From Tubulanus polymorphus (lineage: Eukaryota > Nemertea > Palaeonemertea > Tubulaniformes > Tubulanidae): 64,000 nucleotides of DNA. Both the position numbers and the translations under genes were made by a program. This document shows, piece after piece, positions 1 to 64,000 of the stretch (position 1 is the first letter of the stretch; the number at the start of each line of letters is the position of its first letter). The stretch covers positions 13,058,501-13,122,500 of the forward strand of contig NC_134031.1 of NCBI RefSeq assembly GCF_964204645.1, given 5' to 3'. A model generated the notes under the pieces. That model was not told where the DNA came from. It saw only the letters and a program-made list of their open reading frames with translations, and ran no database searches.

Positions 1-110
1 GTCAAATCCAATTCAGTTTTAATTTATTGAGCAAATTTCAGAAAATTCAATTCTATTCCACATTCAAATCAATAAGACCAAGGGAAAATATTTATCTGAG
101 GTATTTGTTC
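1..110 (-). repeat. AT-rich dispersed repeat, copy 1
   Basis: The reverse complement of this stretch matches 16390-16500 over about 100 bp, including the words GAATAGAATTGAATT and TTTTCTGAAATTT. It therefore belongs to a dispersed repeat family present at least twice in the window. The class is unknown and the left edge is cut by the window. Confidence 0.5.
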
Positions 111-325
111 CTACCAGCTCCAGTCGCTGTCTGTGCTACTTATGAAAACACGATTGTATTGTGTATTAGGTAATGACTCTGAGCTGGGCCAGTGTATTTT
201 GACAAATATATACCAACAGAATGCATCATTTGCCATCTTATGAAAAGCTGACAGGCTGGTCACAGTGCCCCTTGTTGTTAAATCATGAAACGATTGATAG
301 TTATTTCTTTCTTTCATATTTGTAG

Positions 326-1738
326 ATGACTACCGCGAGGCGTTCAGCAGATCGCGAAACCAACGGAAAAATGCAGAATCCACCCCCTAAAGCCGCAGTG
401 AACAACACAAGCACAAGAACTAACAATGAAAGCGCTTTGTTGAATTTCATCAATAAAACCTTAGCCCCATTGGTGTTGATGCTATTCGTGCCGAATTTGG
501 TGATAGCATTGTGGTACGTGACGAGACATTTGGATGGTAGTTACCTGGCATTCTGTAAATATCTAGCCAACCAAGGTATCATCACCGGTATGCTGAATAT
601 CTGGGCAGGTGTAAAATTATTTTCGCCTTTAGCCATGGCTATTATTGCAGGTTACGCCCTGTTTGCTCTTATCCTCATGAATATCCTACCTGGGAAAACT
701 GCGTATGGACCGGTATCACCGAAAGGACACACACCGGTGTACAAGGACAATGGTTTTTTCTGCTATGCGGTCACGATGATTACGTTTGCAATTCTAACGT
801 ACGCACTAAAACAATATGGATATTCGACGTCAATCGTTTACGATATTTTCGATGAGATTCTGGTGAATTTGAATGGATTCAGTTTGGTATTTTGTTTGGT
901 TTTGTACTTCAAGGGTAGATTTTGGCCATCGACTCAAGAGTTTAGTTCTTCTGGTAACTTCATATTCGATTACTATTGGGGAACTGAACTGTACCCTCGT
1001 ATATTTGGGTTTGACGTGAAAGTGTTTACTAACTGTCGATTTGGGATGACTGTCTGGCCGCTGTTAGTTCTCGTGTATGCAGTTAAGAGCTACGAACTTC
1101 ACGGATTTGTCGATAGTATATTTGTGTCAACGTTTCTTCAAATGTTCTACTTTACGAAGTTTTTCTGGTGGGAGGCTGGCTACATGAGCACCATAGATAT
1201 AATGCTCGATCGTGCCGGATTCTATATTTGTTGGGGTTGCCTCGTTTTTGTACCGGGACTTTACGCCTCAGTTAGTCTATACTTGGTAAACCATCCGGTA
1301 CATCTTGGCTGGATGTTAACCGCTGGATTACTCACTCTTGGCTCCCTAAGTATCGTCGTCAACTATTTAGCTGACTGGCAGAAGCAAATAGTCAGAAGAA
1401 ACGATGGCAAATGTCTCGTATGGGGCCAGAAACCAGAAATTATCAGGGCTACTTATAGATTAGAAAGCGGGGAAGAACGGAATAGCCTTTTGCTAGCTTC
1501 TGGTTGGTGGGGCTTATCTCGTCATTTTCATTACATACCAGAAATCGGATTGGCGCTGTGTTGGACATTACCAGCAGGGTTCGATAATATCATGCCTTAC
1601 TCGTATTGGATTGTTCTGGTAATCCTTTTAATGCACCGAAGCTTCAGGGATGAAGATAAATGCTCGCGTAAATATGGGAAATTCTGGGTGGAATACTGTA
1701 AAAGAGTCCCGTACAGGGTTATTCCATGTCTCTTCTAG
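326..1738 (+). CDS. DHCR7-like: DHCR7-like sterol reductase (ERG4/ERG24 family), single coding exon
   Basis: The 470-residue protein is about as long as vertebrate 7-dehydrocholesterol reductase (roughly 475), a multi-pass ER enzyme that reduces the C7-C8 double bond of sterols with NADPH. I see about nine hydrophobic segments from residue 46 on. The C-terminal family signature is intact (LMHRSFRDEDKCSRKYG near residue 440), and the end (VPYR.IPCLF) is DHCR7-like, as are RRNDGKCLVWG near 372 and the TIDI block near 285. Oddities: the first signature, normally ending NPR, reads GTELYPR near 220, and the conserved HD and WGD of the TIDI block are replaced (LDR, CWGC). This may be a diverged paralogue with altered substrate. 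The start is fixed by an in-frame TAG immediately before the ATG. That TAG is also a splice acceptor after a pyrimidine-rich tract, so a 5' UTR intron is likely. Family assignment is firm; the exact reaction is inference. Confidence 0.9.
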   Translation: MTTARRSADRETNGKMQNPPPKAAVNNTSTRTNNESALLNFINKTLAPLVLMLFVPNLVIALWYVTRHLDGSYLAFCKYLANQGIITGMLNIWAGVKLFSPLAMAIIAGYALFALILMNILPGKTAYGPVSPKGHTPVYKDNGFFCYAVTMITFAILTYALKQYGYSTSIVYDIFDEILVNLNGFSLVFCLVLYFKGRFWPSTQEFSSSGNFIFDYYWGTELYPRIFGFDVKVFTNCRFGMTVWPLLVLVYAVKSYELHGFVDSIFVSTFLQMFYFTKFFWWEAGYMSTIDIMLDRAGFYICWGCLVFVPGLYASVSLYLVNHPVHLGWMLTAGLLTLGSLSIVVNYLADWQKQIVRRNDGKCLVWGQKPEIIRATYRLESGEERNSLLLASGWWGLSRHFHYIPEIGLALCWTLPAGFDNIMPYSYWIVLVILLMHRSFRDEDKCSRKYGKFWVEYCKRVPYRVIPCLF

Positions 1739-4080
1739 ACTAGATTTGGATTACCATTAATACGAGACGTATAATGATGTACCATCACAATTTTACACCT
1801 CCCCATACCACGACTGAATTTAGTTATAGGACCAAAAAGGATGGTCACTTTCATGAAAGTCCAACAGGAACTCTTAAGCTTCTTAAAAAAGGTATTGGTA
1901 TAGTAGAATTTCTAAATTCTTCAAATAGCAAGTTACAGATATTAAACCTATGGTAGTGTGACCTCTATAGAAAATGTTACACATTTAAAAATTAATTTTT
2001 TTAATTTATGCTAATTAGGTGGATTTTTATGCGCAATTAGAGGGGTTTACGAAAAACACTCTAAAATATAAACCAATTGATATATTGATATAATTCTTTC
2101 AGCATTTGGTTCATAACTAACATGGCTAGTGCCTGTGCCTCTATCTAGTGTTTACACAAGTCACATTTTTCAAAAAATTATTTCAAAGTTGAAACTACAC
2201 AATTTTTCAGATATGTTCTACCTAATTATATATTCATAGAGGTGCCTAGCCTACCATAACGTAGATATTAACTTTTCCAAGGCACATGCACTAGCTTTAT
2301 GTATAGATAACAAGTCTTTCAAATTTCAAGGCTCTACCTCAAATACCTTTTTCAAAATCATGTTTTCGGTAATGTGCGTCAGCCGTAAATGATGATTGCG
2401 AGAAAACACCAATTTTTTTGAAATTTCTCAAGGAATTTGACTTAATTTATCTAAAATGCAACACTTTAGTAGGTTTACACCTATCAAATTGTTCATTTGA
2501 ATGCTGGTTACCCTGCAGGTAGCTCCTGTGCCACCATATAGTGCAGAAGTTGCCAAAATTTTCGTCCTGATGCTGAATTTATTGCTTTCACCCTTGGTGG
2601 CTGGCTATTTTTAGCAGGGGGGGGGGGGGGAGGTGGGCTGATTGGATTACCCGTAAACTTTTTTTCTTTTTCTCTGAATGTTTCTAACTTTTCTCATTGA
2701 TAGATAACAGTTTAAAGTTAATCATTTTACCACTTAAAAGCCCAATGAAGCATGCATTCACGAGACTAAAGCAAAATATGCTATGAAATTCTGTAAAGTC
2801 AAAATTCTGGAAAATTTCATGATTTTCATTTCTTTCAAAAAATGACACCCAACGACCTTCAGATCAATGTTTTGGGTTTTAAAGTCTATTGTGAATCTAT
2901 TGTAGATGGCAGCACTGCACGGGTACAAATGGTATCGGTCTAACACCTCTAAAAGTAACGTAGAACACGTTGCTAAGGGCCGTTGCTAAGGGCTTTGAGA
3001 TTGGAGGGGTCTTGTTTGACCCCCAAAATCATGCCTTTGCCGTTATCTGACCACTCCAAAAATTTCGGAGGTCATTCTACCCATCTATAGTGTTCAATAA
3101 CAGTACTTTTAAAAAAACTGAGAAATTTAAGATTTTCCCTGAAATTCTAGTATACCAATACCTTTTAAGAAAAGCGAAATTGAAATCATTTTTAATCCTT
3201 TAAATTATTTTAACCTTAGTAGTTGGCGATCGTTCTGTCGTAACCCAAAAGCAGAATCAACCGCTCTTAGCAGTTTCCAACACGCTTTGAACTTTGAAGT
3301 ATGCTTTGGTTTATAGGTCTACATCAAGCTTTATCCACACACGCGCGCACACACACATATGATGGAATTTCGGAGCGCTTGCCCAATTTTACTTTTTAAA
3401 AGGCCATGATTTTTTCCCACCGGCCTGATCATGAGAAACACGGTACATGCGGATGGACTTAGGGACCGTTACAATTAATCAGAGTTAGATGATTAATACA
3501 TGTATACGTAATCTGTTGTATAAATGCGATGGCTTATTTGTGAAATTGAGCTCAATAAATGTTTAAGTACAAAGATCTAGGCTATCAGCTGGTTTATGAT
3601 TTAATGGTGTTTCAGCATAAAACGTGGTGTAAAAACGAGGCGACTTAGAATCTCTTTAATTCTGTACATCTTAAATTTTGTACGTTTTATACCGACCCTA
3701 GGTTATGTTAAAGCTACGAGCAATATGCTCGTTAGAGTAAAGGAAATCTGCAAACGATTATCAAGCCTCTGTTGATGGTAGGCTACAGTACTACATGTAT
3801 TTGCTGGATGAATGTAGCATCCGGTAAAGCGGCAGACCCCCATGCCACAGGAAGAATTTGAAGCAAATTAGATTCGCCCAACATTTTCAGATTACGTACA
3901 TGTATAAGCAATACAGTGGAACCCTGTGATACAACGATTAATCGGATATAACAATATAGAATTTCGTCTCAAGTAAGAAAATTTGATTAATTTCATACTG
4001 GATTCGGCTCAAGTCCAGCATTAAATAGTTCCAGCAGAGACTACACATCGGGCTGCTATTTGAAATTGATCCGCCAATAT
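1739..4080. other. intergenic DNA downstream of the sterol reductase
   Basis: No convincing coding exon was found. It holds the presumed 3' UTR (an ATTAAA near 1939 could serve as polyadenylation signal), a run of 12 or more G near 2617-2632, a short CA/CG-alternating stretch near 3337-3357, and a roughly 35 bp inverted match between 1884-1915 and 3135-3172 that suggests a decayed fold-back element. The small open frames here look like chance. Confidence 0.5.
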
Positions 4081-4095
4081 CGGACTGATTGAAAC

Positions 4096-4668
4096 TTACA
4101 TTACGCTATAGGGGCGTCATCCTCCCCCGGCAAGGATTCGAACCTGATGGCATCGAAATTGCCACGGCACGAAACCCTGCCATAAACGACCATGTGCGCA
4201 GATACATGCGCAGGTTTCGCGTGATGTCATTGTCAACCAATCAGAAATCATGTTTCATTTGGTCCATACTTCAGCCCGGGTTTTCCCATTTGTATGATTT
4301 CTGGGTTGTCGAAGCATGGTTTGTTTGTTCGTTCTCGTGTGCTTTGTTATCAAACAGTTATCAAACACAACATCTGATGACTCGATAAACTTTCCAAACC
4401 GAAACTACGACAGATTTCTTCAAGTATTTGCAGTTCGAATTTACTCAGAGACGAAACGGAATCCATATTGGAATTGATTGCCAAAGCGATTATACAACGA
4501 GCAATCTGATTGGTGCCGCCAGTTTTCGTTCGGATAGTGCGCATGTAACTGCGCACATGGTCGTTTATGGCAGGGCTGAGTGCCGTGGCTGAGTGTAGCG
4601 ATGCCATCAGGTTCGAGTCCCTGCAAAGGGAGGATGTAGTAGGGGCGTACGGACATACTGGCTTACCG
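4096..4668. repeat. Inverted pair of tRNA-derived SINE-like copies (fold-back)
   Basis: Two related arms face each other: 4100-4205 in minus sense and 4545-4655 in plus sense. Each carries a Pol III B-box-like word (GGTTCGAATCC read on the minus strand; GGTTCGAGTCC on the plus strand). In the plus-sense copy an A-box-like TGGCTGAGTG lies about 35 bp upstream. Arms share the block CATGGTCGTTTATGGCAGGG. The pair could fold into a hairpin with a loop of about 350 bases. Whether this is two SINE insertions or one palindromic element cannot be settled here. Confidence 0.6.
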
Positions 4669-4680
4669 ACATACCCGTGC

Positions 4681-4975
4681 GTGGATTAACCTTATTATAA
4701 AGGGGCTGGGATCGCGGGGCTGCGTGTGGATTACTCTTGTATAAAGTGGCCGGGATCGAGAGGCTGGGTAATGTGCGTGGATTACCCGTGTATAAAATAC
4801 CTGGGACGATCGAGGGGCTGGGTGTTTGCGTGGATTACCCTTGTATAATGTGGCTGGGATCGAGGGCTGGGTATGTGCGTGGATTACTCCTATATAAAGT
4901 GGCTAGGATCGAGGGACAGGGTTTTTCCGTAGATTACCCGTGGCTGGATCAAGGGACTACGAGTATAGAACGATG
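4681..4975. repeat. Minisatellite, about six units of 44-52 bp
   Basis: The word GTGGATTA (one copy changed to GTAGATTA) recurs at 4681, 4725, 4777, 4829, 4879 and 4929, giving spacings of 44, 52, 52, 50 and 50. Each unit also has a TATAAA-like word and CTGGGATCGAGGG. Units differ by substitutions, so the array is not recent. Spacers are part of the unit and no cas genes exist, so it is not CRISPR. Confidence 0.85.
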
Positions 4976-5008
4976 ACCACACTCAAACGTGGTGAACGGA
5001 TAATAAGA

Positions 5009-5404
5009 TAAAATCCCACTATTTACATAGATTTACAGATTACAGATTTACTATTTACAGATTTTATGAATTTAACTTTAGAAGATATACTTATTTTAGG
5101 ATATTCAACATCAGTAATTATTTTTATTATTTCTTTCTTATTTTCTAAATGTTTTTTATTTTCTTCTAATGTTTTTCCTTTATGAAATTTAAACTCGATA
5201 GCTGCTGGGCCAATATCACTTTTAAATGCTTCGGTTATCTCTATATCTTTTTTAATTAACCAATCTATGTTACATTTATGTGACGTCACACCTGACGATG
5301 ATCTCTAGTGTGAGATCGAAACGTCGTGTCTTTTAATTATTTTAGATTTAATAAATAAATTCTGGTTTTTAAATTCTTTTAATCTGTAAATAGTGGGATT
5401 TTTT
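5009..5404 (-). mobile_element. Small inverted-repeat element with decayed reading frame
   Basis: The ends form an inverted repeat of about 20 bp (AAATCCCACTATTTACA near 5011; its complement near 5384-5401). On the minus strand an AT-rich, lysine-rich frame of 88 codons runs 5289-5023. Between 5285 and 5325 lies a GATCTC-TAGTGT-GAGATC hairpin followed by GAAACGTCG, a sequence style common near 3' ends of several retroelement groups. I cannot assign a superfamily. Confidence 0.45.
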
Positions 5405-5674
5405 CAGACTATGAGTATGTCGGTATGTCAGTAGAAAAATGCAGTTCGGCGCCGAATTAATCCTTGAAAGATTCTTTTTGTTATATGCCAGTTTGTCGAT
5501 ATGTTGGTTTTGGTTGTCAGTATGTTGGTAGAAAACTGAGTGCCAGGTCGACGTGGTCTCCAAAAATGTTGGGCTACCCTACTAACTTAACCACATCTGC
5601 TACAATAGTGACTGAGTGACTCGGTCGGCATGCAACTGAATGCTGAGTAATCGTACCAGCGCACGCACGACTCC

Positions 5675-5780
5675 TCTACACCCGTCAAGCTAGGGATTCG
5701 AAATCACTAGGCTAAAGCCGAACGCGAGTTCCGGAGCGATACTGGGCCCCTGGCAAGCGAGGATGCAAAGGACTTAAAAT
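5675..5780 (+). mobile_element. Deleted fragment of the window's Helitron-like repeat
   Basis: The stretch starts CTACACCCGTCAAG, continues with GGGATTCGAAATCACTA, then jumps to GCGAGTTCCGGAGCGATAC and CCTGGCAAGCGAGGATG. The same words occur in the same order, but farther apart, in the copies at 11899-12225 and 57090-57305. I infer an internally deleted third copy. Confidence 0.5.
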
Positions 5781-6234
5781 ACCGAAGTTCATTGGTTCTA
5801 CTTCACGGGTTCAGATCATCAGTCGATCAGTCACTTGATATTCATACGTACATTACAAAATGGTCCTATAAGGGCAATTCGAACTACTCTAGTTATGTTA
5901 ATACATGTACATGGGCCTCCACGCATCTTCAGTGGGTGAACGAATGACCCTGTCTCACAGGTCAAATCCCCGAGATAACGTATGGTATACGGGAACTGAC
6001 GATTACAAGTGCCTTTTTTGTTTTTTTTTTAGAATTGATGGACGGCTGAATGTGCCCCTTTTGTTTAAGATTATTCGTCTCGTTCGGTAAAAACGTTCCC
6101 TTTTCTAATTTGGATTGATAGAAACGACTACAAGTGCTCTTTCTTGTTTGGAATTTATGTGCCCTTTTCTCGTCTAGATAAAATGTACCCTTTTTCTACT
6201 TTGGGAATGACATAGCGACCTATTTGATATGGAA

Positions 6235-7068
6235 ATACTAAGTTATTCTACAATTCAACGTCCCCTGGTGACCATATGGAATAACTAATGTCCTTAAAAC
6301 TCACCAAAATCATAGACGATGTCATGAGCTACAACTTTGTAATTGATTGAAGTAACAAAATATGCATTGGTACAAATATAATATAGAAATACTAAGATAT
6401 TGTATTACTCAACACCCCCTGGTGGACATATACAAAAACCAATGACTTTGAAACTCACCACAATAATCATAGAACACGTTATAAGCTACAACTTTCTAAT
6501 TCATTCATGCGGTAACAAAATATGCTTAGTTATCAATATAATGTCGAAAAACTTTTTCCCGCCTATGAATGAGTACTGATGACACCAAGATGGCCGCCAA
6601 TTGCGTCATAATTGGCTGATCAAAAATACCTGTCTCCGGTATAAAACATCCCTTTCCAAAGAGTGCCCATCAGCGATTGCAATGAAAAATGGCAAACCAG
6701 TAGGTAGCTACAGGAGTCAGAATTAGGGCCAAAATTGACATTTTTGGACACTTAAAAGGTCATAGGACGGCCATCTTGAGTCCGATCGATCCGATTTTAG
6801 TTATGCTGATGGGCCCTAGGGGCTTCAAATATATACGAAAGATCAAGGTAATCAATCAAAGCGTCTTCAAAATTTCCCTCAAAAAGTTCAAAAATGTGTA
6901 AAAAGTGCTGATTTCGGCGAACAACAATGATTCTGACAGGGCCAGTTTTTGGGCTGAAGATGTGTCTAGGGTAGATACATGTGAACCCCAAGTATCAAAA
7001 CATTACATTGAAGCGTCTTCAAAACTTCCAAAAATAACTGGATTCCGTCTAAAGTCCCAAGTGGGCTA
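6235..7068 (-). mobile_element. Pearl-like element copy 1, partial
   Basis: Two roughly 150 bp monomers with CCCCTGGTG words (near 6258 and 6414) are followed by about 600 bp of unique flank and then by AGTCCCAAGTGGGCT at 7053-7067. The last is one half of the terminal hairpin seen complete at 42983 and 47621. Compared with 26876-28022, the outer hairpin arm and the CCGT-rich stretch are missing, so the head is internally deleted. It lies just beyond the 3' end of the OTUD3 gene. Confidence 0.7.
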
Positions 7069-7679
7069 AAAAGGGGTGGGTTCCCAAGGAACCGACCCTC
7101 TATATCCGCGACTGTCGAGTAATGATTTGAAGCCACAGTGTAGATATAGGGTTATTATTAAATCAGAGGTTTGTAAGAGCTTGAAAATCAAATGCGTCTG
7201 GCATGCATTCCGTGTATGATAGCTATGGGTTATCCCCAAATGCTTTCCATAGATAATTTTTGCTTTTATTATGTGTGTATCTAGTTACGTGGTCTGCAAG
7301 TATGGTTTGCGAGTTTTTAGTTTATGTGTAAATCGAGCATGAGTGGTTTTGGGTATAAGTACTGGGTAGGATTTTGTAAGTTGTCTGTGTAGCAGAAGTT
7401 GCCAGTGTAGCAGTCTGTGGGCCTTCTAGTGTGCAGTTATTGAACTACTGTTTTAGTGTGTAGGTAGGTGGAACCCCAGTTTTAGCTGCTAATGATGCAG
7501 GATATATTGATGGATCTTGCCTCCAATCAGAGAACATAAGATGATTACAAGTCCACTGATTTGACTTTCCTAAATTTATAGTTCCGGGCATGCTAAAAGA
7601 ATAATGGACGTTCACGTAGTAAGCTATAGAAGACGAGAAATCACTTCTGTAAAAAATCTTACAAGTTACAAATATCACC

Positions 7680-7685
7680 TTTATT
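7680..7685 (-). promoter_or_regulatory. Candidate polyadenylation signal of OTUD3
   Basis: TTTATT on the plus strand reads AATAAA on the minus strand, 51 bp past the OTUD3 stop codon. It is the first canonical hexamer after the stop and would give a short 3' UTR. Confidence 0.6.
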
Positions 7686-7735
7686 ATACACATGATAACA
7701 TCAATTATTATTAGATATCCTAAAATCAACAAACA

Positions 7736-10700
7736 TCAGATCTGTAATGATCCCATGCCACTAACGATTGTTGTCTCATCTTCCGAATCGTCCATACCAA
7801 CATCATCACTTCCTACTGGCTCACCACTCAGACGCTGCCGGTGTCGATCCATCGCACGTTTCTTTTTATCCATTTTCTTCAATCGATTTGAAAGAATTTT
7901 CTAATTAAGAAAAAAAGATATAACTGGCTACCGATTCATTACAAGGAATTTCTTTCGATTTTTAACGACACAGCTATGGCAATGATTTGTAAAAATTTCC
8001 CTTGCAGTAACACTACATCATTCATATCTGATCATCGTTAGAAAGTAGTGGTCTTCAATAACAGGGGCCGGTTTCACAAAGCATAATTAACTTTAATTAT
8101 AATTAGGACCTAAATCATGATTAAATTTCCTTAATCATGATTTGTTAATTACGATTAAAATTCGGTTTCACGAAAGGGTTTAATTACAAAATTAACTAAT
8201 TACATAATTAGGCAACTTAATTACAATTTAACTGTATCAAAATGGCGGAACTTTAGACAGCCATTTGCTGTTCAAGCAAAATAACCTTCCTTGTTTAGAG
8301 GAAAAGAGAAATTCACTCCTTTGGGAGTTAAAGATTGCGCTGAAAGGTCTCAGGAACCAGTGGAAAAACTTAGCAAGATGTCTCAAAAGTTTTTAAATAG
8401 AAACTCACCTCCAGTCAGCAAAATAAAATCCTCGTAAATGGGGTTTATTTCCGAGCAGTGATTAGCACTTTTTAACACTAACTCCATAGATATGTACTCT
8501 ACTGACGGAAATCTATCATATGTATGGACAAAATCAATTAATTCAATACTTCTAAGTATGTGGTGGTCGTGCTGACAAAAACATAGGACGTTTGAAAATA
8601 AATCAATAGAATTTATATTGACATGCCTTTTTTACAAAAGGCAAAAAATCCAAATTATTTGAGCCAAACAATCTGAAAAACTGAATAAGTGTAGGAATTG
8701 CCGTCGTCAATTAATAAACACCAAATTCCATGAATAATATCTGCAGCTTTGGTTTAATTACACTCTAGAGGAGAATTAAATTTTGTTATTAACTTAATTA
8801 TAATTAAAGTTAATTACGTTTTGTGAAACACCTAACTTGATTAAATCATGATAATTTGATCATGATTAGTGATTTAATCATAATTAAGGGTTAATTACGC
8901 TTTGTGAAACCGGCCCCAGGTAATTATGCGTACGCACTTGCACTGCCCAGTGTTCTGCATTTACCCAAAAAAATTCTGAATTTTCGATTTTATAGAAAAA
9001 TTGTCTCACATATGTTTCTTTACTGTTTGCTAGGGGTTTCTGTCGAATGATCAGTAAACCCCAATTAATAACAGAATACAGGCATAAGAGTGGAACTCTT
9101 GGCCTGGCTTGAGTTTTTAGCACACAACTTAGTTTCTAAACTGGTTAATTTAGTTTAAGCCTACCTTATCCTTTGGTTGTTTAGGTCTGGCACCCACTGG
9201 TGGTGGCGGCCGATCTTTATTCACATCTGAACTTATTATGGGTGACCCAAATAAACGATTCCCAGAACCATTTTGTCCCCACAAGTCATTTTTTGAAGGT
9301 ATTGGTGCAGGTTCTGTAATTTGAAAATAAACGAGAAACAAAATTCTTAATATGGACTTTCCTAAATTTACATGATGGTGTATGTTTAATCCAGTATCAA
9401 AATTAAATGTCAGTAAATATACCCTAGAGTTTATGCATTAATAATTCATAAATATTTCATTATAAGCCTACTTGTTATTTCAGATTTAGAATACATGGTT
9501 GTTGTTATTGTATACCACCGCGGTGCGCAATTCAGGGATCATTGTGCCACTCCTGGCCCAAATTCAATGCCATCCACTGCTATGTTATGCCAAATTCACT
9601 TCCAACTGCAGTGACTTTTTAAGAAATGCCCTTTTCTATTGACACGATCTCCATGAAGTCCTACGTAGCATCTACACACAACTGCCCAATGAATCATCAT
9701 AAATATGCATGGTAGTGGGTTTTCGCCAATCACTCATAGGGTAGATGTTAGATCCTAACCCTTCTGATCTTCAGGCCTAGTTTTATCGGTTGAAAAAGCC
9801 GCCATTTTGAGTTCAACTCAGTTATAGGATCTAACCCTCAAATAGTCACTCTCCATGTGCATGGTGTGAACCTGGATGCTGATTTCATTTATTATGTACA
9901 CTGTCATTCTATAAATCATTTCTATAAATTTCACTGCTTTTCACGGCAGTGAATCATTTTTCAATTAAGTGCTGTTCACTGCTTTAACAGCCCCAGCTTT
10001 AACAGCCAACAATCCCAGGCAGTGGAATGAATCATTTGCAGTTTCCAAGAAAACTTAGGCCACACGTGAGGCGCGCTTTTCATAAACATGTACACGCAGA
10101 GATGAATACACAACATAGCAGTGAGTCTGTAATGCGCACGTGTGTGAAGCATGGATATAAGTGACAGGGCATGTATTCTTCTGGAACGAAATGTAGTTCC
10201 AACAACAAATAGATAACTAAATTAATAAATAAGCAACGTATTCCGATAAAATTCAATAGGGTTAGAGATATTTTATTACTGCATGAATGTTTTGAAAGAT
10301 CCGAAGAGAAACTAAGCCTCGTTCAGAAGTTATTTTGTACTAAACGAAGAAAATTTCATATGCGATAGAAAAATGGACTTCGCTAAGGGACCATTCATTA
10401 AGTACGTAAGCAAAAAATAGTACCTTTTTTCAAGGTCGTACTGTGTACGCACATTGTAGTACATTGCCGATGACCTCCAACCTAACATACGCAATGATTG
10501 ATCATGTAGTATAAAACATAAACAAACACCTGTTATCTACTGGTCTGTATATCATAGTATAAATAAATTTGATTATTGAGACTAATTATCACGCCATATA
10601 GCTTGCCCCTCTTGGAGGGATTTACTAGGATGCACCCTTTTAAAAGGGGCATTGAATTCATTATATTGTTCCAGACTCATGGCTGAACAACTACCAACAA

Positions 10701-13700
10701 CTACCTACCAGGCTACTACGAGATTATACAGTAGCAATTAGTGTTGATTTATTAAGTATGTACACTTAGTGTACTTAGTGTAAATAGCTACCTAGTATTG
10801 TACGCAGATTGTATGCTTTTGCCGTTGAGGTCCTACCTAAGGCTTGTGTACGTACATGTATTTAATGAACGGTCCCTAAAGTGAAAGTCCAAAAAATATA
10901 GCTACAAAGCAGCAATTACAGGTTTTCTGCCAAGCAACATCCGTAAGCTTTGATATACCAACTAAATGGAATTATTCATTCGATACAACTTGTGAGAAAC
11001 AACAGTCGAAATATTAATATACATTTTTTTTCCTCTTTATGATACACCAAAACATATTTGAAAATATAGGTGCATAGCAGCGATAATGGGTTTCTGCCTA
11101 ATTGGTTCATATGTCGCACTGGGAAGCTACAAAGATTCCATCGAAATCATTCTCATCAGTTAATAACATATGGCCATTTTGAAGGGGCACAACCTACTGG
11201 TCAACACATAATCAGGATATGTGGAGCCATAAGGGCTACCACGTAGAAAATACTGATGTATCAAGTTTAGTCGAAATGGCTTTGAAGGTACTGAAGATAT
11301 GGTGCTTTCATAGTCCCCTGGTGGCAGTTGCATGTTCTAATCATAATTGTTGGCATAATGCACATATGTTTATGTACTAAAACCAGCTTTGAAACCAAAC
11401 TTAACACGTATACTCAATAAATATTAATTGATTTCTACAGACATTAATTTTTGGTATTCATTAACCATTTTGATATTATCACATCACTGTGACCTTGATC
11501 TGTTCTATCAAGACTCAATCTCATTCTGGTGAGTTGATCCACTGAACAAAGTAACAGAGATAAGAATGTATCACTACGCTAATTCGATTCAATAAATAAT
11601 ATGTTTTATTGATATATTTGAATACATGTATAAGTTCTTGATCACTGATTATAATAAGCACTATTATCAATAAATCATAAATTGCTAGGCTGTTACAAAC
11701 AAATGGTCAGTAAATTTCTAGATTTGTAGACCAATTGGCAATAACAGTAAGCCTCTGGCCAAAGTTGATACTGGCGTTATTGGATTACGAAACCATTGAA
11801 GATTTGCAGCTGAAAGCCAGACAGACATACAGACACATTCGATTGACTCCCCGTTTAGAGTGCAAAACAGTGTATGATATTGCATGGGGGGTCGGGCATC
11901 TTCACCCATCAAGGGATTCAAACTCACTACGCTTAAAACTGTTCCCCAAACCTCATGACCTCGCGAGTTGTTAAGAGTCGTAATTGGCTGACCAGAATCC
12001 GGTCGTACCTATCACAGCACTTGTAACAAACAACATAAGGCTTCTGTTGGAATTCACGAAATGGACCAATCAGCAAACATTTAACCTAACAAGAAAGTAT
12101 TTTGCAAATCAGTGTACGACGTCATGCGCAAAAGCGCCAGTAATGAAATCACGCGTCGTGAGGATAGGGGGCTGGTGGGTGCGAGTTCGGGGAGCGATAC
12201 GGGTCCCTGGCAAGTGAGGATGGGAGTTGGATGAGTAGAACGTTGTGACGATATCTACCATGTTGAGAATTACCAGCTTACAATAGATCTGGCTATAAGA
12301 AAATTCCCATTTAGTGTGATCGCGCGACCAACCTATTGAAAACTATAAATAAAATCTCTATTAAGCCGATACAAATCAAACAGAAATACGTAAGAAAAGA
12401 TATGCTTTGGCTTTGATCCATGCACCTACTGCACGCCAGACCAGCGCGTTACCCGCTGCTATTCGGGTCTATTCAATCGGGTCTATTCAATTCCGGGCTG
12501 ATGTTAGTCTGAATCCGTGATTTACAGTTGAGTTTGAGGCTCAAGGTTGTCTGGTAATTTGTAGGCTTTTCGGGAAGTATTTTTATCAATGGATGACAAT
12601 TCTTTACGACATTCTGGTTGCTGTTTAGACCTGGTAATTACACGGGATTAATTCATAATAAATTACTAAACGCAAATTCGAAATGGTCAGACGCTAAGTT
12701 ATATTACTGTCAGAAATGAAAATTACGTTTATAAGCTGTTAGTAGTAGAATCTGAGAGGAGTTACATTTTATGAAAAAATTTTGGCTGGAAAGTGGAAAT
12801 CTAATAATCATGGGAATGACATGAGGGTTTCTGCGAAGCAGCAGAAACCCTAGTCATAATGTATCACAAAAATCTTTTTTTTAAAACTTTTATTTTCTTA
12901 CAATAACACACCTTAGATGTTTAAAATTATAACAAAAATTAGGGTTTATTATTTCAATCATAATTTTATGAATGATAATGTATTATTCAATAATAAAATA
13001 TAATTTTACCAGCCCTGGTTTAAATATCCCCATAAAATTTCATGATCCTAGACGAAACACTTATGGAGTTATAGAAGCAAACAATTTCAGCGGCGTTGTC
13101 ATATCACAGAACACCAGAATCACAGAATATTCCAAAAGCAGGGAGGTTCATAGAAAATATGAATAGTCACAGGATTTTTATTCAGCAGCTGACCCATTTA
13201 TCATTGAAGAAATCTATTCAATCAGCTGGGAAGACCTCAAGTCAAATACAGCGTAGTTAAGCAAGGGGTTACAGGGGTTAGATTCTAAAAATTGTAGGAG
13301 CTCTACTAATTAAGCACCTAGATTTGGTTAGGTGCTCAACTGGAATTTTGTTAATGTGACAAAACGAGCGCCGTAGGCGCGAAGTCCCTTGTGGGAGGGG
13401 GGGTGTGGGGGCCCTCCCCCTGAAAAATTTTGAACTCTAGGGGCTTGGAAACGCTATTTCCAGGCATTTTTCATCTTTGAATGCTGTTAATTAAATTACC
13501 CAAAGGATGGAAAGTTTGTTTGCAATTCAGTTGAAAAAAATATCGCAGATTGTGGATCATGCAAATCTTCCAGTTTTCAGTATGGAGCAGGTAAGTTATC
13601 CCCTAGCTGGTTCCTCACAAGATCTGACACAGGATGCAACATGATAGAAGATGATTTTAGCTGGAACCTCCACACAGCAAGGATACTTATACTTATACTT

Positions 13701-16700
13701 ATTTTCTATTTTACAAGTTATTGGGAAATCAATAAACTTTCTACTTTGCACCAAGGTCTTGGGAAATCAATAAACTTTCTACAATTTTGCACGTGCTATT
13801 GAATAAGACTTAGGTGCGCTGCGAGTAGCGCTTCTACCAGATATTTTACGTGCGCATAGGCGCGCGAGCGCGATTGCGCGCCTCAAAATCTAACCCCTGG
13901 GGTTAATTGTAATGAAAATACAAACCTAAGTTAGAAGACTCCATGATTTCTAATAACATAGCAACAGTCTGATCAACATCAAAATCACTTTCTTCCAGTA
14001 AGTCCCGCACTAACCTCTCATTCTGCAAAAAAACAAAATTCAATATACAATGTATAGTATTAAAAGTCAATGAGCCGACTTTTTGGTCTCAGATTTCTAC
14101 ACCTCGCGTTCGATTATTCCACTAGGGTAGCTTAGAGATAACTTGGGGAAGGATTTGTTTTGTTTGTCATGTGGTACAGACGGCAGAGCCATACATAGTG
14201 GGGGGCAGTTGTCTCCAGGAATTTTGGAAATGTGCCATTTTAGCAAATATTAGGCTAATATAAATTGCCCATGGGCAAAGTGTGGTTTACCTTGAAAGCT
14301 AGAGGTTGTTTGGAATAAGGGCATTGCTTAAAAAATCTTTATAATTCGTGACTTCAAAGTTCCACAAGTTCATATTGCATTTTATCTTTCTTAAAGAATT
14401 ATTTTGTAGTCAAATAAGACCAAAGATATACATTTGGTTACGGTCCGCGTCCAAAATTTTGTAGGGTACAGGTAGGCACAACAGGGAAACCATTTTATAT
14501 TTTCAAAAAAAATATGTTTCACAATATGAAAAAAAATTCAAATAAGGCCATCCCAAAATAATTGTCTGTTTGCCGTAACACCGACTCAACTTTTCAGGAT
14601 GTAGGCAGGTAGAATTTTTTTGCAAAATTTTTGGGCAAAAAAACCCCCCAAATTTATCACCTTTTTTACATTGAAACAATATCGCAGAAATCATCTACGT
14701 TGTGCACTGGAAATTTGTCTAATAGCGTAGATTTCGAGAATTATTCCTTAATAATAACTTCGTCCAGATCGTCATCTCTGTGTTAAAAATGAAACAGTAC
14801 ATTGAATATGTGCGCGCTTTTTCGTTACCAGCTTTAATATAGTCACTATTAGAATGAATGGCAGCTTATTGGAACACTGCCAGTTTCCTGGAAAACTTAA
14901 ATTAGGCCACATGTTTTCACACGATGCACACTTGAATTCAAACATACGTAGCTCATACGTCGGCAGTGTGTCGGTCGGTCGGCCGTTTTTATCAAAAATA
15001 AAATTTATTTCAATGAATCCCAGAAAAAAAGTTTTCACTTGGTACCTTTGCAGTCGGGTCGGTCGGGTTACGGCAAACAGACCATTAATATGGGATGGCT
15101 TAAATTCATATGATGTTACATGTAAGAGGGTGGCTGAATATTGGGTCTTGGAAACCTCTTCCAATAATGGCCGCGGAAGTTAAAATACCGGTACAGAAGA
15201 AATCGGCTATTAGATCGTTTTAAATCCTGGAATTTACGACTACAATATTCAGAACTCGACCTATACTTGTAGTTTGCTGCTTAATATTTTCAGGTCACAA
15301 GAAATTACAATTTATTACAAATTCTATCAAACAGAAAACACAGCGCTCATCTTCTGCTACGATTATTCAGCCTATTTTCATGTCAAACGTGCACGCGTTA
15401 CAGCATCACCTTTAGTAGTGTACTGTACGAGCTTGTGTGTGTGTCGTGTAGCACTCCGCGCGCACGTGGTGGCCTCGTCTAGTGAATGTTCGCTTACACT
15501 TCAATGTCAATCAAGTCAATCACCGGGTATTAAAATGAAACAATACCTATGGCGGATGTGTGAAATAATTACATCCTCACCAGCAATGAGCATTTGAAAT
15601 TAGCACATATACGGCACCTAGTCCAATGAACCGTTCGCCATTCTATGGCTTTCCCATAATTATTTTAGTAGCGCCGGAATTCCCCGTATATCCCAAAACA
15701 GCCAATCCCATTCGCTCGTAGAGACGAGGCCCCCCCAATCGAGGTCATTGCAATTTTATACGCGAGAGCTAAGAATTTTCCCGCCAAAAACTCAGTTGAC
15801 CATGTCATCGACGGAGGTTCGTCATGTCTTCAATCGCATCGATTATACGTCGTTTAACCCGAGAACCAATGAAATAAATGCTCACATAAAAAAACGTACC
15901 GCGATTTTACATGAATTGGCTCAATGCCAACCTCATACTGCTGACAAAAGTCCAAAAATTATACCTTGTTTCTTACCAGCGGCTGGGTCGAAAAAACTCA
16001 TGCTAAAAATTGGTAAAAATAAAATCAATAGCGAAAAGCAGGTTAGAATTTAATTTGAAACTAAAAACCAACCTGCCGGGTGAACATAAAATTTAATTGG
16101 GGCTGATATTTATTATTTATTGTACATATATTAGGAGAAATTCATCGGAGTGACACGCGCACCACTCCACTGAATCCTTGCCCGGTAAAGAAAAGACTTA
16201 AGCAGCAGTAGCGCTGGTGAAGGTTCAAGGCCGTTCATGTTCATGGTGATTGAATTGAACATGATGCTGTTGAGTCTATAAAAAATCTATAGGGCCTTAT
16301 TGGTTTCCTGTAACAGATTTCATTTTAGGAAAAGAATTTTGGTTTACCATGTATGTGTAGGAACTTCGTTCTCACGTTTGGGGCAACAGATCAATCTTTT
16401 CCCTCGGTCTTGATGATTTGAATGCAGAATAGAATTGAATTGGATTTTCTGAAATTTACTCAATCATACAAAATCTAATTGGATTTAATGTTCTATTTGT
16501 TCAATAAAGTAAAATTGAATGGGGTTCGATATTTTTTTGCAGAATAAAATTTGATTGAATTTGCAGTTTGAGCACATGGCTAATTAGCATATTAAGGTCA
16601 TCCATCGGATTTGAGAAAAAGCTATTTTTACAAGACTTTGATAATTGCCAATGATATTTTCTGTAATACAAATAGATATATTCCTCCCAAAAACCAAATC

Positions 16701-19700
16701 AACTAAACATTTCACAGAAATCAATCTTGAAATACAATTTTAAATCTTAAAACAAAACCCGGAAGTAAAACAGTAGATGATACCGCGGGTTCACCTGAAC
16801 ACCTGGTGATTTCTGCGTCTAAACCAATCACAGAGGAGTCTTTCTGATTGGCCTTTTAAAACCGATATTTTTGCGTTCAGATTTTTTCAAAATTCAACTC
16901 CGTAGGATTTGGAGAATGGATAATGCATTAATGAATGATTTGAATGAATATATGCTCAGTTGCACAAAGAAGAGCCTATGCTCTGGAAACCATGTCATCT
17001 AAATTCACTTCATTTGTATAGTAATAGGCTCAGCCTAAAGCCGGCCTAAAAATGGTTTTTAATAAAAATGAAATCCTGCCTGCCTAAGTTTCCACAAATC
17101 TTTTTTTTCCTAAATAAAAAAAAACCTGCCTGCCTGGTCACTTTGGTGAGTAGAGAAGGTGGCGAAACAAGGTATAATTTTTTTTAAGGCTTGTTGTTAT
17201 ATGCAATTGAAATTTAATGCATAAGCCTTCACTTGGGACCAACAAACATTTTGAGGCATAACAGAGTTTTTGTCAAGGCATATAAAAAGGCTTAAAAGTA
17301 ACCTCCTCAGCAAGTGGGTTACTTGAGGGAAAATGATGACCAATTACGGTGACATTAGCCTAACATACCTGTTACTATGTGGAGAATGTTGAACGTAGTG
17401 GTGGTGAATGTTCAATGGAATGACTTATTCCTGGGTGACTTAAACCAATATTGTTTGTTTATTTGCCACAACCCACTGCATTCGTTCATGTTACCCAATT
17501 AGTTTCGAATATAAGCGAATAAACAAATCTAAACTACTTCTAAATGATTGGGGTTGGTTTATTGGCATGGCAACACTAAGGCAGTGTTTTCCACGGGTCA
17601 AATTTATAGCAGGGTGCAGTAAGAAATATTAAACTTATTCTGCAACAACGATGCAAGCACGGAAGGTGCGAAGCCATTGCGGGTGGTTTGGGGGTCCTCT
17701 CCCAAGAAATTTGTTTAATCTAATGCCTCCTCAGACTGTTTGAGACAGAAAACCACACTGGAATTCGTGAAAAGTCACATATGGTTTTAATGCTGGACGC
17801 CAAATATCACAATATATCTATCGACGAAAACTGGGCGAGTGGCTCAGTTACTATGATGGTTGTCTATTTTTAGAGAAACTGACGACGACCTACGCACTGG
17901 AGACAATGAATGCATGAACAAACACTTACATGCAATTTTTTCAGAAAATAAAGCGAGACTAACTTGATGTGTAAAATCTATTTTGATGAAATCAAATTGG
18001 ACATACGTTACAAGCAACAGCAACGAGGCAGCGGGGCGTGTAGTGAGAAGAAAATGCTTCAACACGTGGCCTAGTTTTATTTTTCCAGGAAACCAGGTAC
18101 TTGGCACTTGGCCAAGGATATGAATACATTATCACACTCACGCTAGCTATATCAATAAAAAATTCAAATAGCTCCAATCTTACTGAAAGAAAGCTTGTTG
18201 GAATGGTGAGGGCTCAAATAACAATATGCTTTTAAAATTTTTGAATTATCTTCAGTAGTTTTCGAGATATCGCAAATTGAAGTTTGAAAATTTGAGCGAA
18301 AAGTGTCTTCATGTTTCAATACACAAAAACTGTGATCTAAGAAGGCAATATTTCATGTAAACAAACTTCAATATCTCTTAAACTAAAGGAGATAGACTAG
18401 AAATTTAAAGAGCATTACACTCATAGCACTTTCAGGTGACAGTTGAAAGACCCAAAATTTTTGTCTGATTCCAAATGCCTATGGTTTCCATGGAAACCAG
18501 CCGAAAAATGGTAAAATAATGAAAATATTGATGTTAGATCAAAAGTTATGATGTAGAAAGGGGATAGAATAACTATTTATCAATAGTTTATGTTTGCCCT
18601 AAGTTTATCTAGGAATATCTATTATTATATAGATTATTATTATTACGTTTCCATGGTAACGGCAAGAAAAAATGTGAAATATTGAGAAATATTGATATGA
18701 TTTCAGATGAAATTATTTTTTTCACTACATAAATTTTGAAATGAATAAACATGATAATCAAGGCCTGTCAGTTAGGTCTATAGCCATAGGCTCCTATTGA
18801 AAATTGATTTAAATATACCAATTTTATATATTATTTGCTAAATGAATTTTAGTTTTTAGTAGAAAAGCAGAAAATTAGGCTTGGCCTAGCTCAAAACGCT
18901 GAAATTTGAAATATATTCATGATATCATAATAAAATCAATCAGTTTAGAAACATAAACCAAGCAATAGTAATAATACTACTAATAATAACTAAATAATAA
19001 TCCATTTGTTTTGTTTTGAGCTAAATTTCAACAATATTTTATATATATTTCAATTTTGCTGCTTTTGGAAAATCCCCTCGGGAGCCTCACTGTCCCATCA
19101 CGCGCCTCTATTTTTGCCCGTCACAAGCCTCAATTCATCCCATTAGACGCCTCCCTCTTTCAACAGCCACTTTACCGACGGGAGCGTAGTGGCGATCCGC
19201 GCGCAAAAAAAATATTCAGAAATATAGTGATGAATAATTATGAATCGGAAAATAAATACAATAATTTACCGCTAGACAGATGAATAATTGTTGAATATTG
19301 ATCTCATCACGAGCAGCGCGGCACATCGTCGTCATTCAATAACAAGTGCCGGCCGCCATTTTGTATCGCTCGCTTCAACGCAAAACTTCGACATCGACTT
19401 TTCCAGCAGTGATCGCTCAGCCCCGACACGAAATAAAATCATGCGGTCTTCAGTATTTGAATTTTAAGATCCTAAACCTTCCGATTCCTGATGATTCGTC
19501 GCTTATTTCGGGTCCTAAGCTGACGAATTTTGCTCTTGAAAAAGGGTATATTTCGATTTCTATTTCCTTCGACTAAAATGCGGATTTATACACTAAACCA
19601 ACCCCCAAGTGATAAAGATCGATCTTATTGGTTGATTCCAAAAGACTTTAGCTCATTTGCATTGATAGACAGGTTTTATGAATGATTTTACTACGCGATG

Positions 19701-22700
19701 TCAAAACGCGTAGTAAAAACGCGCATCACACTTTTCCTAATCAATAATGGTTGTCACAATCGATAGTGGCGCCCCGCACGGACATGAACATACCTACTCA
19801 CGCTGAGGCTGACTATCATTGCTATATATCACTTTTTTGATGTGTTACCTTTACTGGTTAATCTCAGCTCAAAGAAAATCCTACTAGATATATATGACAC
19901 AATATCAATGATGCAGTCAACAAAAATGTATATAAACTTCCTTTGTACATTTATTGATGATCCACAGACGCTAAACAAACTTTACTGATCAGACACGTGC
20001 CATATGCAGCGCGCGCCCTCGAAGATACTGATAGTAGGCTCCAAACACTGAGCTGCCAATCATTCTAAAGACCGCCGTTATCTTAGAAGTTGCCTACGCT
20101 CCAACTACTAGAACATTTCATGTATCCGATTTCACAACTTTGTAGGCACATCGTGATTAAGCTTCCCTTAAATTACGCATACGACAACGAAAAAAATTTA
20201 AGCAGGGTCGTAAAAACATTAGGCAGGGCGCTGATTTTTTAGCATGGCGGCATATAATTTTATGTTTATTATATTTACGGCATATAATAAAACAGCCCGT
20301 GGAGAACACTGTAAGGCTAGCTTATGTCGGAGTATAGCGTAATGGATACTGGCACAACTGGATTCATTGGTTTAGCAGTTAAAATCCCCAATTCTTCAAA
20401 GTAGGCAAAATTCCCCACCTTTGGAATGGAGTGAAACAGATACATACAACCTTAAGCCATTAAAACATTAACATTAAACAATAAATGATAGTAAAAACAC
20501 CAAAAATTGTCATACAGCAAAATCATTGGCGATCTATCCAAATTCAGAGAATATTGGGAAAAATCATAGGAAATGGTAGGTACTTGAAGAAATACTAACT
20601 CCCCCCACCTGCTATCCCAAAGGGCAATTGATAATCCACAATCAATAGCAGAGAAATGTGCACATGACTACCATAGATAAGGTAGAACTTGCTTAATTTG
20701 AATTTTTCAATCCGGATTTTCACTTAATTCAGATGAAATATTTGGTCTATTTAACCTGGAACCATGTAAACTATCATTCATAATTCGAATTTCATTTAAT
20801 TTGAAGAAATCTGGGCAGTGCCTGATAGTCATCCGAATTAATTGAGTTCTATTGTACAGACTTACATCACATCCAGATTCCCTCATTACTAATTCAACAG
20901 TTGACTCATCATCCAGAATTCCATTTGTTGAAGGCACACTATCTTGATGATCATACCCATTTGTATACATGTGCTCCGCAAATTTCTTCTTTTCGTTTTC
21001 ACTGATATCAACAGGATTCTGATTACAAAAAATACCACGCTATACTGTGATTTTTCATGATTTTAGTTTGATTTCAGCTGAAACTAAGCATGTGATATTT
21101 AGCATTTAGACGCAAAGCTCCACTGAGCAATCGTCCCATAGCAAAATTGCTAACTAGATAGATACCATGGCATTGTAACTTGAATCGCATGAGGCCAAGG
21201 CCAAAAATTGAGTGTCTTAGTCTATGAAATCACATTTATAATACCTTAAGTTTTATGTATGCAGGCGTTTCTGTATTGTCACCAATTCTGCGTACGCTGG
21301 AATAATGATCACCATTGTGGTAAGATATATGAAGTTCTCGACCTTTAGCATCTGTGGTACCTTGGATCTGGTGAAAGATTAAATACAAAACTTGTAGCTC
21401 ATATTTCCGTGTAAATAATGGTCAAATCAGATGCACAGATGATCATAGTAACTGAGCCACTCGCCAATTTTTCGTTGATAGATTTATATTTTAGATATTT
21501 GACCTTCGGTGCTCGCGTCTTCGTTGCAGAACAAGGATAATATTTCATACTGCGCCCTGCTATAAATTTGATTCATGGAGAACACTGATCTACTACATAC
21601 GATATATTTATTATTTGAGTTGCAATTGTTTCAGGCTTCGGTCAAATCTAAACTGTACCTACTACTGGTACAGATCCTAGCAATGATCAATAGTTCGGCA
21701 GTGGTTATTAATCCATGGGAGGCCTTCAACCCCATCCACTTATGCGATTTATTCTTATAAAAGCAACTATTGAAATTATGAAATGCTCCCTTGACATCAT
21801 CCTTGCAATTGGCCTTTTACATATCACAAGATGAGAATGGTTTCTATTTTCTAATGAGTTGTTGTTTTGGTAAGATTATCATGAAACTTGCCCTGTTTGC
21901 TGTCAATACTTGTTGTAGTGGTTTAAAGGAGCAGTTCAGTGGCGAGGATAGGTATCTTATAAAGGTTAGATAATGTGTGGACAGCGGATGTGTTGGTTGA
22001 CACCAAACAACTATCAATTTTCAGGTGGCTCAAACTGCTCTAAATGAATGAAACAAGTAGTTAGCGACATGAGGGACTCAGGACGTAATGATCAGCAGGT
22101 CATAACTGTGTTTGGCAATAATATTGTTGTGATTGGCCAAGACTTTTAGTTAGCCTTAAATCTTCCATAGGTGACTCAACCTTAATCGCCATAGGTGAAA
22201 ATTGTTGTTGAGCCGACCTCTGGCAAATAAAAAGTTAATGGGTAGATACGGGTATATATAATCTTCAGCCTTCCAAAATAACTGGATTCTGTCTACTGAC
22301 AAAGAGCCTATCGGCTTATATAGCTCCGCTGTGTGATTAGAAGAAATGGAAGCTGCATACCTAGGGGTGCCCCCTTTTGGCCAAATCCAAAAAGGGCTCT
22401 GTACTTTGTAGGTATTGGTCCATAGAACATTCATACCAAATTTGGACTTGATCTGATTAAAACTGTAGGACTAATAGCAATTTGAATGAAATAGAAACTC
22501 CACCCCCAGTGGCACCCCCTGGTGGACAAATAAAAAAAATGGCTCTGTAACTTCATAGGCCATGGTCCATAGAACATTCACACATAATTTGGAATTGATC
22601 TGATTATAACAGTAGGACTAGTAGCGATTTGAATAAACAGAAACTTCACCCCAAGGGGCGCCCCCGGGGGAAGAATCCAAAAAATGGCTCTGTAACTTTA

Positions 22701-25700
22701 TTGGGCTTGGTCCATAGAACATTGATACCAAATTTGGAATTGATCTGATTAAAACTGTAGGACTAGTAGCAATTTGAAGATATAGGAACTCCAACCCCAG
22801 GGGTGCCCCCTGGGGGACGAATCCAAAAAATGGCTCTGTAACTTGATAGGCCTAGGTCCATAGAAAATTCATACCAAATTTGGAATTGATCTGATTAAAA
22901 CTGTAGGACAGGTAGCGATTTGAAGAAATAGAAACTTTACCCCCAGGGGACGCCCATGGGGGACAAATCAAAACAAGAAGCCTGTCGGCTTATATAGCTC
23001 CGCTGTCTTTGTTGTGGCTTGGAGGATAGACTATCACATCAGTATCTATTTGAAACTAGATGTTCAGGGACATTATAGCCACTTGGAGAAGGGCCACAAT
23101 ACCAATAATCATACTAACATACTCTAAACTGACAAACTGGAGGAGTAGCGATTGAAAGGAAAATCTAAAAAAGGCCTAATTTGCATAATTTATGCAAAAT
23201 CAAAAATATGGCTCTATACTTTTGTAGGCACTCCCCAATAGATCATTCATATGAAGTTTGGTTGAAATCTACTGAAAACTGGAGTAGAAGTAGCAATTTA
23301 AGTGAAAATCTAAAAATAGCCCTAATTTGCATAATTTATGCAAAATCAAAAGTATGGCTCTATACTTTTGTAGGCACTCCCCCATACATCATTCGTACCA
23401 AGTTTGGTTGATATCTACTGAAAACTGAAGTAGAAGTAGCGATTTAAGTGAAAATCTAAAAATAGCCCTAATTTGCATAATTTATGCAAAATCAAAAATA
23501 TGGCTCTGTACTTTTGTAGGCACTCCCCCATAGATCATTCATACCAAGTTTGATTGAAATCCGCTGAAAATCGATGGAGGAGTAGCGATTTTAGTGAAAA
23601 TCTAAAAATAGCCCTAATTTGCATAATTTAAGCAAAATCAAAATTATGGCTCTGTACTTTTGTAGGCACTCCCCCATAGATCATTCATACCAAGTTTCAT
23701 CAAGATCCCATCAGAACTGTAGGACTAGTAGGGATATAAAGACAAGAAGCCTGTCGGCTTATATAGCTCTGCTGTCTTTGTTGTGACTTGGAGCATAGAC
23801 TATCACATCAGTATCTATTTGAAACTAGATGTTCAGGGACATTATAGCCACTTGGAGAAGGGCCACAATACCAATAATCATACTAACATACTCTAAACTG
23901 ACAAACTGTTGGAACTGAAGTCATAAGTGGAACAAACTGTAGTCCCCAAGTATAGGCACCAAGTGAAATTTATCAAAAATCTATGCAATTGCTTCGATAT
24001 AGAATGGCTCTATTCTTTTGTAGGCACTCCCCAATAGATCATTCATATGAAGTTTGGTTGAAATCTACTGAAAACTGGAGTAGAAGTAGCAATTTAAGTG
24101 AAAATCTAAAAATAGCCCTAATTTGCATAATTTATGCAAAATCAAAAGTATGGCTCTATACTTTTGTAGGCACTCCCCCATACATCATTCGTACCAAGTT
24201 TGGTTGATATCTACTGAAAACTGAAGTAGAAGTAGCGATTTAAGTGAAAATCTAAAAATAGCCCTAATTTGCATAATTTATGCAAAATCAAAAATATGGC
24301 TCTGTACTTTTGTAGGCACTCCCCCATAGATCATTCATACCAAGTTTGATTGAAATCCGCTGAAAATCGATGGAGGAGTAACGATTTTAGTGAAAATCTA
24401 AAAATAGCCCTAATTTGCATAATTTTTGCAAAATCAAAATTATGGCTCTGTACTTTTGTAGGCACTCCCCCATAGATCATTCATACCAAGTTTCATCAAG
24501 ATCCCATCAGAACTGTAGGACTAGTAGGGATATAAAGAAAAAGTTGACGCCGGACACCGAACACCGAACGGACGGACGGACGACGACGACGAACCCCCTA
24601 ACCCATCAGCTCTGCTGACCTTCGGTCACAGCGGAGCTAAAAAAGTTGACGCCGGACACCGAACACCGGACGGACGGACGACGATGACGAACCCCCTAAC
24701 CCATCAGCTCCGCTGACCTTCGGTCACAGCGGAGCTAAAAATGGCTCTGTAACTTTATAGGCCTTGGTTCATAGAACATTGATACCAAATTTGGAATTTA
24801 TCTGATTAAAACTGTAGGACTAGTACCGATTTGAAGGAAAAGTTGACAGACGAACAAACGAACGGACAGACGACGACGGCTCACCCCCTAACCCATTAGC
24901 TTCGCTGACCTTCAGTCACAGCGGAGCTAACGAGAAAGGATGGATGACAGATGAAAATTGAATCCAATAGTCACTGGGGGTTTGCCCAAGAGGGCTCAGA
25001 ACACTGAAGGTCAATAGTTTTTTTTAACAGCGAAAACAAAACTATACTTACTACCCATGGAGGAGATAGATATTGATGAATCACGATATTCACTTCAAGA
25101 AGACGAGAAAAGGCTACGATAGCATCGTTACCAGCATAGGTACCAGGTTTTTTCAATAACATTACTGAAAGAGAGTTGTGAAGGATTTCAACACAGTCAT
25201 CTTTAGCCTTAATTCTAGGATATTTTAGATGAAGAATAAGATTTCTTTCAAATACGGGGAAGCATTGACTTTTGAGCAGAAATGCGAAATTTTCATAGAT
25301 GTTGCCTTGCCTTGGGCTGATAGGACACTGGCTGATAGGACACTCTCTATCAGTAATGTCTGTCCACTAATAGATGTATACTATAGCTATTTTGCATTTT
25401 GTATTCATCAGAATTGAAATCCTGATTGAACGATAGTTCCGAAGATGCTATCCATTCATATTTTTGCTCCATTTTTATTAATTTCTTTTAAAAGTAATAT
25501 CAGAGAGTACATACTGTGTCTGTCAAATGAAATATCATCTTCGACGAAAGGTTCAAAATCGCGTCTATTATCGATCATATATTGCACCGTTTCCAGACGT
25601 TGTTTTAGATGATTGCGACAATGACCTTCTAGCTGATCATCCAGTGCTCGAAATAAACAGTTTCTGAAATAAACGAACAATCCAACAGATTAGTTATTGT

Positions 25701-26571
25701 TTTCTATATAAATCAATTTATCTATCATCGATGCTCGGCCTATATTATATGGTGTCTTCCCAGTTTGTCCCTTCCAATTTCACCCCTTATTTATTCCCAT
25801 TTTGCCCCTCCCCAATTGGCCCCTTTCCTATTTCGCCCTTTACCCATTTCACCCCTTTCCCAATTTCACCCCTTCCCATTCTGCCCCTCTCCCATCTCCC
25901 CTTTCCCTTTTTTGCCCCAACCAAATTTCAAAAAAAATATTGTCGGCAATGGCAACTGGACCTTAATGGCTAGGTGGCAGCGAAGGAAGGTGTTAAAATT
26001 TCAGTCATTTCATGTTTTGATATTCATGACCAAAGGCATAAGGTAAAAATCCAAGTCATTTTCTTTTTCTTGATAATTCGTCAATATTTTTCTAGTTTTA
26101 CTTTCTTTGATTTTGTTAGAGCTCAAAATTTCCACAGAATGATAACCAAATCTTAAATTTGAAGTACATATTTGTAAATCGTTACTGTAAATCGGTAAAT
26201 CTTTATTTTCATTATTAGTTTCTTAGAAAAGGTACAAAAAAGGGAAGGGGTGAAATGACAAGGGGCAAAATGTGAAAGTAGTGAAATTGAAAAGGGGCAA
26301 AAGGGCAAAATGGGAATACATACAGTAAGGGATGAAATGGGAATAAACCATATGATATTTACCCATCACCAGGTATATCCCTGAGCTGCAAACCAAGTTT
26401 TGCAAGTTGTGCAGAAAAACTAGGATAGTTTTCATCATCAGCGAGGTATGATTGATTGATTGGAGTTTTATTCTGTTGATGAGCACGTCGTACTGCCCTT
26501 TCCTCTTTCTTACGGGCCATTTTATCTAACCTCTGAGACTTAGTTTCTCCTCCTCTCCTCTTCGATGACAT
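7736..26571 (-). CDS. OTUD3: OTUD3-type OTU deubiquitinase, eight coding exons, complete
   Basis: Exons (minus strand): 26571-26363, 25663-25515, 25164-25055, 21367-21245, 21018-20866, 14022-13926, 9313-9165, 7900-7736. All junctions are AG/GT and all phases agree, giving 384 residues (human OTUD3 is 398). The protein is a cysteine protease that cleaves ubiquitin chains. The OTU domain spans about residues 60-185. Its catalytic motif PGDGNCLFRAL (Asp, Cys) is split between exons 1 and 2, [12 protein letters not shown] is in exon 3, and the catalytic His in [10 protein letters not shown] is in exon 4. A UBA-like helical segment follows in exons 5-6 (ESGCD then [12 protein letters not shown]). 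Exon 7 has the family motif [13 protein letters not shown], and exon 8 has a basic C-terminus ([18 protein letters not shown]). The start is an ATG opening [22 protein letters not shown], basic as in the family. All catalytic residues are present, so it should be active. Introns up to about 6.8 kb are full of transposons. Confidence 0.96.
8065..8916. mobile_element. PIF/Harbinger-type MITE with CAG target duplication
   Basis: Terminal inverted repeats begin GGGCCGGTTTCACAAAGC on both ends and extend about 25 bp. They are flanked by CAG at 8062-8064 and 8917-8919, fitting the three-base CWG/TWA duplications of PIF/Harbinger elements. The interior repeats the TTAATTATAATTAA theme and a second GTGTTTCACAAAACG near 8816-8830, so the element is internally palindromic. 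No transposase. It sits in an OTUD3 intron. Confidence 0.8.
10386..10877. mobile_element. TIR element (AGGGACC ends), non-autonomous
   Basis: The left end reads AGGGACCATTCATTAAGTAC and the right end is its inverted counterpart (TTTAATGAACGGTCCCT), 492 bp apart. Subterminal words rich in GTACG/TACGTAC occur on both sides. No clear target duplication and no coding frame, so the superfamily is open. It lies in the OTUD3 intron between exons 6 and 7. Confidence 0.7.
11065..12852 (+). mobile_element. Helitron-like non-autonomous element, copy 1
   Basis: The stretch aligns in inverted orientation to 58745-56258 in two blocks: 11065-11425 and 11899-12852. The 3' end has a strong hairpin (GGGTTTCTGC, loop, GCAGAAACCC at 12824-12849) directly followed by CTAG and then T. 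Copy 2 ends CTAA followed by T. Hairpin plus CTRR with a following T is the Helitron 3' signature. The exact 5' end is not resolved, because homology runs upstream of the TC at 11899. About 470 bp (11427-11898) are absent from copy 2. The copy keeps the unfilled TTAA site (12361-12364) that is occupied in copy 2. No Rep/helicase frame. Confidence 0.65.
13272..13899. mobile_element. hAT-type MITE with 6 bp target duplication GGGTTA
   Basis: The ends are CAGGGGTTAGATT and its perfect complement AATCTAACCCCTG (13 bp). They are bordered by GGGTTA at 13266-13271 and again at 13900-13905. The CAGGG start is typical of hAT elements, and duplications of 5-8 bp occur in that superfamily. Inside are a GC-rich GCGCCGTAGGCGCG block, the phrase GGGGGCCCTCCCCCTG and a direct repeat of TTGGGAAATCAATAAACTTT (near 13722 and 13760). 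No transposase; located in an OTUD3 intron. Confidence 0.8.
14100..15750. other. OTUD3 intron sequence without recognisable genes
   Basis: AT-rich with homopolymer runs. The block 14850-14935 (GCCAGTTTCCTGGAAAAC, TTAGGCCACATG) is a repeat also present at 57690-57770 (inverted), 18055-18110 and 10035-10070. The overlapping frames of 109 and 130 codons on opposite strands here are not protein-like in conservation terms that I can judge and probably come from this repeat. Confidence 0.45.
15801..16053 (+). CDS. Unrecognised short reading frame in an OTUD3 intron
   Basis: An ATG-started frame of about 83 codons ([18 protein letters not shown] at the start) lies antisense inside the 6.8 kb OTUD3 intron. 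The 150 bp before it are GC- and CpG-richer than the surroundings, which could mark a promoter. Composition is protein-like (charged, few low-complexity runs), but no domain is recognised and no downstream exon was identified. It may equally be a chance frame or part of a repeat. Confidence 0.25.
16330..16565 (+). repeat. AT-rich dispersed repeat, copy 2
   Basis: This matches the reverse complement of the first 110 bases of the window (GAATAGAATTGAATT, TTTTCTGAAATTT). The interior repeats ATTGAATT-like words several times. Class unknown. Confidence 0.5.
17582..20311. mobile_element. hAT-type element, 2.7 kb, with 5 bp target duplication TAAGG
   Basis: Terminal inverted repeats are CAGTGTTTTCCACGGG (17582-17597) and, on the complement, CAGTGTTCTCCACGGG (20296-20311), 15 of 16 identical. 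TAAGG flanks both sides (17577-17581 and 20312-20316). The CAGTG start suits hAT. Near the left end is TTTGGGGGTCCTCTCCCAAG, a phrase shared with other hAT-like elements here. No transposase domain is visible in any frame, so this is non-autonomous or has lost it. It fills most of the OTUD3 intron between exons 5 and 6. Confidence 0.8.
21440..21583 (-). mobile_element. Terminal fragment of the 17582-20311 hAT family
   Basis: The reverse complement starts CAGTGTTCTCCAT and follows 17582-17860 through CAAATTTATAGCAGGG and GAGTGGCTCAGTTACTATGA, with about 110 bp missing in the middle. No matching second terminus was found nearby, so it is a truncated copy. Confidence 0.65.
22160..24935 (-). mobile_element. 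Compound pearl-like array, family 2 (146 bp monomers)
   Basis: Two monomer types alternate with element ends. Type A (22380-22960) repeats TGGCTCTGTAACTT and ACTGTAGGACTAGTAG. Type B (23170-23710, again 23990-24530) has a period of 145-147 bp centred on TTTGCATAATTTATGCAAA. Three ends, near 24538-24640, 24641-24739 and 24838-24930, carry GACGGACG/ACGACG microsatellite followed by a hairpin built on AGCTCCGCTG and CAGCGGAGCT. The shorter start motif CGGCTTATATAGCTCCGCTG occurs at 22313, 22986 and 23756. I read this as several nested copies of one non-autonomous family, oriented hairpin-first on the minus strand. No real proteins: the open frames here are monomer translations. Confidence 0.65.
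22975..24535. repeat. Recent tandem duplication of about 770-800 bp within the array
   Basis: The block starting at 22975 (CAAGAAGCCTGTCGGC) recurs at 23743 with almost no differences for about 170 bp. The following type B monomers at 23210-23710 recur near-identically at 24006-24506. The shift changes from about 768 to about 796 bp, so a small indel separates the copies. Even the accidental translation of the two copies is identical over roughly 60 residues. Confidence 0.8.
25745..26354. repeat. Pyrimidine/purine-rich fold-back element
   Basis: The left arm (25745-25920) is nearly pure pyrimidine and repeats ATTTCACCCCTT-like words of about 16-18 bp. The right arm (26225-26354) is its inverted, purine-rich counterpart (GAAATGGGAATAAACCATAT mirrors ATATGGTGTCTTCCCAGTTT). 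The central 300 bp is ordinary AT-rich DNA. It sits in the first intron of OTUD3, about 10 bp inside the splice donor. The proline-rich frames here are by-products of the repeat. Confidence 0.7.
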
Positions 26572-26875
26572 ATCAGGCTAATCTTAACATCATTGGAAGA
26601 TATTTTCTGAAAAAAATCAAAACTCAACCTATTTTTGATATGTTTGGTAATAAGTAGCCCATAGAACCCACTTTATAGGCCTAGACAAATTCTAAAAAGA
26701 TTAAACAAGAATTTTATTGATCAGAAATTCCAAACAAAAGACATGCGCTCAGGACTCTTACTAGAGATCATGGTCAGGTGTGAATAAAATGATGTAAGCT
26801 AGGGGTACCGGGTATATATCGAGTTTTGAATTCTTGCGCGAAAAATGTTTTATATTCTCATGTGAGTAAACCAAA

Positions 26876-28022
26876 CTAGGGGTCCTGGGACACCATACCC
26901 ACTTGGGAAGTGGTTTCAAATGCTCAACAATCTAACAATTTCAATATTCAACGCCCCCTGGTGGCCATATACGAAAACCAATGACCTTGAAACTCACCAC
27001 AATCATAGAACATGTCATGACCTACAACTTTGCAATTGATCATGGTAACAAAATATGCCTAGGTACCAATTTAATAAGGAAATACTAACTAATTCTACTA
27101 TTCGACGCCCTCTGGTGACCATATGCAAAACCCAATGACCTTGAAACTCACCACAATCGTAGAACATGTCATGAACCACAACTTTGCAATTTATCATGGT
27201 AGCAAAATATGCCTAGGTACCGATATAATAGGGATAAACTAAGTTATTCTACTTTTTCAACGCCCCCTGGGGACCATATAGAATAACTTATGTCCTTAAA
27301 ACTCACCATAATCATAGACGATGTCATGAGCTACAACTTTGCAATTTATTGTGGTAACAAAATATTCTCAATATAATATAGAAATACTAACTTATTGTAT
27401 TATTCAACACCCCCTGGTGGCCATATACAAAAACCAATGACCTTGAAACTCACCAAAATCATAGTACACGTTATGAGCTACAACCTTCCAATTGATTGTT
27501 GTGACAAAATATGCTTAGGTATCAATAAAATGAGGAAAAACTTTTTCCCACCTACGAATGAGTACTGATGGCACCAAGATGGCCGCCAATTGCGTCATAA
27601 TTGGCTGATCAAAAATATCAGTCTCAGGTATAAAACATCCCTTTTTAAAGAATACCCATCAGCGATTGCAATGGAATATACCAAACCAGTAGGGAGCTAC
27701 AGGACTCAGAATTCGGATCAAAATTGACATTTTTGGGCACTAAAAAGGTCATAAGACGGCCATCTTGAGTCCAATCCACCCAATTTTTTCTTAAGCTGAT
27801 GGGCCCTTAGGGGTTCAAATATATACCAAAGATCAAGGTAATTGATCAAAGCGTCTTTAAAATTTCCCTCAAAAAGTTAAAAAATGTGTAAAAAGTGCTG
27901 ATTTTGGCGAACAACAATGGCTGCCAGTTGGCCATCTTGATTCTGACAGAGCCATCTCAAAACGGACTACAGACGAAAAGTGAATGCAATAGCCCACTGG
28001 GACTAAAGTCCCAAGTGGGCTT
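26876..28022 (-). mobile_element. Pearl-like element copy 2, near full length
   Basis: On the minus strand it starts with half of the AGCCCACTTGGGAC / GTCCCAAGTGGGCT hairpin (28022 end), has about 600 bp of unique flank, then four monomers spaced 148-155 bp (CCCCCTGGTGG-like words near 26953, 27106, 27261, 27408). It ends with a CCACTT-CCC-AAGTGG hairpin about 18 bases before a terminal CTAG followed by T. It lies between OTUD3 and the Harbinger transposon. Non-coding. Confidence 0.75.
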
Positions 28023-28185
28023 AAAACGTGTTTAATATTTATATTTTGATGATTTATATTGGGAAGCCGGGACTTGATTGAATTTGATTGAATCTAGTTT
28101 CACTTTCGAGATATCACATATGAACTGGATCGATAAAATGAACAAACGAATACTTCGATCCTAAATCATTCTCAATGTTACTCTT

Positions 28186-28535
28186 TAGCCCATTTGGGAC
28201 TTTAGTCCCAAATTGGCTATTGCATTTACTTTTCGTCTGTAGTCCGTTCTGAGATGCTTCAATGTAACTTTATATTTGGGTTACACATGTATCTACCCTA
28301 GACACATCTTCAGCCCAAAAACTGGCCCTGTCAGATTCAAGATGGCCGACTGGCATCCATTGTTGTTTGCCAAAATCAGCACTTTTTACACATTTCGAAG
28401 TTTTCGAGGGAAATTTTGAAATCGTTCGTACATATTTGTATCCCCCAAGGGCCCATCAGCATGAGATAAATTGGGTCGATCAGACTCAAGATGGCTGTCC
28501 TGTGACCTTTTTTGTGCCCAAAAATGACATGGTTT
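28186..28535 (+). mobile_element. Pearl-like element head fragment
   Basis: It begins with the hairpin (AGCCCATTTGGGACTTTAG, then GTCCCAAATTGGCT), CTTTTCGTCTGTAGTCCG and the unique flank, in the orientation opposite to its neighbour at 26876-28022. It stops near 28535 before any monomer. The two lie head to head, 164 bp apart. Confidence 0.7.
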
Positions 28536-29000
28536 ATATAGTAATAGGCTCAGCCTATGGCTGGCCTAAAAATCATCGTCAATTTTATTTCTTCTTTTTT
28601 AGTTTTCTCATTGGAGAATTCTATGTTTTATCAGTAATATATAAAAGCCTACTTGTAAATTCGACAGCAAATGTTGTACAATTCTGCTCGTGTTGTTTAC
28701 ATTAGTAGATCAAGATGACGTCACACTACATCGCTAAAATCCCCAAATACGGCATTAAATTGCCAATTTAGGCTTCATCAATAGCCTTCAAAAGCAGTGG
28801 CCACTTATGCTGGGTTACACACACGATTTTCTGTCGAGGAATCGAGCAACTCACAGTCGAGCACAACTCGACTCTCGACTAATTGAGAGAAATAAAACAT
28901 GCTCCTCGACTGAGTCGAGAGAAATCTAGCCAATCAATGTGCAGTAAACTCACGTACTTTTAGTTTTCCTTTCTGGTAAGAGAGGGCGATATATTTCAAC

Positions 29001-30846
29001 ATGGCTGCCCCCATAGAGAACAGTGATAAAATAGAGATTATGATTCATCTTTTTGAAAAAGCTGAATGTTTGTGGTGAGTGGAGTCCCTGGATTATCGAA
29101 ATAGAGACCTAAAACGGAAGGCACTAACTGATATAGCCGCCGCGTTAAATTGGACAGGTAATTATCAAACAATGCTACGTTTTATGAGCGCAATAATAAC
29201 AAATTCAAATTAAATATTAATTGTATGCTTATTTATTATTTTACATTCATCGTCATATTTTCTACAAAAAAAATTCAATTATCACTGCTCATTACAAATC
29301 ATCAGAGTTCTCTTCATTCAATTCATCTTTTTCTTTAAAGCTGAGGAAGCCAAAAAGAAGATTTGGAATCTTCGAACGTACTTCAACAGGGAGTTCCAAA
29401 AAATAAATGTTAAGAAGTCGGGGGCTGGTGCAAATGACAGTTATAAGTCCAAGTGGGCCTACTTTGAAATGCTATATTCTTCTTGGAACCGTATGCCCAG
29501 AAGCAGAAGACAATATCTAATCTGGTGAGTTCATTCAATATTCCACTGCCATGAAACCTGGCCATTATCACTCAAGAAATATTTACACAGGTTATCTCGG
29601 ACAGCTTAAGCTCTGTTTGAACTCCTATTAGTATTTTGCCGCTCAATCCGGTCCATCTGAATGCCTGACTCTCTCCAAGTTCCATCGACTACTTCACGAG
29701 TTACTGGGTCTTCTCTGTCAAATGTTGCATCAACATTCTCCCCAATTAGATAATTATGTAACACACACGTTGCAAGTGTTATAAGCTCGATTTTGTCCGG
29801 TGACAAAGATATTGCTGTATGAAAAATCCTGAAACGATTTGCCAATATCCCGAATGCGTTCTTTAATACTCTTCGTGCACGGGAAAGACGGTAGTTGAAA
29901 ATTCGTCTATTTCTTGTTAAGCTACGTCGAGGATAGGGCTTCATGATATAATTCTAAAGAGGAAATGCGTCATCTGCAACAATTGTCATGGGAATTGTCC
30001 TTGTTCCTGGACTCATTGCTTTTCCTCTAGGAATATTCAGGCTGTTTTTCTCTAATGCATCGCAAGGAGAAGAATTTCTGAAGATGCCTCCATCACTAAC
30101 TAGCTCTGCCCGAACTTCCAACGTCAACATATATAAACTTGTAATTTGCATCGACCAAGCCAAGAAGTACAATGCTATTAAAACCTTTGTGATTACAATA
30201 CAAAGAGCCAGATTTCTTTGGAAGTTGTATTCTAATATGTTTTCCATCATGGGCACCATTACTGTTTGGAAAATTCCATTTTTTTTCAAATTCCACAGCA
30301 ATTTTCTGCCAATCTTCACTTGTATTTGGAACCTACGAGATAAGAAATTAACATTGCATTTCATTTAAGTAATAATGATGTTATTTATTGTTTTTGTAAA
30401 ATCATTCTGAGTAAGAATTGAATTTGTTAACTCAGAACACACAAGAGCATGAGGAATGCGATGAGGTTGAGAGAGAAGATGATGATCAAGATGAGGATGA
30501 GTTGCAGTTTAGTAGGGTGATGTCGCAAACCCCATCTACTTCAACTAGCAACATTGAAACGGAAAAAAGAAAACTCAAAAATGTTCTCCAGCCAAAAAAA
30601 AAACGAACGAAACCAGAGGACGATGTGATGAGGCAGGCAATCGTGACTTTGAAGGGAGTCAGAGAGAGAAAAAATGAACCTGAAAAAAACATTGAAACGG
30701 AAGACGATATAACTGCAAAGTACTTAGCTTTGCAATTATCAAAAATAAAAAATGAGCAAATGAAAGAGCTCGCAAAATTAAGAATCAATCAAATCTTATT
30801 TGAGTGCCAGTTTGGAGAAGACGCAAGTAATTTTAATCGTAATTAA
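29001..30846 (+). pseudogene. MADF/BESS (Myb-like) accessory protein of the Harbinger element
   Basis: Exon 1 starts at the ATG at 29001 and runs to a GT donor at 29158; exon 2 is 29341-29524. Together they encode a MADF domain (DYRNRDLKRKALTDIAAALN, then KKKIWNLRTYFNREF and SYKSKWAYFEML). A C-terminal exon near 30436-30843 is highly charged and ends in a BESS-like segment (LQLSKIKNEQMKELAKLRI), a protein-interaction motif usual in such proteins. In Harbinger elements this partner helps the transposase reach the nucleus and bind the ends. A TGA at 29076, where the domain expects a residue, breaks the frame. The phase between exon 2 and the last exon does not fit with the obvious sites, so an extra exon or lesion is likely. 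Confidence 0.75.
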
Positions 30847-31506
30847 AATGCTGAAAACTATAATCGCCCAAATACCATGTATCAAAATAATAATAATACA
30901 TATACTTCTCTATGATAATAATTTCATAATCCACATGTAACTACATTGTATATGTATACCTGTTCACATAGTTGCAAATAAAAATGTCATTGGTATTTTG
31001 AATAACGTTTGTTGCTTACTTTTAAATATTCATCTTTAAGTGCAATGTATATTGCACCGTATACCTCCGGAATGATAGTAGACAGCGTGTTTTTGGGGAT
31101 TCGAAAACTGTACTGCAAGGATTGATAGCTTTCACCTGGAAATGAAAATAATAATAAGCTGTTAATGTAGAAAATCAATAGTTGTAGGTAAATTTTAGTG
31201 GAAGCTCCATGCAATATCTGATATCCAATATCTTACCTGTCGCTAGAAAACGCAATGTTAGGCCTACAGCAAGCCTTCCGTCTGCAGGAATTGCTCGTCT
31301 CATATGAGAGTATCTATTTTTTCAATGAGGGGAGAAATCTTAGATAAGATCTCATCACACTGCAATTTCGTAACTCTCAGATAGTTGCGGTAAATATACC
31401 ATCTGACACACGGCGTGATATCCATGGTCGCTCCCATTGAAGTTTTTTTTCTTTTTTGTAATTTTCTTTTTTTCTTTTTGATTGCTGCCGCAATGATTAG
31501 CATCAT
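29606..31506 (-). pseudogene. Harbinger transposase (DDE_Tnp_4 type), broken
   Basis: N-terminal exon 31506-31240 (ending LAVGLTLRFLATG), second exon near 31137-31020 (GESYQSLQYSFRIPKNTLST), and the catalytic part 30335-29606 (GAHDGKHIRI, YKFIYVDVG, SDGGIF, ADDAFPL, RARRVLKNAFG, CVLHNYL). This is the RNase H-fold nuclease that cuts the element ends. Breaks seen: a frameshift near 31305, a short frameshifting insertion near 30100, a TAG at 29956-29954 after ADDAFPL, and lysine in place of the glutamate normally found in the RRVIENAFG block, which removes the third catalytic acid. The intron between exons 2 and 3 contains the last exon of the plus-strand MADF gene. Confidence 0.88.
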
Positions 31507-32254
31507 GATATTTCTTCTTCGTCCATCTCTGAGTATAGCCTATGCACTGACCACAACTGTATCTGGAGTTGTGTAACTAGTTGTGTGTGTGAACAAACAT
31601 CTTGACTCAATTTTGTTTATTTCTGTTTATTTAATTAATTGGGGCAATGGTTGAGAAGTTGAGAAATGAGACAACTATTCAACTTCTCTTCAAAAAGTCG
31701 TGTGTGTGAACCCAGCATTTGCTGCCATTATAACAGCCAACTAAATGCAGACCTTAGCCCGTGAATCATTTCACACTCGGAGGAGATAGCATTCAACACG
31801 AATTCAGCACTCCGTTTTATACTAATAGATTCAGCTGATTCATACTAATAAATTCTTTTGATTAACTGATTGAAAATTCTTTAACATTTTTAACCCAGAA
31901 ATTAAAGGGGAGTACAATACCCACACGAAAACGACAACGTTTGTTTAACCGAAAACCTTGCTTCCCTGTTACTTCCAATTCAATCGTGTAGATGCGCGCC
32001 TTTCAAAATACAGGCTCCAAAAGCATGTTCCAACGGAGCCGATTTTTTAGTGCCTCTGTGTAGATGGGCCTATAGATGATCCGGAAATATCAAATAGAAT
32101 TGTGATTTCACCTGCTTACTTGAATAAACCGCTTTGTACAGCAGCACCACGCATAATATGACTTGCTCGACACACATGGTCACCAAAAAAATCAATAATA
32201 ACCTTAGTTTTCCTCCTTACTGTTACACTCAGTACCACTACGTAAGTAGTGATA

Positions 32255-33700
32255 ATAATTTATAATATTAATAATAATTTATTGAGCCTGAAATCCATAT
32301 AAAATATGCTCATTGGCTTTACAATATAAAAACACAATTTAAACATAAAGATAGAAAAAACAATTTACATCATTAATTAAAAGTTTTAGTGAACAAATGG
32401 GTTTTAAGTTGCGATTTAAAAACATCAGTAGAAGGACTAGATTTAATTGCATCTGGTAAGGAGTTCCAAAGTAGTGGGGTGGAGTAAGAAAAAGCCCTGT
32501 GACCCGCAGAGACTAGATTGACACGAGGGATGACTAGAAGTGATTGACTGTTTGATCTTAACATTGAGAGGATGCCTTGTATTGCACTAATGATTTCAAA
32601 TATTGTGGGGCCTGACCATTCAAGGATTTATAAGTAAGAATCAAGATTTTAAATTGGATGCGGTATTTGATTGGAAGCCAATGCAGATCGTATAGAATCG
32701 GTGTTATGTGACAAAATTTTGAGTTTCGAGTCAGGATCCGGGCAGCAGAATTTTGAACACGTTGTAATTTATCTAAAATGTTGTCAGGGAGGACAAAGAG
32801 TAAAGAGTTGCAATAGTCAAGGCGAGTTGTCACAAAAGCGTGAATAAGGCGATCAGCAATTCCTTGATTCAAAAACTGTCTGATCTTACTAATGTTTCTA
32901 AGGTGATAGAAAGCTACAGAGCATAAGTGGTTTACATGTTTTGCCATGGACATGTTCTGATCAAAAATGACGCCGAGATTACGTAAGGAGTGAGATGAAG
33001 TAATTACAGCATCATCAAGATTGAGATCAAATGTGCGAAGCTTAGTAAGCTGTGATGGAGAGCCAATTAGGGAGAACTCAGTTTTGTCACCGTTTGCCTG
33101 AAGAAAGTTTAAATCCATCCAATGTTAAAGTTCAGTATAGCAAAGTTGGAGTTTATTTTTGGACACCAATTCGTTAACTTTTGGTTTTATCCTGATATAC
33201 AACTGTGAATCATCTGCATAAAAATGAAAATCTAAATTGAATTTCCTTATGATATCGCCAATAGGATGAACGTAAATGGTGTACAGCAGGGGACCTAAAA
33301 CAGACCCCTGCGGTACACCAAATTTGAGCAAACATGGTTCAGACTTAGAGTCGCCTATACAAACAGTTTGATAGCGATCAGTAAGGTAGGCTAAGATTCT
33401 AACCATTGGTAGCAAGTACCTGACAGACCAATTCGGTGTTTAACACGAGCGAGTAGAGTATCATGGTCAATAGTGTCGAAGGCGGCGCTCAAATCGAGCA
33501 TAACCAGCCCAACTACCATACCCTGGTCAATTGACATCAAAATATCATTCTGAACACGTACAAGAGCAGTCTCTGTACTACAGCCTGACTTATAAGCCGA
33601 CTGGTAAACCTCATGTAAACCATTATTTTGAAGATGTTGATTAAGCTGATGAGCTACTACTCACTCCATTACTTTTGATATGAAAGGAGGTTATCTATAA
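32255..33700 (-). mobile_element. CR1-group LINE, 5'-truncated, reverse transcriptase relic
   Basis: Reading minus-strand from 33700: a fragment with LSAAFDTIDHDTLL, then FGVPQGSVLGPLLY and FYADD (catalytic motif near 33210), NLGVIFDQNMS, LHWLPIKYRIQFKIL, and the typical C-terminal AFSYSTPLLWNSLP. The frame is interrupted near 33420, 33120 and 32560. The 3' end near 32255 has a TTATTA-type tail. No endonuclease domain remains. It is dead. Confidence 0.88.
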
Positions 33701-34074
33701 TTTCAGACAACCTCTTTGGATTGTTATAGTTACTATTTATCTTATCAGCTAAATGCTGTTTTAGTATTCATAACGGGACTGAGTATAATTTGTTACGGTA
33801 CTGTAATTGACCAGTAAAATGACCACTGAAGCATGCATACATTTCTATTTTTCTGCGGAAAAACAAATATGATGATAATTATATGTTAATGATAATCATG
33901 TGTTACATGTTTTATTTCAATATCTCTTTTTTATGTTGCCCCTTATTAAATTCTGTAACGCAACGTATAATTTCAGGACTGTACCGTATGATTTCAGAAC
34001 CGTTACGCATACTAAGCACCATAACGGATAGATTTTGGTCATTTAAAGGATTTCTTTTGGGTGAAATGCCCTGT

Positions 34075-34078
<4 letters not shown>

Positions 34079-34121
<43 letters not shown>
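34079..34121. repeat. AT dinucleotide microsatellite
   Basis: About 21 uninterrupted AT units. Length is probably variable between individuals. Confidence 0.95.
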
Positions 34122-34122
<1 letters not shown>

Positions 34123-34670
34123 CTCCTAGTCCCAAATACTCGGGACGAAAATTAACCTATCTAGGCCTAAAGTCTATCCCAGTGGTTATGATCGCGGTGC
34201 ATCAACCAGTTCATATCATAGCAGATCTTGAACCCCGTGGTTTCTATGTGCTCAATCCCAAGTAACTGAGGTCAGGCAACTACTACATTCAAAAGTGAAT
34301 AATACATCCTGGTCATTCACTCCCTTTATTCCTCTAGATTTGGTTTTTTCTTGTATATTCTCAAAGAACATCGATTACTTAAAATGTATTAAAGCATGGA
34401 ATTCGAGTTTTCGTGGATCAATTTCTTATTTTGTGCACTTTACAAAACTAGACATGCGCAAATATGTTAACAAATGACTATTTGTGGATTTGATTATTAT
34501 CTTTTGGCCCCCAAACCCCCCCCCCCGCAGTGGCTTCGCAGGCATCCTGGGGCGGGGGGAGAGAGAACGAGGAGCCTCCGGAGTAGGCCTAGGCTAGTAG
34601 ACACCTAGTTAGTTACCTAATCGTTGGTGGTAAGCTTTTTGGCTTTTTATAGTCGGATGGGCTTGTAACT

Positions 34671-36172
34671 TCACCAAGAACCTTAGTGTCTGATGTACCA
34701 CAGACACTAAGATGCGAACGACATTTTCTCAATACTCTTAAATCACTGTGACTTTAAACCATCAGAAATCCAGTTTCACTAAACCGATTGTAAAAAATAA
34801 ACCATCGTTACAAACCTCATACATTCAGTTTTCTTATTATTATATTCATTCGGAGGTTCCTTCATCATAATCTGTGCTTGATGCGATATAAATACAGAAA
34901 TAGCAATGTTGTCTTCGCTGTGCCTTCGCTGAATAACAAATTGAAGTCAATATTCGGTTATGGAGCGGTCACAGCGTCGATTTCCGGTTGTGGAGCGTAT
35001 TTAGATTGATTTTAAAATCTAAGTTAATAAAGTTCTATGAATTGAATTGTATTTGTATAGCTTGTGGCGCCACACTTCCAGTCGCATGCCGTGATCTAAA
35101 ATAAAAAATAAAAAAAAACCTCCCGCCCTACCCAAGCTTTTTGAAGAAAAGGACGATAAACAACTAATTTTTTTTATTTGGCCTAACACTGTAGTTCATT
35201 AGCAACAAGACAACTTGAGCGATGCGTGTCTCATCGTTAAACAGCGCATCAATTTTATATCTTAAATCTAGTCATACTAAGATCAAATTTGTTGTCAAAA
35301 TGATATAATGAACTATCGCAGGACATCATCAGGTTAGTGTAGATAGTTTATTTATCAAAATCGGTTGATTACAAGCTGAGATATCGCAGTTTGAACACGG
35401 ACAAAAAAAGCCGACCAAATTCTGGTCGGCAACTGTACAGCGAATTTGAATGCACGCATCTGGATGGTTGGTTACACTAGGATCGTAGAGCGACGGAGAT
35501 CACCGGTGGAGACAACCACTGCCAGTGCTGGGTGAACTTTCACCAAGAACCTTAGTGTCTGATGTACCACAGACACTAAGACACGAACGACATTTTCTCG
35601 ATACTCTTAAATTCCTGTGACTTTAAACCACCAGAAATCCAGTTTCACCAAATCGATTGTGAAAAATAAACTATCATTACAAACCTCACATATTCAGTTT
35701 TCTTATTATTATGTTCATTCGGAGGTTCCTTCATCGTAGTCCGTGCTTGATGCGATATAAATACAGAAATAGCAAAAATGACACCATTTTTTCACTTTGA
35801 AACTAGGCATTGTAACACTGTAGTTCGTTAGCAACAAGACACTTGAGCGATGCGTGTCTCATCGCTAAACAGCGCATCATTTTTGTATCTTAAATTTAAT
35901 CGTACTAAAATCAGATTTATCGTCAAAATGATATAATGAACAAACGTAAGACATCATAAGGTTAGTGTAGATAGTTTATTTATCAAAATCGGTTGTTTAT
36001 TTGCTATATCGCAGTTTGAACACAGGCAAAAAAATGCCGACAGTAGTTGTGTCGGCAAGTCACGCGAATTTGAATGAACGTGTCTGGGTGGGTGGTTACA
36101 GAGGATCGTAGAGCAACGTAGATACACTGTGGAGACAGCCACTGCCAGGACTGGGTGAAGGTGAACTTGTAA
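34671..36172. repeat. Diverged tandem duplication with conserved hairpins
   Basis: Block A (34671-34908) recurs at 35540-35780 and block B (35185-35538) recurs at 35814-36170, at roughly 85-90 percent identity by eye. The first copy has about 240 extra bases between A and B (34909-35184). Each A block has an 11 bp perfect hairpin (CTTAGTGTCTG / CAGACACTAAG). Each B block has a GCCGAC / GTCGGC hairpin after an A-rich run. No long reading frame or transposase. Function or element class unknown. Confidence 0.8.
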
Positions 36173-37199
36173 CAATAACATGTGTAATATAGGCCTGCTA
36201 ATAAATATCCGATCGTGAAACTAAACCACAGTCAGGTTACTTACTAAACTTACTAGAAGACACCCGTCCCCACATTTTTTTACACAAGTTTAAGCAGCCC
36301 TTGATTTTCGTTTTTAGGAAAGCAGTCGAACTTACCAAACATCTCTATTATATAACGATATAACGAAAAATTACTTTCATCATCCGAAACAAGAAAATAT
36401 GGTGGCAGCGCATAAATTGAATTGACTTGATCGAAACGACCATTTCTCGGTCGGTCAAGATATGGTTTATTTCAAAAAGCAAATTCAAAAAATTGACAAC
36501 CGGTTGAAATTCTCTACAGTCCAGCAATTTTGTATCATCGATATCGTAAAAGCAATGCCGCTATTTGAAATCGTCGTTTCATGATTATAATGACTGTGGA
36601 TAAAAAAGAACATGGCTGCGCCCATGGTTAATGCGTTTTTTACATTATTCTATTGTTGTACACTTGATTGAATGGTTTTAGATTGTCATTTATCGAGCAA
36701 AGGTGAGTAATATGTAATAGATGAAATCTAAGTGACGAACGCCACGGTCAATGTGTGATTAATTTTCACATTTAGTAAGAAATCGATTCGGAAACAACCT
36801 CTCTCTCTCATCTCAGTCTTCTTCAACTTCTTCACCACGTACTGCGCCACGGACGGAGTGAATGAAATCGAAAACACTCAAAATAAAGAGAAAATGTTGT
36901 CAGTGACCTAAGGAACACATTTAATGTTGTCATTAAAACTGGAAAGAAAAACAAATCAATTTTATTTAATATTGAAATCATACACCCACTGTAGATTTGG
37001 GCCCAAAGCATTACCGGGTAATAATAAAATTAAATCAATTCTTAGTTAAAAGGCAGTCGATATTTGCCAATGCGGCATTATTCCTTTTAAAGCTATTTTG
37101 TCAATGGTGCGTTCTGCTGATTTGCTAATTGAGGCCGCGCATTCGCACTGAAGTGGGTGACTTAGAAAATTTTACGTCAAGAATGTCATTTAACGCCAA

Positions 37200-37313
37200 A
37201 ATTTAAGTGTGGAGAACAGAGATAGAGAAAATAGTAGCATAGAGTGGAAACCGAACCCGGATCAGCAGATTGCCAGTCGAGCGTCTTTCCACTAGACCAC
37301 CGGGCTCACTCAA
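37200..37313 (-). repeat. tRNA-derived SINE head or tRNA pseudogene
   Basis: On the minus strand GAGCCCGGTGGTCTAGTGG carries a good Pol III A box and GGGTTCGGTTTCC a B box, about 30 bp apart. The acceptor-stem ends do not pair well and no clean anticodon stem forms, so it is not a working tRNA gene. A SINE head is the best reading. Confidence 0.65.
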
Positions 37314-37450
37314 AATAGTCAGTAACCTGTCTGTGGTTTAGTTTCATGATCGGATATTTTCACAAACCAGTCAGGAATGGGAAGGTCATTTTTGTATGCA
37401 ATCTTCGTCAGCCAATTTGACTGATGAGTAATTTGCCTGGCATTTTCTGG

Positions 37451-37592
37451 GCCCAGTCCCATAGTCATGGCTTAGACTTAAGACCAATTTAAGATCATTT
37501 TAGTTCTATAGCCAATCTAACAACTTAAGACCAGTCTTAAGATTTAAGGCCATTTTTGGACTTAAGTCTCAACTGAGGAACCGGTCCCCGAG
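37451..37592. repeat. Possible short MITE
   Basis: The ends GGGCCCAGTCCCATAG and (inverted) GGGGACCGGTTCCTCAG are weakly inverted, and both lead into CTTAAGAC/CTTAAGTC words. About 140 bp, non-coding. Confidence 0.3.
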
Positions 37593-38315
37593 ATATCCGT
37601 CTAATTTTTGTTGTAATCAACGCACAACAGATTCTTAGTTTGTTTGATACCTATTGGCCTAACACCTCACCTGACGATCTTAATCCATGTGCAAATCGGC
37701 CATAAAGTGAGAGTAAATTTCCGTCAATTCAACGGCAGCCATTTTGAAAACTTGTGGAGGGTGCTGGCACCTGTGGACTGAGGCCAGGACAACAGCACAA
37801 ACTAGGCTAACGAAACGAAACAATGAAATTGAAAAAATTAAGAAATCAACATTAATTTACATTTTTCTTCATCCAGAATTTATTATTTCATTATTTATCA
37901 TGGAAAGCACGAAGATTTGAAATATATGTTGGAAAACCATCAAAAATAAAAATTGTCATTTCGTCTTGTCATGCCACATGTATGCAATACACAGAAATGG
38001 CGGCCAATGGTGGAATTTATGGAGAAATTAATTAATTTCTCAAAATAATGTTGATTAATCGCTGGAAACATACATAAAATTGGATTATTTCAAAAGGTAC
38101 CTGTGTTAGTTTGTGAATTAAACCATTAATTGTGGACTGAAGTGAATAGAAAGTATATTTTTGAAGTGTTACTTTCTTCAACCATGTTTTGGCCCTTGTC
38201 ATCCCTAACGTTGGTATAAGCCATCCAATTATAAAAAGCAAGATTAACCAACGATTAGGTAACTAACTCAAAACCACTAGTAAGTTTTCACGACATATAG
38301 CCTCACCTTACCCTA

Positions 38316-38372
38316 ACCCTCTGGACCCTATAAACCCTAACCCTATCGAAACCCTAAACCTGAACCCAATAT
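38316..38372. repeat. Degenerate telomere-like CCCTAA run
   Basis: CCCTAACCC occurs three times within 57 bp, with related CCCTATAAACCC and CCCTAAACC. This is a short interstitial telomere-like sequence, imperfect and probably old. Confidence 0.55.
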
Positions 38373-38867
38373 AACGATTTTATTGTTATATTTTATAAGT
38401 ATATCTTATTATATAAAGCCATTGGCAAAATAGCGTTTAGGCTACTAAAATAATGCCGCATGGGCGGAATATCCACTTCCTAGTTAAAACTTAGAAAATT
38501 CAAAACCAATGCCAGAGTTAAGGGGTGGATGGAAAGAAGATGAAACTGTAACTCTAAGGTTTGATTCATTTGTGAAATTTGGGCTTATTAGATTAGAAAA
38601 TTATGAGGAAATAGATCAAATGAAATTAAATTTTCTACGAGAAAAACTTGAAAAATTACTTAGGCCTATTGATAAATAAATTACTATTTAGATAAAGGGT
38701 TGAAGAATTTTTTAATGGTTTAAACCTTGTGAAGCCATAGGCCTAATGGAATTCTTTGTATGGTGAAACTGAGAGGGTTTTTGCAAGATAGAAGAATTTT
38801 GACCTGGTGGATAATTTAGAAATTAGCTCCATTTGAAAATAGAAGGAAGACAAGAAGATTACAGTCG

Positions 38868-39146
38868 CAGAGCCGTCGGAAGGAATCTTTCAGTGGCGAG
38901 GCTTATTTCTGAAGGGTGGTCTGGGGGCCCTCCCCTAGAAAAATTTTGAAAATTAAATCGCCGGAGATGCGTTTTGGGGCCATTTCACAGTCTCATTCAC
39001 AGAAGCATGAGAATTCGTGAGCCAACCACCTAGGACAGAGAACGACGAGCTGCTACGCGGTACAGCGTGCTTTTGAAAAAGATTTTGTTAAGCAAAAAAG
39101 TGGGGCGGTTTTGGCCGCCCCTGCCGCCCCTGTTCCGACGGCCCTG
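38868..39146. mobile_element. Small hAT-like MITE
   Basis: Ends CAGAGCCGTCGGAA and (inverted) CAGGGCCGTCGGAA, 279 bp apart. Inside is GGGGGCCCTCCCCTAGAAAA, nearly the phrase found in the hAT MITE at 13272-13899. A target duplication is not evident. No coding capacity. Confidence 0.65.
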
Positions 39147-40020
39147 AGACGCATCACCCTTCTAAGAAAAAAAAATTGATACGCGTTATAAAATGCTATA
39201 CATCAATTGGAAAATTATTTTCTGCCAGAAAAAAATTGAAATAGCAGGAAATACTAATGTCAGAACAAAATTGATTTCTCTTGCGAAAAGTGTTTATTTG
39301 TTTCTTACCCTCCGGAATATCATGGAGCCTGCCGGGATTCTACGGCTCAAAATGAGCAGTGCACGTGGCCAGCGGTACAAAATTTCCTTATTTGGCGAAA
39401 TGGGTGGAGACTAGTAAGGTTTTTGCCGACTGCGATGTTGCTGCTGCTCGGAGCGAGACTGTGCCGATCTGCCACGGCTGCCGTTAGATTTTAAAGGGGT
39501 CATGAAGAGGTTTTGAAAAAAATTTTAAATCAAATTTTTTTTGTATAAAACATTTACCGTATGCATCTATAGTAGTCTTATGAAAATTTTTTTAAAATAT
39601 TATCCAAACTCGAGAAAAGCCCATAGCAACGGCCCTAGCAACGGGACACTCGCGTATGCGGGGTAATGTTGATGGCGTCATTCTGAGAACACATCGCCTG
39701 CAGCATACTCAGAAGCGTTATAATACAATGCTCATTTTCGTTGAATATCGCGCCAATTTTACCGTCTTTTGAAATGCCTTGGCTGTGTGTAGCTATGAAC
39801 TGTTCCCTCAAAGGTAGCAACAAATTTTAGTGACCAAAACCACAGATTTGGCCCTAAGATGATGGACCGTAAGAGGAAAAACATCCGGCCTATGTGTAAA
39901 CGTTTTCGCACTTTAGAGAAGGATTTCTCGCAAATATTACGGCACATATAAATTTTGATACACAAAACCTAGAATAATCTGATGTTTTGCGTCAAACAGC
40001 AATTGAGCATTTGACAAGGG

Positions 40021-42945
40021 CTAAAAGGGGCTAAACGATTGAATTGGACTCCTCTTAGATTCTACAAACCCTGATACTAAACACGCAATTTCATCTGGAA
40101 ATTTCTCTGACTGGGCAAACTTAACTAGACAGTCTTCTGCTTGACGGACCTCGGAAGGAAGCAAAAACTCACTAGGGCAAACTTTGGGAAACTGCAATCG
40201 ACTTCCTGCAAATTTACGAACAGCCCGCAGTATCCAAGCAACATGACGCTTTAGTTTTATCCAGCAAGAAAACCTATTAACATCGATAAGACCGGTAAGA
40301 TCTAAGTCGCTTACGACCAATTACCGTACGACAGGCACATTGTTCACACACTTTGGCCTGCGAACATTCACGTCATCCTCTGAAATAGACCCTGAAACAC
40401 CAAGTTGATCAGGCCACATGGATTTTTCTTTCAAGAATGCAGGACCAGAGAGCCAAAAATCCGAATTACAAACCTTCTGCGCCGACATTTCAAGGGTACA
40501 AGGATCTGCTTGATTCAGATTCGTGGGAACAAACTGCCATTGATCAGGTGATGTGCAACTATGGATCTCCGACAGACGATTGGCCACGAAAACTTTAAAC
40601 CAGGTTGTAAAGTTGTTGATATACCGTAGGACCGTCGTAGAATCCGTCCAAAACATGACTCGAGAAATATGCAATGAGCTGAGCTCCCTCGTCAATGTTT
40701 GGTACAGACGAACTGAGAGAATAGCTGCCTCCAGTTCCAACTTAGGGATAGTTAATCTTTGCCTAATTGGTGCTACATGAGTTTTGGATGCCAACAGAGA
40801 AGAATATGAACCCACGGGACCAAACGAACCACGTATATCGCGTGCGGTAGCAAAACCACTTTCTGATGCATCCGAAAAGAAATGAAGCTCCACAGACTGG
40901 GGGGGGGGTGAAATACTAACGCAGGATGATACCTAGGAACTTTAAATTCACAAAGAAACTCCAGGTCAGATAACCAGTCGGTCCATTTCGACAATAAATC
41001 ATCACTTTATCATCATCCACCAAATTTCCAAGCATCCTGCAACAGTTTTCACGCGAAAAGTGAAAGGAGCGAGAAAACCAATTGGATCAAAGATGGAACT
41101 AACAGAACTAAGCACACAGCGCTTTGTGGGGGCGCCTTGTTAAAAACGATTTGATTACGAAACAATCAGACTCCACGTCCCATCGAACTCCTAGGGCCCG
41201 CTCAACGGGTAAGTCATCCAAATCCAAGTCCAAGTCAGGTTTAGCACGTTTCGCCTTGTCAAATCTAGACAAAACCTCCCTCACATTACTCATCCACTTG
41301 GTTAAATGAAATCCACCTTTGGCTAAAAGCTCGGAAACCTCTTTGGCCAAATGGACCGCAACATCTGGGGATTCAACCGACTTCAGCAAATCATCTACAT
41401 AAAAATCATTTAAGATGCTATCTGCACATAAAGACGTACAAAAATCCTGATTATCGATAGCTGACAGTTGCAGGGCTTAATTGGCGATACAAGGGGAATC
41501 AGCGGCCGCTCCAAAAATATGAACAACCATTTTGTAGACGTCGGGTTCAGAATCCTCTGCACATAAAGACGTACAAAAATCCTGATTATCGATAGCTGAC
41601 AGTTGCAGGGCTTAATTGGCGATACAAGGGGAATCGGCGGCCGCTCCAAAAATATGAACAACCATTTTGTAGACGTCGGGTTCAGAATCCTGAGTCAAAT
41701 CATCCGGCCACAGAAACCTCAAAGAATCTGATTCATCTTCTGGGACCCGTACCTGATGAAGCATGGCCTCAATAGCAGATACCGCGTTTAAGCGAAAACG
41801 CTGTAAAACTCCAAACAAACTGTTGAGTAAATCAGGACCGGTCATCAACATGCTATTTAAGGAAACACCCTTACATTTGGATGCAGCATCAACGACTACA
41901 CAGGGCTTAGGCTTATTTGGGTTAATAACCCAATGATGTGGAAGATGCCAAGTCCTATTAGAAGTACGTAACCTCATCAGGCGTCAACTTTGGAGCAAAC
42001 CCTTTTGAAATATAACCATTCATAGTATTGCAATACCCAGACATAAGATTGGAATCCTTACTCACCTTCTGTTTCAAATTCCTAAACTTCAGCCACATGG
42101 CAATTATCAGGCATTTTGAGATGTGGATCCCGCCAGAGCATATCTATCTCATAATGACCATTGACTAACTTACATGAACTATCTAACAACTCACGAGATT
42201 TTTGCCCTTTGAACATTGGCACCAATTAATATCTTGACAGATGTATGAAAAATCTCATCGAGAGGGACAAAATCTCTTTTAGTCGTTGATGAACAATTAA
42301 AGTGCCCATGACGAGTCCAGGCGTTAACATTTATAAGTTGGTCACCATACCGGCTACTAACAGAAAACGATACTAACCAGGAGCGTTCACTACCCTCGGA
42401 ATAAAGTGTACATATTGTGAGTTCACCTTCCCTACCTTTTAAACCCAGTTCCCGCGCTAGGTCCGAATCAATGAGACTTACATTGCTAGCAGAATCTAGA
42501 AGCCTAAAGCATGTGTGGAATTCTGCCTACCGTTTCTACCATATACTATAACCGGTGACATTTGAAATTTTACCTTTGAAGACGATTCAATTCACACACC
42601 AATCTGATTCACCGCAAATTTAGGTTTGTCTGGTTCGACGGTAGTTTCTAACGAAGTTTTGGTCTGAACAATCGGAGGTGGGCGTGCAATGGGTGAGGAC
42701 CATGAGTGGTGTAGAGTTGTATGGTGTTTTTTACCGCAGTTTGTCTCCCTGCATGTACCCTGCGAAGAACAGGTTGCAATTATATGACCTGAAAAAAGAC
42801 AATTGATACACAGGTTATGACCTTTTACAAACGAAAACCTTTCCGAGACTGACTTATCTAAATATTCTCTACACTTTGAAAGGTGATGCAATTGTTTACA
42901 GAGGACAAACATTTTGTTTACTGTTAACATTATTACATGAACCAA
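40021..42945 (-). mobile_element. BEL/Pao-type retrotransposon relic
   Basis: In minus-strand order: a gag-type zinc-knuckle segment (42890-42700, CX2C patterns with HLSKC and HNLCINCLFSGH), a gap with scattered pol remnants (protease and early reverse transcriptase not intact), palm-domain sequence (41977-41612), the YVDD catalytic site near 41404-41393, thumb/connection (41389-41108), RNase H (40893-40321, HFFSDASESGFA) and the segment before integrase (40320-40021). Integrase and LTRs were not found below 40021. Frames are repeatedly shifted. It is not closely similar to the BEL/Pao copy at 48791-55299. Confidence 0.85.
41421..41690. repeat. 135 bp near-perfect tandem duplication inside the BEL/Pao relic
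   Basis: TCTGCACATAAAGACGTAC starts at 41421 and again at 41556. The two 135 bp copies differ at a single visible base (CAGCGG versus CGGCGG). They lie in the palm-coding region just upstream of the YVDD motif. 135 is a multiple of three, so the phase is kept. Confidence 0.9.
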
Positions 42946-42980
42946 CTGTATTTCTAATTCTGACTTTCTGTCTAGCTTGT

Positions 42981-44198
42981 TAGCCCACTTGGGACTTTAG
43001 TCCCAGCGGGCTATTGCGTTCACTTTTCGTCTGTCGTCCGTCCGTCGGTCCGTAGACGGAATCCAGTTATTTTGGGAAGTTTAGTCTACCCTAGACACAT
43101 CTTCAGCCCAAAAACTGGCCCTCTCAGATTCAAGATGGCCGACTGGCAGCCATTGTTGTTCGTCAAAATCAGCACTTTTTACACTTTTTGAACTTTTTGA
43201 GGGTAATTTTGAAGACGCTTAAATCAATTACCTTGATCTTTCATATATATTTGAATCCCCCCAGGGCCCATCACCATAAGAAAAATTGGGTCGACCGGAC
43301 TCAAGATGGCCGTCCTATGACCTTTTTAGTGCCCAAAAATGTTAATTTTGGGCCAAATTCTGAGTCCTGTAACTCCCTACTGGTTTGCCATTTCTCATTG
43401 CAATTTTTGATGGGTATTCCTTGGAAAGGGTTGTTTTATACCTGAGCCAGGTATTTTTGATCGGCCAATTGTGATGCAATTGGCGGCCATCTTGGTATCA
43501 TCAGTACTCATTGGTAGGTGGGAAAAAGTTTTTCCACATTGTATTGATACCTAAGCATATTTTGTTACCATAATTAATTGCAAAGTTGTTGCTCATGACA
43601 TCATCTATGATTGTGGTGAGTTTTAAGGACATTAGTTATTCTATATGGTCACCAGGGGGCGTTGAATAGTAGAATAACTTAGTATTTCCTTATTAGATTG
43701 GTACCTAGGCATATTTTGTTACCATGATCAATTGCAAAGTTGTAGTTTATGACATGTTCTATGATTATGGTGAGTTTTAAGGTCATTGGGTTTTGAATAT
43801 GGTCACCAGGGGGGCGTTGAATAGTAGAATACTTAGTATTTCCATATTAAATTGGTAACGAGACATATTTTGTTATCATGATCAATTGCAAAGTTGTAGT
43901 TTATGACATGTTCTATGATTATGGTGAGTTTTAAGGTCATTGGGTTTTGAATATGGTCACCAGGGGGCGTTGAATAGTAGAATACTTAGTATTTCCATAT
44001 TAAATTGGTAACGAGACATATTTTGTTATCACAATCAATTACAAAATCATAGCTGCTGACATGTTCTATGATTGTGGTGAGGTTCAAGGTCATTGGTTTT
44101 TGTATATGGTCACCAGGTGGCGTTGAAAATTGAAATTGTTAGATTGTTGAGCATTGGAAACCACTTCCCAAGTGGGCATAGTGTCCCTGGACCCCTAG
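42981..44198 (+). mobile_element. Pearl-like element copy 3, full length
   Basis: Starts with the complete hairpin (AGCCCACTTGGGAC, loop, GTCCCAGCGGGCT), then CTTTTCGTCTGTCGTCCGTC with CCGT repeats, about 600 bp of unique flank, and four monomers whose CACCAGG words fall at 43651, 43805, 43959 and 44112 (154, 154, 153 bp). It ends with the CCACTT-CCC-AAGTGG hairpin and CTAG followed by T. Monomers two and three are almost identical, pointing to recent local amplification. It ends about 550 bp before the first DHX16 coding exon. Confidence 0.8.
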
Positions 44199-44203
44199 TT
44201 TTT

Positions 44204-44557
44204 TATTTGGAATCGCAAATGGACCAAAGTCTGAGTCAACACAATCTTTTTAACAGTTCATCAATTCAACTAGCAACGGATTTTGATACCTTTTTACGTA
44301 ATCATTCCATTTTGATCGTTTTTCCATCGGAATGCGACGTGATGCCTTTAACACGACTTCACTGCTACCTATTTCATACTGATAGTTTAAACAATCAACT
44401 TGCCTACACAATCCCAGACTTCGATATAAAGGTCCCGAAGGGCTATAGAGTCATAGGAAGGTACTTGACCCCACCTACTAAAGCATCAATATACGCCCTA
44501 CTAATACCTTCACGGTGGGCAAATACAGATTTCAACTCGTTTGTTATGTTACCTTAA
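44204..44557 (+). CDS. Unrecognised open frame between the pearl-like element and DHX16
   Basis: The frame runs from within the pearl-like element to 44557. The part after the element end, about 118 codons, has a mixed globular composition (for example FPSECDVMPLTRLHC and VPKGYRVIGRYLTPP) and no low complexity. I do not recognise it. It could be a remnant of another mobile element or a chance frame. No splice sites or start context argue strongly for a gene. Confidence 0.25.
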   Translation, partial: YLESQMDQSLSQHNLFNSSSIQLATDFDTFLRNHSILIVFPSECDVMPLTRLHCYLFHTDSLNNQLAYTIPDFDIKVPKGYRVIGRYLTPPTKASIYALLIPSRWANTDFNSFVMLP

Positions 44558-44751
44558 TCCATTGAAAAGTTATGATATGTTTCTTCTGAGAATTGCTGTT
44601 CCAACATCTAGGGTAGTTGGTTTTCTATTCATAGTATTTCCATTGATTTTGGTACCTGTATATTTGTAGCCCATAACAGGTTCTATGATCATTATGAGTT
44701 TTGGGTTCATTAGTTTCTGTATACATTCTCTGACTTAACTTTATATCCACA

Positions 44752-47700
44752 GTGACTGATGCTTAGCCTACATCAAGCAACAAAAATGTCTCAGATAATA
44801 GAAACTTGGGTGAATGACAAACTGCATGATATTCTTGGTATATCTGACCGATACATTGGTCAGTATTTGATGAACTTGGCAACTAAGTCAGGGAGCAGCG
44901 ATGACTATATTGAAAAACTGCGTGACACAGGAACTGTGGAGATTGACCAAAACATGGTGAACTTTGCCAGAGAACTTTGGAATAAGGTAGACTGAAATAT
45001 ATTTTATCTAAGATTCTGCATGTACAGTATCATTCATTGTACAGCCGTATTCCTACTTACATATTCTAGGGCAATGTGATCAAATGGCAATTAAGAGCCT
45101 GCCTGTCTCACTGCTGATTTCATTGTACTGTATGTTAAACTCCCTTTGTGGTTTTATTAATTTCAGTAAATCATGTGATCTGGTTCTCATTAGTTTACAT
45201 AATTTTTCACTTTTTTAAATTTGAATCCATAATATTTATCTCAATTAGTTTTTATTGGAATTAGCTATTCTGAATGAAAAAATGTTTTAAGGCGTTTTAA
45301 CAAATTTCTATGAAAATTATGTAATTTTGTCATCCTTCATCATCACGCCAAAAAACACTTTTTTAATATATTTGCTTAAGTTGTATTTGGCCTGGTATGG
45401 TTTAAATCATGTTCATCATCACACTTGCCTAAAGTCACTCAAGCAAACCCTTAAGTAGTTATGGGCTATTCCAATTCTAAAAATGACCATAAACTCTCCT
45501 GAAATGCACTGTATGTGATCTTTTGGATGTACAATGTACTGTATTTTATCTATTTCTGGTCCACCCATTAACTTAATCAGAACATTTCACTACTTTCTTG
45601 CTAAGTGCCAACCCAATTTTAGGCAATTGTTTGAATTTGCAGGATTTATAAGTATTTCTGATAAGAGGAATATCTATTATTCCACAGGTTCCACACAAAT
45701 CAGTGACCGAGAGACCAGCAAGGCAGCTGGAGCGCTTTGCTCTGGAACAGCAGAAGAAAAATGGAAGTTATACACTGGTATCAGATGAGGAAGAGGAAGA
45801 CATGATTACTGGAAATACGGTATTTAAATTACTTAGAAAAACAGTATAATTATGAGGCAAGAGTTGTCATGATAAGTAGCGAATGAGGAGTGCCCAAATC
45901 TATTGATGGTGCCTCCAAAATTAATTGTTTGGATTAGTATATAGGCCTACAGTCACACATCAGTGATAAGAGAGTTATTGAGGTACATCGAGTATAGCAT
46001 TATATTAAATATTTTGGTATCCAAGTAAAGTTGTAGTAGTGCGTGGAGTTTAATGGTCAGCTATGGCCTCAGTCAAGGCATGTCCAGGGGAGGTACATGT
46101 GTTATTGGGCGACTTCTAGTTTGAAATGTTGTGTCTTGGAAATCATGGATTCATCTTATTCTTCCCAAATTCTTCTTCAGTCAAAAAGGTTGAAAGGAAA
46201 ATTCAACCGTAAGCGACATCTTCGGGAAAAGAAAGATGATAGCGATGACAGTAGCGATGGGTAAGTGTTGAATATTGAATAGACACAATATTTCCCTTTA
46301 CTACTTGAATAATGCAGTAATTCCACTTTTGGGTAGCTCACATTTTCCTATTGTGGATATTTACTGTGTTTGGTATGGAACTCTGAAGAGTGCAAGTTTT
46401 CATGTATCTGTGCTGGAGATATACGTACCTGGTTATTCTAAATCTATAATGGACTCAATACCGGATATCGACAAATTCAAGTTCTGGAATAATCGGTTGA
46501 TGGCGCTAGTCAGAACTGGAAATTGGAACCTAAATCCACCATGTTCTAGTTCATTTGCAATAAGAATCTCACGCTTCAAGTTTTTAGTTAGCGATATTTT
46601 ACTTACTATACATCGTCAAGCGTAATCCTTTAAGTTGATAATTTGTTGGATTCTATAAAACCTCACTTCAAACGCCAGAGATCGCTAAAAATGTCAAAAC
46701 ATTACCAAAGATCAAGAATTTAGTGATCACACTCGAAGCAGCTAACAGAAGTAAAGACTGGTGCCGGGTGCCATCACTTTGTTGTTGAGTTCAAGACTCT
46801 AAGGTGAATTTATTGCTGGCTACACTGATGAATATGAAATAATATTAAGAAATAGAATTGATTTAAGAAGGACTACAATCGTAGATCCATATAGAAATAT
46901 GAAAAGTACCAGGACTCGAACCGACTTTCAAAATTGGGTCGTCAAGTGCTGCCACCATGTGATACATGGCAACCAGTCTTTACATCGTCAGTTGTCGCAA
47001 AATGTTTTTTGATAATTTTAGGACATTTATAGTGATTTCTAGCCTTTGCAGTGAGGTTTTATCATATCCAACTTAACGGTAGGATATCATATTTGAAGGA
47101 TTAATCATGACGATACATAGTCAGTAAAAAACGCTAATTAAAAACTTGAAGCAAGAGATCTTCATTGCAAATGAACTAAAACATTTAGGTTCCAATTTCC
47201 GGTTATGACTAGCGCCATCAAACGAGTAATTCCAGAACTTGAATTTGTCGATATCAAGTATTGTCAAAATAGGTCTAACATTAGCTTCTTAATGGTTCCT
47301 TGACCCATATTTGATTTTCTGGTTGGTTTTCCACTTCATTGGGTGAAATGAGGAAGTGACGATATAGCAAATTGGGAATTAAGGAGTGAAATGTGTGGTT
47401 GTGCTCATTAACACCAGATTTCTCTTGATTGAAATACAGTAGAACTGGTGTAAGTCAGAGAGCTTTAAGTTGGAAAATCGGCAAAGTCGGCTGAAATTCC
47501 AAGGTCCCGATGTTTTCAGTTCATTTTCCTATCAAAATCTGCCTCAAAGTCGGATTCTGGAAATCGTAAATTCGGCTAAGTCAGCTAATGTTTCGAAAGT
47601 TTCACAACAATGCATTTTTAGCCCACTTGGGACTGTAGTCCAGAGAGGGCTATTGCGTTCACTTTTCGTCAGTCGTCCGTCGGTAAACGGAATCCAGTTA

Positions 47701-50700
47701 TTTTGGGAAGTTTTGAAGACGCTTCAAGGGAATGTCTTGATATTGGGTTCATACATGTATCTACCCTAGAAATATCTTCAGCCCAAAATTTGGCCCGGTC
47801 AGATTCAAGATGGCCGACTGGCAGCCATTGTTGTTTGCCAAAATCAGCACTTTTTACACTTTTTTTAAGTTTTCAAGGGAAGTTTTGGAGACGCTTTAAT
47901 CAATTATCCTGATCTTTCATGAATATTTGTATCTCCCAAGGGCCCATCAGCATGAGAAAAATTGGGTCCTGTGACCTTTTTTGTGCCAAAAAATGTCAAT
48001 TTTGGCCTAAATTTTCAGTCATGTATCTTCCTAATGGTTTGCATTTTTTCATTGCAATTTATGGTGGGTATTTTATGAAAAGGGATCTTTAATGCATGTG
48101 ACAGGTATTTTTTTGATCACACAATTGGTGGCCATCTTAGTGTCATCAGTACTCTTTCATAGGTGGATAAAGGTTTTTTGAAGTAAATAACAGCAGGTTT
48201 GAACTTATAGCCTTGATATTCAATTATTATTAGCACAGTCATATGATAAATCGCCTCACATGGAATTTGGGATCATCCACTTCTTTGTTCTTGTCACCAG
48301 GGAGAGTTAAATATTAAAAGATAAACAATTTGTCTACTTATATTGGTACCTATGCACATGTTGTAACTACAATCAATTGCAAGCTTGTAGCTCATGGCAT
48401 GGTTTTGGTGAGTTTCAAGGTCATTGAGCTTTGTATATGGCCACCAGGGGGTTGAATAGTAGGATAACTTAGTATTTCCATATTGTATTTGTACCTATGC
48501 ATATTTTGTAACTACAATCAATTGCAAACTAGTAGCTCTGGCATATTCTATGATTGTGGTGAGTTTCAAGTTATTGGTTTTTGTACATGGTCACCAGGGG
48601 GTGTTGTATAGTACAATTACTTAGTATTTCCATATTATATTGGTACCTAAGCATATTTTCTTACCGCAATCAATTACAAAGTGGTAGCTCATTGCATGTT
48701 CTATGAGCTTGGTGAGTTTCAAGGTATTTGTTATTTGTATATGGTCACACCAGGGGGCATTGGATAGTAGGATAACTTGGTATTTCCATATGGTTTGTTG
48801 AAATTAGTGGAAATAATTAATTACTAATTGATGCAAATAGATAGAGGGCGCCACTATATGGTTTCTTTGTAAAAAACATGTGTTGAGAAAAAAGAAGATG
48901 GTGGAAGAATAAAAAATCAGATTCTGTAAAAAAAACGATTTAGTTTTATGGTTTATTATGGATTAGTCAGAACATTAATTGGTCCCACCGAACCGGATTA
49001 TAGAAGCAGAATGGCAGATGCTAACTCAGAAGATAAAAAACAGTTGTTAGACTTAGAAAAAACGCTAAGAAAACCGTAAGACTTAACTTCAACCGATCAA
49101 AAAATCGATTGTTAGACCAGGTACAAGAGGCAAAGTCAGTTAGAATCGAAATCACTCAAAAGAGGCCTGGACGATTTAGATGGAACGTTTATGGCGATAT
49201 CAGAACTAACGACAGACCTTTCTGGGATCTACATTCAACTTGAAGAAGACAGTAAATCCAATAAATTAGAAGAATGGTTTCGATTAAATAGAAAAAGACT
49301 ACTCCCAAGTATCAGGTACTGCAACAAAACTCTTATGCCAAAGAACTCCAGTCGTCGTGAACCATGAAGTACTGCTTGCACCGGCAACAATGAATCGAGA
49401 AGAAGCGGAGATATCTTCGTCTTCAATTCCCGCCCATCGACACTATGATATGACGAGAGATTTAAAACGTTTGCCATTACAGAAATATTATGGCGACCAG
49501 ATACTGTATGAAGACTGGAAAGACTCCTTCTTAACGTTGATGAACAACCATGATCAGCAAAGAGAAAAATGTTACGACTCAAAAGCTGCCTGGAGGGAGA
49601 AACAAAAGATATAGTACGAGGATTAGATAACAGTGAAGCCGCCTACCAGACAGCTATGGATCGATTAGAACGGGAGTATGGAGGAAAACGCCGAATGACC
49701 GCGAAGCACCTGGAGGCGATTCGAGAAACGAAACCGATTCAGCCGAACAATACGAAAGAACTCTGAAAGTTTGTGAACCTGATAGAAACGCCATAGTAGC
49801 ACTTAGTAATCACGACCATTACAAGGAACTCAGAGATGGCATGTTACATCAAACTGCGAAAAGTAAACTACCAAAATCGATGTTGATCAACGATAAACGT
49901 TGGATACGTGATTCCAATAAAGAAGATATCTTAACGAATTTGAGAGACTGGTTGATTGACGAATTCCGAATCCTATCAGAGACTACAGAAGATCTAGAAG
50001 GAATAAACAAAGTCTATGAAAGTCAAACTATCAACTCAAAAAACTGGCGTCATCAGAAAGCGTTTACTAAGAGCACTTTGTCATACGCCTCAACTTGTGT
50101 CAAGTGTAAACACTCTCACCGTTTATTTGAATGTTCGTCCTTCAAAGAAATGGAAGTAAATGATCGGTGGCAATTTGCAAAAGACCATCATCTCTGTTTC
50201 CGTTGTTTAAACTCGGGACACTCAGGAAAAGCATGCTTTTTTACTCGAAGGTGCAATGTTAACGGATGTAAAAGTAACCACAATGCTTTGCTTCATGACG
50301 AGTCTAGGTCGAATAGCTTTGAGCAGAACAAGCCGAGGATTAGAGAAGAATCGTCTACCGTCTCAGATCATCCGGAAACACTTCACGTCACGGAGGGGGA
50401 TACCTCAGATTCCGTTCATTCGCTTAGTGACTCTCCTACTCCGAACATTTCGCTACATACGTTGCCGGTGATAGTGTCGAACGGCAAAGAAAAACTCGAA
50501 ATTGTAGCTGTTTTAGATGACTGCAGTACGGCTTGCTATATATCAGAAGAGATCGCCATGAAGCTCCATCTCGAAGGTCAAATAAGCGAACTTAATGTCG
50601 GCACAATCGGATCGATGAAACAGACATTCAGTACTATGAACGTAAATTTCACTATCGGAAGCTTATTCGGTCGTTAAAGTAAGAATATCAACGCGTATAC

Positions 50701-53700
50701 CGTTAAACGTGTGTCCGGATATCGTCCGGCGATTAATTGGAACGATTCGAAACAGAAATTCCGTCGCATGCAGGATATCCAATTCCCGGTCGTAAGAAAT
50801 AATGCGAAAATCGAATTACTGATTTGTTTAGACGCAGCAGATTTACATAGATGTCTTGAAGAACGAGTTGGAGGAGAAAATCAGCCGATTGCGCGCCGAA
50901 CACCTCTCGGTTGGACCGTTGTCGGAAAAACAAGCGATAAAACTGTAATCACGAAACATGCGTATGCATATTTTACCAGTTCTATGGATATTCAACTTAC
51001 CGAACAGTTACGTCAGTTTTAGGACTAAGATTCGATTGGAATCCGAAAAGACGACAATAAACCATTATTCACTCCGGAGGAAAAGAAAGTGGTCGATCAG
51101 GTCGCGAAGTCTAGATGCTTCAAAGATAGTCGCTATGAAGTCGGAATTCCCTGGAAGGATAATGAACTCTCTTGCATAATCTCAAAAAATCATTTCAAAA
51201 TCTTGAACGTGGGTACATCCGCAAAGTGCCGTCAACTGAAATTACTTCTTCCGAATGGTATTTGCGACACTTTCCAGTGGTTAAGTTACAGAGATCTACC
51301 TCCAAAGTGCGAATCGTATTCAACGCGGCTGCAAAGTACATCAGAAAATGTTTAAATGATGCGATCTATGCCGGTCTGAAGTTACATAATGAACTTATAG
51401 ATGTGTTGATTCGTTTTCGTCGTTTTGCGGTCGCTCTTGTCGGAGACATCAGCGAGATGTTTCTCCAAGTTGGTATTCGCGAAGAGGAACGTCCGTTTCA
51501 CCGTTTCTTGTGGCGAAACATGGACATTACGAAAGAGCCAGAGGTGTATGAGTTTTTGCGTTTAACCTTCGGTAACACCTCGTCTCTATACTTAGCACAG
51601 GACATCGTTCAGTATCACGCGAAGTCCCATAAAGAGGATTTTCCGCTTGCGTTGGAAGCAGTTGAAAATGCAATATACATGGACGATACGTTAGAATCCG
51701 TTACATCGAGCAAAATCAGAATTAAATTGCGCCGCTAATTATCGGACCTATTTGAATCTACGGGATTCAAAATTCATAAATTTTGTAGTAATGACGTGGA
51801 TGTTCTCATCGATGTTCAGGAATGCGACCGGGCTGCGGACATAAGTTTAGCAGAGGGAATCTTACCAGTCATGAAAACTCTTGGAATTGTCTGGTGAGCG
51901 AACACCGACACGTTTACTTTCAACATTGAGCCACCCAGTGATGTCGCCATGACGAAACGTGCCGTTTTAAGCAAGGTAGCTACGATATTTGATCCGTTAC
52001 AGATTCTAGCACCCGTTACCGTCCGCGCAAAAATGCTGTTGCAGCAGTCCTGGTTACTAGGACTTGAATGGGACCAGCCATTCCCTGAAGAGTTGGCTGC
52101 CGAGTGGAAAAGCTGGTTTCGTGAACTCATCGATGTAAAAGATGTGACCTTGCCAAGATGGCTTGGGCTTAGTTTGTCTAATAGGGTGACATTACACACG
52201 TTCGGTGATGCATCAATGTCAGCCTACGCTGCCGTTAGTTATTCTTGTTGTGAGACAGCAGAAGGAGTAAAAGTCACAATGATTGCCGCGAAAAACCCGC
52301 GTATCGCCAACCCATGCATTGTCGATTCTGAGATTGGAACTACTCGCCGCTCTTATTGGGAAAATGTACTGTTTTGGATTCGAGGTGAAAGTCGTAAGTA
52401 CAAACCATTCGTTGCGCACCGAGTTGGTGAAATTCAGGAAACGACTAACCCAGATCAGTGGCGACACGTGCCCACTGAGGTCAACCCCGCTGATTTAGCT
52501 ACCCGTGGTATGACCGTTCAGGATATTGTATCAAATAAGACGTGGTTGTATGGACCGGAATTCTTATTAGCGGAACCGTCCGAATGGCCAAAATGCGAAC
52601 TATCACCGGTGTCGACTGCGGATTTGGAAATCCGTAAAGATAAAATAGTGTGCGTGATTGCTGTTGCAGAACCGTGGTTAGATCCGAATCGTTACTCCGA
52701 TTTAGTGAAGTTGAAACGTGTAACTGCTTGGTGTCTTCGATATGCGCATATCTTAAAAGTGCGAGCGTCGTTATGTTGTCGTGGTAACCGTCATTCCATG
52801 TTGAAGGTTGCTGAAACCGATTGTAAAAAATGCGTCGAATTGAAAAAGTCAATTCAAAAATTGCCGTTGCATCATTTACTTGTCTCGAGTTGCACTTGAG
52901 TGCTGCCTTCGACACCGTAGATCATGAGGTCCTGTTAGATCGTATGCGTTACTATCTTGGTATAGGTGGTTCAGCCTTGGATTGGTTCCGCTCCTACCTT
53001 TCTGACCGAATTCTTCAAGTCCAGATAAATGGTGTTAACTCTGAACCTCATAATGTACACTTTGGAGTACCGCAGGGCTCAGTACTTGGCCCTCTACTTT
53101 TTCTCGTATATGTTCTGCCCTTAGGGCAGTTAATACAATCGCACAATATCAATAGGCATGGCTTTGCTGATGATAAGCAGGTGTACAAATTAATAACATC
53201 AATTCGTGATTCGGGTGCTGTAACATCACAACTTGCAAAGGTGGAATTGTGTCTTGCGGCTGTGTACAATTGGTACACTGCAAACTTCCTGAAGGCCAAT
53301 GCCACTAAAACTGAGGTTTTATTGTTGGGAACCAGCCATAGGCTTAAGTTAGTTTCCATAGATCATCTGACAGTTGCTGGCACTCGCGTTGCTCTTAGTA
53401 CTAAATCTGTGCGGAATCTTGGTGTCATATTTAACTGTGAGCTCTCTATGAGAGATCATGTTCAATTACTATTAAGGAGTGGATACTTCCACAGAGACTG
53501 GAGAATTGTGCAGCACGACTTGTTTGTCTCGTATCGAAGTATGATCACATAACACCAGTTCTTAAAGACCTTCATTGGCTGCCAGTCAAAGCAAGAATTG
53601 AGTTCAAAATTCTTCTAATTACATTTAAAGCATTAACAGGATGTGCACCAGTTTACATCAGTGAACTCATTCAGTTTTATGCTCCTGTGCGTCAACTACG

Positions 53701-56230
53701 TTCATCTTCACACCACAGAAACTTTCTGAACCAACATTTCACCTTTCTAATTTTGGTGGTAGAGTTTTTTCGCGGATTGCTCCTAGACTTTGGAATAACT
53801 ATATCGACCCTCCACATGCTGTGTTAAATATGTCACAACCTCAGTTCAAAACGTTCATTAAAACTAAACTGTTCTGTGCTTACTTCAACTCGTAATCCAC
53901 CCGGAGGAGCGCATTTGAACTTTATTACTATGGAAAACTGCGCTATATAAATGACTATTATTATTATTATTATTACTATTATTATTGTCTCGGAGTTAAA
54001 CGCTGCCGAAAATTTGTGGATTCGAAAAGCACAACGTGATGTGTTCAGTCAGGAAATAAGCAACTTGGAAAAGTTCAAATCCGTAGCGACGAGCAGTAAA
54101 ATATTGAAGTTGAATCCGAAAAATTGATGAAAATGGCGTCTTACGTGCGAATGGTCGATTAGTGCATGCGGATTATTTCCCTCGCGATGCACGTGAACTG
54201 ATCATCCTCCCACGTCATAAGCAAATAAATCGTTTGTTCATTGCGTTATATCATCGTGATCTCAAACATAATGGAGGCGTTAATCACGTTTTATCGAATT
54301 TGAATTTGAGATTCTGGATCGTTCATGGACGCGAAGCTGTAAAGGAATACGAGAACAAGCCTAGTCGATTTAAGCTTAAACGTGCGAAAGGAGCAAAGCA
54401 GATTATGGCTCCTATTCTGAAAATCCGAACGGATGCCGTTTCGTGAAGCGCGTTTACTCATTGCGGTGTGGACTATGGTGGACCATATTACACCAAACAA
54501 GATCGCGGAAGGATCCAGACGAAACGTTATATGTGTTTATTTACTTGTCTCGCTACTCGAGCGGTACATATCGAAATGACTTGGTCTTTAGACGCAGATT
54601 CGTTGTTAGAGGCCTTTTCGCGAATGACGTACCAATTTCGTCGCCGCCGAAAGAGAATTGCGAGAATTAATTGCGTCGTTCGATCAGAAAAAAATTGCTA
54701 GTAAACTTGCGGACAAAGGGATTCAATGGAAACTCAATCCGCCAGGCGCGCCTCATTTGTTCGAAGCCATGAATAAAAGTGCGAAACGTGCCGTCAGTGG
54801 TATATTAGTAAAAAGTGACGTCTGCGTCGTAAATGGAATAACGTCGAAACGGATTTTAAAATGGGCAATGTGGTCGTCCGTATAGACAAGAATACTCCAC
54901 GTGGTCAATGGCCATTGGGTAGAGTTACCGAAATCTATCCCGGTAGCGATGGTCATGTTCGTGTCATTAGAGTGAAAATCGGTTCCAAGGACTATGTTCG
55001 CCCGATATCAAGATTATATGTTATCGTTCTACGTGTATTATAGAGACTTTTCATATTGTCTTTAATCCATTATTCGATTTGTCGACTCAGTATTTGTAAG
55101 GTTCCTCCTTCCAGGAGGGGGAAATGGTTAGTTGAAATTAGTGGAAATAATTAATTACTAATTGGTGCATATAGTTAGAGGGCGCCACTATATGGTTTCT
55201 GTGTAAAAAACACGTGTTGAGAAAAAAGAAGGTGGAAGAATAAAATATCAGATTCTGTAAAAAAACGATTTAGTTTTATAGTTTATTACCGATTAGTCAC
55301 CATATTATATTGGTACCTGTACATATTTTGTAACTGCAATCGACAGGTTGTAGCTCTTGGCATATTCTAGAATTGTGGTGAGTTTCAAGGTCATTGAGTT
55401 CTTTCTATGGTCACCAGGGGGCATTAAATATTGAAACTGTTAGAATGTTGAGCATATGAAACCTTTTCCCAAGTTAGCATGGTGTCCCTGGACCCCTAGT
55501 TCAATCTCTTAGTCTGTCGGCTAATCTCATTTTTTCAAAAAGATCGTCACTGGTGGGCAGCATCTATCATATACTGATAGATCAATTTTTCTGTCCACCG
55601 ACACATGTTAAGCACATCTTTACAATAGCAGTCGGTTATAGAATAGAGTATTGACCCATGTCACTCAGTAGTTAGGGTTTAGGGGCTTAAATATGTAGTT
55701 AACTTGAATTTTTTTTAGAAAACCCCCAGACTCCGAATAACTCATAATTGGAATTTTCTGTGAAGTCGGACATTTTTCCGTTGTCCCAACGTGTCCAACT
55801 TATGCTAGTTCTACGTAACATATTTTGTTACCAGAATTAACTGAAAAACAACTCAATTCTAAAGTTGTAGTCTCTGATAAGTTCTATGATTGTGGTGAGC
55901 TTAGCTCACTAGTTTTGCTTTTTTTCACCAGGAGGCATTGAATTTTGAAATTATCAGCTTGTCAATCATTTCACCATGGTGTCCCTGAAATCACAGGTTA
56001 ATATCTTATTTTGGTCTCAATTTAGTGAAACTACTGTGATCTATAAAAAAGGAGGTCGACTGCAGAAAGTGATTAAACAAGAGGACAAAACCTCTGAATC
56101 AGAGGATGAGTATGAACGTCAAGAAAAAAAACGCATTGAAGATTTGAAAGAACGTGATGAATTTGCTACAAGAATTAAAGAGCGAGATAAAGAAAAGACT
56201 CGAAATATTGTAGAAAAATCTGATAAAAAG
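44752..56230 (+). CDS. DHX16: DHX16/PRP2 DEAH-box splicing helicase, N-terminal exons 1-4 (gene continues past window)
   Basis: Coding exons: to 44986 (ATG at 44759 or 44786; acceptor at 44751, so a 5' UTR intron exists), 45688-45819, 46181-46260, 56026-56230. All have AG/GT borders and compatible phases. The 206 residues from 44786 match the N-terminal region of DHX16: ETWVNDKLHDILGISDRY, LRDTGTVEIDQNMVNFARELW, ERPARQLERFALEQQKKNGSY, acidic DEEEED, basic RKRHLREKK, then SESEDEYERQEKKRIEDL and RDKEKTRNIVEKSDKK. DHX16 is the ATPase that remodels the spliceosome before the first catalytic step. The DEAH helicase core is not in the window: 56231-64000 shows no further exon, so intron 4 exceeds 7.7 kb or the gene is interrupted. 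I prefer the ATG at 44786, which aligns with the family start. Confidence 0.92.
46437..47275. repeat. Long palindrome (fold-back) in DHX16 intron 3
   Basis: Arms 46437-46690 and 47030-47275 are inverted copies at roughly 85 percent identity (shared ATCGACAAATTCAAGTTCTG, GAAATTGGAACCTAAAT). The core holds a further inverted pair with tRNA-like words (GTAAAGACTGGT at both sides; GGTTCGAGTCCTGG on the minus strand near 46920). Transcripts could form a hairpin of over 250 bp. It may be an inverted SINE pair or a fold-back transposon. Confidence 0.75.
48791..48969 (+). repeat. 5' LTR of the BEL/Pao element
   Basis: Starts TGGTTTGTTGAAATTAG and ends TTAGTCA. It contains AGAGGGCGCCACTATATGG and an AATAAAAAATCAG segment that could hold the polyadenylation signal. 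Pairs with 55125-55299. Confidence 0.92.
48980..48997 (+). promoter_or_regulatory. Primer-binding site of the BEL/Pao element
   Basis: TGGTCCCACCGAACCGGA, ten bases after the 5' LTR, is complementary to a tRNA 3' end (complement ends GGGACCA and contains the GGTTCG of a T loop). The tRNA identity was not determined. Confidence 0.75.
49011..50400 (+). pseudogene. BEL/Pao gag region, frameshifted
   Basis: An ATG at 49011 opens a frame that stops at 49079. Gag continues in other frames (49357-49614, 49569-49766, 49841 onward). The nucleic-acid-binding end at 50095-50290 has the BEL/Pao zinc-knuckle pattern CVKCKHSHRLFEC, HHLCFRCLNSGHSGKAC, CNVNGCKSNHNALLH. Structural role: packaging of the element RNA. 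Confidence 0.82.
50440..50676 (+). pseudogene. BEL/Pao protease region
   Basis: VIVSNGKEKLEIVAVLDDCST resembles the retroelement aspartic protease start, in which an aspartate lies in a hydrophobic strand; the usual third residue (G or S) is Cys here. It sits in frame with gag, and the frame ends at 50676, before reverse transcriptase. Confidence 0.65.
51172..51738 (+). pseudogene. BEL/Pao reverse transcriptase core
   Basis: SKVRIVFNAAAKY, ALVGDISEMFLQVGI (first catalytic Asp), RFLWRN and the YMDD site near 51676-51687 mark fingers and palm. In the BEL/Pao group the phrase FLQVGI...RFLW is typical. The frame is disrupted on both sides. Confidence 0.88.
51949..52889 (+). pseudogene. BEL/Pao connection and RNase H region
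   Basis: KRAVLSKVATIFDPLQILAP marks the BEL/Pao connection. THTFGDASMSAYAAVSY-type sequence (reads LHTFGDASMSAYAAV near 52195) carries the first RNase H aspartate, and HRVGEIQETTNPDQWRHVPT and NPADLATRG follow. A deletion appears to have shortened the middle of RNase H near 52350. The end is cut by the LINE inserted at about 52892. Confidence 0.85.
52892..53985 (+). mobile_element. CR1-group LINE nested in the BEL/Pao element
   Basis: The 5'-truncated copy begins in the palm (LSAAFDTVDHEVLL) and continues with FGVPQGSVLGPLLF, a FADD catalytic site near 53170 and NLGVIFNCELSM, then goes out of frame near 53480 (LHWLPVKARIEFKIL readable in another frame). It ends in an ATT repeat (53957-53985). 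The host sequence TTGTCTCGAGTT before it (52880-52891) is duplicated after it as TTGTCTCGGAGTT (53986-53998), the target-site duplication. Confidence 0.92.
53999..55043 (+). pseudogene. BEL/Pao integrase region, frameshifted
   Basis: After the LINE, NAAENLWIRKAQRDVF resumes the BEL/Pao sequence. The zinc-binding segment (HRDLKHNGGVNHVL), the catalytic core start (VDYGGPYYTKQDRGR, TCLATRAVHIEM) and the C-terminal GQWPLGRVTEIYPGSDG are all recognisable but lie in different frames with stops. The core is shortened. Confidence 0.85.
55111..55124 (+). promoter_or_regulatory. Polypurine tract of the BEL/Pao element
   Basis: The purine run AGGAGGGGGAAA directly precedes the TG of the 3' LTR, where plus-strand DNA synthesis is primed. 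Confidence 0.8.
55125..55299 (+). repeat. 3' LTR of the BEL/Pao element
   Basis: Starts TGGTTAGTTGAAATTAG and ends TTAGTCA. It matches the 5' LTR except for scattered substitutions and a few missing bases (for example GAAGGTGG versus GAAGATGGTGG). Confidence 0.92.
55800..55990 (+). mobile_element. Diverged pearl-like element tail next to DHX16 exon 4
   Basis: One monomer remnant (ACATATTTTGTTACCAG, TCTATGATTGTGGTGAG, TTCACCAGGAGGCATTGAA) is followed by CCATGGTGTCCCTG, which matches the family tail CATGGTGTCCCTGGACCCCTAG, but the terminal CTAG is lost. The DHX16 exon 4 acceptor lies about 35 bp downstream. Confidence 0.6.
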
Positions 56231-56727
56231 GTAAGATGAAATTCAACAAATTGCTTATTAGGGTTTTTGCTACTTCGCAGAAACCCTCTTGTTATTCTCG
56301 TGATTATTACTTTTCCACTTTCCAGCCAAATTTTTTTCATAAAATGTATCTCCTTTCAGATGCGACTACTAACAGCTTATTAATGTAATTTTCAATTCTG
56401 ACAGAAATATAACTTAGTGTCTGACCGTTTCAAATTTGAGTATAGTAATTTATTATGAATTAATGCGTAATAACTGGGTCTAAACAGCGACAAGAATGTT
56501 GCAAAGAATCCCTTGATGAAAGTACATCCTAAAAAGCCTACAAATTACTGGATGACCTTGAGCATCAAATTAAACTGTAAATCATGGATTCGGGCTTACA
56601 TCAGTCCGGAATTGAATAGACCCGATGGAATAGACCCGATAGCGCAGCGGGTATTGCGTTAGTCTGACGTAGATGCATGGATCAAAGCTGAAGCATACTT
56701 TTTTCTGTTTGATTTGTATCGGCTTAA

Positions 56728-56927
56728 CCCTTTCAGTGTGTCTACACCGCAGTGCGGTGTATAAATCAGTGAAAGATTTTGCTAGTACACTGCACTGTGG
56801 TGTATTGATGTAATTAGTAATTAGTAAGTTTCTCTCTTGTAAAGTGGCAACACCTAGGGTGGAATTTTCAAAAATTTTCAAATTATCTCCAGCACTATAT
56901 GGTATTAATTAGTCAGCACTGAAAGGG
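56728..56927. mobile_element. piggyBac-type MITE (TTAA target), copy 1
   Basis: Ends CCCTTTCAGTG and CACTGAAAGGG, flanked by TTAA on the left (56724-56727) and TTTA on the right (56928-56931). The homologous site in the other Helitron-like copy is a single TTAA at 12361-12364, between the same flanks (GCCGAT on one side, TAGAGAT on the other, read in this orientation). Inside is the near-palindrome ACACCGCAGTGCGGTGT. Confidence 0.87.
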
Positions 56928-57375
56928 TTTATAGAGATTTTATTTATAGTTTTCAATAGTGTTCGTTGTACGTACACTTATCACTAAACACGGACACTTA
57001 ATAGGGACTTTCTTACAGCCAGGAGATCTATTGTAATTGGGTAATTCTCAACATGATAGATATCGTTGCAACGTTCTATTTATCCAAACCCCATCCCCGC
57101 TTGCCAGGGACCCAGTATTGCCCCCCTCCCCCCGAACTCGCTTCCACCAGCCCCCGGCCTCACAATGCGTGATTTCATTACTGGCACTTTTGCGCATGAT
57201 GTCATACATCGATTTGCGAAATACTTTCTTGTTTGGACAAATGTTTGCTGATTGGTTAGGGAATGGCTTTAGCTTAGTGAGTTTGAATCCCTTGACGGGT
57301 GGAGATGAGTATTTATTGAGTTTACGTGGTTAAGTTTGGTTTCAAAGCTTGTGTAGTGTTCAATACGCTCAATAT

Positions 57376-58443
57376 CAGTGCTTCATCTAGCCAAAAATAG
57401 AAGGGCGGTCCGCCCCGCCCCCGAAAATAGCCGCCCTTGTGCCCTTCAGATGTGTCCCATGCTCGCCCTTGTGCCCTCATCACTTGCCGTAGGTCCGCCA
57501 TCCTGCCCTTGTCAGTCACGAGTAATGAGTCAGGGCTTTCAAAATAAGCCGACGCATCCGACTGTTAGTAAGTTTCCTGCGACGGCTATGAAATATCTCG
57601 TATGATATCAACGATAGTAGCTCATGTGATCAGTGGTTATATTCAAATGTTCTGCAGTCAGTGTGCATCGTGTGAAAACGTGCCTCAGACGCGTGGCCTA
57701 GTTTAAGTTTCCAGGAAATTGGCTGACTTCCAAACCACTACCAATCATTCTAGCGACTGCCGTTGTAAAGCTGGTAGTGTATATTCGATGTATTGTTTCG
57801 TTTTGAACACATCGTGATGCTCTGGATCTTTTTATCTAGACTATTAGACAATTTTTTTTTTTATACAAGGTGACAAACTTTGTTCGGTGAACTCACAGAG
57901 AGACTCGCACAGACAATTAGTTTGAGTAGCCTAATAGCAATAATGTGTTCTTAAGCTGGCTGCTTACCAATTATCAACAGTTACTTGCCAATCACTAACA
58001 CTATCAATTTAAATCAATTAATTTGATATTTCTAAGATTAAAAATATGCAATTTCATGTAGGCCTATACACTATTGCTGGCTCTTTTTCGCTGTATTTGC
58101 TACTTGAGATTGCTTTTTTCTGCAATTTTTTTGTCTGCAACTGGTTTTCCAAATCATTTTGAAAGCCCTTTCTAGATTAACTTTTGTTCATTGACAGGCA
58201 TAGGTGTAAGGATGTACTGTGGTCAAGTGTGTCACTCATGGCATAATCAGATTTAAACATAGTTTCTAGTCCTCAATCGTAGTAGGGGGTACCTCGATTC
58301 TATGCAATAGGGAACATTGCAGTTTGCCCCTAAAACAGACGTGAGTGCGTTATTATGTGCCCTTGCTCCAATGGAATCAGGCAAAAAAATGCCCTTATTT
58401 GAAATCAGCACCCTGCCCTTTTTTAATGCTAGATGAAGCACTG
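57376..58443. mobile_element. hAT-type element with 5 bp target duplication AATAT
   Basis: Perfect 16 bp terminal inverted repeats CAGTGCTTCATCTAGC, flanked by AATAT at 57371-57375 and 58444-58448. The interior begins with a GGGCGGTCCGCCCCGCCC stretch and contains a block (57690-57770) also seen near 14880, 18070 and 10040. No transposase. Its insertion is confirmed by the continuous homologous sequence near 11340-11390. Confidence 0.88.
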
Positions 58444-58927
58444 AATATGCCGATTATGATTATTTCATGCAAGTGCCACCAGTAGACTATGAAAGCACCA
58501 TACCTTCAGTACCTTCAAAGCCATTTTGACTAATCTTGGTACAGTATTTTCTACGTAATAGCCCTTATGGCTCCACATATCCAGATTATGTGTTGACCAT
58601 TAGGTTGCGCTTCTTCGAAATAGCCCTATGTCATTAACTGATGAGAATGATTTCAATGAAATCTTTGTACGCTTCCCAGTATGACATATGAACCAGTTAT
58701 GCGGAAACCCGTTATCGCTGCTATGCAGCTATATTTTTTCTGTTTGTAAATGATACCTGGTATTCAGCAGAATCTAACAAATTTATGACAGGGGAGAACA
58801 AGTCAAGTCTCCTGTGTATATATCCGTAGCTTTAGTCATTTTTCACACCTGACAATTGTCATGCTTGAGAGAGTCCTTAATGTTGTGTCTTTGAATTTAA
58901 TTTTCGATGAATAAAATTCGCTTTTAA

Positions 58928-59125
58928 CCCTTTCAGTGCATCTTCACCGCAGTGTGGTGTATAAATCAGTGATAGATTTTGCTAATACACCGCACTGCAG
59001 TGTATTGATGTTATTAGTAATAATTGATTATCCTTATCTTGAAAAATGGCAGAGCCTGTCAAACATAGTGAAATACTAGTAACTAACGATACACCGTGCC
59101 GCAGTGTAGACACACTATATCGGTA
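58928..59125. mobile_element. piggyBac-type MITE, copy 2, degenerate right end
   Basis: Begins TTAA then CCCTTTCAGTGCATC, followed by the same CACCGCAGTGTGGTGTATAAATCAGTG body as copy 1. The right part has CACCGTGCCGCAGTGTAGACACAC, inverted to the left part, but the final GAAAGGG is mutated. Confidence 0.7.
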
Positions 59126-59500
59126 TTCCCGTCAAAAAATGTTCCCTGTACTGACATGATAGCCAAGTTGCTTTAGACGACTGGCACGCGCCATAAACGA
59201 CTTTCAGAGTAAGCCCACCACCAGCTGGCGCCACCTACAATCTTTGTTATACGGCGCATTGAAGATGCATCATTTGTCATCTTTGACTGGTTAAATCCAC
59301 CGATTATTTTTACTCGGTTTCCATCCAAACAGGAAAATTCATTTAATCTGGAGATGGAGGGCGTACGTTGATTTTAAGAACAAATTCGGAAGCTAGATCG
59401 TACTATTCGAGGTGAGAGCGTTCCTTTTGGTCGGTCTTTATTCTAGCTAATTTTTCAGTAGGCCATTGGCATCCATCTTCCGTATTTTGTTGCTGGCAAT

Positions 59501-59565
59501 TTATAATAATAATAATGATAATAATCATAATAATAATAATAATAGTAATAAGTGATGATAATGAT
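59501..59565. repeat. Imperfect ATA/TAA microsatellite
   Basis: ATAATA-type repeats interrupted by G and C bases. Probably the tail of an adjacent decayed retroelement. Confidence 0.8.
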
Positions 59566-60589
59566 CATTAGTGCTTATCGAAACCAATAATCTAAGCGCT
59601 TATAGATTTTTTAGGCCTATTGTATACCACGTTGCGGTCAGAGTTTTCCACACGAAGGTCAGTCTGGGCCCTGTTGACCGACAGGCCAGTTCACCTGCGG
59701 GTTGATGAGTGGACATTGAAGGCGGACCGGGATCTGACTCAAGAAGAGTCTTCTTAGATCCCGGTCCCAGAAGGGTCTCAGAGGTCAGTCCGGGCCCAGT
59801 CGTGTTGCGGCCCCGGCCCCTTATTAAGACGTGGTCTAGAGGGTACGTTTCTTCAGGGGACTCCTCTTCCTCCGAGGGCCATAGGTCCCAAAGGTACAAC
59901 TAAGCACTATGGCCGCAAGGCTCCTTCCCGACTTGGCCGTTCCTGATAATGGTCACATAGTTTGGGATCCAATTCAATTCAAAATTTATTCAGTTATAAA
60001 TCATTTAAATGATTGAGACTTAACAGAATATAAACTTAATACAAATGTGAGTAAAAGGTTACAAAAGAGGTTCCATGAGCTCCCAGGTTCAAAGAGCTGG
60101 AGGGAGTATCATGCCCCTCAGGTAGGGTTCAGAATCATGGGCATGGATCACATGTCATGTTCTTGATCTCGATCATCGGCCAGGATCCCAGCGCTCAACC
60201 AAGGGATCCTTCCCTAGCCTCTCCCCCACTGCCCTCAATCGGGGCAATGCGAGGCAGGGTTGATTCACAAGTTTGTGAATTTTGAGAGGCGGAGTTGAAT
60301 TCGCTCAGGGCTCAAATCCTGCAGGGAGTGTCCCTGCCTCCGAAGAGGAGGATGAGGAGCAGGGGTATTGATTGTCGATAGGCAACAATTTCGATAACAT
60401 ACCCTCCAAGAATAGAGAAAACTCTTGGGATCATGCTAAACGGAGGGGAGCACCGATATTTCGGGCACTAACTTTGGGTTTGGCTTGAGGGGCTTCTCGT
60501 CGTCTCCATCGGAGTACAAATGACAAGATGCCCAGGCGATGTGGAATTCCATGGCTGGAACATCAGCCGCATAGGAATCGAGCATAATT

Positions 60590-61460
60590 ATAATAATGTT
60601 TATTTTTATATAGCATTATTCTCATTACAGACTCGTAACGTTTTACATAAAACAGGATAAGTAATATGATTAAGATATAAAACAATAAAACGATACAGAG
60701 CCATAACAACATTTCAATCATAAGTTTGATTAAAAAAGTGAGTTTTTAGCCTCTTTTTAAAAATTGACAGTGACTCGCTATCACGAATAGATTTTGGCAA
60801 TGAGTTCCACAAAGTAGGACTCGCATAACTAAAAGATTTAGAGCCAATGTTCCTCCGAGGAACTGGTTTACAGAGGATTGACCTATCCAAGCTAGAGCGA
60901 AGTTGATGGCGTGGAATGTATGGAGTTAAAAGTTCAGATAAATATTCAGGTGCTATATTATTTAGACATTTGTATGTCATTTACAATATTTTAAAATCAA
61001 TACGTTTATGAACTGGAAGCCAGTGGAGTTGTTTTAAAATCGGAGTTATATGTTCACCACGCTTCGTCCTAGTGATAAGTCTTGCAGCGTTATTTTGTAC
61101 TAACTGCAGTTTATTAAGTAATGAGTTTTAATCCAGTTAAAAGGGAATTAGCATAATCAATTCTCGAAATGACTAGCGAATTGACTGCAGTTTTACAGGT
61201 TTCAAAAACCAAAAGATGTCGTATCTTACTAAGGCAATATAGATGGAAGTTTGCGTTCATACACACACTTTACTTGTTCACCCAATGAAAAAGAATCATC
61301 AAAAACGACGCCGAGGTTGACTACACTCTTGGAACGATAGAGAGGGTGATTACTTATTGTAAGTGATATATTGACAGGCAGCTTTTTCTTTACCGGATCT
61401 GATGCAAGTAGCCTAAACTGTGTTTTTGGCTGATTTAATAGTAGCTTATTTGATTTATTA
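60590..61460 (-). mobile_element. CR1-group LINE 3' fragment
   Basis: On the minus strand LHWLPVHKRIDFKIL (then a stop), MTYKCLNNIAPEYLSELL and SFSYASPTLWNSLPKSIR define the C-terminal end of a LINE reverse transcriptase ORF. Upstream sequence to about 61460 shows decayed palm/thumb remnants. The 3' end lies near an ATTATAATAATG tail at 60590. Confidence 0.8.
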
Positions 61461-62799
61461 GTAGCTTATAAGGCATGAAGCAATTAGATTTTTTCCTGCC
61501 TCAGGATCCAATTTTCCGTGTGTTAAACCGGTTTATTATGTTAACTTCACCGCAGGTTTAAGCCACACAGCTATGTCAGCTGGGGCTTGCCAATTGCTTG
61601 GCTTACCATATCCCAAAACCCACTAATATAGCCATGCAATGTTTAGGGGAGTCACTGTGTCAAATTGAAATAGAGTCTTTCAGGCTGCCTATTTGCTGTC
61701 GAGGCTTCAGGCATATATTGAGCCCCTTTGGCCAGGCATAATTTTCTTATAGATTCCAAACTGCCTAATTCAATTAAGATGGGTCTTTTTATGGCACCAT
61801 TAGGGACAGCAGTGGAAGTCATCAGTGGGGGCATGCCTACAGGTCTACGCTTCCCACTGGTACAACGTTTTGGAGAGCAGAGCTGTCTCTGGCATTATCA
61901 GCTTCCAAAGAAACCATGATGGGGTCGAGATTCCCTGGACATGAGGTCAAGAATCGGGCAGGAGAACCATATCTTTCCTGTGGTGGAACAGGCCCTAGAA
62001 GGGGATTACGATTGCACATTGATCGATCTTTCACTTTGAACGAATTCCTGGAAGGTTTAAACATTCAAGATGACCCCGCCCAAGAAAGTGATTCAAGGTC
62101 TGAATCCCGGCCAACGAGCTGGCTGATAGGTTTAAAGGACACTCACTTCCAGTCCGCGTGCACCGTCGGTCCCGCAAATTTCTCCGGGTGAAGTGGCGGG
62201 AGGGGCATACCAATTCAGTGCTCTACCATTCGAATGCTAGCAGCCTCGGTTGGTGAGACTCGCCCAATGCCGTCTCCTGTCTCAGAGTACTTTTATTTAC
62301 CTGGATGTCCGTAAGATTATCAAGCGTGCTCTGCAGCGTCGAAGGTATGGCAGGCCAGCAAGTCGTGCGATGGGCTCCAGTTCGTAACCCTACGTCGTCC
62401 CGTCAGATACAATCACGTGCTCGAGCCTGTCGGCCTCCAAGCACAATCCGTCAGACGGGCGTCATGATCTCGCATACACGCACACCCACAGGACGCCCCA
62501 GCGATGGTCGGTGGCGACCTGTTTGGCATGGATGCACGATGAATGATATCAGGCGCGTGCGACTTGTAACTTAAGTCAATGTTGGGACGGTCTACTCATA
62601 GTTCCTTCCCCGGCCCTAGTAGCGGGCTTCACGTGGTGGATGTCAATCTCCTAAGGGACACATCCCTAGCCCAATCCAGACGCTGATTCACCCATTCAGG
62701 GACCCCAGCCGTTGCGGATGGGGGCCCAATTAGAAGGGTCTTCACACAGACAATTCGGCAGTCAGGGTCTACCTCTTGAATCAGGGAGGAACAAGATCT

Positions 62800-63015
62800 C
62801 GCACGTCACTGTTCACCATAGGTGGACCTTGTCTCAGCCAGTCGTGTATCAAGTCAGATCACTGGTAGGTTGGCCCAATCTGGATCTGTTGGCCACCAGG
62901 TGCCCAGGGTTCGTCTGCCAATTTCCAGACCGCAGGGCTTTTGCCGTGGAGGCATTCTCTAGGATGGAAAACGTCCTCATTAATTACGCTTTCCCCCTAT
63001 TCCCGGATAGTCTGG
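62800..63015 (+). pseudogene. DIRS-type RNase H remnant
   Basis: In one frame the motifs WTLSQPVVYQV, PNLDLLATR, CQFPDRRAFAVEAFSR and INYAFPLFP occur in the order and spacing of DIRS RNase H, in which a DLFA.R-type and a YAFPP-type block are diagnostic. Flanking frames are broken. Confidence 0.65.
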
Positions 63016-64000
63016 GTGTTCGAGAGGGTGGAGGATGTGCACAGCTGCGAATTGGTCCTCGTGGCTTGATACTGGACAGCTCAGGTGTGGTTTAAAACCT
63101 GGTCAATAAACTGATTTTTCTGTCAGGGTTATCCGAAGGAATTCTAGCATCAAGAGACTCAACAGGGACCGTATAGTTAAGATGGAATTTTTGTCGCTCT
63201 GGGATATGGCGGATCTTCTCCATCCCATGGTAGCGAAGTTATCGGACCACTTTCATTTTCTGGTTAGCCAGAAACAGTTAAGTGGTTACAATTAAGGGTA
63301 CCGGTCTGCTTTTAATGTATATGCAATTTCACATAAATACACTTCGAGCCGCCTTTTCTACGGATGGCAGTGGCATGTCCAGGTTGACTTGTATGCTCTC
63401 TCTGGCTATGACCGCAGGCAGCTCGGCGGTTCACGCTCAATCAGTCGGGCCCATATATTTTGGGTCTGGGGGATTGAGATGTGACACTTCGTCCTAGGTT
63501 TCCTTTTTATCGATGGATCAGTAATCCTCGCCAGCAGTAGCTGGGTCTTGGAAGGTAGAGTTCGCGGTTCAGGGTCGCAGAGGACTTACCTGATTGGAGT
63601 TTGTGCTCTGTGCTCCCTGAAGAGGTTTTTAGAGAAGACTGAACTAATTTGGGAGTCCAGTGAGAGTTTGTCTTTCCCAGAAGCGGGGGATCACTCTTGA
63701 GGGGATTTGGAGGCTGAGTGGCTCGGTGGATTACGTCAGTGGTTAGTGGTTATTGGTTATTAACTAGATGTTAAACCACGAGAACCTGGCGTAAACCAGG
63801 CTTCGTACCAGGTACGATCGTTAGCCTCTTCCTGGGCCGTGTTCAATCAAGTATCAAGTCGATCAAGTATGCAAGCGGCATTCTGGTCAGGTTCGCCCAT
63901 ATTCTCCTTGAAGGACATTTCGGGTCAGTTGGTAAGTCTCTCGGAGGTTGTTCCGGGGGTTTTTAGCACAAGGGCTGAGTTACCCAGCAACGGTTGGATT

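Follow-up and report, generated by a model that had tools for sequence, protein, structure and literature searches.

Tandem-core repeats of the nemertean Tubulanus polymorphus as probable passengers of Helentrons, with a CTCF-like motif in many monomers

The window analysed here, 64,000 nucleotides of Tubulanus polymorphus contig NC_134031.1 (positions 13,058,501 to 13,122,500 of the forward strand, assembly GCF_964204645.1), contains copies of two repeat families (Table 1). Both have the same layout: a T-run, a 5′ hairpin, a CCGT-type microsatellite, a tandem core of 154-bp (family 1) or 146-bp (family 2) monomers and, at the 3′ end, the reverse complement of the 5′ repeat. This is the structure of HINEs, the non-autonomous passengers of Helentrons, which are endonuclease-encoding rolling-circle transposons. 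A preliminary description of this DNA had placed the two families in the window, and both were present at the places claimed. Genomic counts were far above those of reversed-pattern controls: the 37-mer of the family-1 5′ end was found at 1,396 places versus 0 for the control (up to 2 mismatches), and a family-2 31-mer at 33 exact places versus 0. The extents of several copies changed. The stretch 47619-55499 is indeed family 1, but a single copy split by an LTR retrotransposon (48791-55299), which by reading has TG..CA ends and a 5-bp duplication, CCATA. The family-2 stretch 22160-24935 resolved into three nested minus-strand elements, and the family-1 copies at 6235-7068 and 28186-28535 proved to be truncated.

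Table 1. Repeat elements and CTCF-like motifs in the window (slash, element boundary).
Feature	Position	Strand	Remarks
Family-1 copy, 3′-truncated	6218..7067	-	without microsatellite; two monomers
Family-2a HINE #1	24928-24737 + 22973-22300	-	2a monomers; 3′ end CAGCGGAGCTATATAAGCCGATAGGCTCTTTG
Family-2b HINE #2	24736-24639 + 23742-22974	-	sits in T-run of a 2a monomer of #1
Family-2b HINE #3	23743..24638	-	sits in TCAACTTTTTC run of #2
Family-1 HINE, full-length	26876..28021	-	four monomers
Family-1 5′ fragment	28187..28530	+	head-to-head with the 26876-28021 copy
Family-1 HINE, full-length	42982..44198	+	5′ hairpin, CCGT microsatellite, ~480-bp unique region, four 154-bp monomers, 3′ end ..CTAG/TT
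Family-1 HINE, split in tandem core by LTR retrotransposon	47620..55499	+	HINE parts 47620-48790 and 55305-55499
Family-1 fragment, old	55800..55990	+	partial monomer and degenerate 3′ end
CTCF-like motif, 2a monomer (example)	22510..22528	-	TGTCCACCAGGGGGTGCCA; others at 22365 and 22801
CTCF-like motif, family-1 monomer (example)	43646..43664	+	TGGTCACCAGGGGGCGTTG
CTCF-like motifs, family 1, further	43954, 44107	+	
CTCF-like motifs, family 1, further	26949, 27103, 27258, 27405	-	

Termini coincided between copies in both families. Both query ends were reached by 32 of 40 scored family-1 places, the window copy included, and from these 32, hence selected as full-length, 20 loci were fetched. 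All 20 had both end sequences adjoining unrelated flanks, with the termini TTTTT/AGCCCACTTGGGACTTTAGTCCCAGCGGGCT...CCCAAGTGGGCATGGTGTCCCTGGACCCCTAG/TT, in short AGCCCACTTGGGAC..CTAG. The subterminal inverted repeats (subTIRs) measured 12 bp, GCCCACTTGGGA at both ends, where at least 11 bp is expected of Helentrons and HINEs; a hairpin lies 19 nt upstream of CTAG, and the strongest palindrome at the 3′ end has bases in common with the repeat. Every full-length copy examined (22/22: the 20 fetched, 42982-44198 and 26876-28021) contained four monomer matches, instead of the two to five originally proposed; the lower numbers in the window arise because copies are truncated or interrupted. Because the number is constant, the suggestion that array expansion seeds satellites is unsupported, and among the 100 places listed of the 4,676 that match the monomer motif described below, exact motifs at ~154-bp spacing never numbered more than four in a row.

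For family 2, 16 loci were selected by their match to the 3′ end of the window copy. That end was present in 17/17 scanned loci (window included), and the 5′ hairpin in 11/17 (10/16 fetched plus the window), with up to 5-6 errors allowed. The termini read TTTTT/AGCTCCGCTGTGACCGAAGGTCAGCGGAGCT...CACAGCGGAGCTATATAAGCCGATAGGCTCCTTG. The inverted repeats AGCTCCGCTGTG / CACAGCGGAGCT span 12 bp in #1 and 11 bp in #2 and in the autonomous element described below, again within the at least 11 bp of Helentrons and HINEs, with 10/11 identical positions and one mismatch in #3; as in those elements, the 3′ part includes a palindrome, AGCCGATAGGCT, which lies 5 nt from the terminus. Family-2 monomers are of two related types, 2a and 2b, ~66% alike over 410 bp.

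Comparison with paralogous empty sites showed that the elements insert into T-runs, the target of Helentrons and HINEs, and that occupied sites gain two Ts but no further duplication. Among the 20 fetched family-1 copies, five or six Ts preceded the 5′ end in 18 and TT followed CTAG in 19. One copy (L020) sits in a reverse-transcriptase-like repeat as T5-element-TT, and paralogues without the element have T5 at this site in 3/4 cases and T7 in the fourth (L057). The join of another family-1 copy (L017) was compared with one 76% paralogue only. At two family-2 sites (L025; #3 in #2) the occupied site has 7 Ts, and its nearest relatives without an insertion have 5. Seven Ts also occur in L022, a 2a copy that is uninterrupted and 76% like the #3 site, which means that the T-run varies in length even where nothing has inserted; the #2 site in #1 has, by reading, about three extra Ts. 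Within a homopolymer an element-borne TT is indistinguishable from a 2-bp TT duplication.

An autonomous Helentron sharing the termini, for which the preliminary description had suggested a search, was found for 2b and, in the loci searched, not for family 1. The 13.6-kb element C3:12177313-12190878 has family-2 termini, a 2b array just inside its 5′ end (146-bp period, 5.3 copies by TRF) and coding sequence for Rep and PIF1-helicase domains, followed by an endonuclease region broken by frameshifts. Its Pfam matches were Helitron_like_N (4.6e-27), PIF1 (7.3e-27) and DUF6570 (1.4e-10), and its Rep motif, EFQHRGSAHIH, shows the Helentron-type S after RG. The endonuclease region is split over two shifted frames; its last piece is 27% identical over 150 aa (blastp E 6e-12, from a two-sequence search) to a protein of another locus, L040, that matches Exo_endo_phos_2 at 6.4e-11, and by this similarity the 2b partner has the C-terminal AP endonuclease of Helentrons. 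The separate endonuclease pieces gave no Pfam endonuclease match, and the Rep region had no other copy above 70% save one 59-bp stretch; with the frameshifts, this makes the C3 copy probably inactive. A downstream 355-aa ORF with a zinc-ribbon-like CxxC pair, a candidate for an RPA-like protein, matched neither a Pfam family above the cut-off nor any PDB entry.

HINE #3 aligns with this element over 657 bp at the 5′ end (96.7%, spanning the array) and 265 bp at the 3′ end (98.9%), and #2 over 617 bp (99.2%) and 168 bp (98.8%), the last 168-265 bp thus being 98.8-98.9% identical where 80% or more across the final 60 bp counts as partnership. The deletion junctions relative to the C3 element differ between #2 and #3. 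As judged from these alignments, #2 and #3 are separate internal-deletion derivatives of the C3 Helentron, nested in the 2a copy #1. Since the Helentron itself carries the 2b array, the 2b core is inherited from the parent and not a later acquisition. At its 3′ end #1 matches the C3 element over just 34 bp (88%), short of the 60 bp applied above, and 2a is therefore without a proven partner; by its sequence it is another subfamily having the same subTIR, for which the same origin may be supposed.

No autonomous Helentron with family-1 termini was found in seven Helentron loci (L037-L043; ~9.9-kb pieces, in some cases extended by flanks; one element accounts for three of these loci) or in a locus on C2, the genome having 58 Rep matches. 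The C2 locus contains two family-1 copies, the second starting in a monomer T-run of the first and apparently nested in it (the outer copy is seen from one side). After the second copy come ~5 kb of other DNA, which includes a NOV_C fragment, and beyond these a 3′ end that is family-1-like but degenerate (7/32 mismatches). By-eye comparison with the 100 exact family-1 places listed of the 1,396, on C1 and C2 up to 13.3 Mb, gave the weak indication that 13 of the 58 Rep matches, those in the same regions, have no listed family-1 5′ end of like strand in the 20 kb upstream of them. On its structure and T-run target, with no duplication beyond TT, the assignment of family 1 to HINEs is nevertheless supported; its partner would likewise be a Helentron.

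Taken together, families 1 and 2 are very probably HINEs inserted into T-runs, passengers of Helentrons, with the 2b array derived from the parent and the short forms arising by internal deletion. The Helentron Rep/helicase/endonuclease would recognise the 5′ repeat and hairpin at one end and, at the other, the inverted copy and palindrome, and the DNA between both ends would be copied via a single-stranded or circular intermediate and inserted into a T-run (T5 becoming T5-element-TT). The 2b tandem core is part of the autonomous element's own 5′ region; internal deletions would join the array to the 3′ terminal region, and the resulting short HINEs could then multiply in trans, at times landing in T-runs of their own kind. 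The proposed reading of both families as local versions of the pearl/HINE system is thus upheld, for 2b by the C3 Helentron and for family 1 by structure and target.

Three other origins were weighed. Monomers of 146-154 bp lying head to tail could be scattered pieces or seeds of an ordinary satellite that lacks fixed ends, yet both ends occur in the 20 fetched family-1 copies and at 32/40 scored places, full-length copies have four monomers in 22/22 cases, and empty sites exist; the fixed ends refute this reading, which we consider extremely improbable. MITEs moved by a cut-and-paste transposase, the first classification of pearl elements, would likewise be short, high-copy and non-coding with subterminal inverted repeats, and the two extra Ts are readable as a TT duplication. 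Against them stand the asymmetric ends, with hairpin and microsatellite on one side only, and the 2b partner, which shares ends and array and encodes Rep and helicase, and so contradicts the MITE reading for 2b; we regard this origin as very improbable. For family 1 alone, the 3′ CTAG with its hairpin 19 nt upstream would fit a canonical (CTRR-ended) Helitron or a proto-Helentron, and Helitron_like_N matches in the genome that score 184-199 bits may represent canonical Helitrons. Canonical Helitrons begin with 5′ TC, have an A/T target and end in 3′ CTRR. Family 1 starts TT-AGCC, with a 5′ hairpin and inverted subterminal repeats, ends in CTAG and sits in T5/TT; because of its T-run insertion and the lack of 5′ TC it is not a canonical Helitron, and the suggestion drawn from its CTAG end is not supported. 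Family 2, which ends in CCTTG, is not a canonical Helitron either. A proto-Helentron with 5′ TT and 3′ CTAG is among the elements described in PMC4067079, but that one lies between A and T, as against the T-run (T5..TT) of family 1. Either source for family 1 seems very unlikely.

Many monomers contain a strong CTCF-like motif: 89/95 in family 1, 31/51 in 2a and 0/16 in 2b. A host CTCF orthologue is present (62% and 52% identity over zinc-finger stretches), which points to a bilaterian, as CTCF is not known outside that group; a COX1 search gave no match. The CTCF consensus, printed as CCASYAGRKGGCRS (PMC6746451), had 21 matches in the window at up to 2 mismatches, 14 of them in HINEs (7,748 bp), where 200 permuted consensuses gave a median of 5 and a maximum of 14; at up to 1 mismatch there were 4, 3 of them in HINEs. 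The predicted site thus agrees with CCASYAGRKGGCRS only when up to 2 mismatches are allowed. On a CTCF matrix the family-1 consensus scored 20.6, and a score of at least 14 was reached by 29 matches in 207,833 bases (the window and loci not selected for HINEs), eight of them outside the window: three correspond to a single site in as many copies of one Helentron, three lie in L049, and L039 and L055 have one each. The exact CTCF-like 12-mer occurred at 4,676 versus 4 places, and exact family-1 flanks enclose 2,749 of the 4,676 exact CACCAGGGGGCG cores. The count is mostly a result of family-1 copy number and therefore no evidence of function by itself.

Whether the motif is a protein-binding site is evenly balanced against its being a coincidence, or a GC-rich palindrome acting as a hairpin in a single-stranded intermediate. 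In 2a the motif lies within the near-perfect palindrome CCCCCAGGGGGCGCCCCTGGGGG, and 2b has a different palindrome at the same place; both fit this alternative. It also agrees with the 2a motif columns not being the best conserved and with the tandem arrays that are motif-free: five TRF arrays (period 90-220 bp) without relation to either family (L038, L039, L048, L055 and window 41421), besides the 2b arrays at L046, window 23128 and window 24004 and, at 24538, a pair of 5′ ends with a 98-bp period. In the old family-1 array 48338-48791 the TRF unit scored below 12, single monomers 18.0, 16.5 and 13.2. The family-1 motif, however, is not palindromic, and its score was reached by 1/2000 dinucleotide shuffles and 0/2000 column-permuted matrices. 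Within the monomer it is also, by a narrow margin, the 15-mer with the highest conservation (0.964 versus a mean of 0.906), with CTATGATTGTGGTGAGTTT close in conservation to the motif's 19-mer.

Family-1 monomers face the same way, 154 bp apart, four per full-length copy examined, and between the monomer lineages carrying the motif no other similarity was detected. A tentative, rather doubtful reading of these sequences is that high-copy Helentron derivatives have seeded the genome with directional CTCF-site arrays at nucleosome spacing. The motif would have been gained in two or more lineages of monomers, as if it brought the element an advantage: CTCF binding would offer the element open, positioned chromatin or replication, and bound arrays would give the host ready-made boundaries. 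Among the open-access papers retrieved, and judging by titles and abstract openings, none dealt with CTCF motifs in Helentron or HINE arrays. If the motif is bound, a rolling-circle transposon would here be distributing CTCF arrays, each with several sites in one orientation, across the genome of an invertebrate. Caenorhabditis Helitrons with heat-shock elements similarly spread repeated host-factor binding motifs, and for these HSF-1 binding has been shown (PMC6927752, in part), whereas CTCF binding here is predicted.

The families resemble the HINE/DINE-1 elements and Helentrons treated in the relevant part of PMC4067079 in their palindromic or inverted-repeat-paired subTIRs of ~11 bp or more, in a TT target with element-borne Ts varying in number, and as deletion derivatives of a Rep/helicase/endonuclease element. 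The distance from 3′ subTIR to terminus is 21-22 nt here versus 38-60 nt in mite HINEs and, unlike in those systems as described there, the 5′ region of the autonomous element contains the tandem array. Pearl elements of bivalves, with short arrays of up to six ~160-bp core repeats, were later re-categorised as non-autonomous Helentrons (PMC7492417); the likeness is one of described structure. Closest is Cg_HINE of Crassostrea gigas, which, in the sections of PMC7492417 consulted, shares the 5′ subTIR with a complementary inverted repeat, a GTCC-type microsatellite, a 3′ subTIR with palindrome, short arrays of 140-180-bp monomers (146 and 154 bp here), a T-rich/TT target without TSD and integration into other repeats. 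CTCF is not among the features given there for Cg_HINE, while many monomers here have a CTCF-like motif. That study could relate no autonomous Helentron to its elements, whereas 2b has one that carries the array itself. A link of the kind reported as missing for oyster HINEs is thereby supplied, a pearl-type element with a nucleosome-sized core being traced to an array-bearing autonomous Helentron, and two different deletion junctions show how the short forms arise.

The tandem cores of the two repeat families in the window measure 154 bp (family 1) and 146 bp (family 2, with the related monomer types 2a and 2b). The preliminary description had called for the termini and target sites of these elements to be mapped across copies, for the monomers of each copy to be counted and for an autonomous element with the same ends to be sought. 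The termini coincide. Oriented as in the literature, family 1 starts with AGCCCACTTGGGACTTTAGTCCCAGCGGGCT directly after TTTTT; a CCGT/CGTC microsatellite, a unique region of ~480 bp and four monomers follow, and the 3' end is CCACTTCCCAAGTGGGCATGGTGTCCCTGGACCCCTAG, with TT after it. Both ends were reached in 32 of 40 scored places (window copy included) and were present in all 20 copies fetched from these 32, with five or six Ts before the 5' end in 18 and TT after the CTAG in 19. The fetched copies were 1232-1296 bp long, with a median pairwise identity of 95.0% (maximum 98.7%). Family 2 starts after TTTTT with AGCTCCGCTGTGACCGAAGGTCAGCGGAGCT, has a microsatellite of the family-1 kind and ends in CACAGCGGAGCTATATAAGCCGATAGGCTCCTTG; among 17 loci picked by the 3' end, this end was present in all and the 5' hairpin in 11. 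Across the assembly (267.8 Mb, 77 contigs) we found 1,396 family-1 5' ends at <=2 mismatches and 33 exact family-2 5' hairpins, compared with 0 for the reversed control in both cases. On contig C1 the exact family-1 ends listed lay, by eye, at 8.07-28.84 Mb of 32.06 Mb. A family-2-like 3' end, CAGCGGAGCTATCACAGCTGACAGGCTGCTTG, with five mismatches in its scored part, stands upstream of the Helentron at locus L037 (L048:1229-1260) and was read as another related element.

Copies of the two families in the window, and domain matches of the long open frame of the C3 Helentron
Feature	Position	Strand	Remarks
Family 1, full-length	42982-44198	+	
Family 1, full-length	26876-28021	-	
Family 1, split by LTR retrotransposon	47620-55499		LTR element 48791-55299, 5-bp duplication CCATA
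Family 1, truncated pieces	6218-7067; 28187-28530; 55800-55990		
HINE 1 (2a)	24928-24737 + 22973-22300	-	outermost
HINE 2 (2b)	24736-24639 + 23742-22974	-	within monomer T-run of HINE 1
HINE 3 (2b)	24638-23743	-	within TCAACTTTTTC run of HINE 2
C3 2,009-aa frame			papain-like-protease-type region, weak Herpes_teg_N match, 1.3e-6
C3 2,009-aa frame			DUF6570, 1.4e-10
C3 2,009-aa frame			Helitron_like_N, 4.6e-27
C3 2,009-aa frame			PIF1, 7.3e-27

At 22300-24928, family 2 comprises three Helentron-associated non-autonomous elements (HINEs) nested in Russian-doll fashion on the minus strand. The LTR retrotransposon inside the split family-1 copy has LTRs of ~195 bp and contains, at ~52880-53990, a non-LTR-looking piece with a TAT microsatellite at its end. 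Another repeat has inverted, partly collinear copies at 11061-12852 and 56259-58737, with pieces 79-93% identical.

Comparison of empty and occupied paralogues placed the target of both families in T-runs. Copy L020 of family 1 is embedded in a reverse-transcriptase-like repeat, and its joined flanks matched four element-free paralogues at 94-98%; three of these carry T5 and one (L057) T7, and the occupied site has T5 before the element and TT after it. In L057 (C10:8156776-8157055), T7 instead of T5 would shift the reading frame, and may reflect either slippage or a TT footprint left by excision. The family-2 site L025 has seven Ts, compared with five in an empty paralogue of 89% identity in L051. 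Likewise, the insertion of HINE 3 into HINE 2 shows seven Ts, compared with five in the closest uninterrupted copies (HINE 3 itself, L030 and the autonomous C3 element; 94-98%), and the more distant L022 (76%) has seven as well. For HINE 2 within HINE 1, reading of the sequence gave nine Ts against about six. The family-1 L017 join, set against a paralogue of 76% identity, gave no clear reading. No duplication other than extra Ts was seen at the examined insertion sites, and within a T-run a TT duplication and an element-borne TT cannot be told apart.

The autonomous Helentron sharing these termini was found for family 2b. Among the 33 family-2 hairpins, the one at C3:12177313 precedes a Helitron_like_N match by 5.2 kb and begins an element of 13,566 bp (C3:12177313-12190878), with TTTTTT ahead of the hairpin, TT after the 3' end CAGCGGAGCTTTATAAGCCGACAGGCTTCTTG, and a 2b array just inside the 5' end (period 146, 5.3 copies by TRF). 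HINE 3 joins the 5' part of this element (96.7% over a 657-bp alignment) to its 3'-terminal 265 bp (98.9%) with a 3-bp overlap, and HINE 2 joins a 5' stretch of 617 bp (99.2%) to the last 168 bp (98.8%) with an 11-bp overlap; ahead of the 617-bp stretch, the 5' end of HINE 2 matches at 83% and differs in microsatellite length. The deletion junctions are not the same (about 764/13416 and 842/13514 by locus numbering), nor is either one a sub-deletion of the other; the two HINEs therefore represent separate deletions. The 2a elements, HINE 1 among them, have a subterminal repeat in common with the C3 element. At the 3' end HINE 1 matched it over 34 bp only, and 2a is therefore a related subfamily, its partner not seen.

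The C3 element has an open frame of 2,009 aa (domain matches in the table) with a Rep motif of Helentron type, EFQHRGSAHIH; the helicase end and the endonuclease region follow downstream in two shifted frames. Pfam gave no endonuclease match for the separate pieces of this region, and in a two-sequence search the last piece aligned with the endonuclease end of the L040 Helentron protein (27% over 150 aa, E 6e-12). A downstream 355-aa open frame returned no confident family; it may be the RPA-like protein of Helentrons. The Rep region had no second copy above 69% identity, except for one 59-bp stretch at 88%. The frameshifts suggest that the C3 copy itself would not be active.

For family 1 no partner was found: its ends were absent from the read stretches of seven Helentron loci (L037-L043), the search covering a minority of the 58 Rep matches in the genome. 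L037 (QMRGSPHVH, read in translation; Exo_endo_phos 1.2e-6) and L040 (Exo_endo_phos_2 6.4e-11) show that other endonuclease-bearing Helentrons exist in this genome. L040, L041 and L043 (on C1, C8 and C12) are copies of one Helentron, 99.3-99.7% identical over about 10 kb, which may be read as recent Helentron activity. In two Helentron loci the Rep reading frames begin at or close to tandem repeats: L038:1286-1821 (TRF period 126 bp, in frame, encoding a repeated KQKARAIPEKKAAE-type stretch) and L037:1250-1807 (54-bp offsets). At C2:17674087-17679170 (L053-L054), a family-1 5' part and array are separated from a degenerate family-1-like 3' end by about 5 kb of other sequence, which contains a NOV_C (NO VEIN C-terminal) fragment (1.3e-14). 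This is a possible gene-fragment capture, and matching family-1 places on C14 suggest that the segment was duplicated twice there.

The preliminary description had also proposed that array expansion may seed satellites. All 22 full-length family-1 copies examined had four monomers, in a sample biased by its selection for how well each copy matched, overall, a query of four monomers. Among the 100 places listed of 4,676, exact motifs spaced about 154 bp apart never formed a series longer than four. These counts therefore do not support expansion into satellites. With the 2a model, the family-2 loci yielded 3 to 7 monomer hits, counting nested and neighbouring copies, and the C3 piece L046, with 2b monomers, gave one.

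The two families had been described as unrelated in sequence, and window self-comparison (E <= 1e-6) indeed detected no similarity between them other than a CTCF-like motif. This reads GGTCACCAGGGGGCGTTGA in the family-1 monomer, and stretches resembling CCACCAGGGGGCGC or CCCCCAGGGGGCGC occur in many 2a monomers; PMC6746451 prints the human CTCF consensus as CCASYAGRKGGCRS. Scored with a JASPAR-type CTCF matrix, 89 of 95 family-1, 31 of 51 2a and 0 of 16 2b monomers reached >=15, and 16 of the 19 window sites at this score fell in the 7,765 HINE bases. The printed consensus matched 21 window sites at <=2 mismatches (14 in HINEs), where 200 permuted consensuses gave a median of 5 and at most 14. 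At <=1 mismatch it matched four sites (three in HINEs). The family-1 consensus, entered with five Gs, scored 20.6, a value reached by 1/2000 dinucleotide shuffles and 0/2000 column-permuted matrices. As a descriptive measure, the copies being related, the motif ranked, by a narrow margin, as the most conserved 15-mer in the family-1 monomer (0.964 versus a mean of 0.906) but did not rank first in 2a. No site above 12 was present in five TRF arrays unrelated to either family, three 2b arrays, the 5'-end pair at 24538 or the unit of an old family-1 array at 48338.

Genome-wide, CACCAGGGGGCG occurred 4,676 times, compared with 4 for the reversed control; exact family-1 flanks surrounded 2,749 occurrences, and the excess mainly reflects family-1 copy number. 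Canonical CCACCAGGGGGCGC occurred 64 times, with many sites near contig (chromosome) ends by eye. Three CCACCAGGGG-type sites lie at L049:2794-3640, in a repeat-like stretch near an L040/L041/L043-type copy, with diverged repeats of about 130 bp by eye and no TRF call. By eye, that stretch ends in TTGAGGCTTTGCCTCAATCTAG followed by TTTTT, resembling a Helentron 3' end. In the 2b monomers at 24004-24500, TTTGCATAATTTATGCAAA, an octamer-like palindrome, stands where 2a has a GC-rich CTCF-like palindrome. A CTCF protein query located a host orthologue at C3:3430379-3431720 (62% identical in a 116-aa stretch and 52% in one of 155 aa), in which the recognition helices of fingers 3-5 appeared nearly unchanged by eye (TSGELVRH, SVELSKLKRH, DTYKLKRH).

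On the best reading, the elements are copied in trans by a Helentron-type rolling-circle process and enter T-runs, and internal deletion generates short HINEs that retain the 5' hairpin, microsatellite, array and 3' terminal region. The termini, the target, the partner of 2b and the deletions were observed here, and the mode of copying and the action in trans are inferred from the Helentron family. Our boldest suggestion is that predicted CTCF binding at each monomer may benefit the element; the 2b core of the autonomous copy lacks the CTCF-like motif, an argument against the motif being needed in general.

By comparison of descriptions, families 1 and 2 belong to an already known kind of element. 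Definitions of Helentrons and HINEs, and rules for their families, appear in PMC4067079, and the anatomy matches that of the oyster Cg_HINEs as described in PMC7492417. That paper reports that its Cg_HINEs could be linked to no autonomous element, whereas family 2b has such a partner. The main texts of PMC12628747 and PMC8268682 do not mention CTCF. The closest functional precedent for motif spread is provided by Caenorhabditis Helitrons, which according to PMC6927752 have spread heat-shock elements, whereas the CTCF sites here are predicted. Relative to these systems, the new points are a partner that carries the array and the CTCF-like motif.
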